In this document: positions 1 to 64,000 of the stretch, in pieces
How the letters are laid out: every line of letters begins with the position of its first letter
Position numbering within the stretch: position 1 is the stretch's first letter
NCBI GenBank assembly: GCA_018343915.1
Contig: JABRWF010000008.1
Span: forward strand, 2,790,001-2,854,000
DNA from: Agroathelia rolfsii
Lineage: Eukaryota > Basidiomycota > Agaricomycetes > Amylocorticiales > Amylocorticiaceae
Direction: 5' to 3'
Length of the DNA: 64,000 bases
The notes under the pieces: model-generated
What the model saw: only the letters and a program-made list of their open reading frames with translations
Told to the model about the DNA's origin: nothing
Databases searched by the model: none
Program-made: the position numbers and the translations under genes

Positions 1-3000
1 TAGGCGAATAGATGGGGCTTTGCCCGACTGACGGATGGCTCTGGATACGATATTCTGGAGTTCCGCAGATGAAAGTGTCCACTGTGCCGCCTCGAGCGTC
101 ATGCCTCGCCATGACACCGGCGTCGTGTGGAATCTGGGAGTGGAATGACCAGTCGTAGGGCCGCCGACAAACGTAGTATTGTGTGATGACATTGGCGGAT
201 CGCTTCCCGTGCGTGGGTTGCTAACTACGGATGAGACCGAGCCCTGCCTGTCTCGGTAAGTCGGGGCACTAGCATTGGCACTAGGCCGACGCGGCCCCAA
301 AGGAAGAGGCGGGCGACGACGGGCCCTTGGGCCTGACGGCCCTGAGATACTGCTGGTTCGATGACCGGTTGGTATAACCTCAGGAATATCCCGTGGCGGA
401 GGAGTAATTCCCGCCGAATTTAAGGGTGTGCTCCCAACAAGGGAGCTGAGAGGGACAGATTCTCGTGACAAGTCCCTGGTATGGGTAAGAGCAGGCGGAG
501 GCGCAGAGGGCTGGTATGGCGGAGGGGGAACATTTGCCAAGAGATGCGACGAGGCCGGATTTACCTCTTCCAATACAATAGGCACAGTCTGATTGGGAGC
601 TGTTGGTTCGTGAATCGCAAGATTTTGAGGTAACGGTGGGGGTGGAGGGATGGAGCCGAAGGGATCGCGAAACAGAGGAGGTGTGGTGCTCTGGCTGAAA
701 GGAGGAGGCGTGATTTTCTCAGGAGTGGGGGCTTCTGTGGGCGGCGATGGCATTTCCCAAGGTTGTTCTCCATGGTGGAAAGACGAAGCAGCCACGCCAT
801 CAGGAGGGGACCCAGAGCTAACCTTTTCTTGCTCTTCGACTACAGTGACAGGCGGTCTATCCTCAAGCGGAGAGGGGGGATATGCCTCAGGCTGTATGGG
901 ACTATCTTTTGCGAGGGCACCCTGCGTCTCCAACGGGCTCGAGGATTGACCAGCTATCACTTCTTGGTCTTGGACAACCGACGCTTGGTTACGAGCAACA
1001 ACAGAGGCGACTTCGGAGCTCGACGTCACCGAGGCAGATTGAGACTGCGCAGGGGATGTAGACGGACTTCTGTTATACACCTCTCTTAGAGGAGAGATCG
1101 TCGTCGCGCTGGCAGTGGCTGGTGTTTGCGTCGCAGAGTCACCACCAGAGGAGGATATTTCTTCCACTGGTGTCAATACAGCTCGTGTCCGCGCGATCTC
1201 CGCCGCCGGCTTCGCTCTGATCAGGACCGGGTTTGTGAGCGATCGAGTGAGCATGACCTGCTGGGCAAGTTTAATCTGAGGCGTGGGCTCTGCACTGGCA
1301 GGTGTAGGTGCCACATAGGGCGTGTTCGCGCTCGCCGACCAGAGGGGACTGAAAACGGATGGTGTCTCTGGGAACGTTTGCTTGTTCGCTGAGCCAGTGG
1401 AAGGTGTATTGCCAGGAGATTGAGGCAACTGAGACTGCCCATCGTCGACTAAATCAGCGTCTTCTCCAGGATACGCTTTTTCTGCTGGACCACGAACAAC
1501 ACGAATGGGAGGAGGTGCGCTACCAGACCGCTGGCGAGTAGAGATACCTTTTGTTACTGGACCGAGCATGTAGTCAAATATATCCGGTGACGCCGGAGAA
1601 GCCGAATCGGCATGGTCTGAGGATTTTGGAGCGCTAGGTTGTGATGCATTCTCTAGACTATTCCGTTGCATAGGTGATGCGGATGGATTCGAGACTAGTT
1701 GGGATAGATTGGATATGCGAACGACAGATGAAAAGATGCCAGAAGATCGGGAGTCTGAGCTGCCCAGAGGAGAATGTGGCACGTGAACAGAATTAGGTCG
1801 GCGAGGGGCGAAAGGGAGTCGAGCAATGGACCGCTGCTGTTGTTGCTGTCCATTGGTAGATTCGATGTTAGGCCTAGCTAGTTGAGTCTCCGAGTTGGCA
1901 TGATGGATTACCCATCGTGGTTTGACTATAGAATCAAATAACGTATTCAATAATCAAGCATGCAAAGGAGAAGGGGATCAAACTTACTAGACGTTCGCGG
2001 CTTCCTAGAGGCCACCGGTATCGGCTGAAGGTCTAGTTTTGGTCTCTTCGACCTATGACTGGACACACTTGTGCTACCACTCCTGCTACCACTTCCACTG
2101 TCGCCGATACTCCCTGTGCTCACCCTGTAATATCCCCTGGAGCTCCTACGACTGGCCGGACTGCTTATGTCTCCCTGCGAAGCATATATCGATCCCTCCC
2201 GTTCTTCTTGCCCTTGATCCTCCTTGAGAGTCCCCAACCCTGAGATCGATACCCGCACATGTCCGTGTCCATCCAACGACAATGATGCTCGATTCGGTTG
2301 CGTATGTCCATCTACCGACATCAGATCCCCGTGCCCATCTGCACTCTCCGGCACTCCAAAACCATCCAGTCTGTCAAACGAAGGCCTCTCCCCCGTGGGC
2401 GGGGCCGAAACAAATTGGAACCTATCCAGAAGTTGGTTAATGTCCTGCCCGCTCTCCTCGGACATCGGCACACTCGTGTTCGTGAGTGGCCCGTTGCTGC
2501 TCGGGATCGCAAACGACGTGGGCGAGGGCCGCGCGGCGGACAGAACTTGGGCCGGTGAGGAGGTCGAGGACGGTCTGCCGATGCTCTCATTATGTACCGA
2601 TGATACCATCACCACCTGCCCCGCTGAGAGGAAGGGGGGGCTGAGCGGGCCTGTACTAGGGCCCGGGCTCGTGACAGACGATTCATGCTGGTCCGGAGAG
2701 ATGAGGACTTCGTGGCTGTCTGAGGCGCTGTCGCTTACAGAGGCAGTCGGGTGTGAGCTCGATGGGGCTGGCGAAGACACTTCTGAGATCCTAGATATGC
2801 GTCTTTCGGCTTGTCTAATGTCATGGGGGAACAAACCGTTAGAGGAAGAGGCACTGCTTGCGGGCGGATGGGGCGATGACAGGCCCTGAAGAACGCGAAG
2901 ACCGTCGTTGGAGGCAAGTCCCGGTAAGTCTATACTCCCGTTCCTCCTGGCTTTCCTTGCAGCCGACCTGGGAGTTATCGGAGGTGGTGGAGGGTATAGA

Positions 3001-4307
3001 TTCGCACTGGAGGCGGGGCTCTGGGCAACCTGTTCTGGGAGTGGTGGCACAGGCGGGACATCATCGTCGTCATAGACGCCCGTGATGGTGCCGTTGGGGC
3101 CTCCACTGATACGCCAATGAGGTGACGCCGATGTTCCAAACAATTCACTATCTCTTCGTGGCAGCGTTGCCGAGTCCTGGCGTGTCAATTTGTATCGCGA
3201 CGAGGCGCGGCGGGAGCTCGCCCGAGATGGTGATGGAGACTGGCCTCCTGAGTACGGAGAGAGAATAAATGTGTTTGCGATCAGAGCACGCGCGATGGTT
3301 GTCCCGGATATGGCAGATGAGGCAGGTGATGCTGAAGAGTCCTCATCGACGTCTAGGAGGTCTTCTTGCTTCACTTTGGAAGATGATGGTCCAAAGCTAG
3401 ACACTAAGTTAGGAGGATATTGAGGTTCGACTCCCGCTGTTGGAGGTTTTCGCTTCCGAGAGCTGGATGGAGGAAAAACGGATGATCGGTCCGAACTATG
3501 TTCCGTCTGTAATTTGGGCCTGCGTGGGTTCGAGGTGGGAATTTTTATAGGTGCAGGTGGTAATTTACGAGCATGCGATAGGGTCTGGGGCAAACGTATA
3601 TTCAGCTTACTCGCGCCTTATGAAGTTGAAGGCAACAAACCTGGCTGCTGCGCCAGCCATCAATTGGAACGTCGGCGAAATCAACAAAGCTAGATGTCTA
3701 TCGTAGGAAGGAAAGAAAAGTTAGGGAATGTGTGTGAGATTGTACAAGGGCGCAAACAACTAACATCATCGCGTAGACGAGTATGCATTTGACGATCCCT
3801 CTGTGGTAGCCCAGTTAAAACGTCTTCACCACTGCGGGTGCCACTTCTATCCTTGTTCGACCTTGCCATAGGCTTGTTGGTATCACCATCGTCTTCATTT
3901 ACGCCTCTGACGCCGTCCTGGAAAAGTCGGCTGAATGACTCGGACTCGAAGGTAAGGTGGACCTGAGGCGAAATCGAATCCACACGTTGATGCCGCATCG
4001 TAGGACTATCTTGAGCTTGGTTGTCCACTTTGGATGCATCTCGAGTATATCCTATGTCATACTCATTCCCTTCATTGCGTCCAACATCACTAGGGCGTGG
4101 TGAAGTATCCTCGAGGCCATGAGAGCCATACGGTGAGTATATTTCGACGATGTTTGGTGATGCAAAGGATGCAGGTGAGTCGGGCACTTCCAGGCGAGAA
4201 CTGTTTGCCTTGGACTCGCGCGAAGTAGTATGCAATATGCTATTACTGGCATTTTTCCACTTCCTCCCCGTCTTTATCTTCGTCCCCGACAACAGGTTTG
4301 CAAACAT
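1..4307 (-). CDS. Large disordered Ser/Pro-rich protein, 3' end off the window
   Basis: I do not recognise the family. Translation starts at ATG 4307. The reading frame continues through exons 4307-3765, 3697-3641, 3584-1988 and 1925 to the left edge, joined by GT-AG introns that keep frame. The visible protein exceeds 1,300 residues and is almost entirely low complexity: Ser/Pro/Ala-rich, with PPPP runs, RRASSR-like basic patches and polyglutamine around 1840. No catalytic domain or membrane segment is visible. Such long disordered fungal proteins are often cortical or cytoskeletal scaffolds or transcriptional regulators, but nothing here decides between these. The short exon 3697-3641 is inferred only from frame continuity. 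The stop codon lies beyond position 1. Confidence 0.75.
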
Positions 4308-6227
4308 TGCGGAGACGATAACCTGCCACAGCTACGCTTCCCAATCAAACCGAGGAGGGAAGATTCGCCCGAGTGTCTCCAGAGTTGTAGGTTCAAAGAA
4401 AGACTGTGGAATAGATGTTCCACAGATAGAAAAAAAACAAGGGTAGGCAAGACCAGGTAAGCGGAGAGACGTAGTTACAGAGAGAGTTGTAAGCAGTTCA
4501 AATCATAGCTGAACAGAAGGGGAATATCGGCATCATGTGAAATGATGATCATCATGATGGTGACGCTTTTACTACTTTAAAATACCGCACACCGCATATC
4601 ATTGCTGCATGGAGAAAAAGGTTATACGTGGCTAGAAATTTCACGAATGTTCCGCTTTGATGCACAGTCAAGTTCAATCGTCGAAACATTTCAATTCCGA
4701 GTGTGTAGTAGTACTGCGCTCGCAATGAGGAAATGGACCAGTCTACTCGGTGGTAAATGCTTACTAAAGATAGGGTGAAGTAAGCGAGAGTGGCGTGGTG
4801 GCGTCGGCTGTAGCCACCCGGGTTCATAGCTCCGCTTCGCGCTCCCCTCATCAATCTGGACCACCAGCTCTGATGCCATCCTTCCAATCCCTCGCAGCCA
4901 GGGTAGCTTCTGTGCTGATTGTTGTTAATAAATAGTTTTCCACTCTTCTCAGATGCGAACCAACTACTGTGCTGGCCTCTATTCTTATCATACTACACCT
5001 TGGTCTCCAGACTACCAGATGCATGGCACTATTTGGCTGTGCACTAATCCGCATCAATCATCATAGCTTGGAAAATTGATTGACAACATTGTGTCTTGCG
5101 CTGCCGAGCCACGAAACATGAGAATATTCCCAACTGCTGCTTTGCATGTTCCAGTTGCCACAATCCTCGTTTATCATCCTGCATAGATATCTTTGGACGT
5201 AGCTTTTTTGTTACATGAATCACAGGATGCTACTAGAAAAGACTGCCTTGAAATGGGCCTAACATAAATTTCTTCCATTGCTCCATAATGATCACATTGG
5301 TCATACCCGTATCCATATAACTCATGCACTCATGTGTTTGGACACATTATCTACGTTTCCCGTACGCTCAATATTCGCATGGTCGATTTTCAAAATCCAT
5401 CATCCATCATTTGCTTAGGTTGAGAGTGGCTATGTACCGTTCCCAGCTAGCGCATGTGCGTGTCAGGGATGTGATATTTTGTGACATATTGCTGTAAAGC
5501 AAAAGCATCAAAAATTCATATTGGGCCCGATATTCTTTATCATAGCGCCATTGATTGATTCAGTCCATACTCTTAAATACGTGAATAATTTTCGTTGGAA
5601 GTCCATGGTCGTGATGTGTTGAGACCAACAGCTGTGAAGTAAGCATACCATGAATTGGAGATCGAGTCGGAAAGCGTTCAAAAAACGTAAGGCATGATGA
5701 GATCATCTACGGACTATGGACGCAGCTGTATGCTGTCAGAAATTGAATTATCAATAAATGCCTGAAGTTATAGACACAGACACATCATGGTCGGCATTAT
5801 TAGACGAAATCTGAGATGCTAGATCATGATTAATGCGTGCTTTATCATGTGCGCCCCAGCAAACGACAGAAAGCTGCTTTATATTGCATAGCTAAAGCGA
5901 TTCAGTGTGAAAGTAGTAGGATTAGTGAAGAGGATAGGTTACAGGAGTGTATCACCAAGAATGCAGTAGCAAGCAAACAAACGATAAGTAGTGCATAATA
6001 TGCATAAATATGGCCATATATGGGCCATGTTTTGCTTCCGTAATAGTTGTCTTGAGCTATGACGTCGATGGAGATCATCGCCAAATCATTCATGGCAAAC
6101 GGCGTACCTTGGTGCCCACTAGCACTGGCACTGCTGGACAAACGTAATTTCACCTCTCTGTTGCAGTCGACCATCTCCCTCCTATCCCGATCCTCATTTT
6201 GCTTGGCCTCTGCGAAGACAAGAAAAC
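4308..6227. other. Intergenic, no gene seen
   Basis: This 1.9 kb lies between the divergently transcribed disordered-protein gene and the membrane-protein gene. Only short frames without domain signatures occur on either strand. It should hold both promoters. I see no RNA gene or repeat. Confidence 0.5.
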
Positions 6228-7547
6228 ATGCCTGGCCATCACGACGAGTTGGCTATCGACTTTTCCAATCCGGCTGTTAAGGAATATCTCGCTCTTATTC
6301 GGTTCGTCTTTTTGCATCAAAATTTGCAAATCAAATAATGAGCCTCTCTCACCTGGATAAAGACTGCAGGTCTTGACCCCCTTGTCCCTCTTGATTAATA
6401 TCGCTACGTTGGCAGTATGCAGTTCTTTTGTCAAACCATCAATTGGTAGGATAGCTTCTTATTGATGCATCTCTTGAACAAGAACTCATTCTATGACTCT
6501 AGGTGGCCTAGCAAGGATTCATCCTACAACGCTCTCCCCTAGTCATGGGGTCACGCTGGTTTATATCGCATTCATATATCTGGGACAGATCGGCTATTGT
6601 GTTTTGCTCGTCCTGGCGAGGAAAGCAGAAACAAAAGTGTCACTATCTCTTCTGAATATTCACTATATGTGCTAAGCGTTGCAATTATAATATAGAAAGC
6701 TCTAATCAAAGGTGTCGGATTTGCATTAGTCGCTGCCAACTGGATTATGGCGGCATGGGCCATCTCTTTCGTATGTCATATATCCTGTCAATCTAGAGCA
6801 TCGTTCTGATAATATAACCATCTCTTAGGTATTCGAGCAATGGCTTCTCACAACGATCTGCCAAGGCCTTCTTATCGTCCTTCTGACCTACTCTAATGTT
6901 GCCTTGCTTGTATATCATCCACCTGTTCGTTCTCGGCCGCTCGATACGGCATTAATTCATGCGCCGATGCGGTTTTTCCTCATCTTGCCAGTCATGCTAG
7001 GCTTTGCGCATTGTCTCTTGTAAGTGTCCGTTGTGCATTGCTCTATTGGTTCATCTAATGGCATATCGAATGATTCTATAGCCTCACAATGGACCTTACC
7101 TGGAATCCAAATATGCACCCAGAATACTACGCGCGCAACCCCTGGCCAGGATTCGGTGTGTTACTGGGCACGAACCTTCTCGGTCTCTTCATCGTGCTTT
7201 ACCGTCGTGACTTTGTTTGGACCGTCGCGGCGACGTGGATTTGCGTGTCTGAGTGGAGCGCAAGGCCAAAGGCAACGCCTGTCTATGTATGTCATACCTT
7301 TATTTGCGACCTCTTGAAGCGTGGATAATTTCTGACTTAATTTTCTCATCACAAGATCTTAGCCATACTATTCACGGTCTTGCATCCGTTTGCACTCTTC
7401 ACATCGTTCGCCTATAGCCACTTGACGAGGAACAACCGCCGTGAAGGCCGTATCGCACTTCCTCCCGATGACCAAGAACAGGCCATCCCGGAGCAAGCCA
7501 ATGGACAAGCTCCGAGGGAGGTCGACGAAGATAACCTCTGGGGTTGA
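6228..7547 (+). CDS. Multi-pass membrane protein of unknown function
   Basis: The start at ATG 6228 opens with MPGHHDELAIDF. Short exons follow, separated by about 50 bp introns, ending at TGA 7545-7547. About seven or eight hydrophobic segments are visible, for example LLINIATLAVCSSF, LVYIAFIYLGQIGYCVLLVL, ALVAANWIMAAWAISF, LLIVLLTYSNVALLVY, FFLILPVMLGFAHCLL, VLLGTNLLGLFIVLY and LAILFTVLHPFALFTSFAY. The C-terminal tail is hydrophilic and Glu/Gln-rich, and there is no N-terminal signal peptide. A loop reads MHPEYYARNPWPGFG. I cannot assign a family with certainty. The exact first donor site (near 6302-6306) is ambiguous. It converges with the ESA1-like gene downstream. Confidence 0.7.
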
Positions 7548-9833
<2,286 letters not shown>

Positions 9834-10078
9834 TCAACGAGAAAAATATCGAGAAATTGTGGTGCAGGACAGTTGATTGCACAGGGAAAAGTTGCAAGAT
9901 GAGGCTTACGCGCCCGTCGCGGAGATGGTCGGGGAAGGTCACGTGTAGTGTGGCTGTGAGGCGTCCGGAACAATCGATGCTTCCGGTGGCTGACAGTGGC
10001 TGGCCTACTCTGCTCTCCCAGTTCGGACGAAGAGTCCGATGACTCATCTACACAACTTGAATCTTGGAGCTCATCGCG
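9834..10078. promoter_or_regulatory. Shared divergent promoter, ESA1/threonine synthase
   Basis: Only 245 bp separate the two start codons, which point away from each other, so both promoters must lie here or overlap the first exons. I see no clear TATA box, which fits housekeeping genes. This is inferred from layout only. Confidence 0.5.
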
Positions 10079-11954
10079 ATGAAGTACTTTTCGACAAGAG
10101 GCCATCCTAAGGAGCTTTCTTTTGAGGAGGTAAGACCAGATCCCCTGCATCAGGCTATTTCTGATTATCTCTGCACACCGCTCACTAGACAGTTCTCACA
10201 GGCTTAGCCCCTGATGGTGGATTGTACATCCCTGTAGCGATCCCCCAGCTTCCCGTGAACTGGGAGTCCAAATGGAGCTCGTATTCATTCCAGGAGCTAT
10301 CGCACGCCGTACTGTCACTCTATATCTCGCCGTCAGAAATATCATCAGAGGAACTGCGAGTGTTGATTGATAAATCATATTCCACCTTCCGCCATCCAGA
10401 TGTCACGCCTGTCAAACAGCTAAACGAAAAGCTCTACATCCTGGAGCTGTTTCACGGCCCAACATTTGCATTTAAAGATGTAGCGCTTCAACTGCTTGGA
10501 AATCTCTTCGAATTTTTCCTGGCCAGAAGAAACGCTACCAAGGCTCCCGGCGAAAGGAGAGAGAAGTTGACGGTCGTAGGCGCAACCAGTGGTGATACTG
10601 GAAGGTAATGCAACGGGGGATCTATGGAGTAATTCACGATTTAATCTTCATCATTTACAGTGCCGCGATCTACGGCCTTCGGAACAAAGCTGATGTATCC
10701 ATCTTCATCCTTCATCCTAAGGGACGAGTTTCTCCTATTCAAGAGGCCCAGATGACGACCGTACTAGATGCTAACGTACACAATGTGGCTGTCAAGGCCA
10801 CTTTTGATGATTGTCAGGTTCGTGGAATTTATTCAGCTTTAAGTTTAACTAAATTGAAAGTTATTACAGGATATCGTCAAGGCCCTCTTCAGTGATAAGC
10901 AATTCAACGACAAACATCGTCTCGGCGCAGTTAACTCCATCAATTGGGCACGTATCCTTGCTCAGACAGTCTATTACTTCCTCTCCTACTTTCACGTGCG
11001 TCGGCAAATTCCTGCGGGATCACAGATCCAATACGTTGTTCCTACGGGAAATTTTGGTGACATTCTCGCGGGGTATTATGCCAAGCGTATGGGCTTGCCT
11101 ATCGGAAAGCTCGTTGTGGCCACCAACTCAAACGATATCTTGGCTCGCTTCTGGAAAAGTGGCCGGTATGAGAAGATCGATTCTGGTGTTGTTGAACCCG
11201 TCAATGGCGCGTCAGATGGAAAACAAGCCAGCCACGGTGTTAAGGAGACACTCAGCCCCGCCATGGACATCCTGGTGTCAAGCAACTTTGAACGACTGTT
11301 GTGGTACCTCGCCGAAGGATTCGTCGAGAACGATAATCAGCAACGAAGGTCGAAGGCATCGGAGCTTCTCGCCAGCTGGATGAGTAAGGTTAAAAGCGAT
11401 GGAAGAGTTGAAGTCCCCACTCAAGTCTTGCAATTGGCGAGGGAAGACTTCTTAGCTGAGCGTGTCTCTGATGAAGAGGTAATGAGCTATCTGATCTTTG
11501 TAACATATTTAGTAATTGACATGATTTAAACTCCTAGACTCTAAATACTATCCGAGCTCACTTCGACGGCAAGCCGGCGTACGTTGCTGATCCACATACT
11601 TCCGTTGGTCTTGCAGCAGCACACGTCATTGCACCAAACAAGTATGATTCTAAATATTTCACTTATTTGCTCATGGAGTTCATGAATACACTTTTTAGTT
11701 CTTCAAACACCGTCCAGGTTGTCCTTTCTACAGCCCATCCAGCTAAATTCTCTGAAGCCGTTGCTCGAGCTCTCGAGGGCAATTCACACTTCAACTTTGA
11801 TCGCGATGTGTTACCGCCAGAGTTCCATGGACTGCTTGAACGGGAGAGGCGAGTGCTTGACGTTGAAGCACCTGATCCGGAACTGGTTAAGCAGCTTATC
11901 GAAAAAATACTGGGCAGTTCGACACCTACCACGGATATTGCTGCCAATGTTTAA
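10079..11954 (+). CDS. THR4: Threonine synthase
   Basis: PLP enzyme converting O-phosphohomoserine to threonine in the cytosol, the last step of threonine synthesis. It starts at ATG 10079 (MKYFSTRGHPKELSFEE), a standard threonine-synthase N-terminus, and ends at TAA 11952-11954. The N-terminal part has LAPDGGLYIP. The PLP lysine lies in LFHGPTFAFKDVALQLLG, followed by VGATSGDTG (phosphate-binding loop) and VPTGNFGDILAGYYAKRMG. Introns of about 50-60 bp occur at 10130, near 10604, 10817, 11480 and 11641. Length (over 500 residues) fits the fungal enzyme. No lesion was seen. It converges with the first GH95 gene, leaving about 95 bp between stops. Confidence 0.93.
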
Positions 11955-12049
11955 GTTAATTGTTTTTGATGCCTTCGGAATCACACTTCAAAATGGAAAC
12001 AAGGTTTTTTTTACAAGTTGTATCGAACCAAAAGGCCTTCCACATGTTC

Positions 12050-15000
12050 TTAAAAGATCGTAATAGTTGTAGTCGCCCCTTTTGCCAATGTAATTGTCAA
12101 GGTAGTACCGCTAAGTGATGGATGTCCCAAGGTAGCGGTCGCTTTCTTTCCCTTGAAAGAATCAGAGTGTAATACAACGGTACGCGCTTCGATTGCTTTG
12201 TCTGAGCGCAGTGTGAATTTGGTCACAGCGCTATTGGACCATGTGAGATCAATTCCCAGACCGTCTCGAAGACGGCCGCCTGTGAATGAACCCAAGGGCC
12301 AATTGAATGGCAACGCCGGGAGTAGGTTGACTTGAGTAACGTTACGATACCTGAAAGGAGTGTCAAGATATGTAAATAGCGAAACTTGAACAGGAAGCCC
12401 ATACTCTTTGGTGGAATCCAGGCTTTGAAAGAGCATGTTAATCACGGCAGCCGGTGAGCCACCATTAGCATCCATCTATGAAGAAGGTTTGGAATTAGAA
12501 CTGTAGAATCATTATCGTGATATTAACCCAGATACCTGGAACACATTATCATGCCCACTATACATGCTCAAGAGGTTGCCTGGCCAAGCATGATTATTGA
12601 GGTGGAAGCTAAGAGGGTTATTTAAAGATGGTTACCATTCAAATTCTCATGAATCGTGTAACGATACTCGAAACCTGCCCAACTAGAATTCTTTAGGCCG
12701 CTTGCAACGACGGAACGCATGATCTTTTCCCATCCTTTTGCTTCGTTAGTCTCATTGAGGTCGTCCCAATTCCTTTTCAACATACCTGCATCGCTGTCAA
12801 CAGTTCCATTTCCACGAGCATTCAAAGAGACTGCGGCGGCTTCCAGAATTGACTGGTTTCCGAGAGACTGTCCATAGTATCCGCTGATTTCCCATCCCGG
12901 ATAAACGCCCAGTAAGTGACTCAGATGACGGTGCTGGTCTGTCTGATTGTCCATGTCGATCTTGAACTCTACACAAGATATGAGCATTATTCAATTTTTT
13001 CTTGAATGACAACACATTTACCTTGGAGTTGACCCCAACTACCTATGCGCATTCCGGGGTATAAATGCTCTAATGAGGAGGTGACATTTGAGATAAATGC
13101 GATGTCTTCGTCTCCTGCTGCCTCATAGACCTTGAGAATGTTGTGCAGAAGCTCGAAGATTTGCTGTACGTAAATTGAGTATAATTTTATTGACCAAGAT
13201 GATGAAAAACCAAGATATTTACTTGCTGATTCCAAGTGCAGGCCAGAGTTACAGGATCTACAAAGATCAGGGTTAACTTCATAGATCCTGGGTATGAAAA
13301 AGATTGATACATTGTTCAGGAGAGTTGCAAGGTGCTACGACATAGGTGCCGTCATTGAAGTATGTGTCTTCAAGTAGGAAACTCATTTGGAATTGGGCAT
13401 GAGCCTGTACGTCAAATCCAGAGATTAAAATTCGGTTTAGAATAGAAGACAAAAGCATTATTTACCTTCATAAGAGGGTATGTCACAGCCTGGAAGAACG
13501 TAGTATTGCTAGGATTGTAGACATAATGATCATACAAATGTTGAAGCAACCATGCAGATGTAGCCTACGCTTCTGGATGAGCAATAAGGCATGCCTAATT
13601 ACTGAGAAACCACTTACAGTGAAGTCGGTCCTGTATCGAATGTCTGAGATAATGTAAATACTTATACAAAGGCATACAACTTACCACTCGGGATTGTAAG
13701 TACCATCATACCAGCCTTGCATACCGGTATAGCCAAATGTATTCGCTGACCCATGAGCAACAAAACCATCTGCACCATACAGAATGGTAGCTGTATCTGT
13801 TCCCCGGTCTTTTAGCGCGTACTATCGTGCTCGTTAGGCAGTCTGTTCATCTTAGGGAGAATACAGAAAACGTACCAGTATCCAGTTACCCATGTTTTCT
13901 ATGCCTTGTGCGATGCCTGTGGCTTCTCCTGACCATTGCATCATTTCCTAACAAGAGCAAGTCCCTAAATATATTATTTAGTCAATCACATATCGGCTTA
14001 CAATGTTAATGTCCAAAGTAAAACAACCATCCCAAGGGTTGGTTGAGTCAATCGCCCAAATTCCTTGGAGGTTGGGAGGAACATAATTCGTTCTAGGTCT
14101 TGTGCTCGAAATAAGTAGATGTCTGCCGAAGCTATATTCGAACATCCAAAGTATGAGCATATGCGCATGTTAAACACTATCCAGTGAACTCACCTGTACA
14201 CAACATATTCAAGAAGAGGAGAGCCGACATTGAGATCATATTCATTTATGAGCTGGTCTGTGGGCAAGGCAGTTGCTGTGGCATTGCTTGCTTGACCAAT
14301 GTCAAGTGTGAAAGCATGTGACAACGAGAAATAATCGGCTATGTGAGCAGCTACGAAGGTTCTTAGTATAACATCGTGGTAATTGTGCATCTGTATCAAT
14401 CGCTTACATAGGAGATTAGCCAAAGACGTCTTAATTGCAGCAACTAATGTTCTAACGACCGCCGCATGAGGATCCACACCATGGCAAGTGTATCCTGATG
14501 CTTTGTTGCAGTTTTCAAGATCAAATCTAAGGATTTTCGTCAGCATCAACAACGCAATCAAGCTGCACATAACGCTTACTCAGTCTCTCCTGTCCATATG
14601 ACCCAGCTTTCTTTGGCTCCCGCAACCGAAAGTGTACCGTTGTTTGCGCACGAGATTTTACCACCTGTTACACCTATGTATGCTTGTACTTCGTAGAGCA
14701 TAGGCTGAGCAATCCCATCCGTCGTATCATTCAAACGACCTCTCTGGATGATGGTTTGGTTTGAACTAGAGCAAAGTGCTGCACGCAGGAAATTTAATCA
14801 ATGAAAGAGAAAGAGAAAGATGAAACGATTTACGTTCAGGAACCGTTCCCACGGGTGTGGATAAAGAATAAGACAAAGAAAGCACTGAATCGTTGGCCGT
14901 TGTATGTGTAACACAAACTTGGGCGGGATAACTACAGAATGATACGCTTTTCTATGGGTTAGGTGGACGTTTACGGGCATCGCTGTGGCTAGGAATCGAA

Positions 15001-16009
15001 ATCATACCGGCTGTATGCTACATGATTTGCTGTCCAAGTTATGTTAACTAGACCTTGATCCATGTCGAGTACCCGAGTATAGGTTGTGATTGTAGAGCCA
15101 GGTATTTTTGATGTGATGTTCATGATTCCGGCAGTTGAATACGAGCCCTTAAATTAATGTTAAATTAGACAAAAATGTCAGATCCTGTAAGTATACAACT
15201 CCCTCACGAAATCAAGATCATTGCTATTTCCCATCATGTTGTCAATGGCTGGCGAAAATATTAGCCTATCTATCCTCAAGTCTAATATATTGGTATTTGA
15301 GACATACAGCCTAGTCCTGTCGACATAATATTTCGGCGCGCAGCGAGTAGGTCCGCACGATCTACGTCATAGCTTGAGCACAGGCATTCAAAATATCAAT
15401 ACAAAAGACCTACATTGCGGAATCTCCGAAATGGGACCATTCTTTATGCCATGTGAGAATATTCGCGACAAGCATTATGAGGACTTACTCCAGCAGAATA
15501 TGTAGAGTTACGGAAAGGTCTACGAAGTGCATGAGAAATGACGCAATAGCACATTACAGGAATAATATTACCCTCCTGTCCAGAGTGTTGCAATATTGAT
15601 CTTTTTGCTGGCGTTAGTATTTGAATCACAGACAATGTTAGGCTATGGCATACATAGTGTGCATCGTTAGCAGGATCTCCTAGGATACTCTCCCCAAGGT
15701 AGCTGCATCATCCAAGACCAAAAAGACATTCGTTTCAAATTATTCGAGGTTGTGTAATAAAACACAAACCCGTTTCCAATTAGATAAGACCCCGTGTAAA
15801 AGTCAAGACCTAGTTAAATGTAAATAAGAGACATCTGAGTTATGCTCATCTGAGATGGATTACTGTATACCTGGGCCTTTGGACCATAGAGTATTGAGAC
15901 TTGACGGACGCGTACTCATCGAGGAGTTGCTTGGCGGGGCTATCAGTGTAATGGAGGCGCTGACGAGCCCGACTGGGCCCAAGGCCAGACCGAGGAGTGA
16001 CAGAAACAT
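12050..16009 (-). CDS. GH95-family alpha-L-fucosidase-like glycosidase, copy A
   Basis: Secreted glycoside hydrolase of family 95, whose known members remove alpha-1,2-L-fucose (or L-galactose) by an inverting mechanism. ATG 16009 begins a signal peptide (MFLSLLGLALGPVGLVSA) followed by SITLIAPP. About 20 small exons encode roughly 800 residues, ending at TAA 12050-12052. Landmarks: GRHLLISSTR and VPPNLQGIWA; the DIN motif near 14005-14013; APCNSPEQ (Glu expected as general acid); TDQHRHLSHLLGVYPGW with the expected catalytic Asp at 12937-12939; and the C-terminal GGRLRDGLGIDL. The segment before DIN reads GCFTLDIN, whereas the other copies have ADFHYDIN, so this copy may be functionally altered. 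It is first of four head-to-tail paralogs. No premature stop was found in the exons I traced. Confidence 0.85.
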
Positions 16010-16637
16010 GCTGAGAGCATGGAAAATGACAAGCATAATTCATATAGTGCATTATATATTACAGTGTTCTCATCGGCAATATGTCCTTGCATCACGTTGA
16101 CAAGGATTTCTGGTTTGGTTGCATTTCTGGGCCTGAGCTGCACGTGTAATAGATGCCGCAGGTCTTATGCACGCGGATATTATAAGCTCAAGTTCGAAGT
16201 GGAAGACAGGGTCAGTGTGATTACGGTTCATATTAGTGTCTAGCTCCGAAGTTACTGCGAGTGGGAGTTGCGGGATTAGATCAGCCGGCGAGCCCACTGT
16301 CCGTCGATGCCGCGCCTTCTTTAGTTAGCTTACATGTATTATTCCAAAAGTCAAAGAAGACTTGGAATGGTGGGATAATAAGTATAATTTTCAAAGGGTG
16401 CTAAACGAGCTATTTCGGAGAATACACAATAGATGTGCACAACTGAAACAGGCCAGTAGCTGCAAGGGTCTATCACAAGGGCGTATAGTCACGGGGTGTC
16501 CAATCTATTCCAAAATGTATCATACTAGTACTAGTAAGACATCAAATAATTTCGCTCAGATGAACCCGTGAAGTTCTCTTGATAACTAATTAAGGAAAAT
16601 AAACCTGTTTATCTAGCTGACGTCGATTCCCGTTTTC
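16010..16637. other. Spacer with promoter of GH95 copy A
   Basis: 628 bp between copy A and the stop of copy B. Apart from the TATA-like box near the copy A start, I recognise no gene, RNA or repeat. Confidence 0.5.
16053..16058 (-). promoter_or_regulatory. Probable TATA box, GH95 copy A
   Basis: On the minus strand a TATATAATGCAC-like box sits about 45 bp upstream of the ATG. Equivalent boxes lie at 20681-20686 (copy B), 25405-25410 (copy C) and 31664-31669 (copy D), 36-50 bp before each start, which supports a conserved core promoter. Confidence 0.55.
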
Positions 16638-19600
16638 TCAAGAAATTGTGATGGTCGTAGTGGACCCTTTAGCCAGCACGACGGTCAAGGTAGTACCACT
16701 TAGATGAGGTGTCCCATTCGTGGCGGAAACCTTCTTCCCGCTGAAAGATCCAGAGTGCAAGACAATAGTTCGCAACTCGATTGCCTGGTCAGCACGAAGG
16801 GTGAACTTGGTCACTGCACTGTTGGACCACGCCAAATCGATACCCAGTCCATCTCGAAGACGACCACCAGTAAATGAGCCTGAAGGCCAGTTAAATGGCA
16901 AAGCTGGGAGGAGATTTACTTGTGTAACATTGCGATACCTTTGGAATTATAATTATTGACCTATAAGAAAAAAAGATATTATATATATGGGAAGAACGTA
17001 CTCTTTGGTAGAGTCCAAGCTCTGGAACAACATGTTGATTACGGCAGCTGGTGAGCCACCATTGGCATCCATCTAAGAGGATAGAAATGCGTCAAAGTGC
17101 TAGCACTGTGATCAAACTTGCGATGTGTAATCACCTGAAAGACCGAATCATGTCCCTCAAGCATACTTAAGAGGTTACCTATTCCAGAAAATTGAGACAG
17201 AAAAATCAGTAGCTGAAGAGAGGAAAAATACCATTCAGGTTCTCATAAATGGTGTAGCGGTATTCGAAGCCCGCCCAGCTGGCGTTCTTCAGGCCGCTTG
17301 CCACGACAGAACGCATAATCTTCTCCCATCCTATGTAACATGTAAATATAGTGACGAAAATAAATAACACATTATAATCTACCTGCGTTGCTGTCGTAGG
17401 TTCCATTCCCGCGAGCCAGAAGGGAAACTGAAGCAGCATCCAAAATCGATTGGTTGCCAAGTGATTGACCGTAGTATCCACTTATTTCCCATCCAGGATA
17501 TACTCCAAGCAAGTGGCTCAGATGACGATGTAGGTCAGTTTGATTATCCATGTCGATTTTGTATTCTATAGCGTTCGATATGAGGTGAGGTATAATTCAT
17601 GTTAAACAAATCACTTACCTTGAAGCTGGCCCCAGCTGCCGATGCGCATTCCAGGGTATAAACGCTGCAATGAAGAGGTAACATTAGATATGAAAACTGT
17701 GTCTTGATCCTCCGCAACCTCGTAAACTTTGAGGATGTTGTGTAAGAGCTCGAAGATTTGCTGTAAAAAAATGATCAAGTTCCGAAGCTCGTGCCAGTGC
17801 CAACGAACGTAGACGTACCTGCTGATTCCAAGTGCATGCAAGGGTTACAGGGTCTTTAAGAACGCGTTAGTTTCAGTTGATGATTGGTTCTGACAAAAGA
17901 GTCTGATCCTCACATTGCTCTGGAGAGTTGCAAGGAGCGACAACGTAAGTGCCATCATTGAAGTATGTATCTTTCACCAGGAAACTCATTTGGAATTTAG
18001 CATGAGCCTATTGATCCGTAATAAATTTCATGGCAAGGACGCTTCAAGGGGCATGATCATATGTTTACCTTCATCAGGGGGTAAGTGACAGATTTGAAGA
18101 AAGAGGTATCGCTAGGATTGTAAATGTAATGATCATACAAATGTTGGAGCAACCATGCAGGGGATGCCTGTGAACGGGATGATCATGATCAACAATGGGA
18201 TATGAATATTCTGATCATCACTTACTGTAAAATCATTCCTACGCAACATTCATCACGTCATTGATCAATGCGATGTCTACGAAATTAAGGCACTCACCAT
18301 TCAGGATCATACTCTCCGTTACCGTAATATCCTTGCAGTCCAGTATAACCAAACAAATTAGAGGATGTATGGAAAACATAACCATCCGCTCCATATAGAA
18401 TTTTAGCTGTATCAGTCCCACGATCTTTCATAGCATGCTATTTTTAAAAGAAAAAATGAATATCTTATGGTTCAAAGAAAGAAAGAACGAACGAACCAGC
18501 ATCCAGTTCCCCATATTTTCTATTCCTTGTGCAATTCCAGTAGCCTCACCAGACCACTGCATCATTTGCTACTCATCATATGAGCAGTATCAGTCATGCT
18601 TAATTTGAGGTGTGCGCTTTGCCTTACTAGATTAATATCGTAATGGAAATCAGCACCCCAAGGGTTCCTCGGGTCAATAGCCCAAATTCCTTGCAAGTTG
18701 GGAGGAACAAAGGCGTTCTTCAATCTCGTACTTGAGATGAGTAAATGACGACCAAAGCTTTAATAAAATAGATGAGTACACATGTATGAAAGGAACCCAC
18801 AGCTAGCTTACCTATAAACCAGATATTCGAGAAGAGGAGAACCAACATAGATGTCATATTCATTGATCAGCTCGTCAGTCGGTGACGCGATGGCGGTGGC
18901 ATTATGTCCTTGGCCAATGTCGAGTGTGAAGGCATGCGATAATGCAGAATAGTCGGAGATATGAGCAGCTGAAGCAAGTGAGAAAGCAGAGTTAAGAAGA
19001 TAGGTTCTTTTCGGCTCACAAAGAAGATTTTGCAAAGGCGTTTTGACTGCTGCGGCCAGGTTACTAACTACGGCCGTATGAGGGTCCGCACCGTGGCAAG
19101 TGTATCCGGATGCTTTGTTGCATGTTTGAAGGTCGAATCTAAAAACAATAGAATTATATTACGAACGTAAGTCAAGTGCCAATAGAGCACTAACTCAGTT
19201 TCGCCTGTCCAAATGATCCAGCTTTCTTTTGCTCCTGTAACCGAAAGTGTACCATCACTTGCGCATGAGATATTACCACCTGTTACGCCTACATATCCTT
19301 GTACTTCGTAGAGCATAGGCTGAGCAATTCCATCTGTTGTATCGTTCAGACGTCCTCTCTGAACAATGGTTTGGTTTGAAGTTGAACAAGTGGCTGGGTG
19401 AGCGCATTAATTAATCCTACGATTTCTCTTTTGAAAAAGCTCCCTCATATACCTTGGGGGACGGTTCCAACGGGTGTTGATAACGAATAATTTAATGAGA
19501 GTACGGGCTCGTTGGCTGTGGTATGTGTGATGCAAACCTGGGCAGGGTAGCTACAGAAAGATACACTATGGGGGTATCAACTCGAATGAATGTTTTCTAA

Positions 19601-20631
19601 TTGATTCAGATTAAAATCGTCATCTTACCGGTTGTATACAATGTGGCCAGTAGTCCAACTAATGTTCACCAATCCCTGGTCCATATCAAGGACACGAGTG
19701 TAGCTCGTAATTTCAGAGTCAGCGATGTTTGAAGTAATGTTGATGATGCCTGCCGTCGAATAAGAGCCCTAAAGTGAGTAGACATGATATTAGTTCCTCG
19801 AAAAGTCTGCAGACTCTATTTCTTTACATAATCTGGATCATTTCCATTTCCCATGAGGGCATCAACAGCTAGAGGGATCATGCATCATAAGCTAAGGTAT
19901 GAGGGTATATCAAGGAAATTAGGCTTACAGCCTAGACCAGTAGACATGATGCTTCGACGTGCTGCCAGTAGGGCTGCCCTGTCTATGGATGTGATGAGGC
20001 CGATTCTGGTACTTGCTTATACAACCTACATTGTGGGATTTCCGAGGCGGGTCCATTCTTTCAAGAGATCAGAGATGTTATCAGCCAGAAGCTGAGCAGA
20101 CTACATACTCCGGCAGAGTAAGTTGAATTACGAAAAGGCCTTGTCGCTCATCAAATTGATGTCCAAAACGGAGTTATATGAAACTCTTACCCTCCTAGCC
20201 ACAGTGTGGCAATGTTGATCTTCATCGTCGTTCAACGGTTAGACAGCTCCAGAATACATGCTTTATGGTGATACGCACATAGTGTGCATCGTTGGAAGGA
20301 GCTCCAAGGATACTCTCCCCAAGATAGCTACCTATACTTAATATCGATACCCCTACAAAATAGTGTCAAACAGCTGATTCACCCGTTGCCAATAAGGTAA
20401 GAGCCAGTATAGAAGTCGAGGCCTGAGCAATGGGACTATTATCAGGAGAAACTTCTCCAGATATAGCGTTGGCATCATACCCGGGCCCTTAGACCATAAT
20501 GTGTTGAGGCTTGACGGACGAATACTTGTTGAATAATTGTTTGGAGGAGCTATCAGTGCCACTGATGCGCTCGTAAAGCCGAGACTGGCAGACGCAAAGG
20601 TGCAGGCTAGAGTGAGCAGTGACAAAACCAT
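16638..20631 (-). CDS. GH95-family alpha-L-fucosidase-like glycosidase, copy B
   Basis: Second member of the array, with the same exon layout as copy A. The start at ATG 20631 gives a signal peptide (MVLSLLTLACTFASASLG). Landmarks are YVGVTGGNISCASDGTLS, GAKESWIIWTGETE, GRHLLISSTR, VPPNLQGIWAID, ADFHYDIN, QMMQWSGEATG, an APC-SPE segment near 17930-17960, TDLHRHLSHLLGVYPGWEIS and GGRLRDGLGIDLAWSN. It ends at 16638. The protein is about 800 residues, as in copy A. The usual GH95 Asn-x-Asn pair appears as Asp-x-Asn. Secretion and a cell-wall or host-glycan substrate are inferred from the family and the signal peptide. No disabling lesion was seen in the exons traced. Confidence 0.85.
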
Positions 20632-21365
20632 GACCGGAAGAGGTCACTAAGCTGAGCCAGCAGGATCGTGTCCAGTGTGTTATATACCATCACAATGTCG
20701 CCGGCTATATTATTCCATCACATTTTTTTAAGATGGAAAATACTAGTCGCATGGCCAATGTTGGATTCTTGGGACCTGAACTACACGTGTAAAAGATACC
20801 GTGAAGCGGAAGCGGACATTGTAAGGTTTGTTACTCAAGAATCCTTTTGATTATGGTTCAGTTAGAAGAACCACACCGAAATTACTCCGTGAGTCCGATT
20901 CAACTGAGTGGAGCGAACGTCGAGGTGTGCCGAGGAGCGGATGGCGCGCCGTATTGGTTCTGACATTTGCTCCGCTCATTCAACACCGCCTTTGCTCAAC
21001 TAACCGCCAATTAATCCATAAGCTTAGAATATGAATAAACAAGCCAAAATTAATTCCCTGCTTTTGACTCTATCTGGCTCCATCTTCAGGTATGAAGATC
21101 TGGTCTGAACCCGAACAACAAGCTCGAAGGAGGACATAAAACCTTCATGCTTAGGCAGTGGTGTGACCATCAAGCCGTGTAATTCCGGATGTAACATAAA
21201 TGAAAAGGCGGTTATTCTAATTTTGGAGCTTAAAGTCATCCTTGTTGCTCTTGTCAGCAAGCGAGCAGCCCTCACTGCAGCAGATTTGGAGTACTTGTCC
21301 GGAAAGATTTGTACAAAGATGTAAGATCACTTCGAAAAGCAACTCGGTTAAGTTTACACTTCTAT
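20632..21365. promoter_or_regulatory. Spacer with promoter of GH95 copy B
   Basis: 734 bp. The TATA-like box at 20681-20686 precedes copy B. Sequence around 20,925-20,955 (GGAGCGGATGGC) is recognisably related to the upstream regions of copies C and D, so the promoters were duplicated with the genes. No other gene is seen. Confidence 0.55.
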
Positions 21366-24300
21366 CTACGAAATCGTGACTGTCGTGGTTTCTCCTTTAG
21401 CTAGAGTGATCGTTAGCGTAGTACCACTAAGAGATGGGCTTCCAGACGTCGCAGTAGCTTTCTTTCCACTAAAAGAATTGGAATGGAACACCACCGTGCG
21501 CGCTTCGATAGATCTATCGGAACGAATCGTGAACTTGGTCACAGAGCTGTTCGACCAGGCTAGATCAATTCCTAGCCCATCTCGAAGGCGACCGCCTGTG
21601 AACGAGCCGGAAGGCCAGTTGGAGGGTAAGGCCGGGAGTAGGTTAACCTGAGTCGCATTTCTATACCTTTTGCAAATGTTAGCGTTGATATGGAAAAAAA
21701 TCTGTCCAAAAGATGCGTACTCTTTGGTGGAGTCTAGGCTTTGAAAAATCATATTGACTACAGCAGCAGGAGATCCGCCATTTGCGTCCATCTTTAGAAA
21801 TATTGAATATGATGTCTCTGGATATTCGATTTAATTTTCGGGTTTTGATATTACTCACTTGGAAGAGACTCGTGTGTGAGTCGTACATGCTCAAAAGGTT
21901 ACCTGTTTTGTATAAATGAGAAAATGAATTTAAGGAGAATAATAAGCAATCACCGTTCAGATTGTTCCAAATCATATAACGATATTCAAAGCCTGCCCAA
22001 CTGGCATTTTTCAGGCCGCTTGCAACTACAGAACGCATAATTTTCTCCCATCCTATAGATATTTGAGAGTCGAAGCATGGATAGATCATAAAAGCCATTT
22101 ACCTGCATTAGAGTCAACAGTACCATTTCCACGAGCATTTAAAGAGACCGCGGCAGCGTCCAAAATCGACTGGTTTCCGAGCGATTGACCGTAGTATCCG
22201 CTGATTTCCCATCCAGGATACACACCAAGCAGATGGCTCAAATGACGATGCTGATCCGTTTGATTGTCGATGTCGAGCTTGAATTCTGCATTTTGTGTTA
22301 ATTATATCAATTTGCTTGATGAAAATATTCCGACCTTGCAGTTGACCCCACCGGCCAATGTGTACACCAGGATAAAGGTATTGCAATGTTGATGTAATAT
22401 TGGAGATGAACGTGGTGTCTTGGTCACCGGCTATTTCGTATACTTTCAGAATGTTATGGAAGAGCTCGAAAATTTGCTATAGGTTAAATTAGTATTAGTT
22501 CAATATCGCTAACGGTATTCGTAAGCGTAAATATCCATACCTGCTGGTTCCAGGTACATCCAAGACTAACAACATCTTTAAAGATGAATTTTAACAAACG
22601 AAGAAATAATTGTGTAAAACAAATATACCCTTTTCCGGAGAACTACAAGGGGCAATAACGTATGTACCATCTTTGAAGTATTCATCCTTTTGCAAAAATT
22701 CCATTTGAAATTGGGCATGAGCCTAATTCAATCATAATGAGGTGCTGTGTGGCTTTGACATCAAAGGAGCATTACCTTCATAAGAGGATAAGTAACGGTC
22801 TTAAACCATGTCGTATTTCTTGGATTGTAAATATAATGATCGTATAGATGTTGAAGTAGCCATGCAGGCGCAGCCTAAACATATTAGATATCTAGATCAG
22901 CTGAAAAGAACAGAAATCAATGATATTGTCTTACGGTAAAGTCAGACCTAACATCGAAAGTAAGACGAGCGATAATATTGATAGGACCTTATTGAAGTAC
23001 TTAGTATACGTACCAATCTGGTTCATAATCTCCATTCCCATAGTTTCCTTGCATACCAGTGTAGCCAAACAGATTGGATTGAGTGTGATAGACATAGCCA
23101 TTCTCGACACCATACAAGATCTTGGCTGTATCGGACCCACGGTCTTGCAAAGCGTACTAATAAGATGGCGTCAGTTTCGCTACCATTCAAAAAAGGAGCA
23201 GGGTGCTAACCCATATCCAATTTCCCATATTTTCTATGCCTTGTGCAATGTTGGTGGCCTCCCCAGACCATTGCATCATTTGCTAGATGATCCGTTAGAA
23301 CAAGGCCCATACATAAGGCATTTATTATATTCATTATCCTACCAAGTTGATATCATAGTGGAAGTCAGCTCCCCAAGGGTTATTTGTTTCAACTGCCCAT
23401 ATTCCTTGAAGATTGGGTGGAAGGAATGTGCTCTTGAGTCTTGTGCTTGAAATCAATAGATGGCGACCGTAGCTGCCGAAAACAACACAAATAAGTACGC
23501 ACGCACTAAGAAACAATTGAAATACCCACCTGTAAACCAAGTACTCAAGAAGAGGAGAGCCAGTATCAAAATCGTAGTCATTCATTAATTTATCAGTAGG
23601 TAATGCAATAGCCGATGCATTGTTTGCTTGGCCGATATCGAGTGTGAAGGTATGTGCCAGCGCAGAATAATCAGCAACATGGCCGACTGGATGATATGAT
23701 CATTTAGATGTATAATCAGATGCAGAACACAACCTCCGATATTGGACCTACGCAAAAGGCTAGACAGAGATGTCTGGTTTGCCGCAGCCAAGTGGCCGAC
23801 AACGGCCGCATGTGGATCCACGCCATGACAGGAGTACCCAGATGCCTTGTTACATGACGTAAGATCAAATCTAAGGTTGCCTTGTCAGCTTATGGCATGA
23901 AAGTCATAGCCATTAGCCACTGACTCAGTATCGCCCGTCCAGATTACCCAGCTCTCCTTTGCACCCGTTACAGATAGAGTTCCGTCGCTTGCACAAGATA
24001 AATGACCTCCAACAGACCCTACATATGCTTGAATCTCATAGAGCATGGTTTTCGCTATGCCATCCGTCGTATCATCCAAGCGACCTCTTTGTATTATCGT
24101 ATGATTGGAAAGAGAGCATATGGCTATTTGGGAGACCTTTCAGCAAACCTGAATGGGTTACGACAACACTGGAAATAGATTAATATACCTTGTGGAACTG
24201 TCGTAACGGGTGTTGACACTGAATAAGTTAACGAAAGAACCGAAGCATTAGCCGTAGTATGTGTCACGCAAACTTCTGCTGGGAAGCTACAGAATGTTAC

Positions 24301-25355
24301 ACTAGACAATGGATCAGAGAGGAATCGGATCGAATAAAATGGAGTCGATTCGATCATCATACCGGTTGTATGCCACATTCCCGGCAGACCAGCTAATGTT
24401 CACAAGACCTTGGTCCATATCTAGAACACGAGTATAGCTTGTGATAGAAGCATCGGTAATATTCGATGTGATATTGAGGTAGCCGGCCGTTGAGTACGAT
24501 CCCTTCAAACATCAAAGCTTTCAATGTGGCTTATTCATGCTTGTCAAGTAGATGTATTTTCTCACATAATCTGGGTCACCGCCATTTCCCATGAGGCCAT
24601 CGACAGCTAGCAATAGAAATGAGCTGAAATAAGATCATAATAGTAAGGAAACCAACATCCATATCCCGTTGACATGATACTTTCCCGTGCATTAGTTAGG
24701 ACCTCACGATCTAAGAAATAAGATGAGATATCATCATATCACTAGCAACACCTTCAAACCGTATTACTTTCACTTACAGTATGGTATTTCTGAAATTGGG
24801 CCATTCTGACTAGAACATAAGAAAAGAGATGATAGCAAAACTAAGAATGATACTTACCCCACCAGAGTAGGTTGAATTACGAAAGGGACTGCATTACGCT
24901 AATAGTTAAAAGTGGGTTAGAAACATAAATGAAAAACTCTCACCCTCCTAACCATAGCGAGGCAATATTGATCTACTGGGTCGTTAGCGCGAAAGATTGT
25001 ACTTATGGCTTAGGTATACATACATAATGCACGTCGTTGATCGGGTCTCCAAGAATGCTTTCCCCAAGGTAACTGCACAAAATTAACTCGTATTTCGATT
25101 TTTGATAAGTTGATTCATACCCGTTTCCGATAAGATAGGATCCAGTGTAGAAATCAAGTCCTGGGTAGGCAAACGTTTAATAAACAACTCAAACTCTACA
25201 TTCCGTCAAACAGTACCAGGACCCTCGGACCAAACAGTGTTAAGGCTTGACGGGCGTGTACTAGTTGAGCGATTATTCGGAGGAGATATCAGTGTCACTG
25301 AAGCAATTGCAAGCCCTATAGGCCAGAGGGCAAGGCATAGTAGTAGGAGACCCAT
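21366..25355 (-). CDS. GH95-family alpha-L-fucosidase-like glycosidase, copy C
   Basis: Third array member. ATG 25355 starts MGLLLLCLALWPIGLAIA, a signal peptide, followed by SVTLISPPNN. The exon order matches copies A, B and D. Landmarks: YSTAGYLNITSNITDASITS, VCVTHTTANASVLSLTYS, GAKESWVIWTGDTE, GRHLLISSTRLKS, LPPNLQGIWAVETNNPWG, ADFHYDIN, APCSSPEK, TDQHRHLSH, GWEKIMRSVVASGLKN and GGRLRDGLGIDLAWSN. Large blocks, including introns, are almost identical to copy D, which points to recent gene conversion. The frame appears open in the exons traced. Confidence 0.85.
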
Positions 25356-25812
25356 GTCGGATGCACTCACTGTGCTTTGTAGTACAGCGCATAGTATAGT
25401 GCATTATATACAACAGCATCATTACCAACAATACACAGATCACTTCCTGGAGAAAACATGGAATATTCAAATATTCATGTCGTCACTACTATACTTTGGA
25501 AGTCTCGTTGCATATGCAACACCGTCTAAATTTACTACATAGAAGAGCATCCCAATATCATTGTGACAGATGACTTGCCTATCAGATCAACGAGGTGCGC
25601 GAAGGAGCGGGCCAGTAACTAGCCGAGTACAAGTCAAAGATGGCGATGTTAGCAGTACTCACTATGGTGACTGGAGTCTGAGTTGCAGCCTTACCTCCTG
25701 AAATTGACACGGAACAGAAGTCGTGAAGCGTGCGGATAATTGATCATGAGTGCAGGAGTAGAAGCACAATTCATGTTCAGCTGATCCTAGTTTGTTCATG
25801 TGGTATTTCATT
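25356..25812. promoter_or_regulatory. Upstream region of GH95 copy C (paralogous empty site)
   Basis: Aligns with the region upstream of copy D through GAAGGAGCGGGCC. CGGGCC occupies 25608-25613. Beyond this point copy D is interrupted by the giant element, and the right flank of that element resumes weak similarity to this region. The TATA-like box is at 25405-25410. Confidence 0.65.
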
Positions 25813-26047
25813 TTAGTGTTGCAGCGGCCTTGGCTCGGCTCAAAGCCGCCGGCATTGGCCCATAAACTGAACACACGTAGCAGTGGTAACATAGGCCTTT
25901 CGGCCTGACAAAATAAATAAATCTCTGTCTACCATAAGCTGCGGCTTAGGCTTACCCAAGTTCTAGATCAAAGTCCAAGCTGCCCAGTAAAATCCTGACT
26001 CAGCCTTGACCAGCCTGGCTCACAAGCCGAGCTCCCTGCAACACTAA
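25813..26047. mobile_element. 235 bp MITE-like element with 12 bp perfect inverted ends
   Basis: Begins TTAGTGTTGCAG and ends CTGCAACACTAA, a perfect 12 bp inverted repeat. The interior has GGCTCGGCTC and GGCTTAGGC repeats. The termini resemble hAT-type ends, but I could not see a convincing 8 bp target duplication. It is non-coding. Confidence 0.6.
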
Positions 26048-26690
26048 TAATTATTTTGGTATTAACGTTCGGTGGCCCTTTGCCAGTTGTTAGCTTCACC
26101 TCTGTGGCTTGGTGGTGTTGTTCCCTGTCACGTGTGCTTGTTTTATTATTATTAACTTATTTTAACTCCCATCATGCTACTAAGGTAAATCGGAGTTCAG
26201 GGGAGAACCCTGGCTCTGGGCAGGAAAAATGTAGATGACTAAAGTGGGAGGGGTATGTGTGTGCGGCGGATTGTGGTGTCAGCGCATCGGTCACGGTGAC
26301 AGGTTCTAGAGCCGTATACACAGTAGGTAATATAATAAAGGGTGGAAGGTGAAGTCATGTGTGCTTGTCCGCGTACATGGTAGTAGTAGCATCGGATCAT
26401 CCCTTTTGTCAACCTACCCGTTTAGAGCATAGACTGTATGGGGATATCCAAATAAATTCTCAATATTCCTTCTGCATTCTCAAGCTGCTCACGGTGTGGT
26501 TTTATGACTTGCATAATCATACGTCGACTAGTTTGACCGTGTACTAGTAATTATCTCTCCCCCCCCCCCCAACACTCTATCTTTCAAATTGACGAAGATG
26601 CTCACTGCGGCTTTCTCGATCCCGCTAGCTTCTTTTTTAGTTTCACACATAATGTGTCTCGTCCCATTCAATATACGATTTGAATCGGTA
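26048..26690. other. Intergenic, no gene seen
   Basis: 643 bp without recognisable coding content. It contains a run of about 12 C residues near 26561. Confidence 0.4.
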
Positions 26691-26960
26691 TGTGAGAACC
26701 GCGCCAACAGAATGACACAGAGCTCGATAGGACAGGGGAGGGAAGAAAGAGATCACGAAGGAGGATAACAAGTAGACACGGATCACACGAAGACACAAGA
26801 GGGCAGATCACTGGTGTTGATTCAACGAAGAGCTAATGGTGCTCTTCTAGTAGACTATATATACATGTGTGAGAACAAGAGGAAAGGATAGCTACTGAAA
26901 CCGATGATGTAATTGACTTGGTAAGGTGTTGGAACTGAGACCTGGAATAATCACGAGGTG
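26691..26960 (-). mobile_element. Possible solo-LTR fragment
   Basis: On the minus strand a TATATATA box near 26857 is followed by about 165 bp of leader-like sequence ending GGCGCGGTTCTCACA, i.e. a CA terminus at 26691. This is how an LTR R-U5 end looks. No partner LTR or target duplication was identified, so the call is tentative. Confidence 0.3.
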
Positions 26961-27061
26961 TCGAGTAAGCTAGCATAAGAAATAAACAAAATGAGACAGA
27001 GATGAATAATGACAGAAATCAGTCAAAGGAACAATAGAGTAAATTGCGACAAGAGATAAAG

Positions 27062-27221
27062 GCTGAGACATAATGAAATAAGAATGGAGATTGAGTCGGA
27101 AATCAAGAGAGGAATGATGACGAACACCTATGCCGTTAGATAGAAACTGAGACATGGTGAGATGAGAATGGAGATTGGGCAGGAAATCGAGAGATGAATA
27201 ATGATGAACGACTGCGTCGTC
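27062..27221. repeat. Two-unit tandem duplication, ~80 bp
   Basis: CTGAGACATAATGAAATAAG followed by ATGGAGATTGAGTCGGAAAT recurs about 85 bp later as CTGAGACATGGTGAGATGAG and ATGGAGATTGGGCAGGAAAT, continuing to GATGAACGACTGCGTCG. It is diverged and non-coding. Confidence 0.6.
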
Positions 27222-27459
27222 TCATGGATCGAATCCGCGCGGCATGATGACAAGGTGGTCATGACACGGTAGAATAAATACCAGACCAGAACCTATTTGC
27301 ACTACTGTTTGATCGTATGCCCCATTTCCGAAAGCCAAGGGAGAAGCTGAAGCATAGGTCAGGATTGACTTTTTTGCTCTCAATCCTTTTAATTTATCAT
27401 TTGGAACACATCAATCAAATGACCCAGAGGGCAGTTCGAATTATTTATTTTGGCTACTC

Positions 27460-27645
27460 ATGTGGATTTTAAATTCTATCACACTCGACATGAAAAAAGG
27501 TTTATCTGAGTAGTGCTGAGCAAATGGATTACCTTGAACCTAGCCTTAGATATCAATACACACGCAGGATATAAATGCTGCCTCATTGAAGAGGCCTCGT
27601 TGAATATAAACGCTGCACCTTGATCTTGATCGCCTGTTGAGGAGA
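27460..27645 (-). pseudogene. Relic fragment of a GH95 gene
   Basis: Short blocks match the GH95 genes at the exon/intron junction before the region encoding YPGMRIGSWGQLQ: TTACCTTGAACCTAGCC, CAGGATATAAATGCTGC and TTGATCTTGATCGCCTG, compared with 17615-17710 in copy B. The upstream part (TTTTAAATTCTATCACACTC) matches the preceding intron. The fragment is short, diverged and without an open frame. It is evidence for a further copy lost between copies C and D. Confidence 0.6.
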
Positions 27646-27664
27646 ATTTATACTATATATTTAT

Positions 27665-30600
27665 CTACGAGATCGTGATTGTCGTAGTATCTCCTTTGAC
27701 TAGAGTGATTTTTAGCGAAGTGCCGCTCAGATATGGACTTCCAGACGTTGCAGTAGCTTTCTTTCCGCTGAAGCAATCAGAATGGAACACTACCGTGCGT
27801 GTTTCGATAGACCTGTCGGAACGAAGCGTGAACTTGGTCACTGTGTTGTTGGACCATGTCAGGTCGATGCCCAGTCCATCCCGAAGGCGGCCACCTGTAA
27901 AAGAGCCGGAAGGCCAGTTGAAGGGCAATGCTGGAAGTAGATTGACCTGAGTCACATTTCGATACCTATAACCAATATGAGATTCTATGCGGCAAACAGT
28001 CAGAATAATACATACTCTTTAGTGGAGTCCAAGCTCTGGAAGATCATATTGACCACAGCAGCAGGGGATCCACCATTTGCATCCATCTTTGGGGGAGTTA
28101 AATTACATGTCCCTACACATGAATTTTCGCGGGCTAGTATATACTTACCTGGAAAAGATTCTCATGCCCGTCGTACATACTCAAAAGGTTGCCTTTTTCT
28201 TAATGTAAAAACACGATGAGTGAGAAGCATGATAGGAAATTACCATTCAAGTTATTCCAAATCATGTAACGATATTCAAAGCCTGCCCAGCTGCCATTCT
28301 TCAAACCACTTGCGACTACAGAGCGCATAATTTTCTCCCATCCTGTGACATTTTTAAGGAGGAGCGACTTGCAATGACAGAGAACAAAAAACCACATACC
28401 TGCGTTATAGTCAATAGTGCCATTTCCACGAGCATTCAAAGAGATCGCGGCGGCATCTAGAATTGACTGGTTTCCAAGTGACTGCCCATAGTATCCGCTA
28501 ATCTCCCACCCAGGATATACACCAAGCAGATGGCTCAAGTGGCGATGTGGGTCTGTTTGATTGTCGATGTCAAGCTTGAATTCTGCATTCCCTTTGAGTT
28601 GAGGTCATTTACTCAAGAATGAAAACCGCCTAGCCTTGCAATTGCCCCCACCAGCCAATACGTATACCAGTATAGAGATACTGCAACGTTGATGTAATGT
28701 TGGAGATGAATTCGGTGTCTTCATCACCAGAAACCTCATACACTTTTAGAATATTATGGAAGAGCTCAAAAACTTGCTGTAAATTAAATTCGTTCGGCAT
28801 CGCTAACTATGGTCTTAATTGCAAATGCGCCCACCTGCTGGTTCCAAGTACACCCAAGGGTAACAGGATCTTTAGAGATAAGCTTTAGCAAGCAAAAAAT
28901 AAAACAAAAAAATCACATAAAATGGATGCACCTTTCTCAGGCGAACTGCAAGGGGCAATAACGTATGTACCATCTTTGAAGTATTCATCCTTTTGCAAAA
29001 ATTCCATTTGAAATTGGGCATGAGCCTAATTCAATCATAATGAGGTGCTGTGTGGCTTTGACATCAAAGGAGCATTACCTTCATAAGAGGATAAGTAACG
29101 GTCTTAAACCATGTCGTATTTCTTGGATTGTAAATATAATGATCGTATAGATGTTGAAGTAGCCATGCAGGCGCAGCCTAAACATATTAGATATCTAGAT
29201 CAGCTGAAAAGAACAGAAATCAATGATATTGTCTTACGGTAAAGTCAGACCTAACATCGAAAGTAAGACGAGCGATAATATTGATAGGACCTTATTGAAG
29301 TACTTAGTATACGTACCAATCTGGTTCATAATCTCCATTCCCATAGTTTCCTTGCATACCAGTGTAGCCGAACAGATTAGATGCAGTGTGATAGACATAG
29401 CCATTCTCGACACCATACAAGATCTTGGCTGTATCGGACCCACGGTCTTGCAAAGCGTACTGATAAGATGATGTCAGCCTCATATCTGTTCAAAAAAGGC
29501 GAGATATTGACCCATATCCAATTTCCCATATTCTCTATACCTTGTGAAATATCGGTAGCCTCTCCAGACCATTGCATCATTTCCTAGTCATCCCGTTAGA
29601 AAAAGTTGCATACTTGCAACATATATCTTACCAGATTAACATCGTAATGGAAATCACCCGACCAAGGATTACTCGCTTCAATTGCCCATATTCCTTGAAG
29701 ATTAGGTGGGAGGAATGTACCCTTAAGCCTCGTGCTAGATATTAATAGATGGCGACCATAGCTTTCATGAAACACAACACAAATAAGCATACACGTGCTG
29801 GGAAATAATCGAAGTAGCCACCTGTAAACCAAGTACTCAAGAAGAGGAGAACCGACATCAAAATCGTAGTCGTTCATTAATTTATCAGTAGGTAATGCAA
29901 TAGCCGATGCATTGTTTGCTTGGCCGATATCGAGTGTGAAGGTATGTGCCAGCGCAGAGTAATCAGCAACATGATCGGCTGAGTCATTATTTAAGTCCAT
30001 GCTCAAATATAAAATGTACTCAGTAGTTTCCGATTTTGAACTTACACAAAAGAATAGATAACGATGTCTGATTTGCAACAGCCAAGTGACTGACAACGCT
30101 TGCATGCGGATCCGTACCATGACAGGAGTATCCAGATGCCTTGTTACATGACGTAAGATCAAATCTAAGTTTGCCTTATTAGTTTGTAGAATAGAAGGGA
30201 GAGTTATAAGCATTAATTGCTAACTCGGTGTCACCCGTCCAGATGACCCAGCTCTCCTTTGCACCAGTCAGAGATAGAGAGCCGTCGCTTGCACAAGAGA
30301 AATGACCTCCCATAGAGCCCACATACGCTTGAATTTCATAGAGCATGGTTTTCGCTATGCCATCTGTTGTATCGTTCAAGCGACCTCTTTGGATGATCGT
30401 ATGATTGGAGATGGAGCATACGGCTTTTCAAGACGATTTAATGACTACAGTAAGACCTCAGCAGGTTAACTTACTTTGTGGGACCGTGATAATGGGTGTT
30501 GATACTGAATAAGTTAACGAAAGAACCGAAGCATTAGCCGTAGTATGTGTCACGCAAACTTCTGCTGGGAAGCTACAGAATGTTACACTAGACAATGGAT

Positions 30601-31628
30601 CAGAGAGGAATCGGATCGAATAAAATGGAGTCGATTCGATCATCATACCGGTTGTATGCCACATTCCCGGCAGACCAGCTAATGTTCACAAGACCTTGGT
30701 CCATATCCAGAACACGAGTATAGCTTGTGATAGAAGCATCGGTAATATTCGATGTGATATTGAGGTAGCCGGCCGTTGAGTAAGATCCCTTCAAATATAA
30801 AAAAAAATTAGCGTGACTTTTGTGTTTATCAAGCAGAAGTGTTTTCTAACATAATCCGGGTCATTTCCATTTCCCATAAGGCCATTGACCGCTAGCGGTA
30901 AAAATTAGCAGAATCAAAATCAGGATAGTATATCAAGCTAACATCCATAGCCCGTCGTCATGATATTTTCCCGTGCTTCAGTCAGGACCTCGTGATCTAG
31001 TGAATAAGATCAAATACCGACGCCGCCTTCACACTATACCACTCACAATATGGAATTGCTGAAACTGGGCCATTCTAGCTGAAACGTAAATAGTTAAAAA
31101 ATGGCAGCATTAAGAATAATACTTACCCCACCAGAGTATGTTGAATTGCGGAAGGGACTATATTATGCTGAAGGTTAAAAAGTGGATTAATAATACAGGC
31201 GAAAATTCCTCACCCTCCTAACCATAGCGAGGCAATGTTAATCTACGGGATTGTTAGCTCGATAAGTCCATCCTTGATGCGTAAGTATACACACGTAATG
31301 CACATCATCGGCCGGGTCTCCGAGAATGCTTTCTCCAAGGTAGCTATACAAAGTCAACATATATTTTGGCTTTTGGTGCGTCAGTTCATACCCATTCCCG
31401 ATAAGATATGAGCCGGTATAAAAATTAAGCCCTGTGTAAGCAAGCCTTCAGTAAATCGAGTCGAATTTTACGTTTGCGTTGAGCAGTACCAGGACCCTCA
31501 GACCAAACAGTGTTGAGACTTGATGGGCGCGTACTGGTCGAACGGTTATTTGGAGGGGCAATCAATGTCACTGAAGCACTTGCAAGCCCAACGAGCCAGA
31601 GAGTAAGGTAGAGCGGTAGGAGATCCAT
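27665..31628 (-). CDS. GH95-family alpha-L-fucosidase-like glycosidase, copy D
   Basis: Fourth array member. ATG 31628 gives MDLLPLYLTLWLVGLASA, a signal peptide aligned with the other copies. An in-frame ATG five codons upstream exists but is not conserved. Landmarks: YVGSMGGHFSCASDGS, GRHLLISSTRLKG, LPPNLQGIWAIEASNPWS, DFHYDVN, EMMQWSGEATD, APCSSPEK, TDPHRHLSHLLGVYPGWEIS, GWEKIMRSVVASGLKN and GGRLRDGLGIDLTWSN. It ends at 27665. The layout matches copy C, with conversion tracts. The giant transposon sits about 250 bp upstream of its start, so expression may be affected. Confidence 0.85.
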
Positions 31629-31874
31629 TTCATGTGCGTTCACTAGGCCTCGCTTAGCGCACTATATACAGCAGCATTATCGCTAACAATAAAACGGATC
31701 ATATCCTGGAGAAGATATAGAATATTAAGACGTTCATATCGTCACTGCTGTACTTGATGAGCCTTGTTGCATGTGCAGCACCGGCAAAAATCGTAAGATA
31801 CCATCGAAGAGAAGAGCATTCCAAAATTATTGCGACCGGTGACTTCGCTATCAGATCCACAAGGTGCGAAGGAG
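31629..31874 (-). promoter_or_regulatory. Proximal promoter of GH95 copy D
   Basis: Contains the TATA-like box at 31664-31669 and is alignable with the copy C promoter over its whole length. It is cut at its distal end by the mobile element. Confidence 0.55.
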
Positions 31875-31880
31875 CGGGCC
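31875..31880. repeat. Target-site duplication, left copy (CGGGCC)
   Basis: Identical to 60312-60317 on the other side of the 28.4 kb element. The same CGGGCC occurs once, undisturbed, at 25608-25613 upstream of copy C. Confidence 0.75.
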
Positions 31881-31904
31881 TATCCTCGTCCAAAGTGGAC
31901 AAAA
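31881..31904 (+). repeat. Left terminal inverted repeat
   Basis: 24 bp, imperfect inverted match (19/24) to 60288-60311. The outer TATCC and inner GTGGACAAAA are identical at both ends. Confidence 0.7.
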
Positions 31905-31920
31905 CCCTGTATAATATTGT

Positions 31921-32125
31921 CAATATATATATATATACATATATATATGTATATATACATATATTCTATATATTCTTATATACAGTATATATATATCTGT
32001 ATATTTCTGTATATTTGTCAAGTGTTGCTTAGATGTGTGTATATAGGAATATATATATATTCCTATATAATGCACCTACATTGCATATTGCGTATATAGG
32101 AATATATATATATTCCTGTATACAG
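31921..32125. repeat. Left subterminal A/T array with palindromes
   Basis: Runs of TATATA units with interspersed CTGTATATTTCTGTATATTT, and two copies of a palindrome TAGGAATATATATATTCCTA-like (about 32044-32069 and 32096-32120). It is non-coding; apparent reading frames here are repeat artefacts. A similar array lies inside the right end. Confidence 0.7.
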
Positions 32126-32322
32126 GCACACAATTGCAACAGCTCGGCTAATGGCCTAATCTGATGCTAGATCTAATGTGAGATCTGATTTCGGCTGAAC
32201 TCGCATACCTCGGCTGTTTCACTGTAGTATTTCTTGGCATTACATGCACGCATATGCAGCCAAGCAGAATCTTGTGAAGCCTACACTAGGACTTATTGCT
32301 CTACTGTTGTTAAGCTACTGGC

Positions 32323-34076
32323 ATGTCGCTACTCAACCCTACTGACCGCCTTGCAAACTTTGCGTCTAGCTTCCGGTCACTAAGCCAGACAGTCCAAGTT
32401 GCCCTAAGAACCCAGCTAGGTGATGAAGGCCGTCTTACTGAGAAGCGCAATGAAGTCTTGCGCTTTCGCGTTTCAGCCGAACAAGTAAGTAGCATAGGTA
32501 CATAATCAGCGCTTTAACAACCATATTAACAAGTACGCCAGCATAGAGATGCCTTTCCTGCCAATTTGTATGCAGAATTGTGTACTAGTCTAGAGCAGAT
32601 GCTTATAGAACTTAACAACGCACGAACAAAGTCCATCGACCCCTATAACGGCCCTTCCCTTGCTGTGTCATGGAAGGCAAGCAGTGGCTTGCCTGGCAGA
32701 CCTCGCATAGATATCGATCCTTCTTTTATGCAAACTGGACTGGGATTCGGCCGGGGTAGCATGGTTCAGATGGCTAAGGTTGCAAGGGTCTCTACCAGGA
32801 CACTCCGCCGTCAGGCCCAAGATGTTGGGCTCCGTGCGGTTCAGCCACCTCTCTTTGAATATTCTGAGGGTAGACCACCTCGTCGAATGCCTAACCCAGA
32901 GCCTAGCCCACCAGAGATATCAAATGGTGAACTGGACACTCTTGTAGCCAAGATTCTTAATCAGTTTCCTGGTTTTGGCCGAGGCCTGCTATGGGGAGCT
33001 TTACGTCGCATGAATATCTGCATCACCCGCCAAAGGGCCGTTGAGGCATATACACGAGTTCGTGGCCCTGCGCGCGCTTTTAGACCTCAAGCAATACAAC
33101 GCCAGCCTTACCAGGTTCCAGGTGCAAATTCACTATGGCATCACGATGGCCAGCATGGTCTTATTCGCTGGAAGATGGTTATACATGCTTTTGTTGATGG
33201 CAAGTCTCGGCTAGTGACTGGCATCCGGGTTTCCAACAACAATCAAGCTGCCACAGTCCTTTCTGTATTCCTTGAGGCAGTATCAGTTCATGGAGTTCCT
33301 TCACGAGTGCGCGGCGACCATGGCACAGAGAACGTTCAAGTAGCAGAGTGGATGGAGGCTCATCATGGTTTAAATAGGGGCTCTTATATCTGGGGAAAGT
33401 TCGTCATTCCTTTCTTTATTTTAGCCCTTGCATTCTTAGTTCTTCTAGGTCTGTCCATAATATACGCATTGAAAGACTTTGGGTTGATGTGACGCAAGGA
33501 TTTGGCGGAAAATAGAAGTCATTCTTTCAACTACTGGAAGCTTACTATGGCCTTGACCATTTAAACCCTACACATATATGGCTTATTCATTATATCTTTC
33601 TCAATGCTGTTCATGGCGATGCTCTTGACTGGGCAGAGGCATGGAACAACCACAAAATTCGGCTGACCCACCAGGAGGATAAGTCTCCAAGGGAATTGTT
33701 TTTTTATAGCATGTACCTTGATGGACCTCGTGGACTGCAGAATCTGGAAGAAGACAACTACATTCAGGACCTGGCTCATTTTGGGGTAGACTGGGAGGAG
33801 TACAACAATAGCGCCCTTATGGGACATTTTTGGGGGGAGAACGCCAGCCAGATGGATCGGCCCAATCCATTTATTGTAAGCGTCGGCCGACCGGCGGATT
33901 TATCCCACGTACCTTGCAATCCTCCGAATTCACCACTGTCTCCTGAACATGAAGAGACTCTACGTGTATACTTAGCAGAGCATCCTGCTATAGCTTTGCA
34001 GCAAATGGAAGCTCGCCTGCAGGTCTGGGTAGATGTATTAGAATTCTGTAGTGCTAGGTTTAATACCTCTGGATAA
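32323..34076 (+). pseudogene. Integrase-core (DDE) transposase, one in-frame stop
   Basis: Three exons: 32323-32484, 32542-33398 and 33449-34076. The two introns (57 and 50 bp) are frame-preserving. The N-terminal part has a basic helix-rich region (MAKVARVSTRTLRRQAQDVG, helix-turn-helix-like). The catalytic core shows the first Asp in SLWHHDGQHGLIRW, the second in SRVRGDHGTENVQVAEW, and the Glu in SVHNIRIERLWVDV, i.e. a D-D-E triad. A TAG at 33513-33515, directly after TQGFGGK, interrupts exon 3, and the frame is then open to 34076. The family is the rve-like integrase-core proteins common in agaricomycetes. This copy probably makes no full-length enzyme. It lies 440 bp inside the left end of the giant element and is the likely source of mobility for its family. 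Confidence 0.8.
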
Positions 34077-34273
34077 GATTCTATGTTTAGCTTACAATTG
34101 TTGTATGCGCTGTTAATTGTATTTCCCTGCTACTATAACTTTACGGAAGTTTTAAAACCCTCGGCAAACTATAAGGCACTATGGAGCTGTGCTATTATAA
34201 GCGGCAACTGCCAGTTCAGTAGTTAGCATCAAGCCCCAGTCTAAGTTTTCTCCTACCATATCCAATATGCTTC

Positions 34274-34278
34274 CCCGT
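34274..34278. repeat. Gypsy target-site duplication CCCGT, left copy
   Basis: CCCGT directly before the 5' LTR, repeated at 41451-41455 directly after the 3' LTR. Confidence 0.9.
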
Positions 34279-35237
34279 TGTTACGAGTCGATCCTTGTAT
34301 TATAATTTTATTCCGAATTTTTCACTATTTTTCTGATTTTTTCCCGATTTTTCTCTATTTTTTGATGTATATATTGTACATTACGTAAGCGTACACTCTG
34401 ATGACTAAGCAAGTCATGTGACCAGTCGACCATGTGACTGGCCATCATGTGACCACTAGTCATGTGACATATTATGTAAACAGAGTCTAGAGCATGGGTC
34501 CGGATCATGACACCACTTTGACTCACCATAACTAATAATGGTGCAATATCACGCCATACTTAGCATTACTGCGCACAGACCATGTAGCTGCGCACAGACC
34601 AGGTAGAATTAGTATATAACCCTGTAGTGCCTCTACCTGAAGACCCCAGATTCGTTCTCTTCGTCTTCAGGTAAGCACAGTAGTGCTTTGTATTAAATAA
34701 ATGCTAACATAATAAAAACTTCGTCTTCAGAGCCTATCTCTCTCTCTCTCTCTCTCTTCCCCTCACAAAATCCTCCCTGCTCCGTGCTAAGAGGTAACCA
34801 GTGTGCTTAGTGCTACTGGTTGTTTAGAGGCTGCTCCGTGCTCCTCTACGTTAGAGCGCATAAGACAGGTCCAGCCCATTGGGTGACCATTTGCGTCTCT
34901 GTAAACAAATACATAGTGCTTAGTGCACTCAAGTAAGCAAAGGCATTGCCCTGCGCTTATCGCGGTTAAGATACATCGCACGCCTAGCGGCATACACAAG
35001 ATAACCGGTGTTCTGCGTGTAGACCCTGCTTGAAAGTCTTGTAGACTTAGAGTAAAGCTCGGTGACACAAAGACTCTAGTTTGCATGACAGCTGCAACAG
35101 CGCAAGGAAGTGTACACCCGCGCATCCCTAGCCTTGGGAGTTGTAAAATAGCCGTTACTTGGCTACCCCGTACCTTTGAGGGGTTGACGTAGGCCTAGGT
35201 TGAGTTTTGGTGGCAAGAGTCAGGTGTGCTCTTGACA
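34279..35237 (+). repeat. Gypsy 5' LTR (959 bp)
   Basis: Starts TGTTACGAG and ends CTCTTGACA. The U3 part has four CATGTGAC motifs between 34415 and 34468 and a near-perfect 19 bp direct repeat (CTGCGCACAGACCATGTAG and a one-base variant). A TATATAA box lies at 34613-34619 and a CT microsatellite near 34737-34756. The expected transcription start is about 30 bp after the TATA box, near 34648. Confidence 0.95.
34613..34619 (+). promoter_or_regulatory. TATA box of the gypsy LTR
   Basis: TATATAA placed about 30 bp upstream of AGATTCGTTCT (34648-34658), the segment complementary to the putative primer-binding site. Confidence 0.65.
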
Positions 35238-35239
35238 TT

Positions 35240-35250
35240 AGAACGAATCT
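35240..35250 (+). other. Putative self-primer binding site
   Basis: AGAACGAATCT starts two bases after the 5' LTR. It is the exact reverse complement of AGATTCGTTCT at 34648-34658, which would be the 5' end of the transcript. In Tf1/sushi-type elements the first bases of the RNA fold back to prime reverse transcription. This arrangement fits that mechanism. Confidence 0.65.
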
Positions 35251-35831
35251 CCCATTCATCCCTTTCTGCGCTAGTTGCTTTGTGCACTAGAGGAGGTGTA
35301 ACGAGCCTCGTTATTTGAAGCAAAAGAACAAGACACATACACAAATTCAGTAGACTACCACGGACACTTTACTTACAAAAGTAGTAGTTTTCAAATTCGC
35401 ACGTTTCTTTATTTTTGGGAAATTCTTGGCTGGCTTGCGCTTGGTGTTAGAAAACCAAGGGTGCATCAGTTTTCACGAGCTATTAAAGGGAACACAACCC
35501 GAGTGGATAGACGTGAAAGGCTCCGGCCGACACAAGTAGCCCATATAAAGCAAACCTTTTGAAGTAGAATAGGCCTAGCTTCAAGGGCAAAAACAAACTT
35601 TTACACACAAATTCGTTTTGGGAGTCTCCAGTCTTACTGTTGAGCTTGCCCATCATTTCACACCCAAACCCACCACGAGAACCCACTCCCCCTCAGCCTG
35701 AGTCAGAAGCAGAATCCTCAGAAGCAGAGTCATCTGAAGAGGAGTCTTCTGACGAAGAAAATCCTACATTTTTTCCTCCGTTCCCATCCGCACACGCCTC
35801 TGCGCACAACTCCCCTTGCCCCCAATCACCA

Positions 35832-36926
35832 ATGGCTCAACAAGTCGACAACGCTGCATTAATGCAGCAGCTCATCCAGAACCAGACGATGATGATGCAA
35901 TGGATGCAGCAGCAAAATGAGTCACGAGGCAAGCCAAAAGAGATTGGCCATGCGCCACCTACGTTTGACGGACAATGGATTAACTACCATCCATTCTTAC
36001 AAAAATTCCAAGCGTACCTGGAATTAAATCCAAGAGTGTACGTTACGGACAAGGAAAAGGTGAAATACCTTTTGGGTTTAATGGTGGAAGGTGCCACGGC
36101 TTGGTCCAGCCTGTGGTATACAGAACTAGGACTACAAAACCGGGTACCTGGGCCCGTAACATACCAGGAAGTAATCGAAAGTTTTAAATCCTTATTTGGA
36201 GCTTTTGATGAAAAAGTAGCGGCTAGAGATCAGCTGCGTCACCTACGACAAGGCACTACATCCACGAGGAATTTTGGGATGGCCTTCATGTTGCTGGGTA
36301 AAAGGACAGGGTTATCTGATGATGACCTCCGAGAAAAGTACCTGGAGAGGATGAACGTCAAGCTACGACGTATTATCACAGGATGGGATAGGGACACCTC
36401 AACCCTAACCAAGTTGATAAATGCAGCACACGACGCAGAAGTCAACTTGATGAAAGAAGAAATGTTGTCCAGTAAGAGATACTGGTACAACAATAACCCC
36501 CAGTCAGACCTCCAGTGAAACGATCCTGACGCTATGGATATTTCAGCTACTATATTGGGAAGGACACCCAATACATCAAAAAACCCATTCCTGAGTGCAG
36601 GTCCTGCTCAGCAGACCTCCCCGTTGCAAGTGGCTGCAACACAAAATAATCCGACCATGCAATCCAATAACCCTTTTAGGCGAAAGGATATCATTTGCTA
36701 CAACTGCCAAAAGAAAGGGCACGTAGCGCGGGACTGCAGAAGTCCAAAAGCTGATAAAGGCAGCTCGAACAATCCTTTCCAGAAGGTGGCAGCAGCATCA
36801 GCGCCAACACCAACACCAGCGAACCAGGGGCCGACAAGTAGCCCGATGACACAGGATGACATGTTTAACATGATCCAAGAGCAGGGCCAAATGATTGCGG
36901 CCTTAAAAGACAAGCTGGGTTTTTAA
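35832..36926 (+). pseudogene. Gypsy Gag with one in-frame TGA
   Basis: The first ATG is at 35832 (MAQQVDNAALMQQLIQNQ). The same frame is open further upstream to about 35640, with an acidic Ser/Glu/Pro-rich stretch. The capsid region includes IGHAPPTFDGQWINYHPF and LGLMVEGATAWSSLW. A TGA at 36516-36518 interrupts the frame. It resumes through MDISATILGR to a zinc knuckle CYNCQKKGHVARDC (CX2CX4HX4C) near 36696-36740, and ends at TAA 36924-36926. Gag forms the virus-like particle and packages RNA. The stop separates capsid from nucleocapsid, so this copy probably needs Gag from another copy. Confidence 0.85.
36917..36923 (+). promoter_or_regulatory. Candidate -1 ribosomal frameshift heptamer
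   Basis: G GGT TTT in the gag frame, immediately before the gag stop TAA 36924-36926, fits the X XXY YYZ slippery consensus. A -1 slip enters a frame that is open from here through the pol ATG at 36977 and on to 40480. Confidence 0.6.
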
Positions 36927-36976
36927 ATCGGTCAGAGTATGCGGCCAATGCTACTGACCAATTTGTACAAAATAAA

Positions 36977-39900
36977 ATGTCTTCTATTTTTACTTCTTCT
37001 TCTTTTTCGATTTCTGCTTCTTCTGTACAAGGTGTGCATGGACAACACCTAAATATACCTATTATGTTCCATGGACATTTCTCTACTATTTCTATGTCAG
37101 CTATGATTGATTCCGGAGCAACCTCCACTTTTATAAACAAAAAATTTGTAGAAAAACATAATATAAAAACTTCACCGTTACATAAAAAGATTCCTTTGTA
37201 CAACATAGACAACTCCCCCAATGCAATCGGTTTCATTTCAGAATACGTTACACTTTTAACCCAAATTGGACAAGAAAAACGACGACTGGTGTTTCTAGTA
37301 GTAGACATTGGTACCGAAGATGTAATCTTAGGTATCGACTGGCTGAGGCTGGAAAATCCCGTCATCAACTGGAAAAAGGGAAATGTAACCTTAATGGATG
37401 ATTTACTAAAAGATAAGGAATATAAAAAAATTAATAAAATCATAAAAGATGAGGAATCTCCTCCAAAATTGGCAGCGACATCGGGTTTGCCACCCCAATA
37501 CCAACAACACGCCAGGGTATTCTCCGAAGCAGAGTCCCAACGATTTCCTGCCAGCAAACCATATGACCACAAAATTGAGTTGGTGGAAGGAGTAGAGATG
37601 AAGCAAGCTAAGGTATACCCCCTGTCGATTCCGGAGTTAAAAGAGCTAGATGCGTACTTGGAGGAGAACCTGGCAAAGGGTTACATAAGAAAATCCCAAA
37701 GCCCTTATGCCTCACCTTTCTTTTTCATACCCAAGAAAAATGGAAAATTAAGACCTATAGTGGATTATCGTCGACTAAATAATATCACTATAAAAAACTC
37801 CTACCCATTACCGCTCATTTCCTCTATTGTCGATGGACTCTCTAGGGCTAAGATATTTACTAAATTGGATTTACGATGGGGATATAATAACGTACTCATC
37901 AAAGAAGGACACCAAGAGCGGGCAGCATTTATAACCCCTCGAGGACTCTTTGAACCCCTAGTAATGACTTTTGGTTTATGCAATGCCCCAGCCACATTCC
38001 AAGCTATGATGGACGAAATATTCGCAGACCTAATTGCACAAGGATTAGTATATGTGTATATAGATGACATCATTATTGCCACTGCCAACCTAGAAGAACA
38101 CCGACAATTGGTACACGAGGTTTTACGAAGATTAGCAGAAAATGACCTATTTGCAAATCTAGAAAAATGCCTCTTCGAAGTACCTAAGGTGGAATTCCTG
38201 GGTGTAATAATTAGCTACAACCACGTACAAATGACCAACGAAAAAGTCCAAGCAATCTTAGACTGGCCTGTTCCGAAGACAGTCAAAGATGTGCAAAAAT
38301 TCAGAGGTCTAGCTAATTATTATCGGAGATTTATCAAAGGGTTCAGCGATATTACTAAGCCCCTTGATAAATTAACAGGCAAAGGTGCTTGGAGATGGGA
38401 AAAGGAGGAACAGAAATCATTTGACGATCTCAAAAAGGCTTTCACTACAGCCCCAGTGTTAGCAATATATGACCACCAAAGAGAAAGTCGAATTGAAACT
38501 GATGCCTCGGGTTACGCAACTGGCGGAGTCTTCTCCCAGTTGCAGGATGATGGTGAATGGCACCCCATTGCTTTCCATTCCAAATCCATGGATGATGCTC
38601 AACGAAACTATGACATCTGGGATAAGGAAATGTTGGCAATTATCCGAGCATTGGAAGAATGGCGTCATTATATCATTGGATTGCCCAAACCGGTAGAAAT
38701 TTGGTCTGATCATAAAAACTTGGAGTATTGGGCAACAAGTCAGCATTTGAGTCGACGACAAGCACGATGGTACAGGATCCTACAAGAGTACAATTTTACC
38801 TTGTGTTATAAAAAAGGATCGACCAATGGACGAGCTGATGCCCTATCCCGACGACCAGATTTTTACACGGAAGATTCTCAGGACAATCTCAATGTCACCG
38901 TTTTACAACCCGCCCATTTCAAAATCATGGCTGCAAAAAGAGGTCATGTTTTGGTTGAAGGAGAAAAGGAGATCCTGGCAGAAGTTAGACGGGAGAGCAC
39001 CGAGTTGCTGGAATCCCTCTATCAGATTGTCAAGATAGGTCTACGACGAATTGCCTTGGGATTACAGGATTGGGAAACAGAAGATGGACTAGTGCTATAC
39101 AAAGAAAAGGTGTTTGTGCCCCCCAATAAAAGTCTGAAAGAAAAGATTTTGGCCAAATACCATGACTCGGCACTAGCAGGACACCCAGGACGCACCAAAA
39201 CGCTAGAGCTTATCAGCAGAAATTACTACTGGATTAACATGACAAAAGAAATAAACCAATATGTAGATTCTTGCCTACTATGTCAAGCGAATAAACCTAG
39301 CAGACAAGCATTACCTGGATTACTTCACCCTCTCCCCGTACCAGGCAAACCATGGGAACACGTAACCTCAGATTTGATTGTCAAATTACCCAAGTCACAT
39401 GGGTTTGACTCAATTCTAGTGGTAGTAGATAGGCTAACAAAACTGGCACACTTCATACCAACCAATGAAAACATCTCTGCCAAAGACGTAGCCGAACTAT
39501 ATGTCAAAAATGTGTTAAAACTTCATGGTACACTGTCAACATGGACCTCGGATCGTGGCCCCCAGTTTGCAAGCCAAGTGATGAAAGATATACACGCAAG
39601 TTTACACATCAAGACTGCGTTGTCCACTGCATACCACCCACAAAGTGATGGACAAACTGAGCATGTAAATCAGGAGGTAGAACAATACCTTAGAATTTTC
39701 TGCAATCACCGGCAAACAAATTGGGTAGATTGGCTACCTTATGCGGAATTCATGCATAACAATAGGAAAAATGAGAGTACACGCACAAGTGCTTTCGAAC
39801 TCACCTATGGTTACATTCCAAATTGGGAAGCCAAAGATATCCCAGATCCAACTCCAGGGGCCTTCAACTGGATAGAAAATGCCAAGGAAGCACGAAAGGA

Positions 39901-40480
39901 GGCTCAAACAGCGTTAGGGATGGCAAGAGAGCAAATGGAACAATCGTACAACAAAGGAAAAAAGATGTTCCCGGACATTGAGGAAGGACAGGAAGTTTGG
40001 CTTAATACACGGAACCTGAAGCTTGATAGACCATCCAAAAAACTAAGTCAAAAATGGATTGGACCCTATAAAGTACAGAAGAAGCTGAACGACCTGAACT
40101 ACCAATTGGACCTTCCAGACAACCTCAGAATCCACAACGTCTTTCATGTCCATTTACTAAAGCCTCATCATACCTCAGACCGTCACCAAAAACCGCTGCC
40201 TCCTGTAGAAGTGGAAGGAGAAGAAGAGTACAAAATGGAAGAAGTACTCAATTCGAGATTGCGGCGCGGAAAATTGGAGTTCTTAGTAACTTGGAAAGGA
40301 TATCCAGGGGAACAAACCTGGGTCAGAGAATCCGACATGCACGCAGACGATGCTATCAAGGATTTTTACAAAACCAATCCAAGTGCACCAAGAAAGATTA
40401 GTGCAGCAACTTTTGGACTTCTACCCTTCCAAAGCTGGGACAATTTGATGGAATGGCAACCCGAGGCGGATTGCCCCTAA
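36977..40480 (+). CDS. Gypsy Pol polyprotein with C-terminal chromodomain
   Basis: The first ATG gives 1,167 residues, and the frame is also open upstream to the gag overlap. Aspartic protease has DSGAT near residue 45. Reverse transcriptase includes GKLRPIVDYRRLN and the active site VYIDDIII near residue 362. RNase H has ETDASGYATGG near 509. The integrase zinc domain has the H...H...C..C pattern, with HDSALAGHPG and DSCLLCQANK. The integrase core has Asp in TSDLIVKLP, Asp in TSDRGPQF and Glu in GQTEHVNQE. A chromodomain follows, with EEYKMEEVLNSRLRRGK and FLVTWKGYPGEQTW. Chromodomains direct integration to particular chromatin. No stop or frameshift is visible, so the enzyme set appears functional. 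Confidence 0.96.
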   Translation: MSSIFTSSSFSISASSVQGVHGQHLNIPIMFHGHFSTISMSAMIDSGATSTFINKKFVEKHNIKTSPLHKKIPLYNIDNSPNAIGFISEYVTLLTQIGQEKRRLVFLVVDIGTEDVILGIDWLRLENPVINWKKGNVTLMDDLLKDKEYKKINKIIKDEESPPKLAATSGLPPQYQQHARVFSEAESQRFPASKPYDHKIELVEGVEMKQAKVYPLSIPELKELDAYLEENLAKGYIRKSQSPYASPFFFIPKKNGKLRPIVDYRRLNNITIKNSYPLPLISSIVDGLSRAKIFTKLDLRWGYNNVLIKEGHQERAAFITPRGLFEPLVMTFGLCNAPATFQAMMDEIFADLIAQGLVYVYIDDIIIATANLEEHRQLVHEVLRRLAENDLFANLEKCLFEVPKVEFLGVIISYNHVQMTNEKVQAILDWPVPKTVKDVQKFRGLANYYRRFIKGFSDITKPLDKLTGKGAWRWEKEEQKSFDDLKKAFTTAPVLAIYDHQRESRIETDASGYATGGVFSQLQDDGEWHPIAFHSKSMDDAQRNYDIWDKEMLAIIRALEEWRHYIIGLPKPVEIWSDHKNLEYWATSQHLSRRQARWYRILQEYNFTLCYKKGSTNGRADALSRRPDFYTEDSQDNLNVTVLQPAHFKIMAAKRGHVLVEGEKEILAEVRRESTELLESLYQIVKIGLRRIALGLQDWETEDGLVLYKEKVFVPPNKSLKEKILAKYHDSALAGHPGRTKTLELISRNYYWINMTKEINQYVDSCLLCQANKPSRQALPGLLHPLPVPGKPWEHVTSDLIVKLPKSHGFDSILVVVDRLTKLAHFIPTNENISAKDVAELYVKNVLKLHGTLSTWTSDRGPQFASQVMKDIHASLHIKTALSTAYHPQSDGQTEHVNQEVEQYLRIFCNHRQTNWVDWLPYAEFMHNNRKNESTRTSAFELTYGYIPNWEAKDIPDPTPGAFNWIENAKEARKEAQTALGMAREQMEQSYNKGKKMFPDIEEGQEVWLNTRNLKLDRPSKKLSQKWIGPYKVQKKLNDLNYQLDLPDNLRIHNVFHVHLLKPHHTSDRHQKPLPPVEVEGEEEYKMEEVLNSRLRRGKLEFLVTWKGYPGEQTWVRESDMHADDAIKDFYKTNPSAPRKISAATFGLLPFQSWDNLMEWQPEADCP

Positions 40481-40491
40481 GGAGGGGGTAA
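40478..40491 (+). other. Polypurine tract
   Basis: AAGGAGGGGGTAA abuts the 3' LTR start at 40492, the expected plus-strand primer of an LTR element. It overlaps the pol stop codon. Confidence 0.75.
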
Positions 40492-41450
40492 TGTTACGAG
40501 TCGATCCTTGTATTATAATTTTATTCCGAATTTTTCACTATTTTTCTGATTTTTTCCCGATTTTTCTCTATTTTTTGATGTATATATTGTACATTACGTA
40601 AGCGTACACTCTGATGACTAAGCAAGTCATGTGACCAGTCGACCATGTGACTGGCCATCATGTGACCACTAGTCATGTGACATATTATGTAAACAGAGTC
40701 TAGAGCATGGGTCTGGATCATGACACCACTTTGACTCACCATAACTAATAATGGTGCAATATCACGCCATACTTAGCATTACTGCGCACAGACCATGTAG
40801 CTGCGCACAGACCAGGTAGAATTAGTATATAACCCTGTAGTGCCTCTACCTGAAGACCCCAGATTCGTTCTCTTCGTCTTCAGGTAAGCACAGTAGTGCT
40901 TTGTATTAAATAAATGCTAACATAATAAAAACTTCGTCTTCAGAGCCTATCTCTCTCTCTCTCTCTCTCTTCCCCTCACAAAATCCTCCCTGCTCCGTGC
41001 TAAGAGGTAACCAGTGTGCTTAGTGCTACTGGTTGTTTAGAGGCTGCTCCGTGCTCCTCTACGTTAGAGCGCATAAGACAGGTCCAGCCCATTGGGTGAC
41101 CATTTGCGTCTCTGTAAACAAATACATAGTGCTTAGTGCACTCAAGTAAGCAAAGGCATTGCCCTGCGCTTATCGCGGTTAAGATACATCGCACGCCTAG
41201 CGGCATACACAAGATAACCGGTGTTCTGCATGTAGACCCTGCTTGAAAGTCTTGTAGACTTAGAGTAAAGCTCGGTGACACAAAGACTCTAGTTTGCGTG
41301 ACAGCTGCAACAGCGCAAGGAAGTGTACACCCGCGCATCCCTAGCCTTGGGAGTTGTAAAATAGCCGTTACTTGGCTACCCCGTACCTTTGAGGGGTTGA
41401 CGTAGGCCTAGGTTGAGTTTTGGTGGCAAGAGTCAGGTGTGCTCTTGACA
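40492..41450 (+). repeat. Gypsy 3' LTR (959 bp)
   Basis: Same length as the 5' LTR. I noticed three substitutions (corresponding to C/T near 34500, G/A near 35016 and A/G near 35084). Followed by CCCGT. Confidence 0.95.
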
Positions 41451-43533
41451 CCCGTTGCAGCACTAGATCTCGCCAGGCTCCTATTCCTGCCGATGCAGAG
41501 ATATCATATGCAGGCAGGACCCATGCTGAAAGGAATAGTTTGGCCAACTTAACTGAGAGGAGGACAGGACCCCCTCCTCAACGCTCCAGTAAGTCTTATA
41601 TAGTCTTTAATTGTAGCATTTAGCTTTGATTGCTAACATAACCTCGTATAGATAGCAATGCTCATCAGCAAACCCATCTGAATATTGAAGCAACTCTTGG
41701 CCATGAAGGGTTTGATCATCAGGCAATTTCTAGAGCTCCATCAGCTACCCCGCCTTCTCCCCATCAGGATTCACCTACATTCTCAGTTACAGAGATTAGC
41801 TATGAAGAGGTTGCAAGGGGGACACGCACCCCTTCTTCACCGCTTTTTGCCCCATCTCCTAGTTTGTCCTGGACTGAAGATGCTAGTAAGAGCTTCAAGT
41901 TATTCTAAACCTTTGTGCATCCAAACTAAAAGCTACAGCTATCCCATCCCCTCCTATAATGGACCCTCTAGAGCTAGCTGAACTTATTTTAGGTCAGCCT
42001 ATCTCATCTCTACAAAACCATTGTAAGTAAAGCATCTTGAATACTCTATCTAAGGCAGAGATTCATTGCATCCACAGCTTTATATGAGAGCGCTACTAGC
42101 ACTCAGGCTGCGTCTAGCTCACCTAATCTTCCTGGTGAGGTTGCAGTGTCTGCTAGCAATGCCTTGGAAGTCGGCTTACAATTTTCAGCCCTTCTTGTTC
42201 TTGGCTTGGATTTCAACAAAATCAAGGAAACAAGAGTATTTCACTTTGAATGCTCTGTTTCTCAGGCTGCCACTGGGATTTCAGTTCAGAACTTATGCCA
42301 ACCTCAATTCAATGCCTCCGCTGATTTACAGGAGCTGTGGCAGCAGCTTATGTCTGGAGTTATAGCAGCTACTCTAGGCATTTCTGCTGCACCAATCGAT
42401 GTACATGAGCAGTACAAGCGTATAGACTATGGATTCACCTCTCTTGGGCCTCTATCCTCCTTTCTAGACTATTCCATCCTTCCTCACTCTGCAACATCAC
42501 CCCAGCTCTCTCAACTCCTTGATCTGCACCAGCTGCCATTAGGAAGCCCAGTTTTTAGCTTGTATATTTATTATGATGTAAGCAAGCTATATACTTACTT
42601 ATTGGCACATTCTCATCTATGCTCAAGGCATTCTATCTTCTTATTCAACAAAGCTCTGCTGCCAGGTTACATATAAATGCTAGCCAGCAAGCTCAAAATG
42701 CTCCCCAGGCCAATGCTTCCGGATCTGAGCCATCTGTTGATCGCCTACTGGCTAAGATAAATCAGCCTTGTCTTGACTGGATGCAGGACCATATAGCCAA
42801 TCTCCGCCAGCATTGGATCCAAACTAGGACTAGGCCATATGGAACTCTGTATAAGAACTGGCTGCAGGTTTTGTTTGTTGAAAGGGCAGCATTGAATTTG
42901 GGCTTACCTCGTATAGATGGATGCTTTACCTCTAAAGAGATTGATGGAGGTTATAATCTCACAATTCAGGATGTTTCACATTGGATGGGCGTAAGCTACA
43001 ACACCTACCAGCAGTGGAAAACCAACATAAAGAAGATGGCTGACTTCATCCTTAACACTGACTACCTAGTGCCTCTTGTTGAGTCAAGTAACATTGACCC
43101 AAATAAGGCAGCACAAGTTAGGGCCAGCTGTGACCAAACATTCCGAGCTAGGAGCATCATCCTTACCATCCAAACAAACAGTACAAGCAAATTGCTACCA
43201 ATGCCTACAGAAGGTGCATCGCAGTTAGAATGTATTGCAGGGTCCATAAAATGGGAGGCTATGAAGCGACTTATGGCTGCCCAGATTGGGGAAATTATGT
43301 AGAGCAATTGTATCAAAGCTGGCATCCATAAAATATATTAAAGAAAGTTTAAGGGCAAGCACAGTCAGTAAAGATGCTGTCTAGTTAGATGTTTGCAATG
43401 TGCAGCAAGGAAGAAGCCGCAAAGCCAAGGCCTGTTGTTATGCCTTAGCCTAAGTTCAGCCAAACTCTTGTTGCTAGCTCCGCCTATTCTAGAAAATTTA
43501 ATCAAAGCAGCTAAGCTATTACAAACATGTGTC

Positions 43534-45221
43534 TCATTGTTTAGCTAGCAATAGTTTAAGGTAATGGCTAGGCAGAGACTGTATGCTACCAATCTGCATG
43601 AAGTCTGGGCATTTTATAGCAAATTTAGCAAGGACCTCATCCTTTACATAGTAGGCATAGCAAAGTCGGTCACCCCCCTTCCAATCGGTGCAGCTGTGTC
43701 TAAATATTGACCCAAGTATAGAAACTATAGTTCCGGGGAGATACTTGATTCTTCCTCCTAGTTCGTCCAAGCCTGCCAATAGAGGTTAATGGCATTCTTC
43801 AATAAATAAGAAAGCCAGATACAGACTCAGGTACGCTTCTGTCATTGTTCCAGCACTAACCAGAAGATCCATTACAGGCTTGGCGCCGGAGTTGTCACGG
43901 TGAGATGGGGTGATGCGATTAGAAATCAAACCTAACCCGTTGAAAGGCATCCTCCAAAGGAGTCTATTTGGATGGTTGCCTGATACTACCCCCTCTTCAC
44001 GCAGCTCGGCCAAAACAAGCCTACAGGCAGCATACTGTAGTGGCATAACAAGGCTTGCAGTAGCTTCGGCCAAGCTTTCTGCTCCATGGATATTGGTGAA
44101 AAATCTTACAGCAGCCTCGGAATTAATAGCAGGTGAAGAGTGTAGGGAGCTGTCTGGTTTCTAAAAAAAAAAAAGCTCTTCTAACTTAACAAGCTACTGG
44201 ATAGTGTATAATACTTTACCTTATGGCCCTGCTGAAACCATCCAGGAGAGAGATCAAGATTTCCAGCTTCAATAGCATTTTTGTCAGAAACCCGGAAGCC
44301 AGATGCTTGCCATGAAGATTTTGATTTGCCACCCATACGAGACTGCCGGAGTAAACTAGAGATACTGGATGCACCATTATTAAAATTGTTCTAGGAGAAA
44401 AGAGCCTGTTTTTTAGCCACATAAGCAACAGAGAGGAGTGTTATTAGCCATTATCACGCGTTTGGGGTGTATTATGCCTGGCAATGCAAAACACAGGATA
44501 TAGCCGTGCTTGTCAACAAGAACTGTAGGATCTTGAATGTCCCCGACTGGCTCTAATTTACTATATGCATTTTTAGCAAACAATTTCTCCTGCTGAGACA
44601 GCGTCCCATCAGCCGCCGCCTTGAAGTTCTTCGCTTGATAAGACAATCGAGAAACATCAATAGGCACTGTTACTATATAATAAAAGCATTAAATAAGGCT
44701 CAAGGGTGAGGCTACTAAGCTGCATAGCTGACCTGGATTTAGCAGGGCAGCGGCGATCGTCAGAGCAACCAGGCTCCACTCGCCTTCGCTTGGATGGGCC
44801 GATAGTTCAGCTGCCAAGATTTTATTGTAGAGTTCTTGTCTGTGAGCTCGAGTATCTAGACTGCAACACGCCCGCCAGTGGATTAGCCTTTGCATCAAGA
44901 TATAAAATAGAGAAAGCATGCCGAATGTTCTTGCAAAGCAATTCAAACTTGGATGAAGGCGTTTTGCCAGGCCCCATGTACTGGCGAGTGAGCATATCTA
45001 CTGCATTTTTGAGCCGGGCCTCCATATACTCCTGAAGCATTTGAGGCCCCTGTAAAAACAATTCCTAAACCCCTTAGCCCTTAAATTGCAGCAGGCTTGC
45101 TCACATGCGTAGCCTCTCTGATAGATCCATTTCTAGACTCTTCATCTGGTCTAGCGCTGCCTTTCCTTGAGCCTAGCTTGGACGCCCTGGAGCGCTTTCG
45201 GGAAGATCTATGGGCAGGCAT
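43534..45221 (-). CDS. TET/JBP-family 2-oxoglutarate/Fe(II) dioxygenase-like protein
   Basis: Candidate DNA-base oxidase; the family oxidises 5-methylcytosine or thymine. ATG 45221 starts a basic N-terminus (MPAHRSSRKRSRASKLGSRK). Exons follow to TGA at 43534-43536. The catalytic domain is at the C-terminus. NRITPSHRDNSG supplies the Fe-binding H-x-D, followed by MDLLVSAG. The last exon has LGGRIKYLPGTIVSILGSIF, then RHS with the distal His, and GDRLCYAYYVKDEV with the Arg expected to bind 2-oxoglutarate. The upstream region has VDKHGYILCFALPG. Around 44863-44875 the frame shifts by one base between KANPLAGVL and LDTRAHRQELYNK with no credible intron, so this copy may be damaged there. In basidiomycetes this family is known to travel with KDZ transposons, but here it sits in an integrase-core element. 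Confidence 0.72.
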
Positions 45222-46066
45222 GATTTTTTTAAGAGAAGGTGGTTGCCAAGAAGATAGCTGGAAAAGGCATAGGCAGGCAGGGGTTTCTTGCGGAGCCCAT
45301 GCGCCTGAGCATATGGCAGCCTAACTTATTGGGCTGAAGCCGTGCGGCCATGCTCAGCTGAGACCCCGCGGCTAGCGCCATGCTGGCTATGCCGTTTATA
45401 GGCTGAAGCCATTAGCCTGAGCTGCGCTGCCGTCCTAGCCAGCATCAAAGAAAAAAGTTTTTGCATGTTCTTAATATCAAAAGGGCATTAATTCTAATAT
45501 AAGCAATTTGTTGGTCTCACAGATATATAGCTGTATGAATTTCTGTATTTTGGCGCATTTCAGTATAATTAATCTTTTGCATTATCAACTTGCATCGCTC
45601 TACAGAACTTCTCTGCCTTCAAACTTGATGTTACAATGCGCCTTCTGTATAGTATGGATAAAATAAAATTTGATTGACTATACATTTAAATTTAAAGATA
45701 ATTATCATATAACCAGAAATGTAGATATCTGGGTGGATTTTGTCAGATTTTGGCAGAGTAGCTTTCCACTGGGGTTGGCGGTTTGCGCCTGTAAAAAAAG
45801 GGGTGCGCTTGGCTACAAATGCTTATTAAAACTAAATTATGAGGCAAACAAGGCCAGCAGGGGCTTGTAAGCGTCAGGGCAGAAGCAGGAGGACCGGACC
45901 CGCGACGTTACATGCATACTTTATTGAAGGCGATATCATCTTCACAGGAAAACGAAAGACAGTATCAAAACGTGTAAGTGACTCACGTGACGTTAAGTTG
46001 TAGCCTTTGTCCTCATCCTCACCTCACCTGCGTTACCTTCTATTAGCTCACTAGATCATATCCAAA
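45222..46066. other. Element interior, no convincing gene
   Basis: About 840 bp. 45310-45430 repeats GGCTGAAGCC-like units (for example GGGCTGAAGCCGTGCGGCC). The rest is A/T-rich. It may contain the promoter of the dioxygenase gene. Confidence 0.45.
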
Positions 46067-46393
46067 TGCCTGACGGTGTCCTTGAGGACACAGCCCTTAG
46101 AGAAAACAAAGCCGCCTGGGTATGAAGTCTCCCTGAACTACATCCGTTCCGCCAGTAACGGCAAATTGCTGCTGGGCAAGGGCAAGACGCACGGATCGAA
46201 GCCATACACCGAATTCTTTGATGAGTCAGGTGTATTACAACAAGAAAAATTAGAGCAGTTTGTTGGTGAGCTTGTGCGTGGGTACGGGCAAGGGTTATGG
46301 TGTGTTATGTGCGTGAGCGCATCATGCTTGCATGGAGCCTTGTGTTGTAGGCAGGAAGGTGCCAAGTGTATAGGCGAAGCAATCTCCCTTTGA
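46066..46393 (+). CDS. Small uncharacterised gene or gene fragment
   Basis: ATG 46066 begins MPDGVLEDTALRENKAAW. A donor GTATGA follows at 46120, and splicing to an AG near 46180 keeps frame into KTHGSKPYTEFFDESGVLQQ and EKLEQFVGELVRGYG. There is no known domain. It may be a remnant of a larger gene, since the 3' end quickly loses coding character. Confidence 0.3.
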
Positions 46394-46724
46394 TGATGCT
46401 TCAAGACTAAAAAAAAATTGTGTTGCAGCATGAATTTATATGATGGATGCGTTTTTGCTCGTCATCAGAACTGGGTATAAGCTCAGGCAGCTGTTTGCTG
46501 GGATGTGTGAGATGACTTGAAGGGCAGCCTTTTTATAAATAGGTAGCTGCACTCTATATAGCTACAAGATACACAAAAGACGGCCGCAGGGACATGAGAC
46601 AAGTACGCGCAATAGCCAAGGAGAGAGAGATATCTATGACTCTCGTGCACTGAAAATAGGGCGGCGAGCAGCCTAAGCAATTGAAATAGGCCTGCGCCTC
46701 ACACAGGGTGCTGCAATTACATTC

Positions 46725-46880
46725 AGCTGGAGCTACATAGCTATGTTTGGCTGAAACCACGTGACCATGTTCGGCTGAAACCACGTGACTGAGTTCGGCT
46801 GAAACCGCAGGACAATGTTCGGCTGAAACTGTATGGCTTTGCTCAGCTGAAGCAGTGCGGCTGGGACTGGCTGAAAATGG
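46725..46880. repeat. 24 bp minisatellite, ~6.5 units
   Basis: Each unit begins GGCTGAAAC or a close variant (AGCTGGAGC, GGCTGAAGC) at 24 bp spacing, several followed by CACGTGAC. Being a multiple of three, it reads on the minus strand as an octapeptide repeat (VSAEHSHV-like), but I do not regard that as a gene. Confidence 0.8.
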
Positions 46881-47639
46881 AGCGTGCTGCAGAGCCAATG
46901 CAAACACAGATGCAGCGGCAGAGCTGCTACTGTTCAATGGCATAAGCGGCTAGCCCAAGAGCTGGCAAACGCCTTCAGCTGTTCTCATTTTCTTGCGCAC
47001 TCTCCTGCATGCTCTTACCCCCTTGCTCTTTTTCAACTCCTCTGGTTTGTCCGCGCTCTCTCTTGCTCTCTAACATTGTAAAGGAACAGTTCCGCATAAG
47101 CTAGCCAAGCCACCGGCTGTCCTTAGCTAATTGGTAAGCAGGTCTTAGCCAATCAGGCCGCTTATTTTCCGTTAATTGACTCAATGCTGTTTGAAATTCC
47201 CTGCTGCACAAGCTGGTTCAGGCTATTGGCTAAAGCCTAGCCAGTGCTGCGCCATCTGCCATGCCGTCAGAGTTACATGATTTGACTACGTGACGGTTAC
47301 GAATAGTCACAGAGTATCGGACGCCAAGCGAAGGCTGCAATTTTCCAAAGAGCTCATCCTCTTCTACAATACACACAAATACTATTTATATGGAAGACAA
47401 GTTTGAGTCCAAAAGAACTGTATAGTTTTGACTAAGTAGTGACAGCATCGATCCGCTGCTGATTCCTCTCTTTTTTTTCTTTCCCGCCCGTTGTCCTACT
47501 GAACCATAACGCAGCGTCACAGACTAGCTGCACTGCCACCATTGGCCAATTTTCAAACGCCGCAGCCCTGCTCTTTTTCTTCAACCACGTCCGTCTCCTC
47601 TGGGGGCGGGCATGGCCTCTAGGCCTCACCTAGGCAGGA
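46881..47639. other. Element interior, nothing recognised
   Basis: About 760 bp without a supported gene. Isolated GTGAC and TCAGC motifs only. Confidence 0.4.
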
Positions 47640-48045
47640 CGCGACCGGATGGTTGTGGGGACAGACGACGCGTTGGATAGCGCTTAGTCTTCCTCAACGT
47701 CGCCTTGCAGGTGTGGACGTGGCTGGATAGCCACGAGGGTCAACGGCGCACCGGATGGTGCTTAGTTTCCCTCAGCGTCCATCTGGATCTCAAGGGCGCG
47801 GCAGGATAGCCACGGGGATGGACGACGCGTCAGATGGCGCTTAGTCCTCTCTAACCTTGTCTTACAAGCATGGACACGGCTGGATAGCCATGAGGGTTGG
47901 TGATGCGCTGGATAGCGCTTAGCCGCCTTTAGCGTTCGTCTGGATCTCAAGGATGCGGCCAAGCGGCTGCGTGAATTCAGAGCGTGCTCAATAGCACTTA
48001 GCCTTAACATTGCCTTGCAGGTGTGAACACAGCTGGATAGCTGCA
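47640..48045. repeat. ~79 bp tandem repeat with two alternating unit types
   Basis: Five units, each with GGATAGC(C/T) near its start and GCGCTTAG or GTGCTTAG in the middle. Units alternate between an ending with CTTGCAGGTGTGGAC and an ending with CATCTGGATCTCAAGG, giving a higher-order period of about 158 bp. Apparent frames across it are repeat artefacts. Confidence 0.7.
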
Positions 48046-48069
48046 AAAGTTAAACAAAGCCTTAGGTAT

Positions 48070-48545
48070 ATTTATTTAATTTACTCTGGAAACATGGACA
48101 TTCTGATATATTGGTGTTAATCCACAGTCTGTGCACATGCTCTACTGGCGTGCATTGATTGAAAGCACTTATCTTTTATGTTGCATTGGTATGCAATAAG
48201 GGCTCAAGTATGTCCATCTAATTTATTGTGGATGATTACACTCTGATATATTGATGAAAACCCATGGTCTGCTTGCACACCTTACTAGCATGCTTCAACC
48301 TATAGCATCTATCTCCTGCATTGCATCAGTGGAAATCAAGGGCCCAGGTATGTCTATCTAACTTATTTTAGACAAACATGTATCCTAATATGCTGGTCCC
48401 ACCTACACACCTTACTGGTGTATATAAATTCCAACACTTATCTCCACTGTTGCCTTCGTACAGGACAGTAAGCAAAGGTATGTCCAGCCTACTCATCTCA
48501 GACCAACATATGTCCTGATGCAATAGCAGCCATCCCTTTGACTAT
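48070..48545. repeat. ~140 bp degenerate tandem repeat, 3-4 units
   Basis: Recurring blocks: a variant of CTGATATATTG, then a variant of CACACCTTACTGG, then TATCT-C-TGCATTGC, then CAAGGTATGTCCATCTAA-like. Spacing is roughly 130-145 bp. Non-coding. Confidence 0.6.
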
Positions 48546-48839
48546 CAAGGTACATATGCATCTACAGTAATTACACCCTCTATTTTTTATCTAAGCTGCA
48601 CAAGCTATAGCATCTATTTGCTGCTTTGTATGTTAATAGACCCTGCCCGCTCATGCACCCCTTTACCTTGGGTGAGTAGAATAAAATCACCTATACTATG
48701 ATTCTATTATAACTAAGCCTCAACAGCATTATAAATAGCACCTGCTCCACATGCAATGTAGTACTGTAGATTACTATATTGTCCTAAACTTTTTATAATG
48801 TAATTGCATGAAATCAAGTTGGAAATGAGGTTGAACAAG
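48546..48839. other. Element interior, nothing recognised
   Basis: About 290 bp of A/T-rich spacer. Confidence 0.35.
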
Positions 48840-49115
48840 TGTGCTAAGACCCAGGCCTACAGCTAGAGATCTAGCATTGGCCCATAGTTCAGCCAAACAG
48901 TAGATGCAATCCCAGGTCAGCCAAGGGATTAGACAAACCAGCCGCTTCAACGGAAGACCAGGACTAGGCCGTAGCTCAGCTGAACCAGCTGCTTCAGCCA
49001 AAGGTCTGCCGCCAGCCTACAGTTCAGCTGAACCAACTGTTTTTGCCAAAAGGCTGCAGGGTCCTGCGCCCACCTAGAGCTTGGCCAAACTAACCGCTTC
49101 AGCTGAAAGGCTGAA
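48840..49115. repeat. Degenerate TTCAGCCAA/TTCAGCTGAA repeat cluster
   Basis: Multiple copies of TCAGCCAA and TTCAGCTGAACCA at 20-40 bp spacing downstream of the zinc-finger gene. Same core as the arrays at 46.7 and 55.6 kb. Confidence 0.65.
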
Positions 49116-49250
49116 GGATCTAGTGTGAAGCCGCTGCTGTTTGGGGGCATTTTGCAACTCTTACAAAATCACTCCAAAAAGAACACAAGCCGCTACCTAC
49201 TGAACACACACTGTTACATTACCAAAAACTCTAGATACAGCTACAAAATT

Positions 49251-51573
49251 TTAACTTGAAGCTTCTGCTGGACCCTTTTGCCCTGGTGCAGGCTCTGGCA
49301 GATGGTATGTAACCCAACACCCTTTAAGGCTGGATCCTTTGACTTCTTTAACCTCCATAGGCCGCTGCCTCACTTTGCGCCATTCGCATTCAGGATTCTG
49401 GCATTGAAGGACGACGGCTTGCTCATGAAGTGCACCAGCCTTGGCAGCTTCTAACCCCCGCCCTTCAAGCCGCGCAGCAAACGAATCAACGCGCTTGCAC
49501 AAAGGGCATTGGGCTAGCGTGCTCTCTCCAAATGGACGATGGAGCGGGTTATGCCAAGCATATATAGAGCCCGAAGGATCATCGGGCGAAGCGTAAAAGA
49601 TGGAGGAGTGCTGTGGCATTGTTACAGACAAAATACAGATATCCTCTATGCAGTCCTTCAAGGGGAAACGGCCAATCAGAACCTTATAGCAGAACGTCAG
49701 CATCATGTTCTGGGGGAAAAGTGTTAGCAGGGCAAGAGCTGTAAAGCCGATAACGTGCTGGATTCCGACACTAAGTCGAGGCCTTTTCATCAGCAGCGGT
49801 AAGAGAATTGGTCTGACTAAAACTCACTGTGTTATGCCCCGGAGCAGAGATATGCGGGACTCTTCCCAGCTAATAACTTGCCCGCATGCTATTAGCCAGA
49901 GATACGTGCTGCTACACATTTTGATTTCCTCAGCAAGGGGTCCAAGGATGGTTTGAAGCGCCTATGCCAAGCGGATGAGCTGCGATTTGAATAATACAGC
50001 CCAGCAATGCAACTGTCTACCTCCTCAGGCGGAAGAGCCCCATTCTTCTCGACATTCAGTTTGCCGGTGGTGGTGTCCGAGTGTGTTGTGAGAACTACTA
50101 GAATTTGTTCAGGGCGGAGGCTAGAGAAGGTCAGCATTTAATACTTTGCCATGCAGTAAAGAAAATAAGAAAATTTACCCCCGTAACTTTAACCTAAGCC
50201 CATCCAAAACCTTTTGATGGCCCTCCAAAGCATCGTTATCTTTAATGTTGAATGATATGTCTTCACTTAGAAATGTTGGCAGGGTGCCGCCTTCATAGAT
50301 ATTTTCATACCATCCTGCGAGGTACCTGCGAGCCACAGCGCCAGGCGAAGTATCCATGGCCAATGGAGTAAATGTAAACAGATGCAAATTGATGACAGCA
50401 ATGGTTGAACTCGAGAAATGCTGCCGAGGAGGGCCAACAAAAGAGCCTTGTACATCTAAGGGTTTTGTAAACGCAGGTTTTAGCAAGGGAATTAATGAGT
50501 ATTGGAGGCGTCGGCCAGGCGTTTTTGGAAGTTCAGGTTTATAGAGCCCCTAGGGCAATACGTGAGGCTGGCTGTGTTAAGTGATAGAGAAAACTCACCA
50601 TGTAAGGAGGCTTGGATCCTTCAGTATATCGCTTCCCATCCTTGTCAAGAGAGGAATAGCATGCCTTGTTGAAGCAGTAGATACATGCAAACGCAAGCTT
50701 ATTTAGGTTGGACTTTCTGGGTATTTTGTAGCAGTCAAGGCACACGCTTCAAGGGCAGAAGTCGCAGGCAACCTGGGCTTGATCCCCGCATTTATGACAT
50801 CCCTAAGATTTTAAACCTTAGCAATAAAGGAGAGAGGCAGTAGAGCCGAAGGCAGCATACCTGATCATGGCCGCGGGGCAAGCCGTTATACAGAATCTTA
50901 CCTGGCAGCAACTTTACTCTGAGTGAACTCTAAATCAATTGGGGCATGCGTTAGAAGGGCAAGGCCTGGCCAAGCTTGAGGCGATCTGTCTTACATCCGC
51001 GTCCATTGCGGTAGATGAAGCTGGCTTCATAATGGCGGCATTAGCAAAAGATAAAAGTAAAGGCCAGTGCAATAATGAAAAAGGCTACATACTTCTTGCC
51101 CAGGGGGAGGCGCTGGGTGCTGAAAAGAGCCGTTGCTTAAGGCGCTGCTCTACACTCCTAAAAAAAAAAAATCTTACCTCAACGCCCATAGAAGCTGTAG
51201 TTTCCTGCTCTGAGGAAGGCGCTGGACGCTGAAAAAAGCTGTAGCTCTAGAAATCCCTCTATGCCCCTAAAAAAGATCTCACCTTAATGCCAAGAGAGGC
51301 TAGGGTTTCGTTCATCCTGCGGAGTTTGGCTGAACTCACATCCACGCCTACTTCAGACCCTGCAGGCTCCTCCGCTGAGATCGTGGGGCGGGGGTTGCGG
51401 CCTCTACTTGGAGCAGAGCTGCTTGTCTGCTCCCGAGATCTCTGGCGAGTGAGGCGGCCTGTTAAAGAGAACGTGTGCAGCTAAGCACGCGGATGCAGAG
51501 CAGATAGAGCCCTAAACTTACCTGAATCCTTGGCCTTGCCTTTTTTTGACAGGCTTTGTTTGCTTTGAGACAT
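49251..51573 (-). pseudogene. Zinc-finger protein with possible caspase-like core and C-terminal zinc ribbon
   Basis: ATG 51573 starts MSQSKQSLSKKGKAKDSG, a basic disordered N-terminus (SREQTSSSAPSRGRNPRPT). A treble-clef cysteine cluster follows near 50650-50810: CHKCGDQAQVACDFC, CLDCYK and CIYCFNKAC. A TGA at 50749-50751 lies inside this cluster. The middle region has VAVINLHLF-like sequence, YLAGWYENIYEGGTLPTF, then ILVVLTTHSDTTTGKL and, further on, YLWLIACGQVI. The spaced His (TTHSD) and Cys (ACGQ) resemble a caspase/CHAT-type dyad. A C-terminal zinc ribbon has CPLCKR...CQNPECEW, with the stop at 49251. I have a general memory of related agaricomycete proteins but no family name. Two poly-T intron ends lie near 51160. 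Confidence 0.5.
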
Positions 51574-51806
51574 GTTGGAGTAAAGCTAGAGGAGTTTAAG
51601 ACAAGTTAGAATCTGGAATGCAAACTGCAACCGCTATGGCCAGACTGCAGAGTAGGCTGTTTGCCATGAGGACAGATGCTGCGCTGAGCAGTCACGTGAT
51701 TTAAGCCAAACTTGAGGCTCCCACATCTTTGCATCCTATCTGTCCATCTCACCCTCAGCCGCATCAGCTTCAATCCCCTCCAAGCTTTCAATCGAAATTA
51801 CTTAAA

Positions 51807-54800
51807 ATGTTCCCATCCTGGTACATGACTTTCAAGGCCCTTGTTGATGAAAGGCAGAAAGAGTACAATGCGGCTGGCAGCAGTGTTGAGAGGATGCAAA
51901 TCACCCGTGCCACAATGGCCGCCATGACTGCTGAGGCCAAGAAAAAAAATTGGGGCCTTCGTCCCGACCAAGAACAGGTAAGAGCTAAGCCATATTGCAT
52001 AATACTTATTGTCTTAATTGAATCTTGCACCATAGGCACTAGCCCAATGGTTTGATAGCCACGCCAAGGAGGCCGCGCTGTCCAGTGAGAAAGAGACCAG
52101 CCGCTACGGCCTTTCTCAATGGATTGAAGTTTGCCGGAGCAAGGATGTGTTGGCTAGAATACGCACTCGCTCTGAGCAGGATGTCAAGTTCGGCAATCCT
52201 ACCTTCCGGCGCCACTTTGCGGCTGTTGTGAACCAGATGCTGGAGGAGCTGGACCAGCCTGAAAATGCAGAAAGGAAACAGGAGGGCGTGCGGTGGGTGA
52301 ACTCCATGCAGTCTTCTGGCTTTACCCAGCAAGAGCAACAGAGGTAAGCTAGCCTAACATCAATGCGCTACACTCAGATCAATTAACAAAAAAAAACAAC
52401 CTTAGGCTTGCTGCTGCTGAGCTACAGGGCTACCTGCAATCTGTTTCCCGTACACTTCAGGATCGCTTTGGAGCTCACGGTTTGCTTTTTGTTGGAACAA
52501 AAGACGGCAATTCTCAGTTGCCTGAAATTCTATGGTGCGTGCATTGCTACATTTATACATAGCTATATCTTAACTCTTTAAGCCGTTAGTCAGGAGCCTC
52601 ATCCTCGAAGCGGAGAGGGATTCATGACAATGTACAAACCGGTGCTCGAACACCTTAAATATGAAGATATCACTCAGTATATTGGCGAGCAGCTAAGTAA
52701 GGCAGAATTGTTAGCTGATGTATTGCTTGTAATGCTTATTTCACAAGGTGTGGTAGAGCCAACTGCAGGCGAGGCGCCTGCAGCGGCATCCTCATATCCA
52801 AGCCCAGCGCCTGCGGCTCCTCTACTGCCCGCAACCCCCCCAATGCCTCCCACCATATGCAGTCCAGCTCCAAGCACAGAGGCGTCGCCACCAGCCCCCA
52901 AAGCGCCGGCCCGTCAGGCGTCTAAGAAGAAGGGGAAGGCGCCAAAAAGGGGGCCAGCAAAAAAAGAGAATAGATGGGAGGACTGGCCTGCTGTTTTGCC
53001 CGATCGGCGTGGGCAGCCAATCTTCCCAGAACCTTGGGCTGCCGGGGACGCTCTGAAAACCTCAGATGGGTTAGAATTTCTCAAGTATATAATAAGAAGA
53101 ATTTTAACAATATCATACCGTAAGCAATATAAAGTGCATCCTTACATACTAAGTAGCTGAGATATCAATTTCCTTAGAAACTTTTTGTAATAACTTAAAG
53201 GCATCTGTGCCCTGGGCAGGGCTCCAAGACAGCTCAGGAGAAATTCTGTCAGCACAGTCCTGGCCAGAAGCAGTGCCTATGAAGGATCCCACCAAGCTGA
53301 CGCGTCAAGAAACTGAGCAAATTGTCGCATTTTATAGAGAGCTATTGGGAAAAAAGGAAGAGATTGAGTGGGTTGGGCCTCGCTCAAGGGCTCCGGGGCA
53401 TAGCATTGACTTCTTGGCACAAGGCGCAGGTCATGGAAGCTCAAGACACAAGTACATGCAGCGCATGTTCAACAAGAAGGACCTTGACTTATCATCCAAC
53501 GAAGATGCATGTACTTACCAGGCTGCTTTTGAGGAGGCGGCGCCAGAGCATACGGATCCGGCTATGCAGTCTAGACCTGCAGTACAGTGCAAGGGCAAAG
53601 CGCAGGCGCCGGGCGCTGGCTCTGAAGCTGACGAGAGCGAGCTGCAGGAGGCTGTTTCAGAAGCTGCTGAGGAGCCAATGCCACAACCTGCTACGCAGCA
53701 GAAGGGTAAAAGCCGCAATCGCCAGCCGCTGCCAAGCCGCGCTCCCCCCTCTGCCCCCACCCCTGTTCTGGCCGAACCAGCGGTCTCTGCCGCCCCTCTT
53801 ACTCCGGATGAGTTAAGAGCCCGCTTACAGACTGAAGCAGAAAAGTTCTGGGAAGCTGAAGATGCATGGAATGCTTTTGGACTGGAGGCTTCATCCAGCT
53901 CTAAGGCCCAGAAAAAAGAGGCTGGCCTGAGAAAACGCCTTGCAATAGCAAAGGCGGCAATGGAAAAGACAATTCAGGAGCTCCAGGCAGCAGAGGGCGC
54001 TGCGCATCCAAGTAGGACGCCAACGCCTCCAACCGAGAAGGATGACGGTGTGTATATTGTGATGCAGATGCTTTTTTATTGTAGGTTGCTGACTTTGCGT
54101 TTCTAGATATGCCGGTTGATAAGAGCTCGGATGAAGACGCAAATCCCAAATTAGAGCTTTCTCTTCTTGGCAAGCGTCCTCGCGGCAGTAAGCGACCCAT
54201 AGCTCTGTCAGAAGACTCAGACCATGGCCACGCCCCTATGAGCATTGACAGCATAGACCCTGACAACCAGGCGGCATCCCAGCTAGCTTTCTTAGCTGGA
54301 AAAACTTCAATGTCTGTATTTGCATCAGCTGTGAGCCTGATGAATGGATGCGCCCTGCCGGTGAGAAATCATCTTGTTTCTCTGAGAGCTTTACTGGTAC
54401 TTACTTTCTGACTATATAACCGCAAGAATTGGCCCAATCACTCAGGGCAGCCTACAGGCCAGCTTTCTGATTGGCTTGATTGGAGAACCCCACAGAGCGT
54501 GTTAGATGAGGGGTTAGCTGCCCTTCACCAGCCAGAGGTGCACAATCATCTTCGCAGCGTGATACGGGAGGAGGTTCGCAGCTTTTCTAATCTGCCATAC
54601 CGGCATGCCCAGCGCTGTCTGTTTGCCATTGGTCTACTAGAGAGAGAGGCTATCAAGGCAATAGAGACAGAGGCAGATGACGAGGTGGCAGCAATGCATT
54701 TACGCCTTTCAGAGCTGGGTGTACAAGAGCTGGTTGACCTTGAAGAGATCACACATTTGGTCAAAAAGCAGCTAAAAAAATTGGGCCAGCCCAGCCAGCC

Positions 54801-54993
54801 AAAAGGTCAAAAGCAGCAAGCAGTGCCAAGGTCAGAAGCAAGGATTTATTCAAGCTAGTCTCAAGAATAATAGCATCTCATGATTTGTTGTAGGGAAATA
54901 CAGCCAAAAGCTTCTGTTTCAGGCCAACTCTCTGAAGATGAACTGCCCCCTGCAGCTGAGCCAAGAAAGAGGAGGAAGCCAAGAAGAAATTAA
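51807..54993 (+). CDS. Long basic, Pro/Ala-rich element protein (possibly two genes)
   Basis: ATG 51807 (MFPSWYMTFKALVDERQKEY). About eight exons with 50-90 bp introns follow, ending at TAA 54991-54993 after EPRKRRKPRRN. The first third is helical and unrecognised (WFDSHAKEAALSSEKETSRY, FGNPTFRRHFAAVVNQMLEE, LLFVGTKDGNSQLPEILW). Next comes a Pro/Ala-rich linker with a strong nuclear-localisation-type stretch (KKKGKAPKRGPAKK), then a segment LTRQETEQIVAFYRELLGKK. A predicted coiled coil (KKEAGLRKRLAIAKAAMEKT) and a C-terminal helical region (VHNHLRSVIREEVRSFSNLP) follow. I do not recognise a family. Nuclear location is inferred from the basic patches. The junction near 53100-53200 is uncertain and could separate two genes. 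Confidence 0.5.
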
Positions 54994-55539
54994 AGCTTGC
55001 AGGGCGTATATCAGGGCAGCATCCTCTTTGGCACCTTTGATTCATACTTTAATCCTTTTTCTTGCGCACATGCAAAGATGCTGGTGATCTCTGCTGATCC
55101 GCGCCTATGCGTCGCTGCTGCTATGCTTGCCGTCTGCTCTACCTTTCTTTTTACCCACTGTTTTTTATTGCAGGTGTATATTTCCTTTGCTCTCATTAGC
55201 GCAGCATATTTATTTTTATTTGATTCTCTTATATAATGGCTATACACTTGTTATATTTAATCTTCATCCTTTCTAGAGATTCCAAGAGTGTATAATAATG
55301 GACTAACGCTTAGTGTTGCCTTTAAGTTTCCCCTCGATAAACCCTTTGATTGTCAGAAGGATTGCAAGCATGAAGTTCTAAATGGCTGAATAAAAAGCTT
55401 GCGGTGCTAGAAGATTTGCTTCTATTTAATTATAAACATATGCTGTTTAGGTTAGGCCTTTGCCGCGCGGACGGGCGGTACTGCAGATGCTCCTGGGGGG
55501 GTGGGGGGCGGACAAGCCGGGTGATTCTGGACGAATCAC
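54994..55539. other. Element interior, 3' region of the long plus-strand gene
   Basis: About 550 bp. A short hydrophobic reading frame is present but lacks conserved features. G-rich run near 55490-55510. Confidence 0.4.
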
Positions 55540-55800
55540 GATTTCAACCAAACAATGATTTTGGCTAAACTGCGATTTCAGCTGAACTATTAGTTTGGCT
55601 GAACTGCGATCTCAGCTGAACTATTAGTTTGGCTGAACTGCGATTTCAGCTGAACTATTAGTTTGGCTGAACTGCGATTTCAGCTGAACTATTAGTTTGG
55701 CTGAACCGTGATTTTAGCCAAATAATTATTTCAGCTGAGCAATGATTTTAGCTGAACAGCTGTTTTGGCTAAACCATGATTTCAGCCAAACTACTATTGG
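55540..55800. repeat. 34 bp GCTGAACT minisatellite
   Basis: Four near-perfect 34 bp units, each of which contains TTTGGCTGAACTGCGATTTC and a second half-unit beginning CAGCTGAACTATTAG. These are flanked by several decayed half-units (TTTTGGCTAAAC, TTTTAGCCAAAT). The two half-units of 17 bp are themselves related. Confidence 0.85.
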
Positions 55801-55942
55801 CAGGCTTAACTGTAGTTGCATTTGGGATAAACAGTTGCTAGGACAAAAAAAAGGCAAGCTGGCAAAACTTTTGCAGGATAACTGAGCTTTAATGAAAGAC
55901 AAGCAAAATACATGCAAGGCATATTTTCTTTACATAAGAGCG

Positions 55943-58900
55943 CTATGCCTGATTAAAAGAAGACGCGTTTACTACAAGTAGGTTGTGAAGCCAAATCTCA
56001 AACGCCGTTGATGTCAGCTGATCATTGCTTCTGGACACAAGGTGAAGAGCGACAAGGCGCTGGAAAAAAGAGTCTGCATATATCTTGGCTGATGAAAAGC
56101 AGGTGTGAATAGATGAGGCCTCGATTGCATCTGACTGTATATTTGAAGTTAGCCTAGTAAAGGGTTTTCAAAAAAAAAAAAAGCCTTACCGATGTAGGGC
56201 TAATGAGCGTCCACTATAGATAATGAAGTCAGAGCAAAGTACAGATTAAGCAGCTTGGGCTTACTTTGAGATTCCAATTTGATTTGCTTGGACGATTCGG
56301 GGATGATGACAGAGCTATAAGCATTAGAGTTGCGCAAAGTGTCTCTAGGGTTGTACTAGGAAAGCTGCTTGGAAGCTCAAGTACTGGAGACTCTGGCAAA
56401 CTCTTTGGTGGCCCAACACCCAGAATGTAATCCTGGATGGCACGACAAAACCCATGGTAGACTGCCCTATTCCTCCTCCCATCTTGAGAGCTATTATCAA
56501 ATTTAGGGCTGCCATTGTTAAAGTTATACTTGAGTGCATCCTCCATGTAGCACTGTTCGCTTTCTGTGCTGATTGGAAAACGGAAGCTTGGGGCAGCATG
56601 GACCTGGATGTGGTTGGCTACGTCTCTAACGTCTTCAGAAGTAGAGACCTGCCGACAATACAAACTCAGCACAGTGCGGGCAGGCCCTTTAGAATGCAGC
56701 ATAGCTGAGCTCCTATATAGTGCCTAGTAAAACTATTGAGCTCTGATAGAATGCTAGTGTCTAAGAAACTAGTGCATACCTGCCGTATGCCTCTGCCTGA
56801 AGGCAGTTGGGAGTTGAACCCAGCCCTAAAGCTATGCCAACCCTTACGCTCAAAGAAGGTCTCATCATTGAATGCAACTTTGGCATAGATAGCTAGTGTA
56901 CGCTCCTGATGTTCAGCTTTAGAGAGCTTGTACTGGCCATCAACTGAAGGTTAACAAAGACGGCTAAGAGGCCTCTAAAGACCTAATGTTAGTTACTTAT
57001 GGTTGGAATAATTTAGAAATCTCATACATGCCACTGGAACTCTGTCATAAGAAACTGAGCCAAAGGGCTTGTTAGGGAATGCTCAAGAGGAGCATCAGGC
57101 TGGACATCAAACCAAGGAGCCATACGACAAGCAACATCTGGAGCCAAGATCTGAAGAAACTCTTGAGGCGTACTAACTAATGCGTCTCCTATATCCTCTG
57201 CTAGTAAGGCAAGGACAACTAGTGGCGACACCATCAATGGGGCCTCATATAGTAGTGTTAGGAATAAAGCAAGAAGCTTTCCAGCCGCATTCCATTTCAA
57301 CTCAGCCTCTTTATTGTCAAAAGAGTTAAAGGCTGGTATATAGGTGGCATCATTTGTGCAGCTCCACCTAGCTGTTAAGACCTCGAGTGTTTGCGCTTGA
57401 AGAAAGGCTGCTCTACGGACCCCATCTCCAGTGCTAACAATAATGCTGTTGTGCTCATCCAGCTCATCAATACTAAAAAAAGTTAGCTTTGAAATAGTAT
57501 TAAGAAAGTAGGAACTTACATATTGATTTCACAAGGTATTCTAAAGAATGAGGCCAGCAAAGTTGGATAGGATTTACAGATGACGCCTTCCGGAGGCTCA
57601 GTAGGAAGTGGCTGCTCTAGCTCCAAGGCTGCCATATACTCTAGTAGCCATACAACTCCTTGACCAAGAATTTCTTCTGTGCAAGCACCCAGGTTAATAT
57701 TGGGTAAGTAAGGACTAATTGTTGGGGAAAGGTAATGGCTGGAAATAGTAAGCAGCTTCCTAAGCTCACGTAAGCTGAAGAGATCAGCAGGGTTTGGGTT
57801 TGGCCGAGCTATAGGGGTGGGTAGCAAAGGCATAGGAGACTCAGCCCTAGGAAGAGCTATGTCTGAAAAGACAGGACTCCTGCTGGGAGTATTGGAAGGT
57901 GCACTAGCTATTGGTGCACCTTGAACGTTGGTAAACCCAAAGAAAGTGTCTTCCTGGCTAGGCAGCTAAGCAACACCGATAAAAATCCAAAAAAGTTAAC
58001 TTTGAAATAAAAATAAAATAAGTACCTCAAGCAAAGTTTGCTTAGGCGAAGGGGCACCTAATGCCATCTAGAACACAATTTTTATGCTTTAAATAGGGTA
58101 TAAAACTTGAGAAAACAGAAGACTTACTGAAGAAGACCGCTCTCGTACAGTACCAATAGTATTAGGAGGGTCAGTAGATGTAGAAGATGGCCTGGGGCAG
58201 GTGGTTCTACATGCAATTATTGATGGGTTGTGCTCAACCTCTACATTCAAGTCTTCAATCCTACAGTATACCAATCTACCATAGCATCCATGTAAACCAG
58301 GTAGGCGAGCATTGTCTTGACTATCTATAAAGTGCGATTGACTACGAGATAGGTCCTCATAGCGCATTCCTAGGTAAATCTATCAGTAAAATAATAGTAA
58401 GATAATGAAATTTAGTACAAACCCATAAAAACAATGAGCGTCTGAGGCTCTAGTGGATGGACTAGCTTGGTTTGTTTCAGCTTTTTCAATAATACATAGG
58501 CTGGGCTTAGGATAGCCTTGTTAGGTGTAAAGCGCAGCCTATCAGCCTCAGACTCTGGATTGCTTCTGCGGCCAGGTTTTACACCAACTTTTGCAAAACA
58601 AAATGGGCCATCCCATATGCTAACCAACTCAGAGGATAGCCAATTTGACCCAGGGCCTGTAACATGGAATTTGCGGTTAGGAAGCTCTTGTTTGATTAAA
58701 GCCTCTATCTCAGGCCAAATAGAATCATCTCTTGAAGATGGCCGCACATCCAAGCGGAAGATAAGACCTTCAGATTGAAAGATGTCATATGTTTCTCACC
58801 ATAGGTGAGCTCTGCATGAGGCCTCTAATCCATTTGGCATGCTGCTAATATCTGATAGCTGATAACAGAATAAAAATTAAATGAAGGGAGATACATAATA

Positions 58901-59342
58901 GATGAAGAAAAACCTTGATTGGAAGAAGAACTAGCTCTATGGAAGTAGGGGGAGGCATTTGACCTGGTGCAGCTAGAAATCTACGCCTTGATGAGCTTGC
59001 TCTTGAGGATAGGCGAGCTGGGTCTGCGTGACGAGCTGCCTCTTGACGACGACGTGCATCTCCACCTAGAGGGTTTGGGGCTTGTTGTATAGGATTATTG
59101 AATGTGAACTGGCCAGTAAATACGGAAGAGGTAGCTGCCCGTTGCCCAAAAGAAGTTGGCCCAAATAATGTAGGGAGGCCTGGCTGTGCACTTGAAGAGG
59201 AATGTGCACTAGGAGGAGGGCTGGTAGAGCTAAAAGCTGGTGTGCCCTGAGCTAGACTAATAAGTGGGTGGGTATGCTTTGGATCTCCACAAATACAGGA
59301 ATATAGGAGGGAGTTGGCTGAAACCTGAATGCTGCTTTGCAT
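55943..59342 (-). CDS. HECT-like large protein, multi-exon
   Basis: ATG 59342 starts MQSSIQVSANSLLYSCIC. The N-terminal part is Ser/Pro-rich, followed by RASSSRRRFLAAPG. Middle exons include WPEIEALIKQELPNRKFHVT, FCFAKVGVKPGRRSNPESEA, and LLALFLTLLYEAPLMVSPLV. The C-terminal third contains FFERKGWHSFRAGFNSQLPS, LYCRQVSTSEDVRDVANHIQ and RAVYHGFCRAIQDYILGVG. The last exon has SSIHTCFSSAKIYADSFFQR and ends at TAG 55943-55945. HTCF near the end resembles the catalytic-Cys signature of HECT ubiquitin ligases, and the overall arrangement resembles HECT-like proteins I recall from agaricomycetes. Around 56,340-56,380 the frame changes across a segment that would need a 29 bp intron, so splicing or integrity there is uncertain. 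Confidence 0.45.
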
Positions 59343-60090
59343 AGGTAAATCCCAGAATGCCTTTGGAGATTGTTAAGCCAGCATTCTTATACCTAGAATA
59401 AGAGACTGTATACCGGCAGATAACCCAGGCAAATGCCTGGCTTTCCAGGAGACGGTCCCCTGGCAGGAAGGCTAGGCGTAGCAGCTAGAACGTGCTGGTC
59501 ATACGTATGATAGCAAATGCAAACGTCTTTAGCATGGGTGGCAATCTATAGAGAGTTGGTCTTAGTAAAATGCGCCTTCACCATTTAAAAGAAGATTGAA
59601 AATGAATTTAAAGCTATATTTCTACTTTGCTTTACTTTAAGAAACTAAGCAGTGTTGGAGCTACATACATAAGTAGCCTCATTGGCCATCCGGCGATAGG
59701 AGGTACAGGGCTGACTGCGGCAGACCTCATGCAAACAGGAAAATGCAAGATCTGGGAAGCTTGAAGTGGAAGAGGTAGGATGCATCTTATAGCGCTTTGA
59801 TTATGGCGTGTTGTTTCCCTAGGCAAGGAGGGGATGTGTAATAAAAGACAAAATACCAAAGTCTGCAAACAAAAGTCCGCCCTCAACAGCGCCTTATCAA
59901 GGCCTCACTACTCGGCTCAACGCATTTTGGTATCATCTATGCATGGCTAAACTAAATTCCGTCCCAAACACATGCTTGGCCGCCCCTACCGGCTATTTTG
60001 TCCAAAACATATGCTTGGGCCGTTCCTCACCGGATGAGGCCAATCTTTTGGGCCAAATGCTAAACATTTAGCCTAAGCTGAGATGGTGCC
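59343..60090. other. Right interior of the giant element, no gene seen
   Basis: About 750 bp. A short imperfect duplication occurs at 59970-60040 (AAACACATGCTTGGCCG and AAACATATGCTTGGGCCG). Confidence 0.4.
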
Positions 60091-60093
60091 TGT

Positions 60094-60272
60094 ATATAAT
60101 ATATATATATATATATATATTTCTGTATATTTCTATATATTCTTGCAAACAAGTACATGGTTTCGTATATATAACCTTTACCAACTACTAATGAATGCAA
60201 TATATATATATATATGTATATATATGTATATATACACGTATATATGTATATATATATATATATATGTATATC
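60094..60272. repeat. Right subterminal A/T array
   Basis: TATATA arrays and TTTCTGTATATTTCTATATA, resembling the array next to the left terminus. Apparent peptides here are repeat artefacts. Confidence 0.7.
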
Positions 60273-60287
60273 AAAGGACAAATTGTA

Positions 60288-60311
60288 TTTTGTCCACAAC
60301 GGCCGCGGATA
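60288..60311 (-). repeat. Right terminal inverted repeat
   Basis: Reverse complement begins TATCC and contains GTGGACAAAA at the same spacing as the left end. Confidence 0.7.
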
Positions 60312-60317
60312 CGGGCC
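60312..60317. repeat. Target-site duplication, right copy (CGGGCC)
   Basis: Matches 31875-31880. The following bases, GGTCACTGGCCG, match 9 of 12 positions of the sequence after CGGGCC upstream of GH95 copy C. Confidence 0.72.
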
Positions 60318-60670
60318 GGTCACTGGCCGTATATAATTAATTCAGAGACTAGTTTTAGCATTATCCATTGGTGTAGATGAGCATCTAGCTTATATCCAAA
60401 GTTGTTTTCTGCGTTTTAAGTCATGCCATGCATGTAGTATGCATAAATTGCCAATCACAATTCTCCAAAATAAAACATAAGCCACAAAGGATGTAAAAAG
60501 TCAATATAGTCAATCATAAGTGCAGGCATAATCCCTTTTCAGTTAATCAATATCATCTATTGAAAGGTTATATTGATACTAAGTGTAGACTATGTATAGT
60601 CTACCATAAACCTTGTTTAAAGCTACTACTTACTTGTGTGAAAAGTAGAGGGTTGTCATAAGCTATCTCA
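60318..60670. other. Right flank, no gene seen
   Basis: A/T-rich sequence that would have been the distal upstream region of GH95 copy D before insertion. Nothing recognised. Confidence 0.4.
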
Positions 60671-60775
60671 CAGCTAGCTTGAGTGGTGTGGCAATGCTCG
60701 GAGCACTAACTGCTAAGTTGCTCACTGCTGGATAGTAGTTCTGTGGGTTGGTGGAGATACCTTCTTGATATCTCA
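60671..60775. repeat. Direct repeat, copy 1 (~105 bp)
   Basis: Starts CAGCTAGCTTGAGTGGTGTG and is clearly related to 61491-61605 (CAGCTAGCTTGGGCGGTGTG). Shared inner blocks are GAGCACTAACTGCTAA, TGCTCACTGCTGGATAG and ATATCTCAGG. Confidence 0.75.
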
Positions 60776-60792
60776 GGACCTGCAGTGATATG

Positions 60793-60816
60793 TGTCAAGA
60801 GCACACCTAACTCTTG
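60793..60816 (-). mobile_element. LTR-terminus remnant of the gypsy family
   Basis: TGTCAAGAGCACACCTAACT matches, in reverse orientation, the last bases of the gypsy LTR with one difference. Similarity ends after about 24 bp. Confidence 0.5.
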
Positions 60817-61091
60817 CTGTGAAAGTGGCATGCTACCATAGTAGTGCACTGCTTACTTACTCAGGAAGAGCTTGTTGTATATAAATACAAATGTACTGCT
60901 ACTACTACTATAGTTGTACTTTAGGGGCTTAAGGCTACTTAGGACAAATAAAATCATTATATTGCATAGGCATAATGTGCCCTTGTTATATACTACAAAG
61001 TATTTAGGGCAGGTCTATCTAAGATGTCCATGGCTATACACTAACATAGAATAGTCCATATATAGAAGGCAGTGGTAAACTGCCATATATA
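60817..61091. other. A/T-rich spacer
   Basis: Nothing recognised beyond short TACTACTA runs near 60900. Confidence 0.35.
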
Positions 61092-61312
61092 CACTAAGTG
61101 ACAAAACTGTCTCAATATTTGTATTTTTTACAACTTTTGATCTATATCTCCAGAAATAAAATACTTAAAATTATACTAAAAATACTCCTATTAAGTATAC
61201 CATATCTGCTTTAAATTGAGCCCTGTGTCATGTGATTTGGTCAATAAACCATAGAGTTATATATTATTCTTTCAAGGGGTATTATTGAGATAGTTTTGTT
61301 GCCACTTAATTG
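61092..61312. mobile_element. 221 bp Tc1/mariner-like MITE
   Basis: Left end CACTAAGTGACAAAACTGTC and right end (reverse complement) CAATTAAGTGGCAACAAAAC, both continuing into CTCAATA. AGTG...ACAAAACT termini are typical of Tc1-type elements. The interior is A/T-rich and non-coding. Confidence 0.6.
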
Positions 61313-61490
61313 AAATATACTTTTTATAGTAAATACAAGTTATACTATACTAATTATATAAGCAGTGCCACCACACATTTAAGTACTCCCTATTTAGTAT
61401 AAATAAACACAAACAACTCTTAAACTGCTACCACCATTATCTCTATACTACTATGAAACCTTTATTGTCAAGTATCAAGAGCTGCCTTCA

Positions 61491-61605
61491 CAGCTAGCTT
61501 GGGCGGTGTGGCAATGCCCCTGGAGCACTAACTGCTAAAGCTGCTCACTGCTGGATAGCAGCCCTGTGGGTTTGTGGAGTCACCTCTTCAATATCTCAGG
61601 GCCTG
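61491..61605. repeat. Direct repeat, copy 2 (~115 bp)
   Basis: Partner of 60671-60775 in the same orientation, 820 bp apart. The two copies flank the MITE and the LTR remnant and could be relic long terminal repeats. Confidence 0.7.
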
Positions 61606-62176
61606 TGGTAATACAGGTGGTGTGGCAAGCAGTCAGACATATAGCAGGTTGAGCGGGAGGTCTGGCAAGATCAGGTGTAGAGCAAGAGATGTCAAGCCAG
61701 AGGGAGAAAAGCTAGATAAGATACTTAAGGACACTTGAGTCCATAGGTTGACTACTAGCTATGCAGTGGGTGTAGGGCTTGTTTAGGGCCAAACACACTT
61801 AATTTTCTGACTACTGTAACTACTACATCAGGTACAGTACATATATACAAAGTACAGTAGTTGTGAAAATGATAAATAAAGAAATGAGTAAAGAACAATA
61901 AAGACAATAAGTAATAGCATGCACTGTGTGCTCTGGTAGTTGTGCCATGCTATGTACAAAGTCGGGGATATATTCCTTTAGAACCATTGGTAGTCTAATC
62001 ATTGATTAGAGTACAATCAAGAGGGAGAACCAAGCATAATCATCCCAGATAGGAAAGATGCACTAGTGTGGACATATGGCAACTTCAGGGATTGATGTCA
62101 AGAAGGTCAGTCAATATATGGAATGCTCTGATAGGCAGAAGCACATTAGTGATGGGAAGGAAGCACGAAGGGAGGC
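61606..62176. other. Repeat-rich flank, no gene seen
   Basis: About 570 bp with no supported coding region. Confidence 0.35.
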
Positions 62177-62364
62177 TGTTGGATAATAAGGACAATACAC
62201 AGCTATGAATATAGTATGTACTTTTATATGCGTCAGAACAATTATTCTTTTTGTATCTTTTGTAGTCTTTTATCTTATGTCTCACAATTAACGTATATGT
62301 ATAAAACCGATACATTTTATCTACCGAATATACAAGTCATTTTCTCATCACATTTATTCCAACA
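62177..62364 (+). repeat. Ty1/copia 5' LTR (188 bp)
   Basis: Begins TGTTGGA and ends TCCAACA, a perfect 7 bp inverted terminus. It directly precedes a PBS-like segment and a copia gag gene. Confidence 0.8.
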
Positions 62365-62381
62365 TGTTATGAGCCCTGAGC
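62365..62381 (+). other. Copia primer-binding site candidate
   Basis: TGTTATGAGCCCTGAGC immediately follows the LTR. The position is that of a tRNA-type PBS; the tRNA is not identified. Confidence 0.5.
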
Positions 62382-62465
62382 TTTAACTAACTTCATTTAA
62401 ACCCGCTGCTTATAACTCTGAACTCTCTCTGCTTATCACACCCTTGATTGACACTTGCCGATACA

Positions 62466-63337
62466 ATGTCAAAAGATACTTCCACCAGTGATCTCGGCCG
62501 TATGGACCACCTTCATGGTGCCGAAAACTATAGTGCATGGAAATGGAAAATGGAAGACGTACTTGAGGAGCTGGGGCTCCTTGGTCATGTAAAAGGTGAA
62601 ATTACTCAACCGGAGGAGAGCAAAACTACAGAATGCCAGGAATGGAATCAGAAGCAGCGGAAGGCGCTTCGGGTGATCCAATTGCATGTGGCTGAGAAAG
62701 TGGCCAGCACCCTTGCTATGGCTGAAACCGGTATGCAGGCCTGGAATATTTTGAAAAATTGTTTTCAGGCTTCGGGTGATTATGCAGCACTCACACTCAG
62801 ACAGAAAATGTACCGAACTTTTTGTTCGGAGGGTGAGTCCGTCGAGGAGTTTATTAATAAATTCAAAGGATGGCAGGATGAACTACAGCTTATGAACAAG
62901 CAGTTAACTGGTGAAGATTTTTGTTATTTACTTATGTCAGCTTTATCAGATTCGTGGGAGCCATTCATCAAAGCGGCGTCAGGAGAGGATTACAAAGATC
63001 TGGAGAAGCTGATGTCAAAGATTGCCGAGGAGGATAACCAGCTCCAGGTGCGGCATGGAACCGATGAGACCACACTTGCCTTTAAAGGTAAGGCTGGAGG
63101 TCGAAGCAGTGGAAAAGCACCAGTAGAATGCTTTAATTGTGGTAAAAAGGGTCATATTGCTAAATTTTGTAGGTCTAAGGGCAAGAAAAAGGATGATGGC
63201 GCAGCCACTGGCATGGCCAAGTCATTTCCTATTACAGCAGAAGCCCTACTCAGCGAAAAGGATGAAAATTTATGGCTGGGCGATACAGGTGCCAGCATAC
63301 ATGTAGCATTTGACAAATCATTTTTTAGGAACTACAC
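62466..63337 (+). pseudogene. Ty1/copia Gag-protease, cut by an LTR insertion
   Basis: ATG 62466 (MSKDTSTSDLGRMDHLHGAE). A Gag domain of the UBN2/copia type is present: NYSAWKWKMEDVLEELGLL, AWNILKNCFQASGDYAALTL and FINKFKGWQDELQLM. A zinc knuckle CFNCGKKGHIAKFC follows, then the start of the aspartic protease with WLGDTGASIHV. At 63338 the frame runs into an inserted gypsy-family LTR and ends shortly after at a stop around 63465. The rest of pol would lie beyond the insertion, outside the window. Confidence 0.88.
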
Positions 63338-64000
63338 TGTTATAAGTCGCTCGATGTATTGTAATTTTATTTTGAATTTTTCACTATTTCTCCGAATTTT
63401 TCCTGATTTTTCTCTATTTTTTGATATATATATTGTATATTACGTAAACACATACTCTGATGACTAAGCAAGTCATGTGACCAGTCGACCACGTGACTGG
63501 CCATCATGTGACCACTAGTCATGTGACATATTATGTAAACAAGAGTCTAGAGCATGGGTCCGGATCATGACACCACTTTGACTCGCTATAACTAATAATG
63601 GTGCGATATCACGCCATACTTAGCATTACTGCGCACAGACCACGTAGCTGCGCACAGACCAGGTAGAATTAGTATATAACCCTGTAGTGCCTCTACCTGA
63701 AGACCTCAGATTCGTTCTCTTCGTCTTCAGGTAAGCACAGTAGTGCTTTGTACTAGATAGATGCTAACATAATAAAAACCTTCGTCTTCAGAGCCCCTCA
63801 CCTCTCAAGGCGTGACTGCCTGTCTCCCCCTCTCTCTCTATCATCCTCCAAATCCCTTAGGCTTGGTGCCAGAGGGTTACTGCGTGCTCTGTGCTGCAGT
63901 AGTTAAAGAGGTCGCTTAGTGCCCCTCTTCCGTTAGCACGCATAAGACAGGTCCAGGCCTTTGGCTGACCATTTGCGTAGCTGTATACACTACATAGTGC
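63338..64000 (+). mobile_element. Third gypsy-family LTR, truncated by the window edge
   Basis: Starts TGTTATAAGTCG and follows the 34279/40492 LTRs throughout, with scattered substitutions. It includes the CATGTGAC cluster, the TATATAA box and the CAGATTCGTTCT start region. The bases before it, TACAC (63333-63337), are the expected left target duplication. It may be a solo LTR or the left end of a second full element. Confidence 0.9.

Follow-up and report, generated by a model that had tools for sequence, protein, structure and literature searches.

A probable IS3EU-like DNA transposon with a CcTET-type TET/JBP gene and further cargo in Agroathelia rolfsii

A 64,000-nucleotide stretch of Agroathelia rolfsii DNA (the window) very probably contains a DNA transposon, natively of about 21.25 kb, which as a single reading is IS3EU-like and carries a CcTET-type TET/JBP gene together with at least four further cargo genes. 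Three full-length copies, the window copy (W) included, were found in the 37.7 Mb genome. W spans 31881-60311 and is bounded by a duplication of CGGGCC; its ends, and the site with which they were compared, are as follows.

31875..31880, unstranded: target-site duplication, left copy (CGGGCC; the same in the empty-site comparison)
31881..31904, plus strand: left terminal inverted repeat, TATCCTCGTCCAAAGTGGACAAAA
60288..60311, minus strand: right terminal inverted repeat, TATCCGCGGCCGTTGTGGACAAAA read on the minus strand
60312..60317, unstranded: target-site duplication, right copy (CGGGCC)
25608..25613, unstranded: CGGGCC, unbroken at the paralogous empty site (alignment to the joined flanks)

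The arms of W match at 19 of 24 positions, i.e. they are imperfect 24-bp terminal inverted repeats (TIRs). Pairs of TA repeats in the window outscore this real TIR pair, and the within-window test alone is indecisive. Genome-wide, at up to 3 mismatches, the left-end pattern gave 18 matches and the right-end pattern 15, with none for either reversed control. From these matches 11 end pairs, inward-facing and less than 30 kb apart, were assessed: a perfect 6-bp duplication flanks four of them (W, copy B and two short copies), a perfect 7-bp duplication flanks two (copy A and one short copy), one has a duplication matching at 5 of 6 positions, and four have none. The full-length copies (W, A and B) all end in TATCC..GGATA, the remaining eight pairs have TATCC or TATCT with GGATA or AGATA, and the short deleted relatives share both ends with the full-length copies. 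The family duplicates 6 or 7 bp of its target; the perfect 6-bp duplication claimed in a preliminary description of the window is true of W but not a rule for the family.

Copy A (C1:1125475-1147521) lies between perfect 7-bp duplications, GGTAATG, and copy B (C1:5105056-5127492) between perfect 6-bp ones, GATATT. Both have the ends of W and align with it along its length; pairwise, the three copies diverge by 2.05 to 3.69%, with 21.2 to 21.3 kb of bases aligned. Since different duplications stand beside the same ends, segmental duplication is ruled out as the source of the copies. One could still suppose that unrelated ends were paired by chance around ordinary genes and transposable element debris, given the incomplete arm match, the higher scores of TA-rich pairs in the window and the four end pairs elsewhere that lack duplications; but A and B share both the ends and the interior of W and are flanked by perfect duplications of their own, which makes this extremely improbable. 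As for the transposon itself, the preliminary description had placed its ends and the CGGGCC duplication correctly, in agreement with the further copies, and the check that it proposed, a search for further copies sharing these ends and 6-bp duplications, yielded two more full-length ones, one with a 6-bp and one with a 7-bp duplication. A word-based DNA search of the genome with 41500-60300 gave short matches only, common words being skipped, and it was direct comparison that showed the cargo of A and B. Besides these, a copy C (C7:3945743) retains the left end and pieces of the transposase gene, with no right end seen in the 36 kb examined, and a distant second locus for a transposase of the same Pfam family (rva_4, see below) at C6:4172 kb shows 36 to 64% identity in pieces, with no cargo homologues found in the surrounding 20 kb.

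A nested LTR retrotransposon, flanked by a separate 5-bp duplication, occupies 34279-41450 and adds 7.2 kb to W, which leaves a native length of about 21.25 kb. Of the 28.4 kb element claimed at first, the outer boundaries therefore stand but the length as a native unit does not, 7.2 kb of it being a later insertion.

34274..34278, unstranded: 5-bp duplication CCCGT, left copy, of the nested retrotransposon
34279..41450, plus strand: nested Ty3/Gypsy LTR retrotransposon, foreign to the native element (LTRs 34279-35237 and 40492-41450, 956/959 identical)
41451..41455, unstranded: 5-bp duplication CCCGT, right copy, of the nested retrotransposon

The paralogous empty site that had been proposed is real: the joined flanks of W align to window positions 25011-25625 (73.6% over 628 columns) through the insertion junction and 12 bases past it, and beyond those bases the alignment continues weakly.

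The integrase-core DDE gene already suspected in the window was borne out by a Pfam match, by an invariant D/D/E triad and by homologues.

32323..34076, plus strand: DDE transposase (rva_4, PF24764; exons 32323-32484, 32542-33398 and 33449-34076; one in-frame stop in W)

Its main exon matches Pfam rva_4 at E 4.1e-36, and D256, D313 and E348 are invariant in all 11 aligned proteins (the window protein and 10 homologues). Among 7,992 candidates scored, 539 homologues were found at E 0.001, and the named ones, among the matches listed (120 of the 539), are Agaricomycetes as far as their genera could be placed. Unlike the nested Gypsy frame, neither of the two open frames of the transposase has a zinc-binding integrase family among its Pfam matches. 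In the mechanism that we propose, the transposase would bind both TA..TA ends, excise the element and insert it at target cuts staggered by 6 or sometimes 7 bp. Stops are present in the transposase model of every copy, and the family is therefore probably immobile in this genome; the copies seen here probably no longer move by themselves.

The second recognisable gene is the TET/JBP gene, likewise suspected at the outset and upheld by matches to Pfam Tet_JBP (E 8.5e-11) and to CcTET.

43534..45466, minus strand: TET/JBP dioxygenase with AG-type residues (HRD; Gly and Asp at CcTET positions 331 and 337)

At E 1 the sole solved-structure match to the predicted protein is CcTET of Coprinopsis cinerea (PDB 7vpn, 7w5p, 8jkk), whose chains match at E 3.3e-16 and 3.4e-16. 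The roles of the HxD, Gly 331 and Asp 337 residues of CcTET in AG-type TET/JBP proteins are treated in the relevant sections of PMC12730594; the HRD, Gly and Asp positions are conserved in the window protein, and its AG-type assignment is by residues in the CcTET alignment. CcTET is a characterised enzyme, whereas the window TET is predicted from sequence. All three TET/JBP loci found in the genome lie inside the full-length copies.

The other cargo was delimited with gene models from a simple in-house predictor, the source of the gene models throughout.

41669..43302, plus strand: cargo gene B, product of about 490 aa in which no domain was recognised (gene models; start uncertain)
45902..46288, plus strand: fragment similar to the signal peptidase subunit SPC25 over its C-terminal half (in W, A and B)
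49254..50357, minus strand: cargo gene labelled earlier as zinc-finger/caspase-like (gene models; no relative found)
51807..55236, plus strand: large cargo gene, model up to about 1000 aa, no recognised domain (gene models; ends uncertain)
55943..59785, minus strand: large cargo gene labelled earlier as HECT-like (gene model; no relative found)

Neither of the two earlier labels is supported: for both the zinc-finger/caspase-labelled and the HECT-labelled protein there is no Pfam match, no PDB match at E 10 and no homologue at E 0.001. Gene B has only sub-threshold Pfam matches to HTH_Tnp_1 (E 0.023 and 0.043), and the 51807-55236 gene has no Pfam match at E 1. One stop in the caspase-region model is common to A and B. 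Folding from single sequences gave mean pLDDT values of 35.5 for a stretch of gene B about as long as an exon and 38.0 for an open frame of the caspase-region gene, and these folds were given no weight. The SPC25-like fragment was not found outside the three full-length copies in two genome searches.

The copies have decayed chiefly through C-to-T changes at CpG and CpA. In copy A private C-to-T changes affect 19.4% of the CpG sites but 0.4% of the CpT sites; in copy B the figures are 11.3% and 0.5%. The right flank is even poorer in CpG than the element (0.40). The host genome has nine matches above the cut-off of the cytosine-methylase family PF00145, and host methyltransferases would place 5-methylcytosine on the element; the predicted TET may oxidise it there, with less silencing and less ensuing C-to-T decay as the expected outcome. 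In the part of Kojima 2025 (PMC12730594) concerned, hypermutation is stated not to have been detected in Agaricomycotina, which fits poorly with the decay in the window family.

Is the cargo of use to the element? The private transitions in the cargo of copy B comprise 35 synonymous, 42 non-synonymous and 0 stop changes, compared with simulated means of 23.0, 47.9 and 6.1 (1000 simulations; P 0.001 for stops and 0.003 for synonymous changes). The absence of private stops where about 6 are expected suggests selection on the cargo of this copy. Another possibility is that the cargo genes, TET included, are passive passengers that bring the element no benefit: the SPC25-like partial domain in three copies resembles captured host sequence, the cargo changes of copy A are consistent with neutral decay, and for TET taken by itself the simulation test gives no significant constraint in either copy, A or B. 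Set against this are the missing private stops and the excess of synonymous changes in copy B, as well as the confinement of the TET loci found to the window family (3/3), and we consider the passenger reading rather unlikely. Going further than selection on the cargo, one may speculate that TET and the uncharacterised cargo form a co-selected counter-silencing module, in which TET would strip methylation and the other proteins would hit other layers of silencing; this proposal is tentative, and we place only limited credence in it. If true, a cut-and-paste transposon of a eukaryote would here carry an anti-defence island made up of several genes. The family would bring a proposed methylation arms race together in one place, with a predicted 5mC oxidase of its own and CpG C-to-T changes at 11 and 19% (B and A). 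The genome is suited to a direct test of whether TET protects transposons, because the only TET/JBP loci found in it sit in the three copies.

Several known groups of large elements were considered in filing the family. The hallmarks of Polinton/Maverick elements are genes for a protein-primed DNA polymerase B, an ATPase, a protease and capsid proteins; none was found among the Pfam matches of the models and frames scanned outside the nested retrotransposon, and this identity was rejected. Starships are likewise big fungal elements bearing cargo, but have, as described in the pertinent part of PMC13066641, a tyrosine recombinase captain where the window family has a DDE transposase. The Tremella accessory-chromosome paper has Starships as its subject, as far as its relevant part goes. 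Starship identity was rejected too: no tyrosine recombinase is among the Pfam matches of the models and frames scanned, and a DDE transposase is present. Closer in one respect are the Kyakuja/Zisupton (KDZ) elements of Agaricomycetes, which also bring an AG-type TET/JBP gene onto a DNA transposon. Their transposase is another one, the window family having rva_4. According to the passages of PMC12730594 on these elements, Kyakuja makes 7-bp duplications and lacks TIRs in two described families, and Zisupton makes 8-bp duplications; the combination of a KDZ transposase with 7- or 8-bp duplications is not what the window family shows.

IS3EU is a named superfamily with an IS3/IS481-like DDE transposase that has no HHCC zinc motif; in the sections of PMC10045372 describing it, its ends are TA..TA and its duplications usually 6 bp. 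The window family has TA..TA termini, mostly 6-bp duplications and a DDE transposase with no match to a zinc-binding integrase family, and its filing under IS3EU rests on such published descriptions, compared by text criteria. That it instead represents a class of giant elements new to fungi is quite unlikely. A new class would fit the two cargo proteins for which no relative was detected and two others in which no domain was recognised, as well as duplications of 6 or 7 bp, the lack of an alpha-kinase gene (none was found in the Pfam scan of gene models and open frames, some small exons being uncovered) and an AG-type TET, which is unreported in IS3EU in the sections of PMC12730594 on the subject. 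But the transposase has hundreds of relatives, the ends and mostly 6-bp duplications suit IS3EU, and IS3EU elements with TET are in print: Kojima 2025 (PMC12730594), which appeared in December 2025, describes them in Pucciniales and in Tuber indicum. Among the papers listed by literature searches, this one alone was recognised as dealing with TET-bearing IS3EU. Its elements resemble the window family in that a TET/JBP gene lies in a TIR-bearing DDE transposon whose termini are TA..TA and whose duplications are of 6 bp. They differ in several ways: the TIRs of the rust elements exceed 30 bp and end in TAYGG, as against imperfect 24-bp TIRs ending in TATCC; their TET is of the PU type in rusts and the PE type in Tuber, as against AG-type residues; every one of their families has an alpha-kinase gene, which runs opposite to the transposase gene; and the cargo besides TET is not the same. 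The main-text sections of Kojima 2025 on Agaricomycotina and on TET phylogeny, supplements aside, name no TET-bearing IS3EU element there. The opinion that no described fungal class combines such genes was thus too strong, IS3EU being named and its TET-bearing members published, and the window family is most probably an IS3EU-like variant rather than a new class. To the published elements it adds an IS3EU-like TET carrier of Agaricomycetes for which full-length copies, exactly placed ends and an empty site are available.

In the host genome (37.7 Mb, 8 contigs), our search for further copies with the same ends revealed two more full-length ones, which decide that the transposon copy of the window (W) is a real element:

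C1:1125475-1147521, full-length copy A, 22,047 bp
C1:5105056-5127492, full-length copy B, 22,437 bp

The limits of W are those given in the preliminary description, i.e. a left end TATCC at 31881 and a right end at 60311, flanked by the CGGGCC duplication; the terminal arms have 19 of 24 positions in common. Judged on the window alone, these ends are indecisive because TA-repeat pairs with equal flanking hexamers outscore the real pair there. Genome-wide, there were 18 matches to the left-end pattern and 15 to the right-end pattern (at most 3 mismatches; control 0 for each), and 30 to the strict pattern TAT-N11-GTGGACAAAA (control 0). From the lists of pattern matches we drew 11 inward-facing left-right pairs less than 30 kb apart. 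Besides the full-length W, A and B, they comprise short relatives of 760, 719 and 715 bp and five further pairs measuring 72, 629, 1,549, 3,334 and 29,022 bp. A perfect 6-bp duplication flanks four of them (W, B, the 719-bp and 715-bp copies) and a perfect 7-bp duplication two (GGTAATG for A, GTGCCAT for the 760-bp copy). No duplication was found at 4 of the 11 pairs; among these, 4 of 6 bases agree for the 629-bp pair and 4 of 5 for the 29,022-bp pair. The latter, a right-type and a left-type end at C6:3511623-3540644, lacks any duplication of 6 or 7 bp. The 72-bp pair (C1:5342590-5342661) is a mini element with little beyond the two ends, and 5 of the 6 bases of its duplication match. Left ends at C1:7965, C7:4113962 and C7:3992810 have near-identical flanks, which suggests a common duplication; two of these three sites lie no more than 18 kb from the end of a contig.

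Aligned without the retrotransposon nested in W, the full-length copies differ at 2.59% (W-A), 2.05% (W-B) and 3.69% (A-B) of sites. The 760-, 719- and 715-bp copies resemble the big element over ∼270 bp at the left end and ∼70 to 110 bp at the right, with identities of roughly 70 to 86%, as would be expected of non-autonomous derivatives. The proposed paralogous empty site was also recovered: the joined flanks of W align to window positions 25011-25625 (73.6%), across the junction and for 12 bases beyond it, after which similarity is weak. W is inserted ∼250 bp upstream of the predicted GH95 start. Inside it lie the following:

34279-41450, nested Ty3/Gypsy retrotransposon, duplication CCCGT
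46743-46851, tandem array, unit 24/48 bp
47657-47959, tandem array, unit 157 bp
55533-55798, tandem array, unit 34/68 bp, copy lengths varying around it

The retrotransposon, whose LTRs are identical at 956 of 959 bases, is absent from A and B; W minus this insertion and one of its duplications gives a native length of ∼21.25 kb. Right of the element, window positions 60792-60817 match the terminal 25-26 bases of the same LTR, perhaps as a remnant of a related one.

The transposase has an rva_4 integrase core (Pfam), and its catalytic D, D and E showed no variation when the window protein was aligned with 10 of the 120 homologues listed. At least 539 homologues were found at E 0.001 (7,992 candidates sharing most words were scored), the best among those scored being from Favolaschia claudopus (46% identity). 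The transposase model contains in-frame stops in every full-length copy (W 1, A 3, B 2). The TET/JBP protein (Pfam E 8.5e-11; E 3.3e-16 against CcTet, the characterised TET enzyme of Coprinopsis cinerea) retains the HRD motif, as well as Gly and Asp at the positions diagnostic of AG-type enzymes as defined in the portion of PMC12730594 cited here. With the protein query and Pfam PF12851, TET/JBP loci were found only in W, A and B, in searches run exon by exon, which split genes may escape; the three exon matches to PF12851, one in each copy, were significant yet under the family cut-off. A partial SPC25-like domain (45902-46288) is present in all three full-length copies, and exon-by-exon searches found no SPC25 match elsewhere in the genome; it would be a captured piece of sequence, unless the host SPC25 gene is intron-split and was missed. 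The remaining cargo genes have no Pfam match above the curated cut-off, gene B (41669..43302) and the 51807 gene (51807..55236, plus strand) being scanned with Pfam alone. The HECT and caspase labels proposed earlier for 55943..59785 and 49254..50357 (both minus strand) are unsupported, because these proteins gave no Pfam match, no homologue at E 0.001 and no PDB match at E 10; divergence or wrong gene models could mask kinship.

Changes in the cargo of copy A (44 synonymous, 106 non-synonymous, 12 stop) match the neutral expectation (means 49.0, 101.9 and 12.0). The cargo of copy B (35, 42 and 0; means 23.0, 47.9 and 6.1) departs from it in stops (P 0.001) and in synonymous changes (P 0.003); the transposase of copy B matches the expectation (6, 11 and 2; means 4.2, 12.8 and 1.9). 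By gene, the synonymous excess in B reaches P<0.05 only for the gene labelled HECT (0.011) and the one labelled caspase (0.025), and is not significant in TET (0.57), gene B (0.095) and the 51807 gene (0.39); these tests use gene models built on W, some genes by the better model part only, and P values uncorrected for multiple tests. Within the caspase-region model, A and B have one stop in common that W lacks.

Transitions account for nearly all the differences between copies (519, against 30 others, for W and A). Counts of private C-to-T changes at CpG are 200 of 1,032 sites for A, 106 of 937 for B and 27 of 689 for W; they are intermediate at CpA (157 of 2,947 in A, 84 of 2,875 in B) and few at CpT (13 of 3,238 and 16 of 3,239). 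Such a CpG/CpA bias is what methylation-linked decay would be expected to leave, and the host has nine matches above the PF00145 cytosine-methylase cut-off. The portion of PMC12730594 cited here reports, after others, that hypermutation is undetected among Agaricomycotina. For CpG, the observed/expected ratio is 0.51 within the W cargo, compared with 0.86 on the left side of the element and 0.40 on its right side; low CpG is therefore not peculiar to the element. Beyond what is directly established here, namely ends, duplications, copies, TET identity and CpG/CpA decay, we propose that the transposase would pair the two ends, that integration would proceed through cuts staggered by 6 and sometimes by 7 bp, and that TET may oxidise 5mC on the element and so relieve silencing.

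According to the part of PMC10045372 cited here, every complete IS3EU family has TA..TA ends, and the duplication is usually of 6 bp. By ends, duplications and transposase type, as read from sequence, the present element is IS3EU-like. TET-bearing IS3EU elements are described, in the cited portion of Kojima 2025 (PMC12730594), from seven species of Pucciniales and from Tuber indicum, with an alpha-kinase gene in all; their TET is of PU- or PE-type, AG-type TET being ascribed there to Kyakuja and Zisupton. Compared with the elements covered in that portion, ours differs in TET type, end sequence and cargo, and likely also in host group, to judge from the relatives of its transposase.
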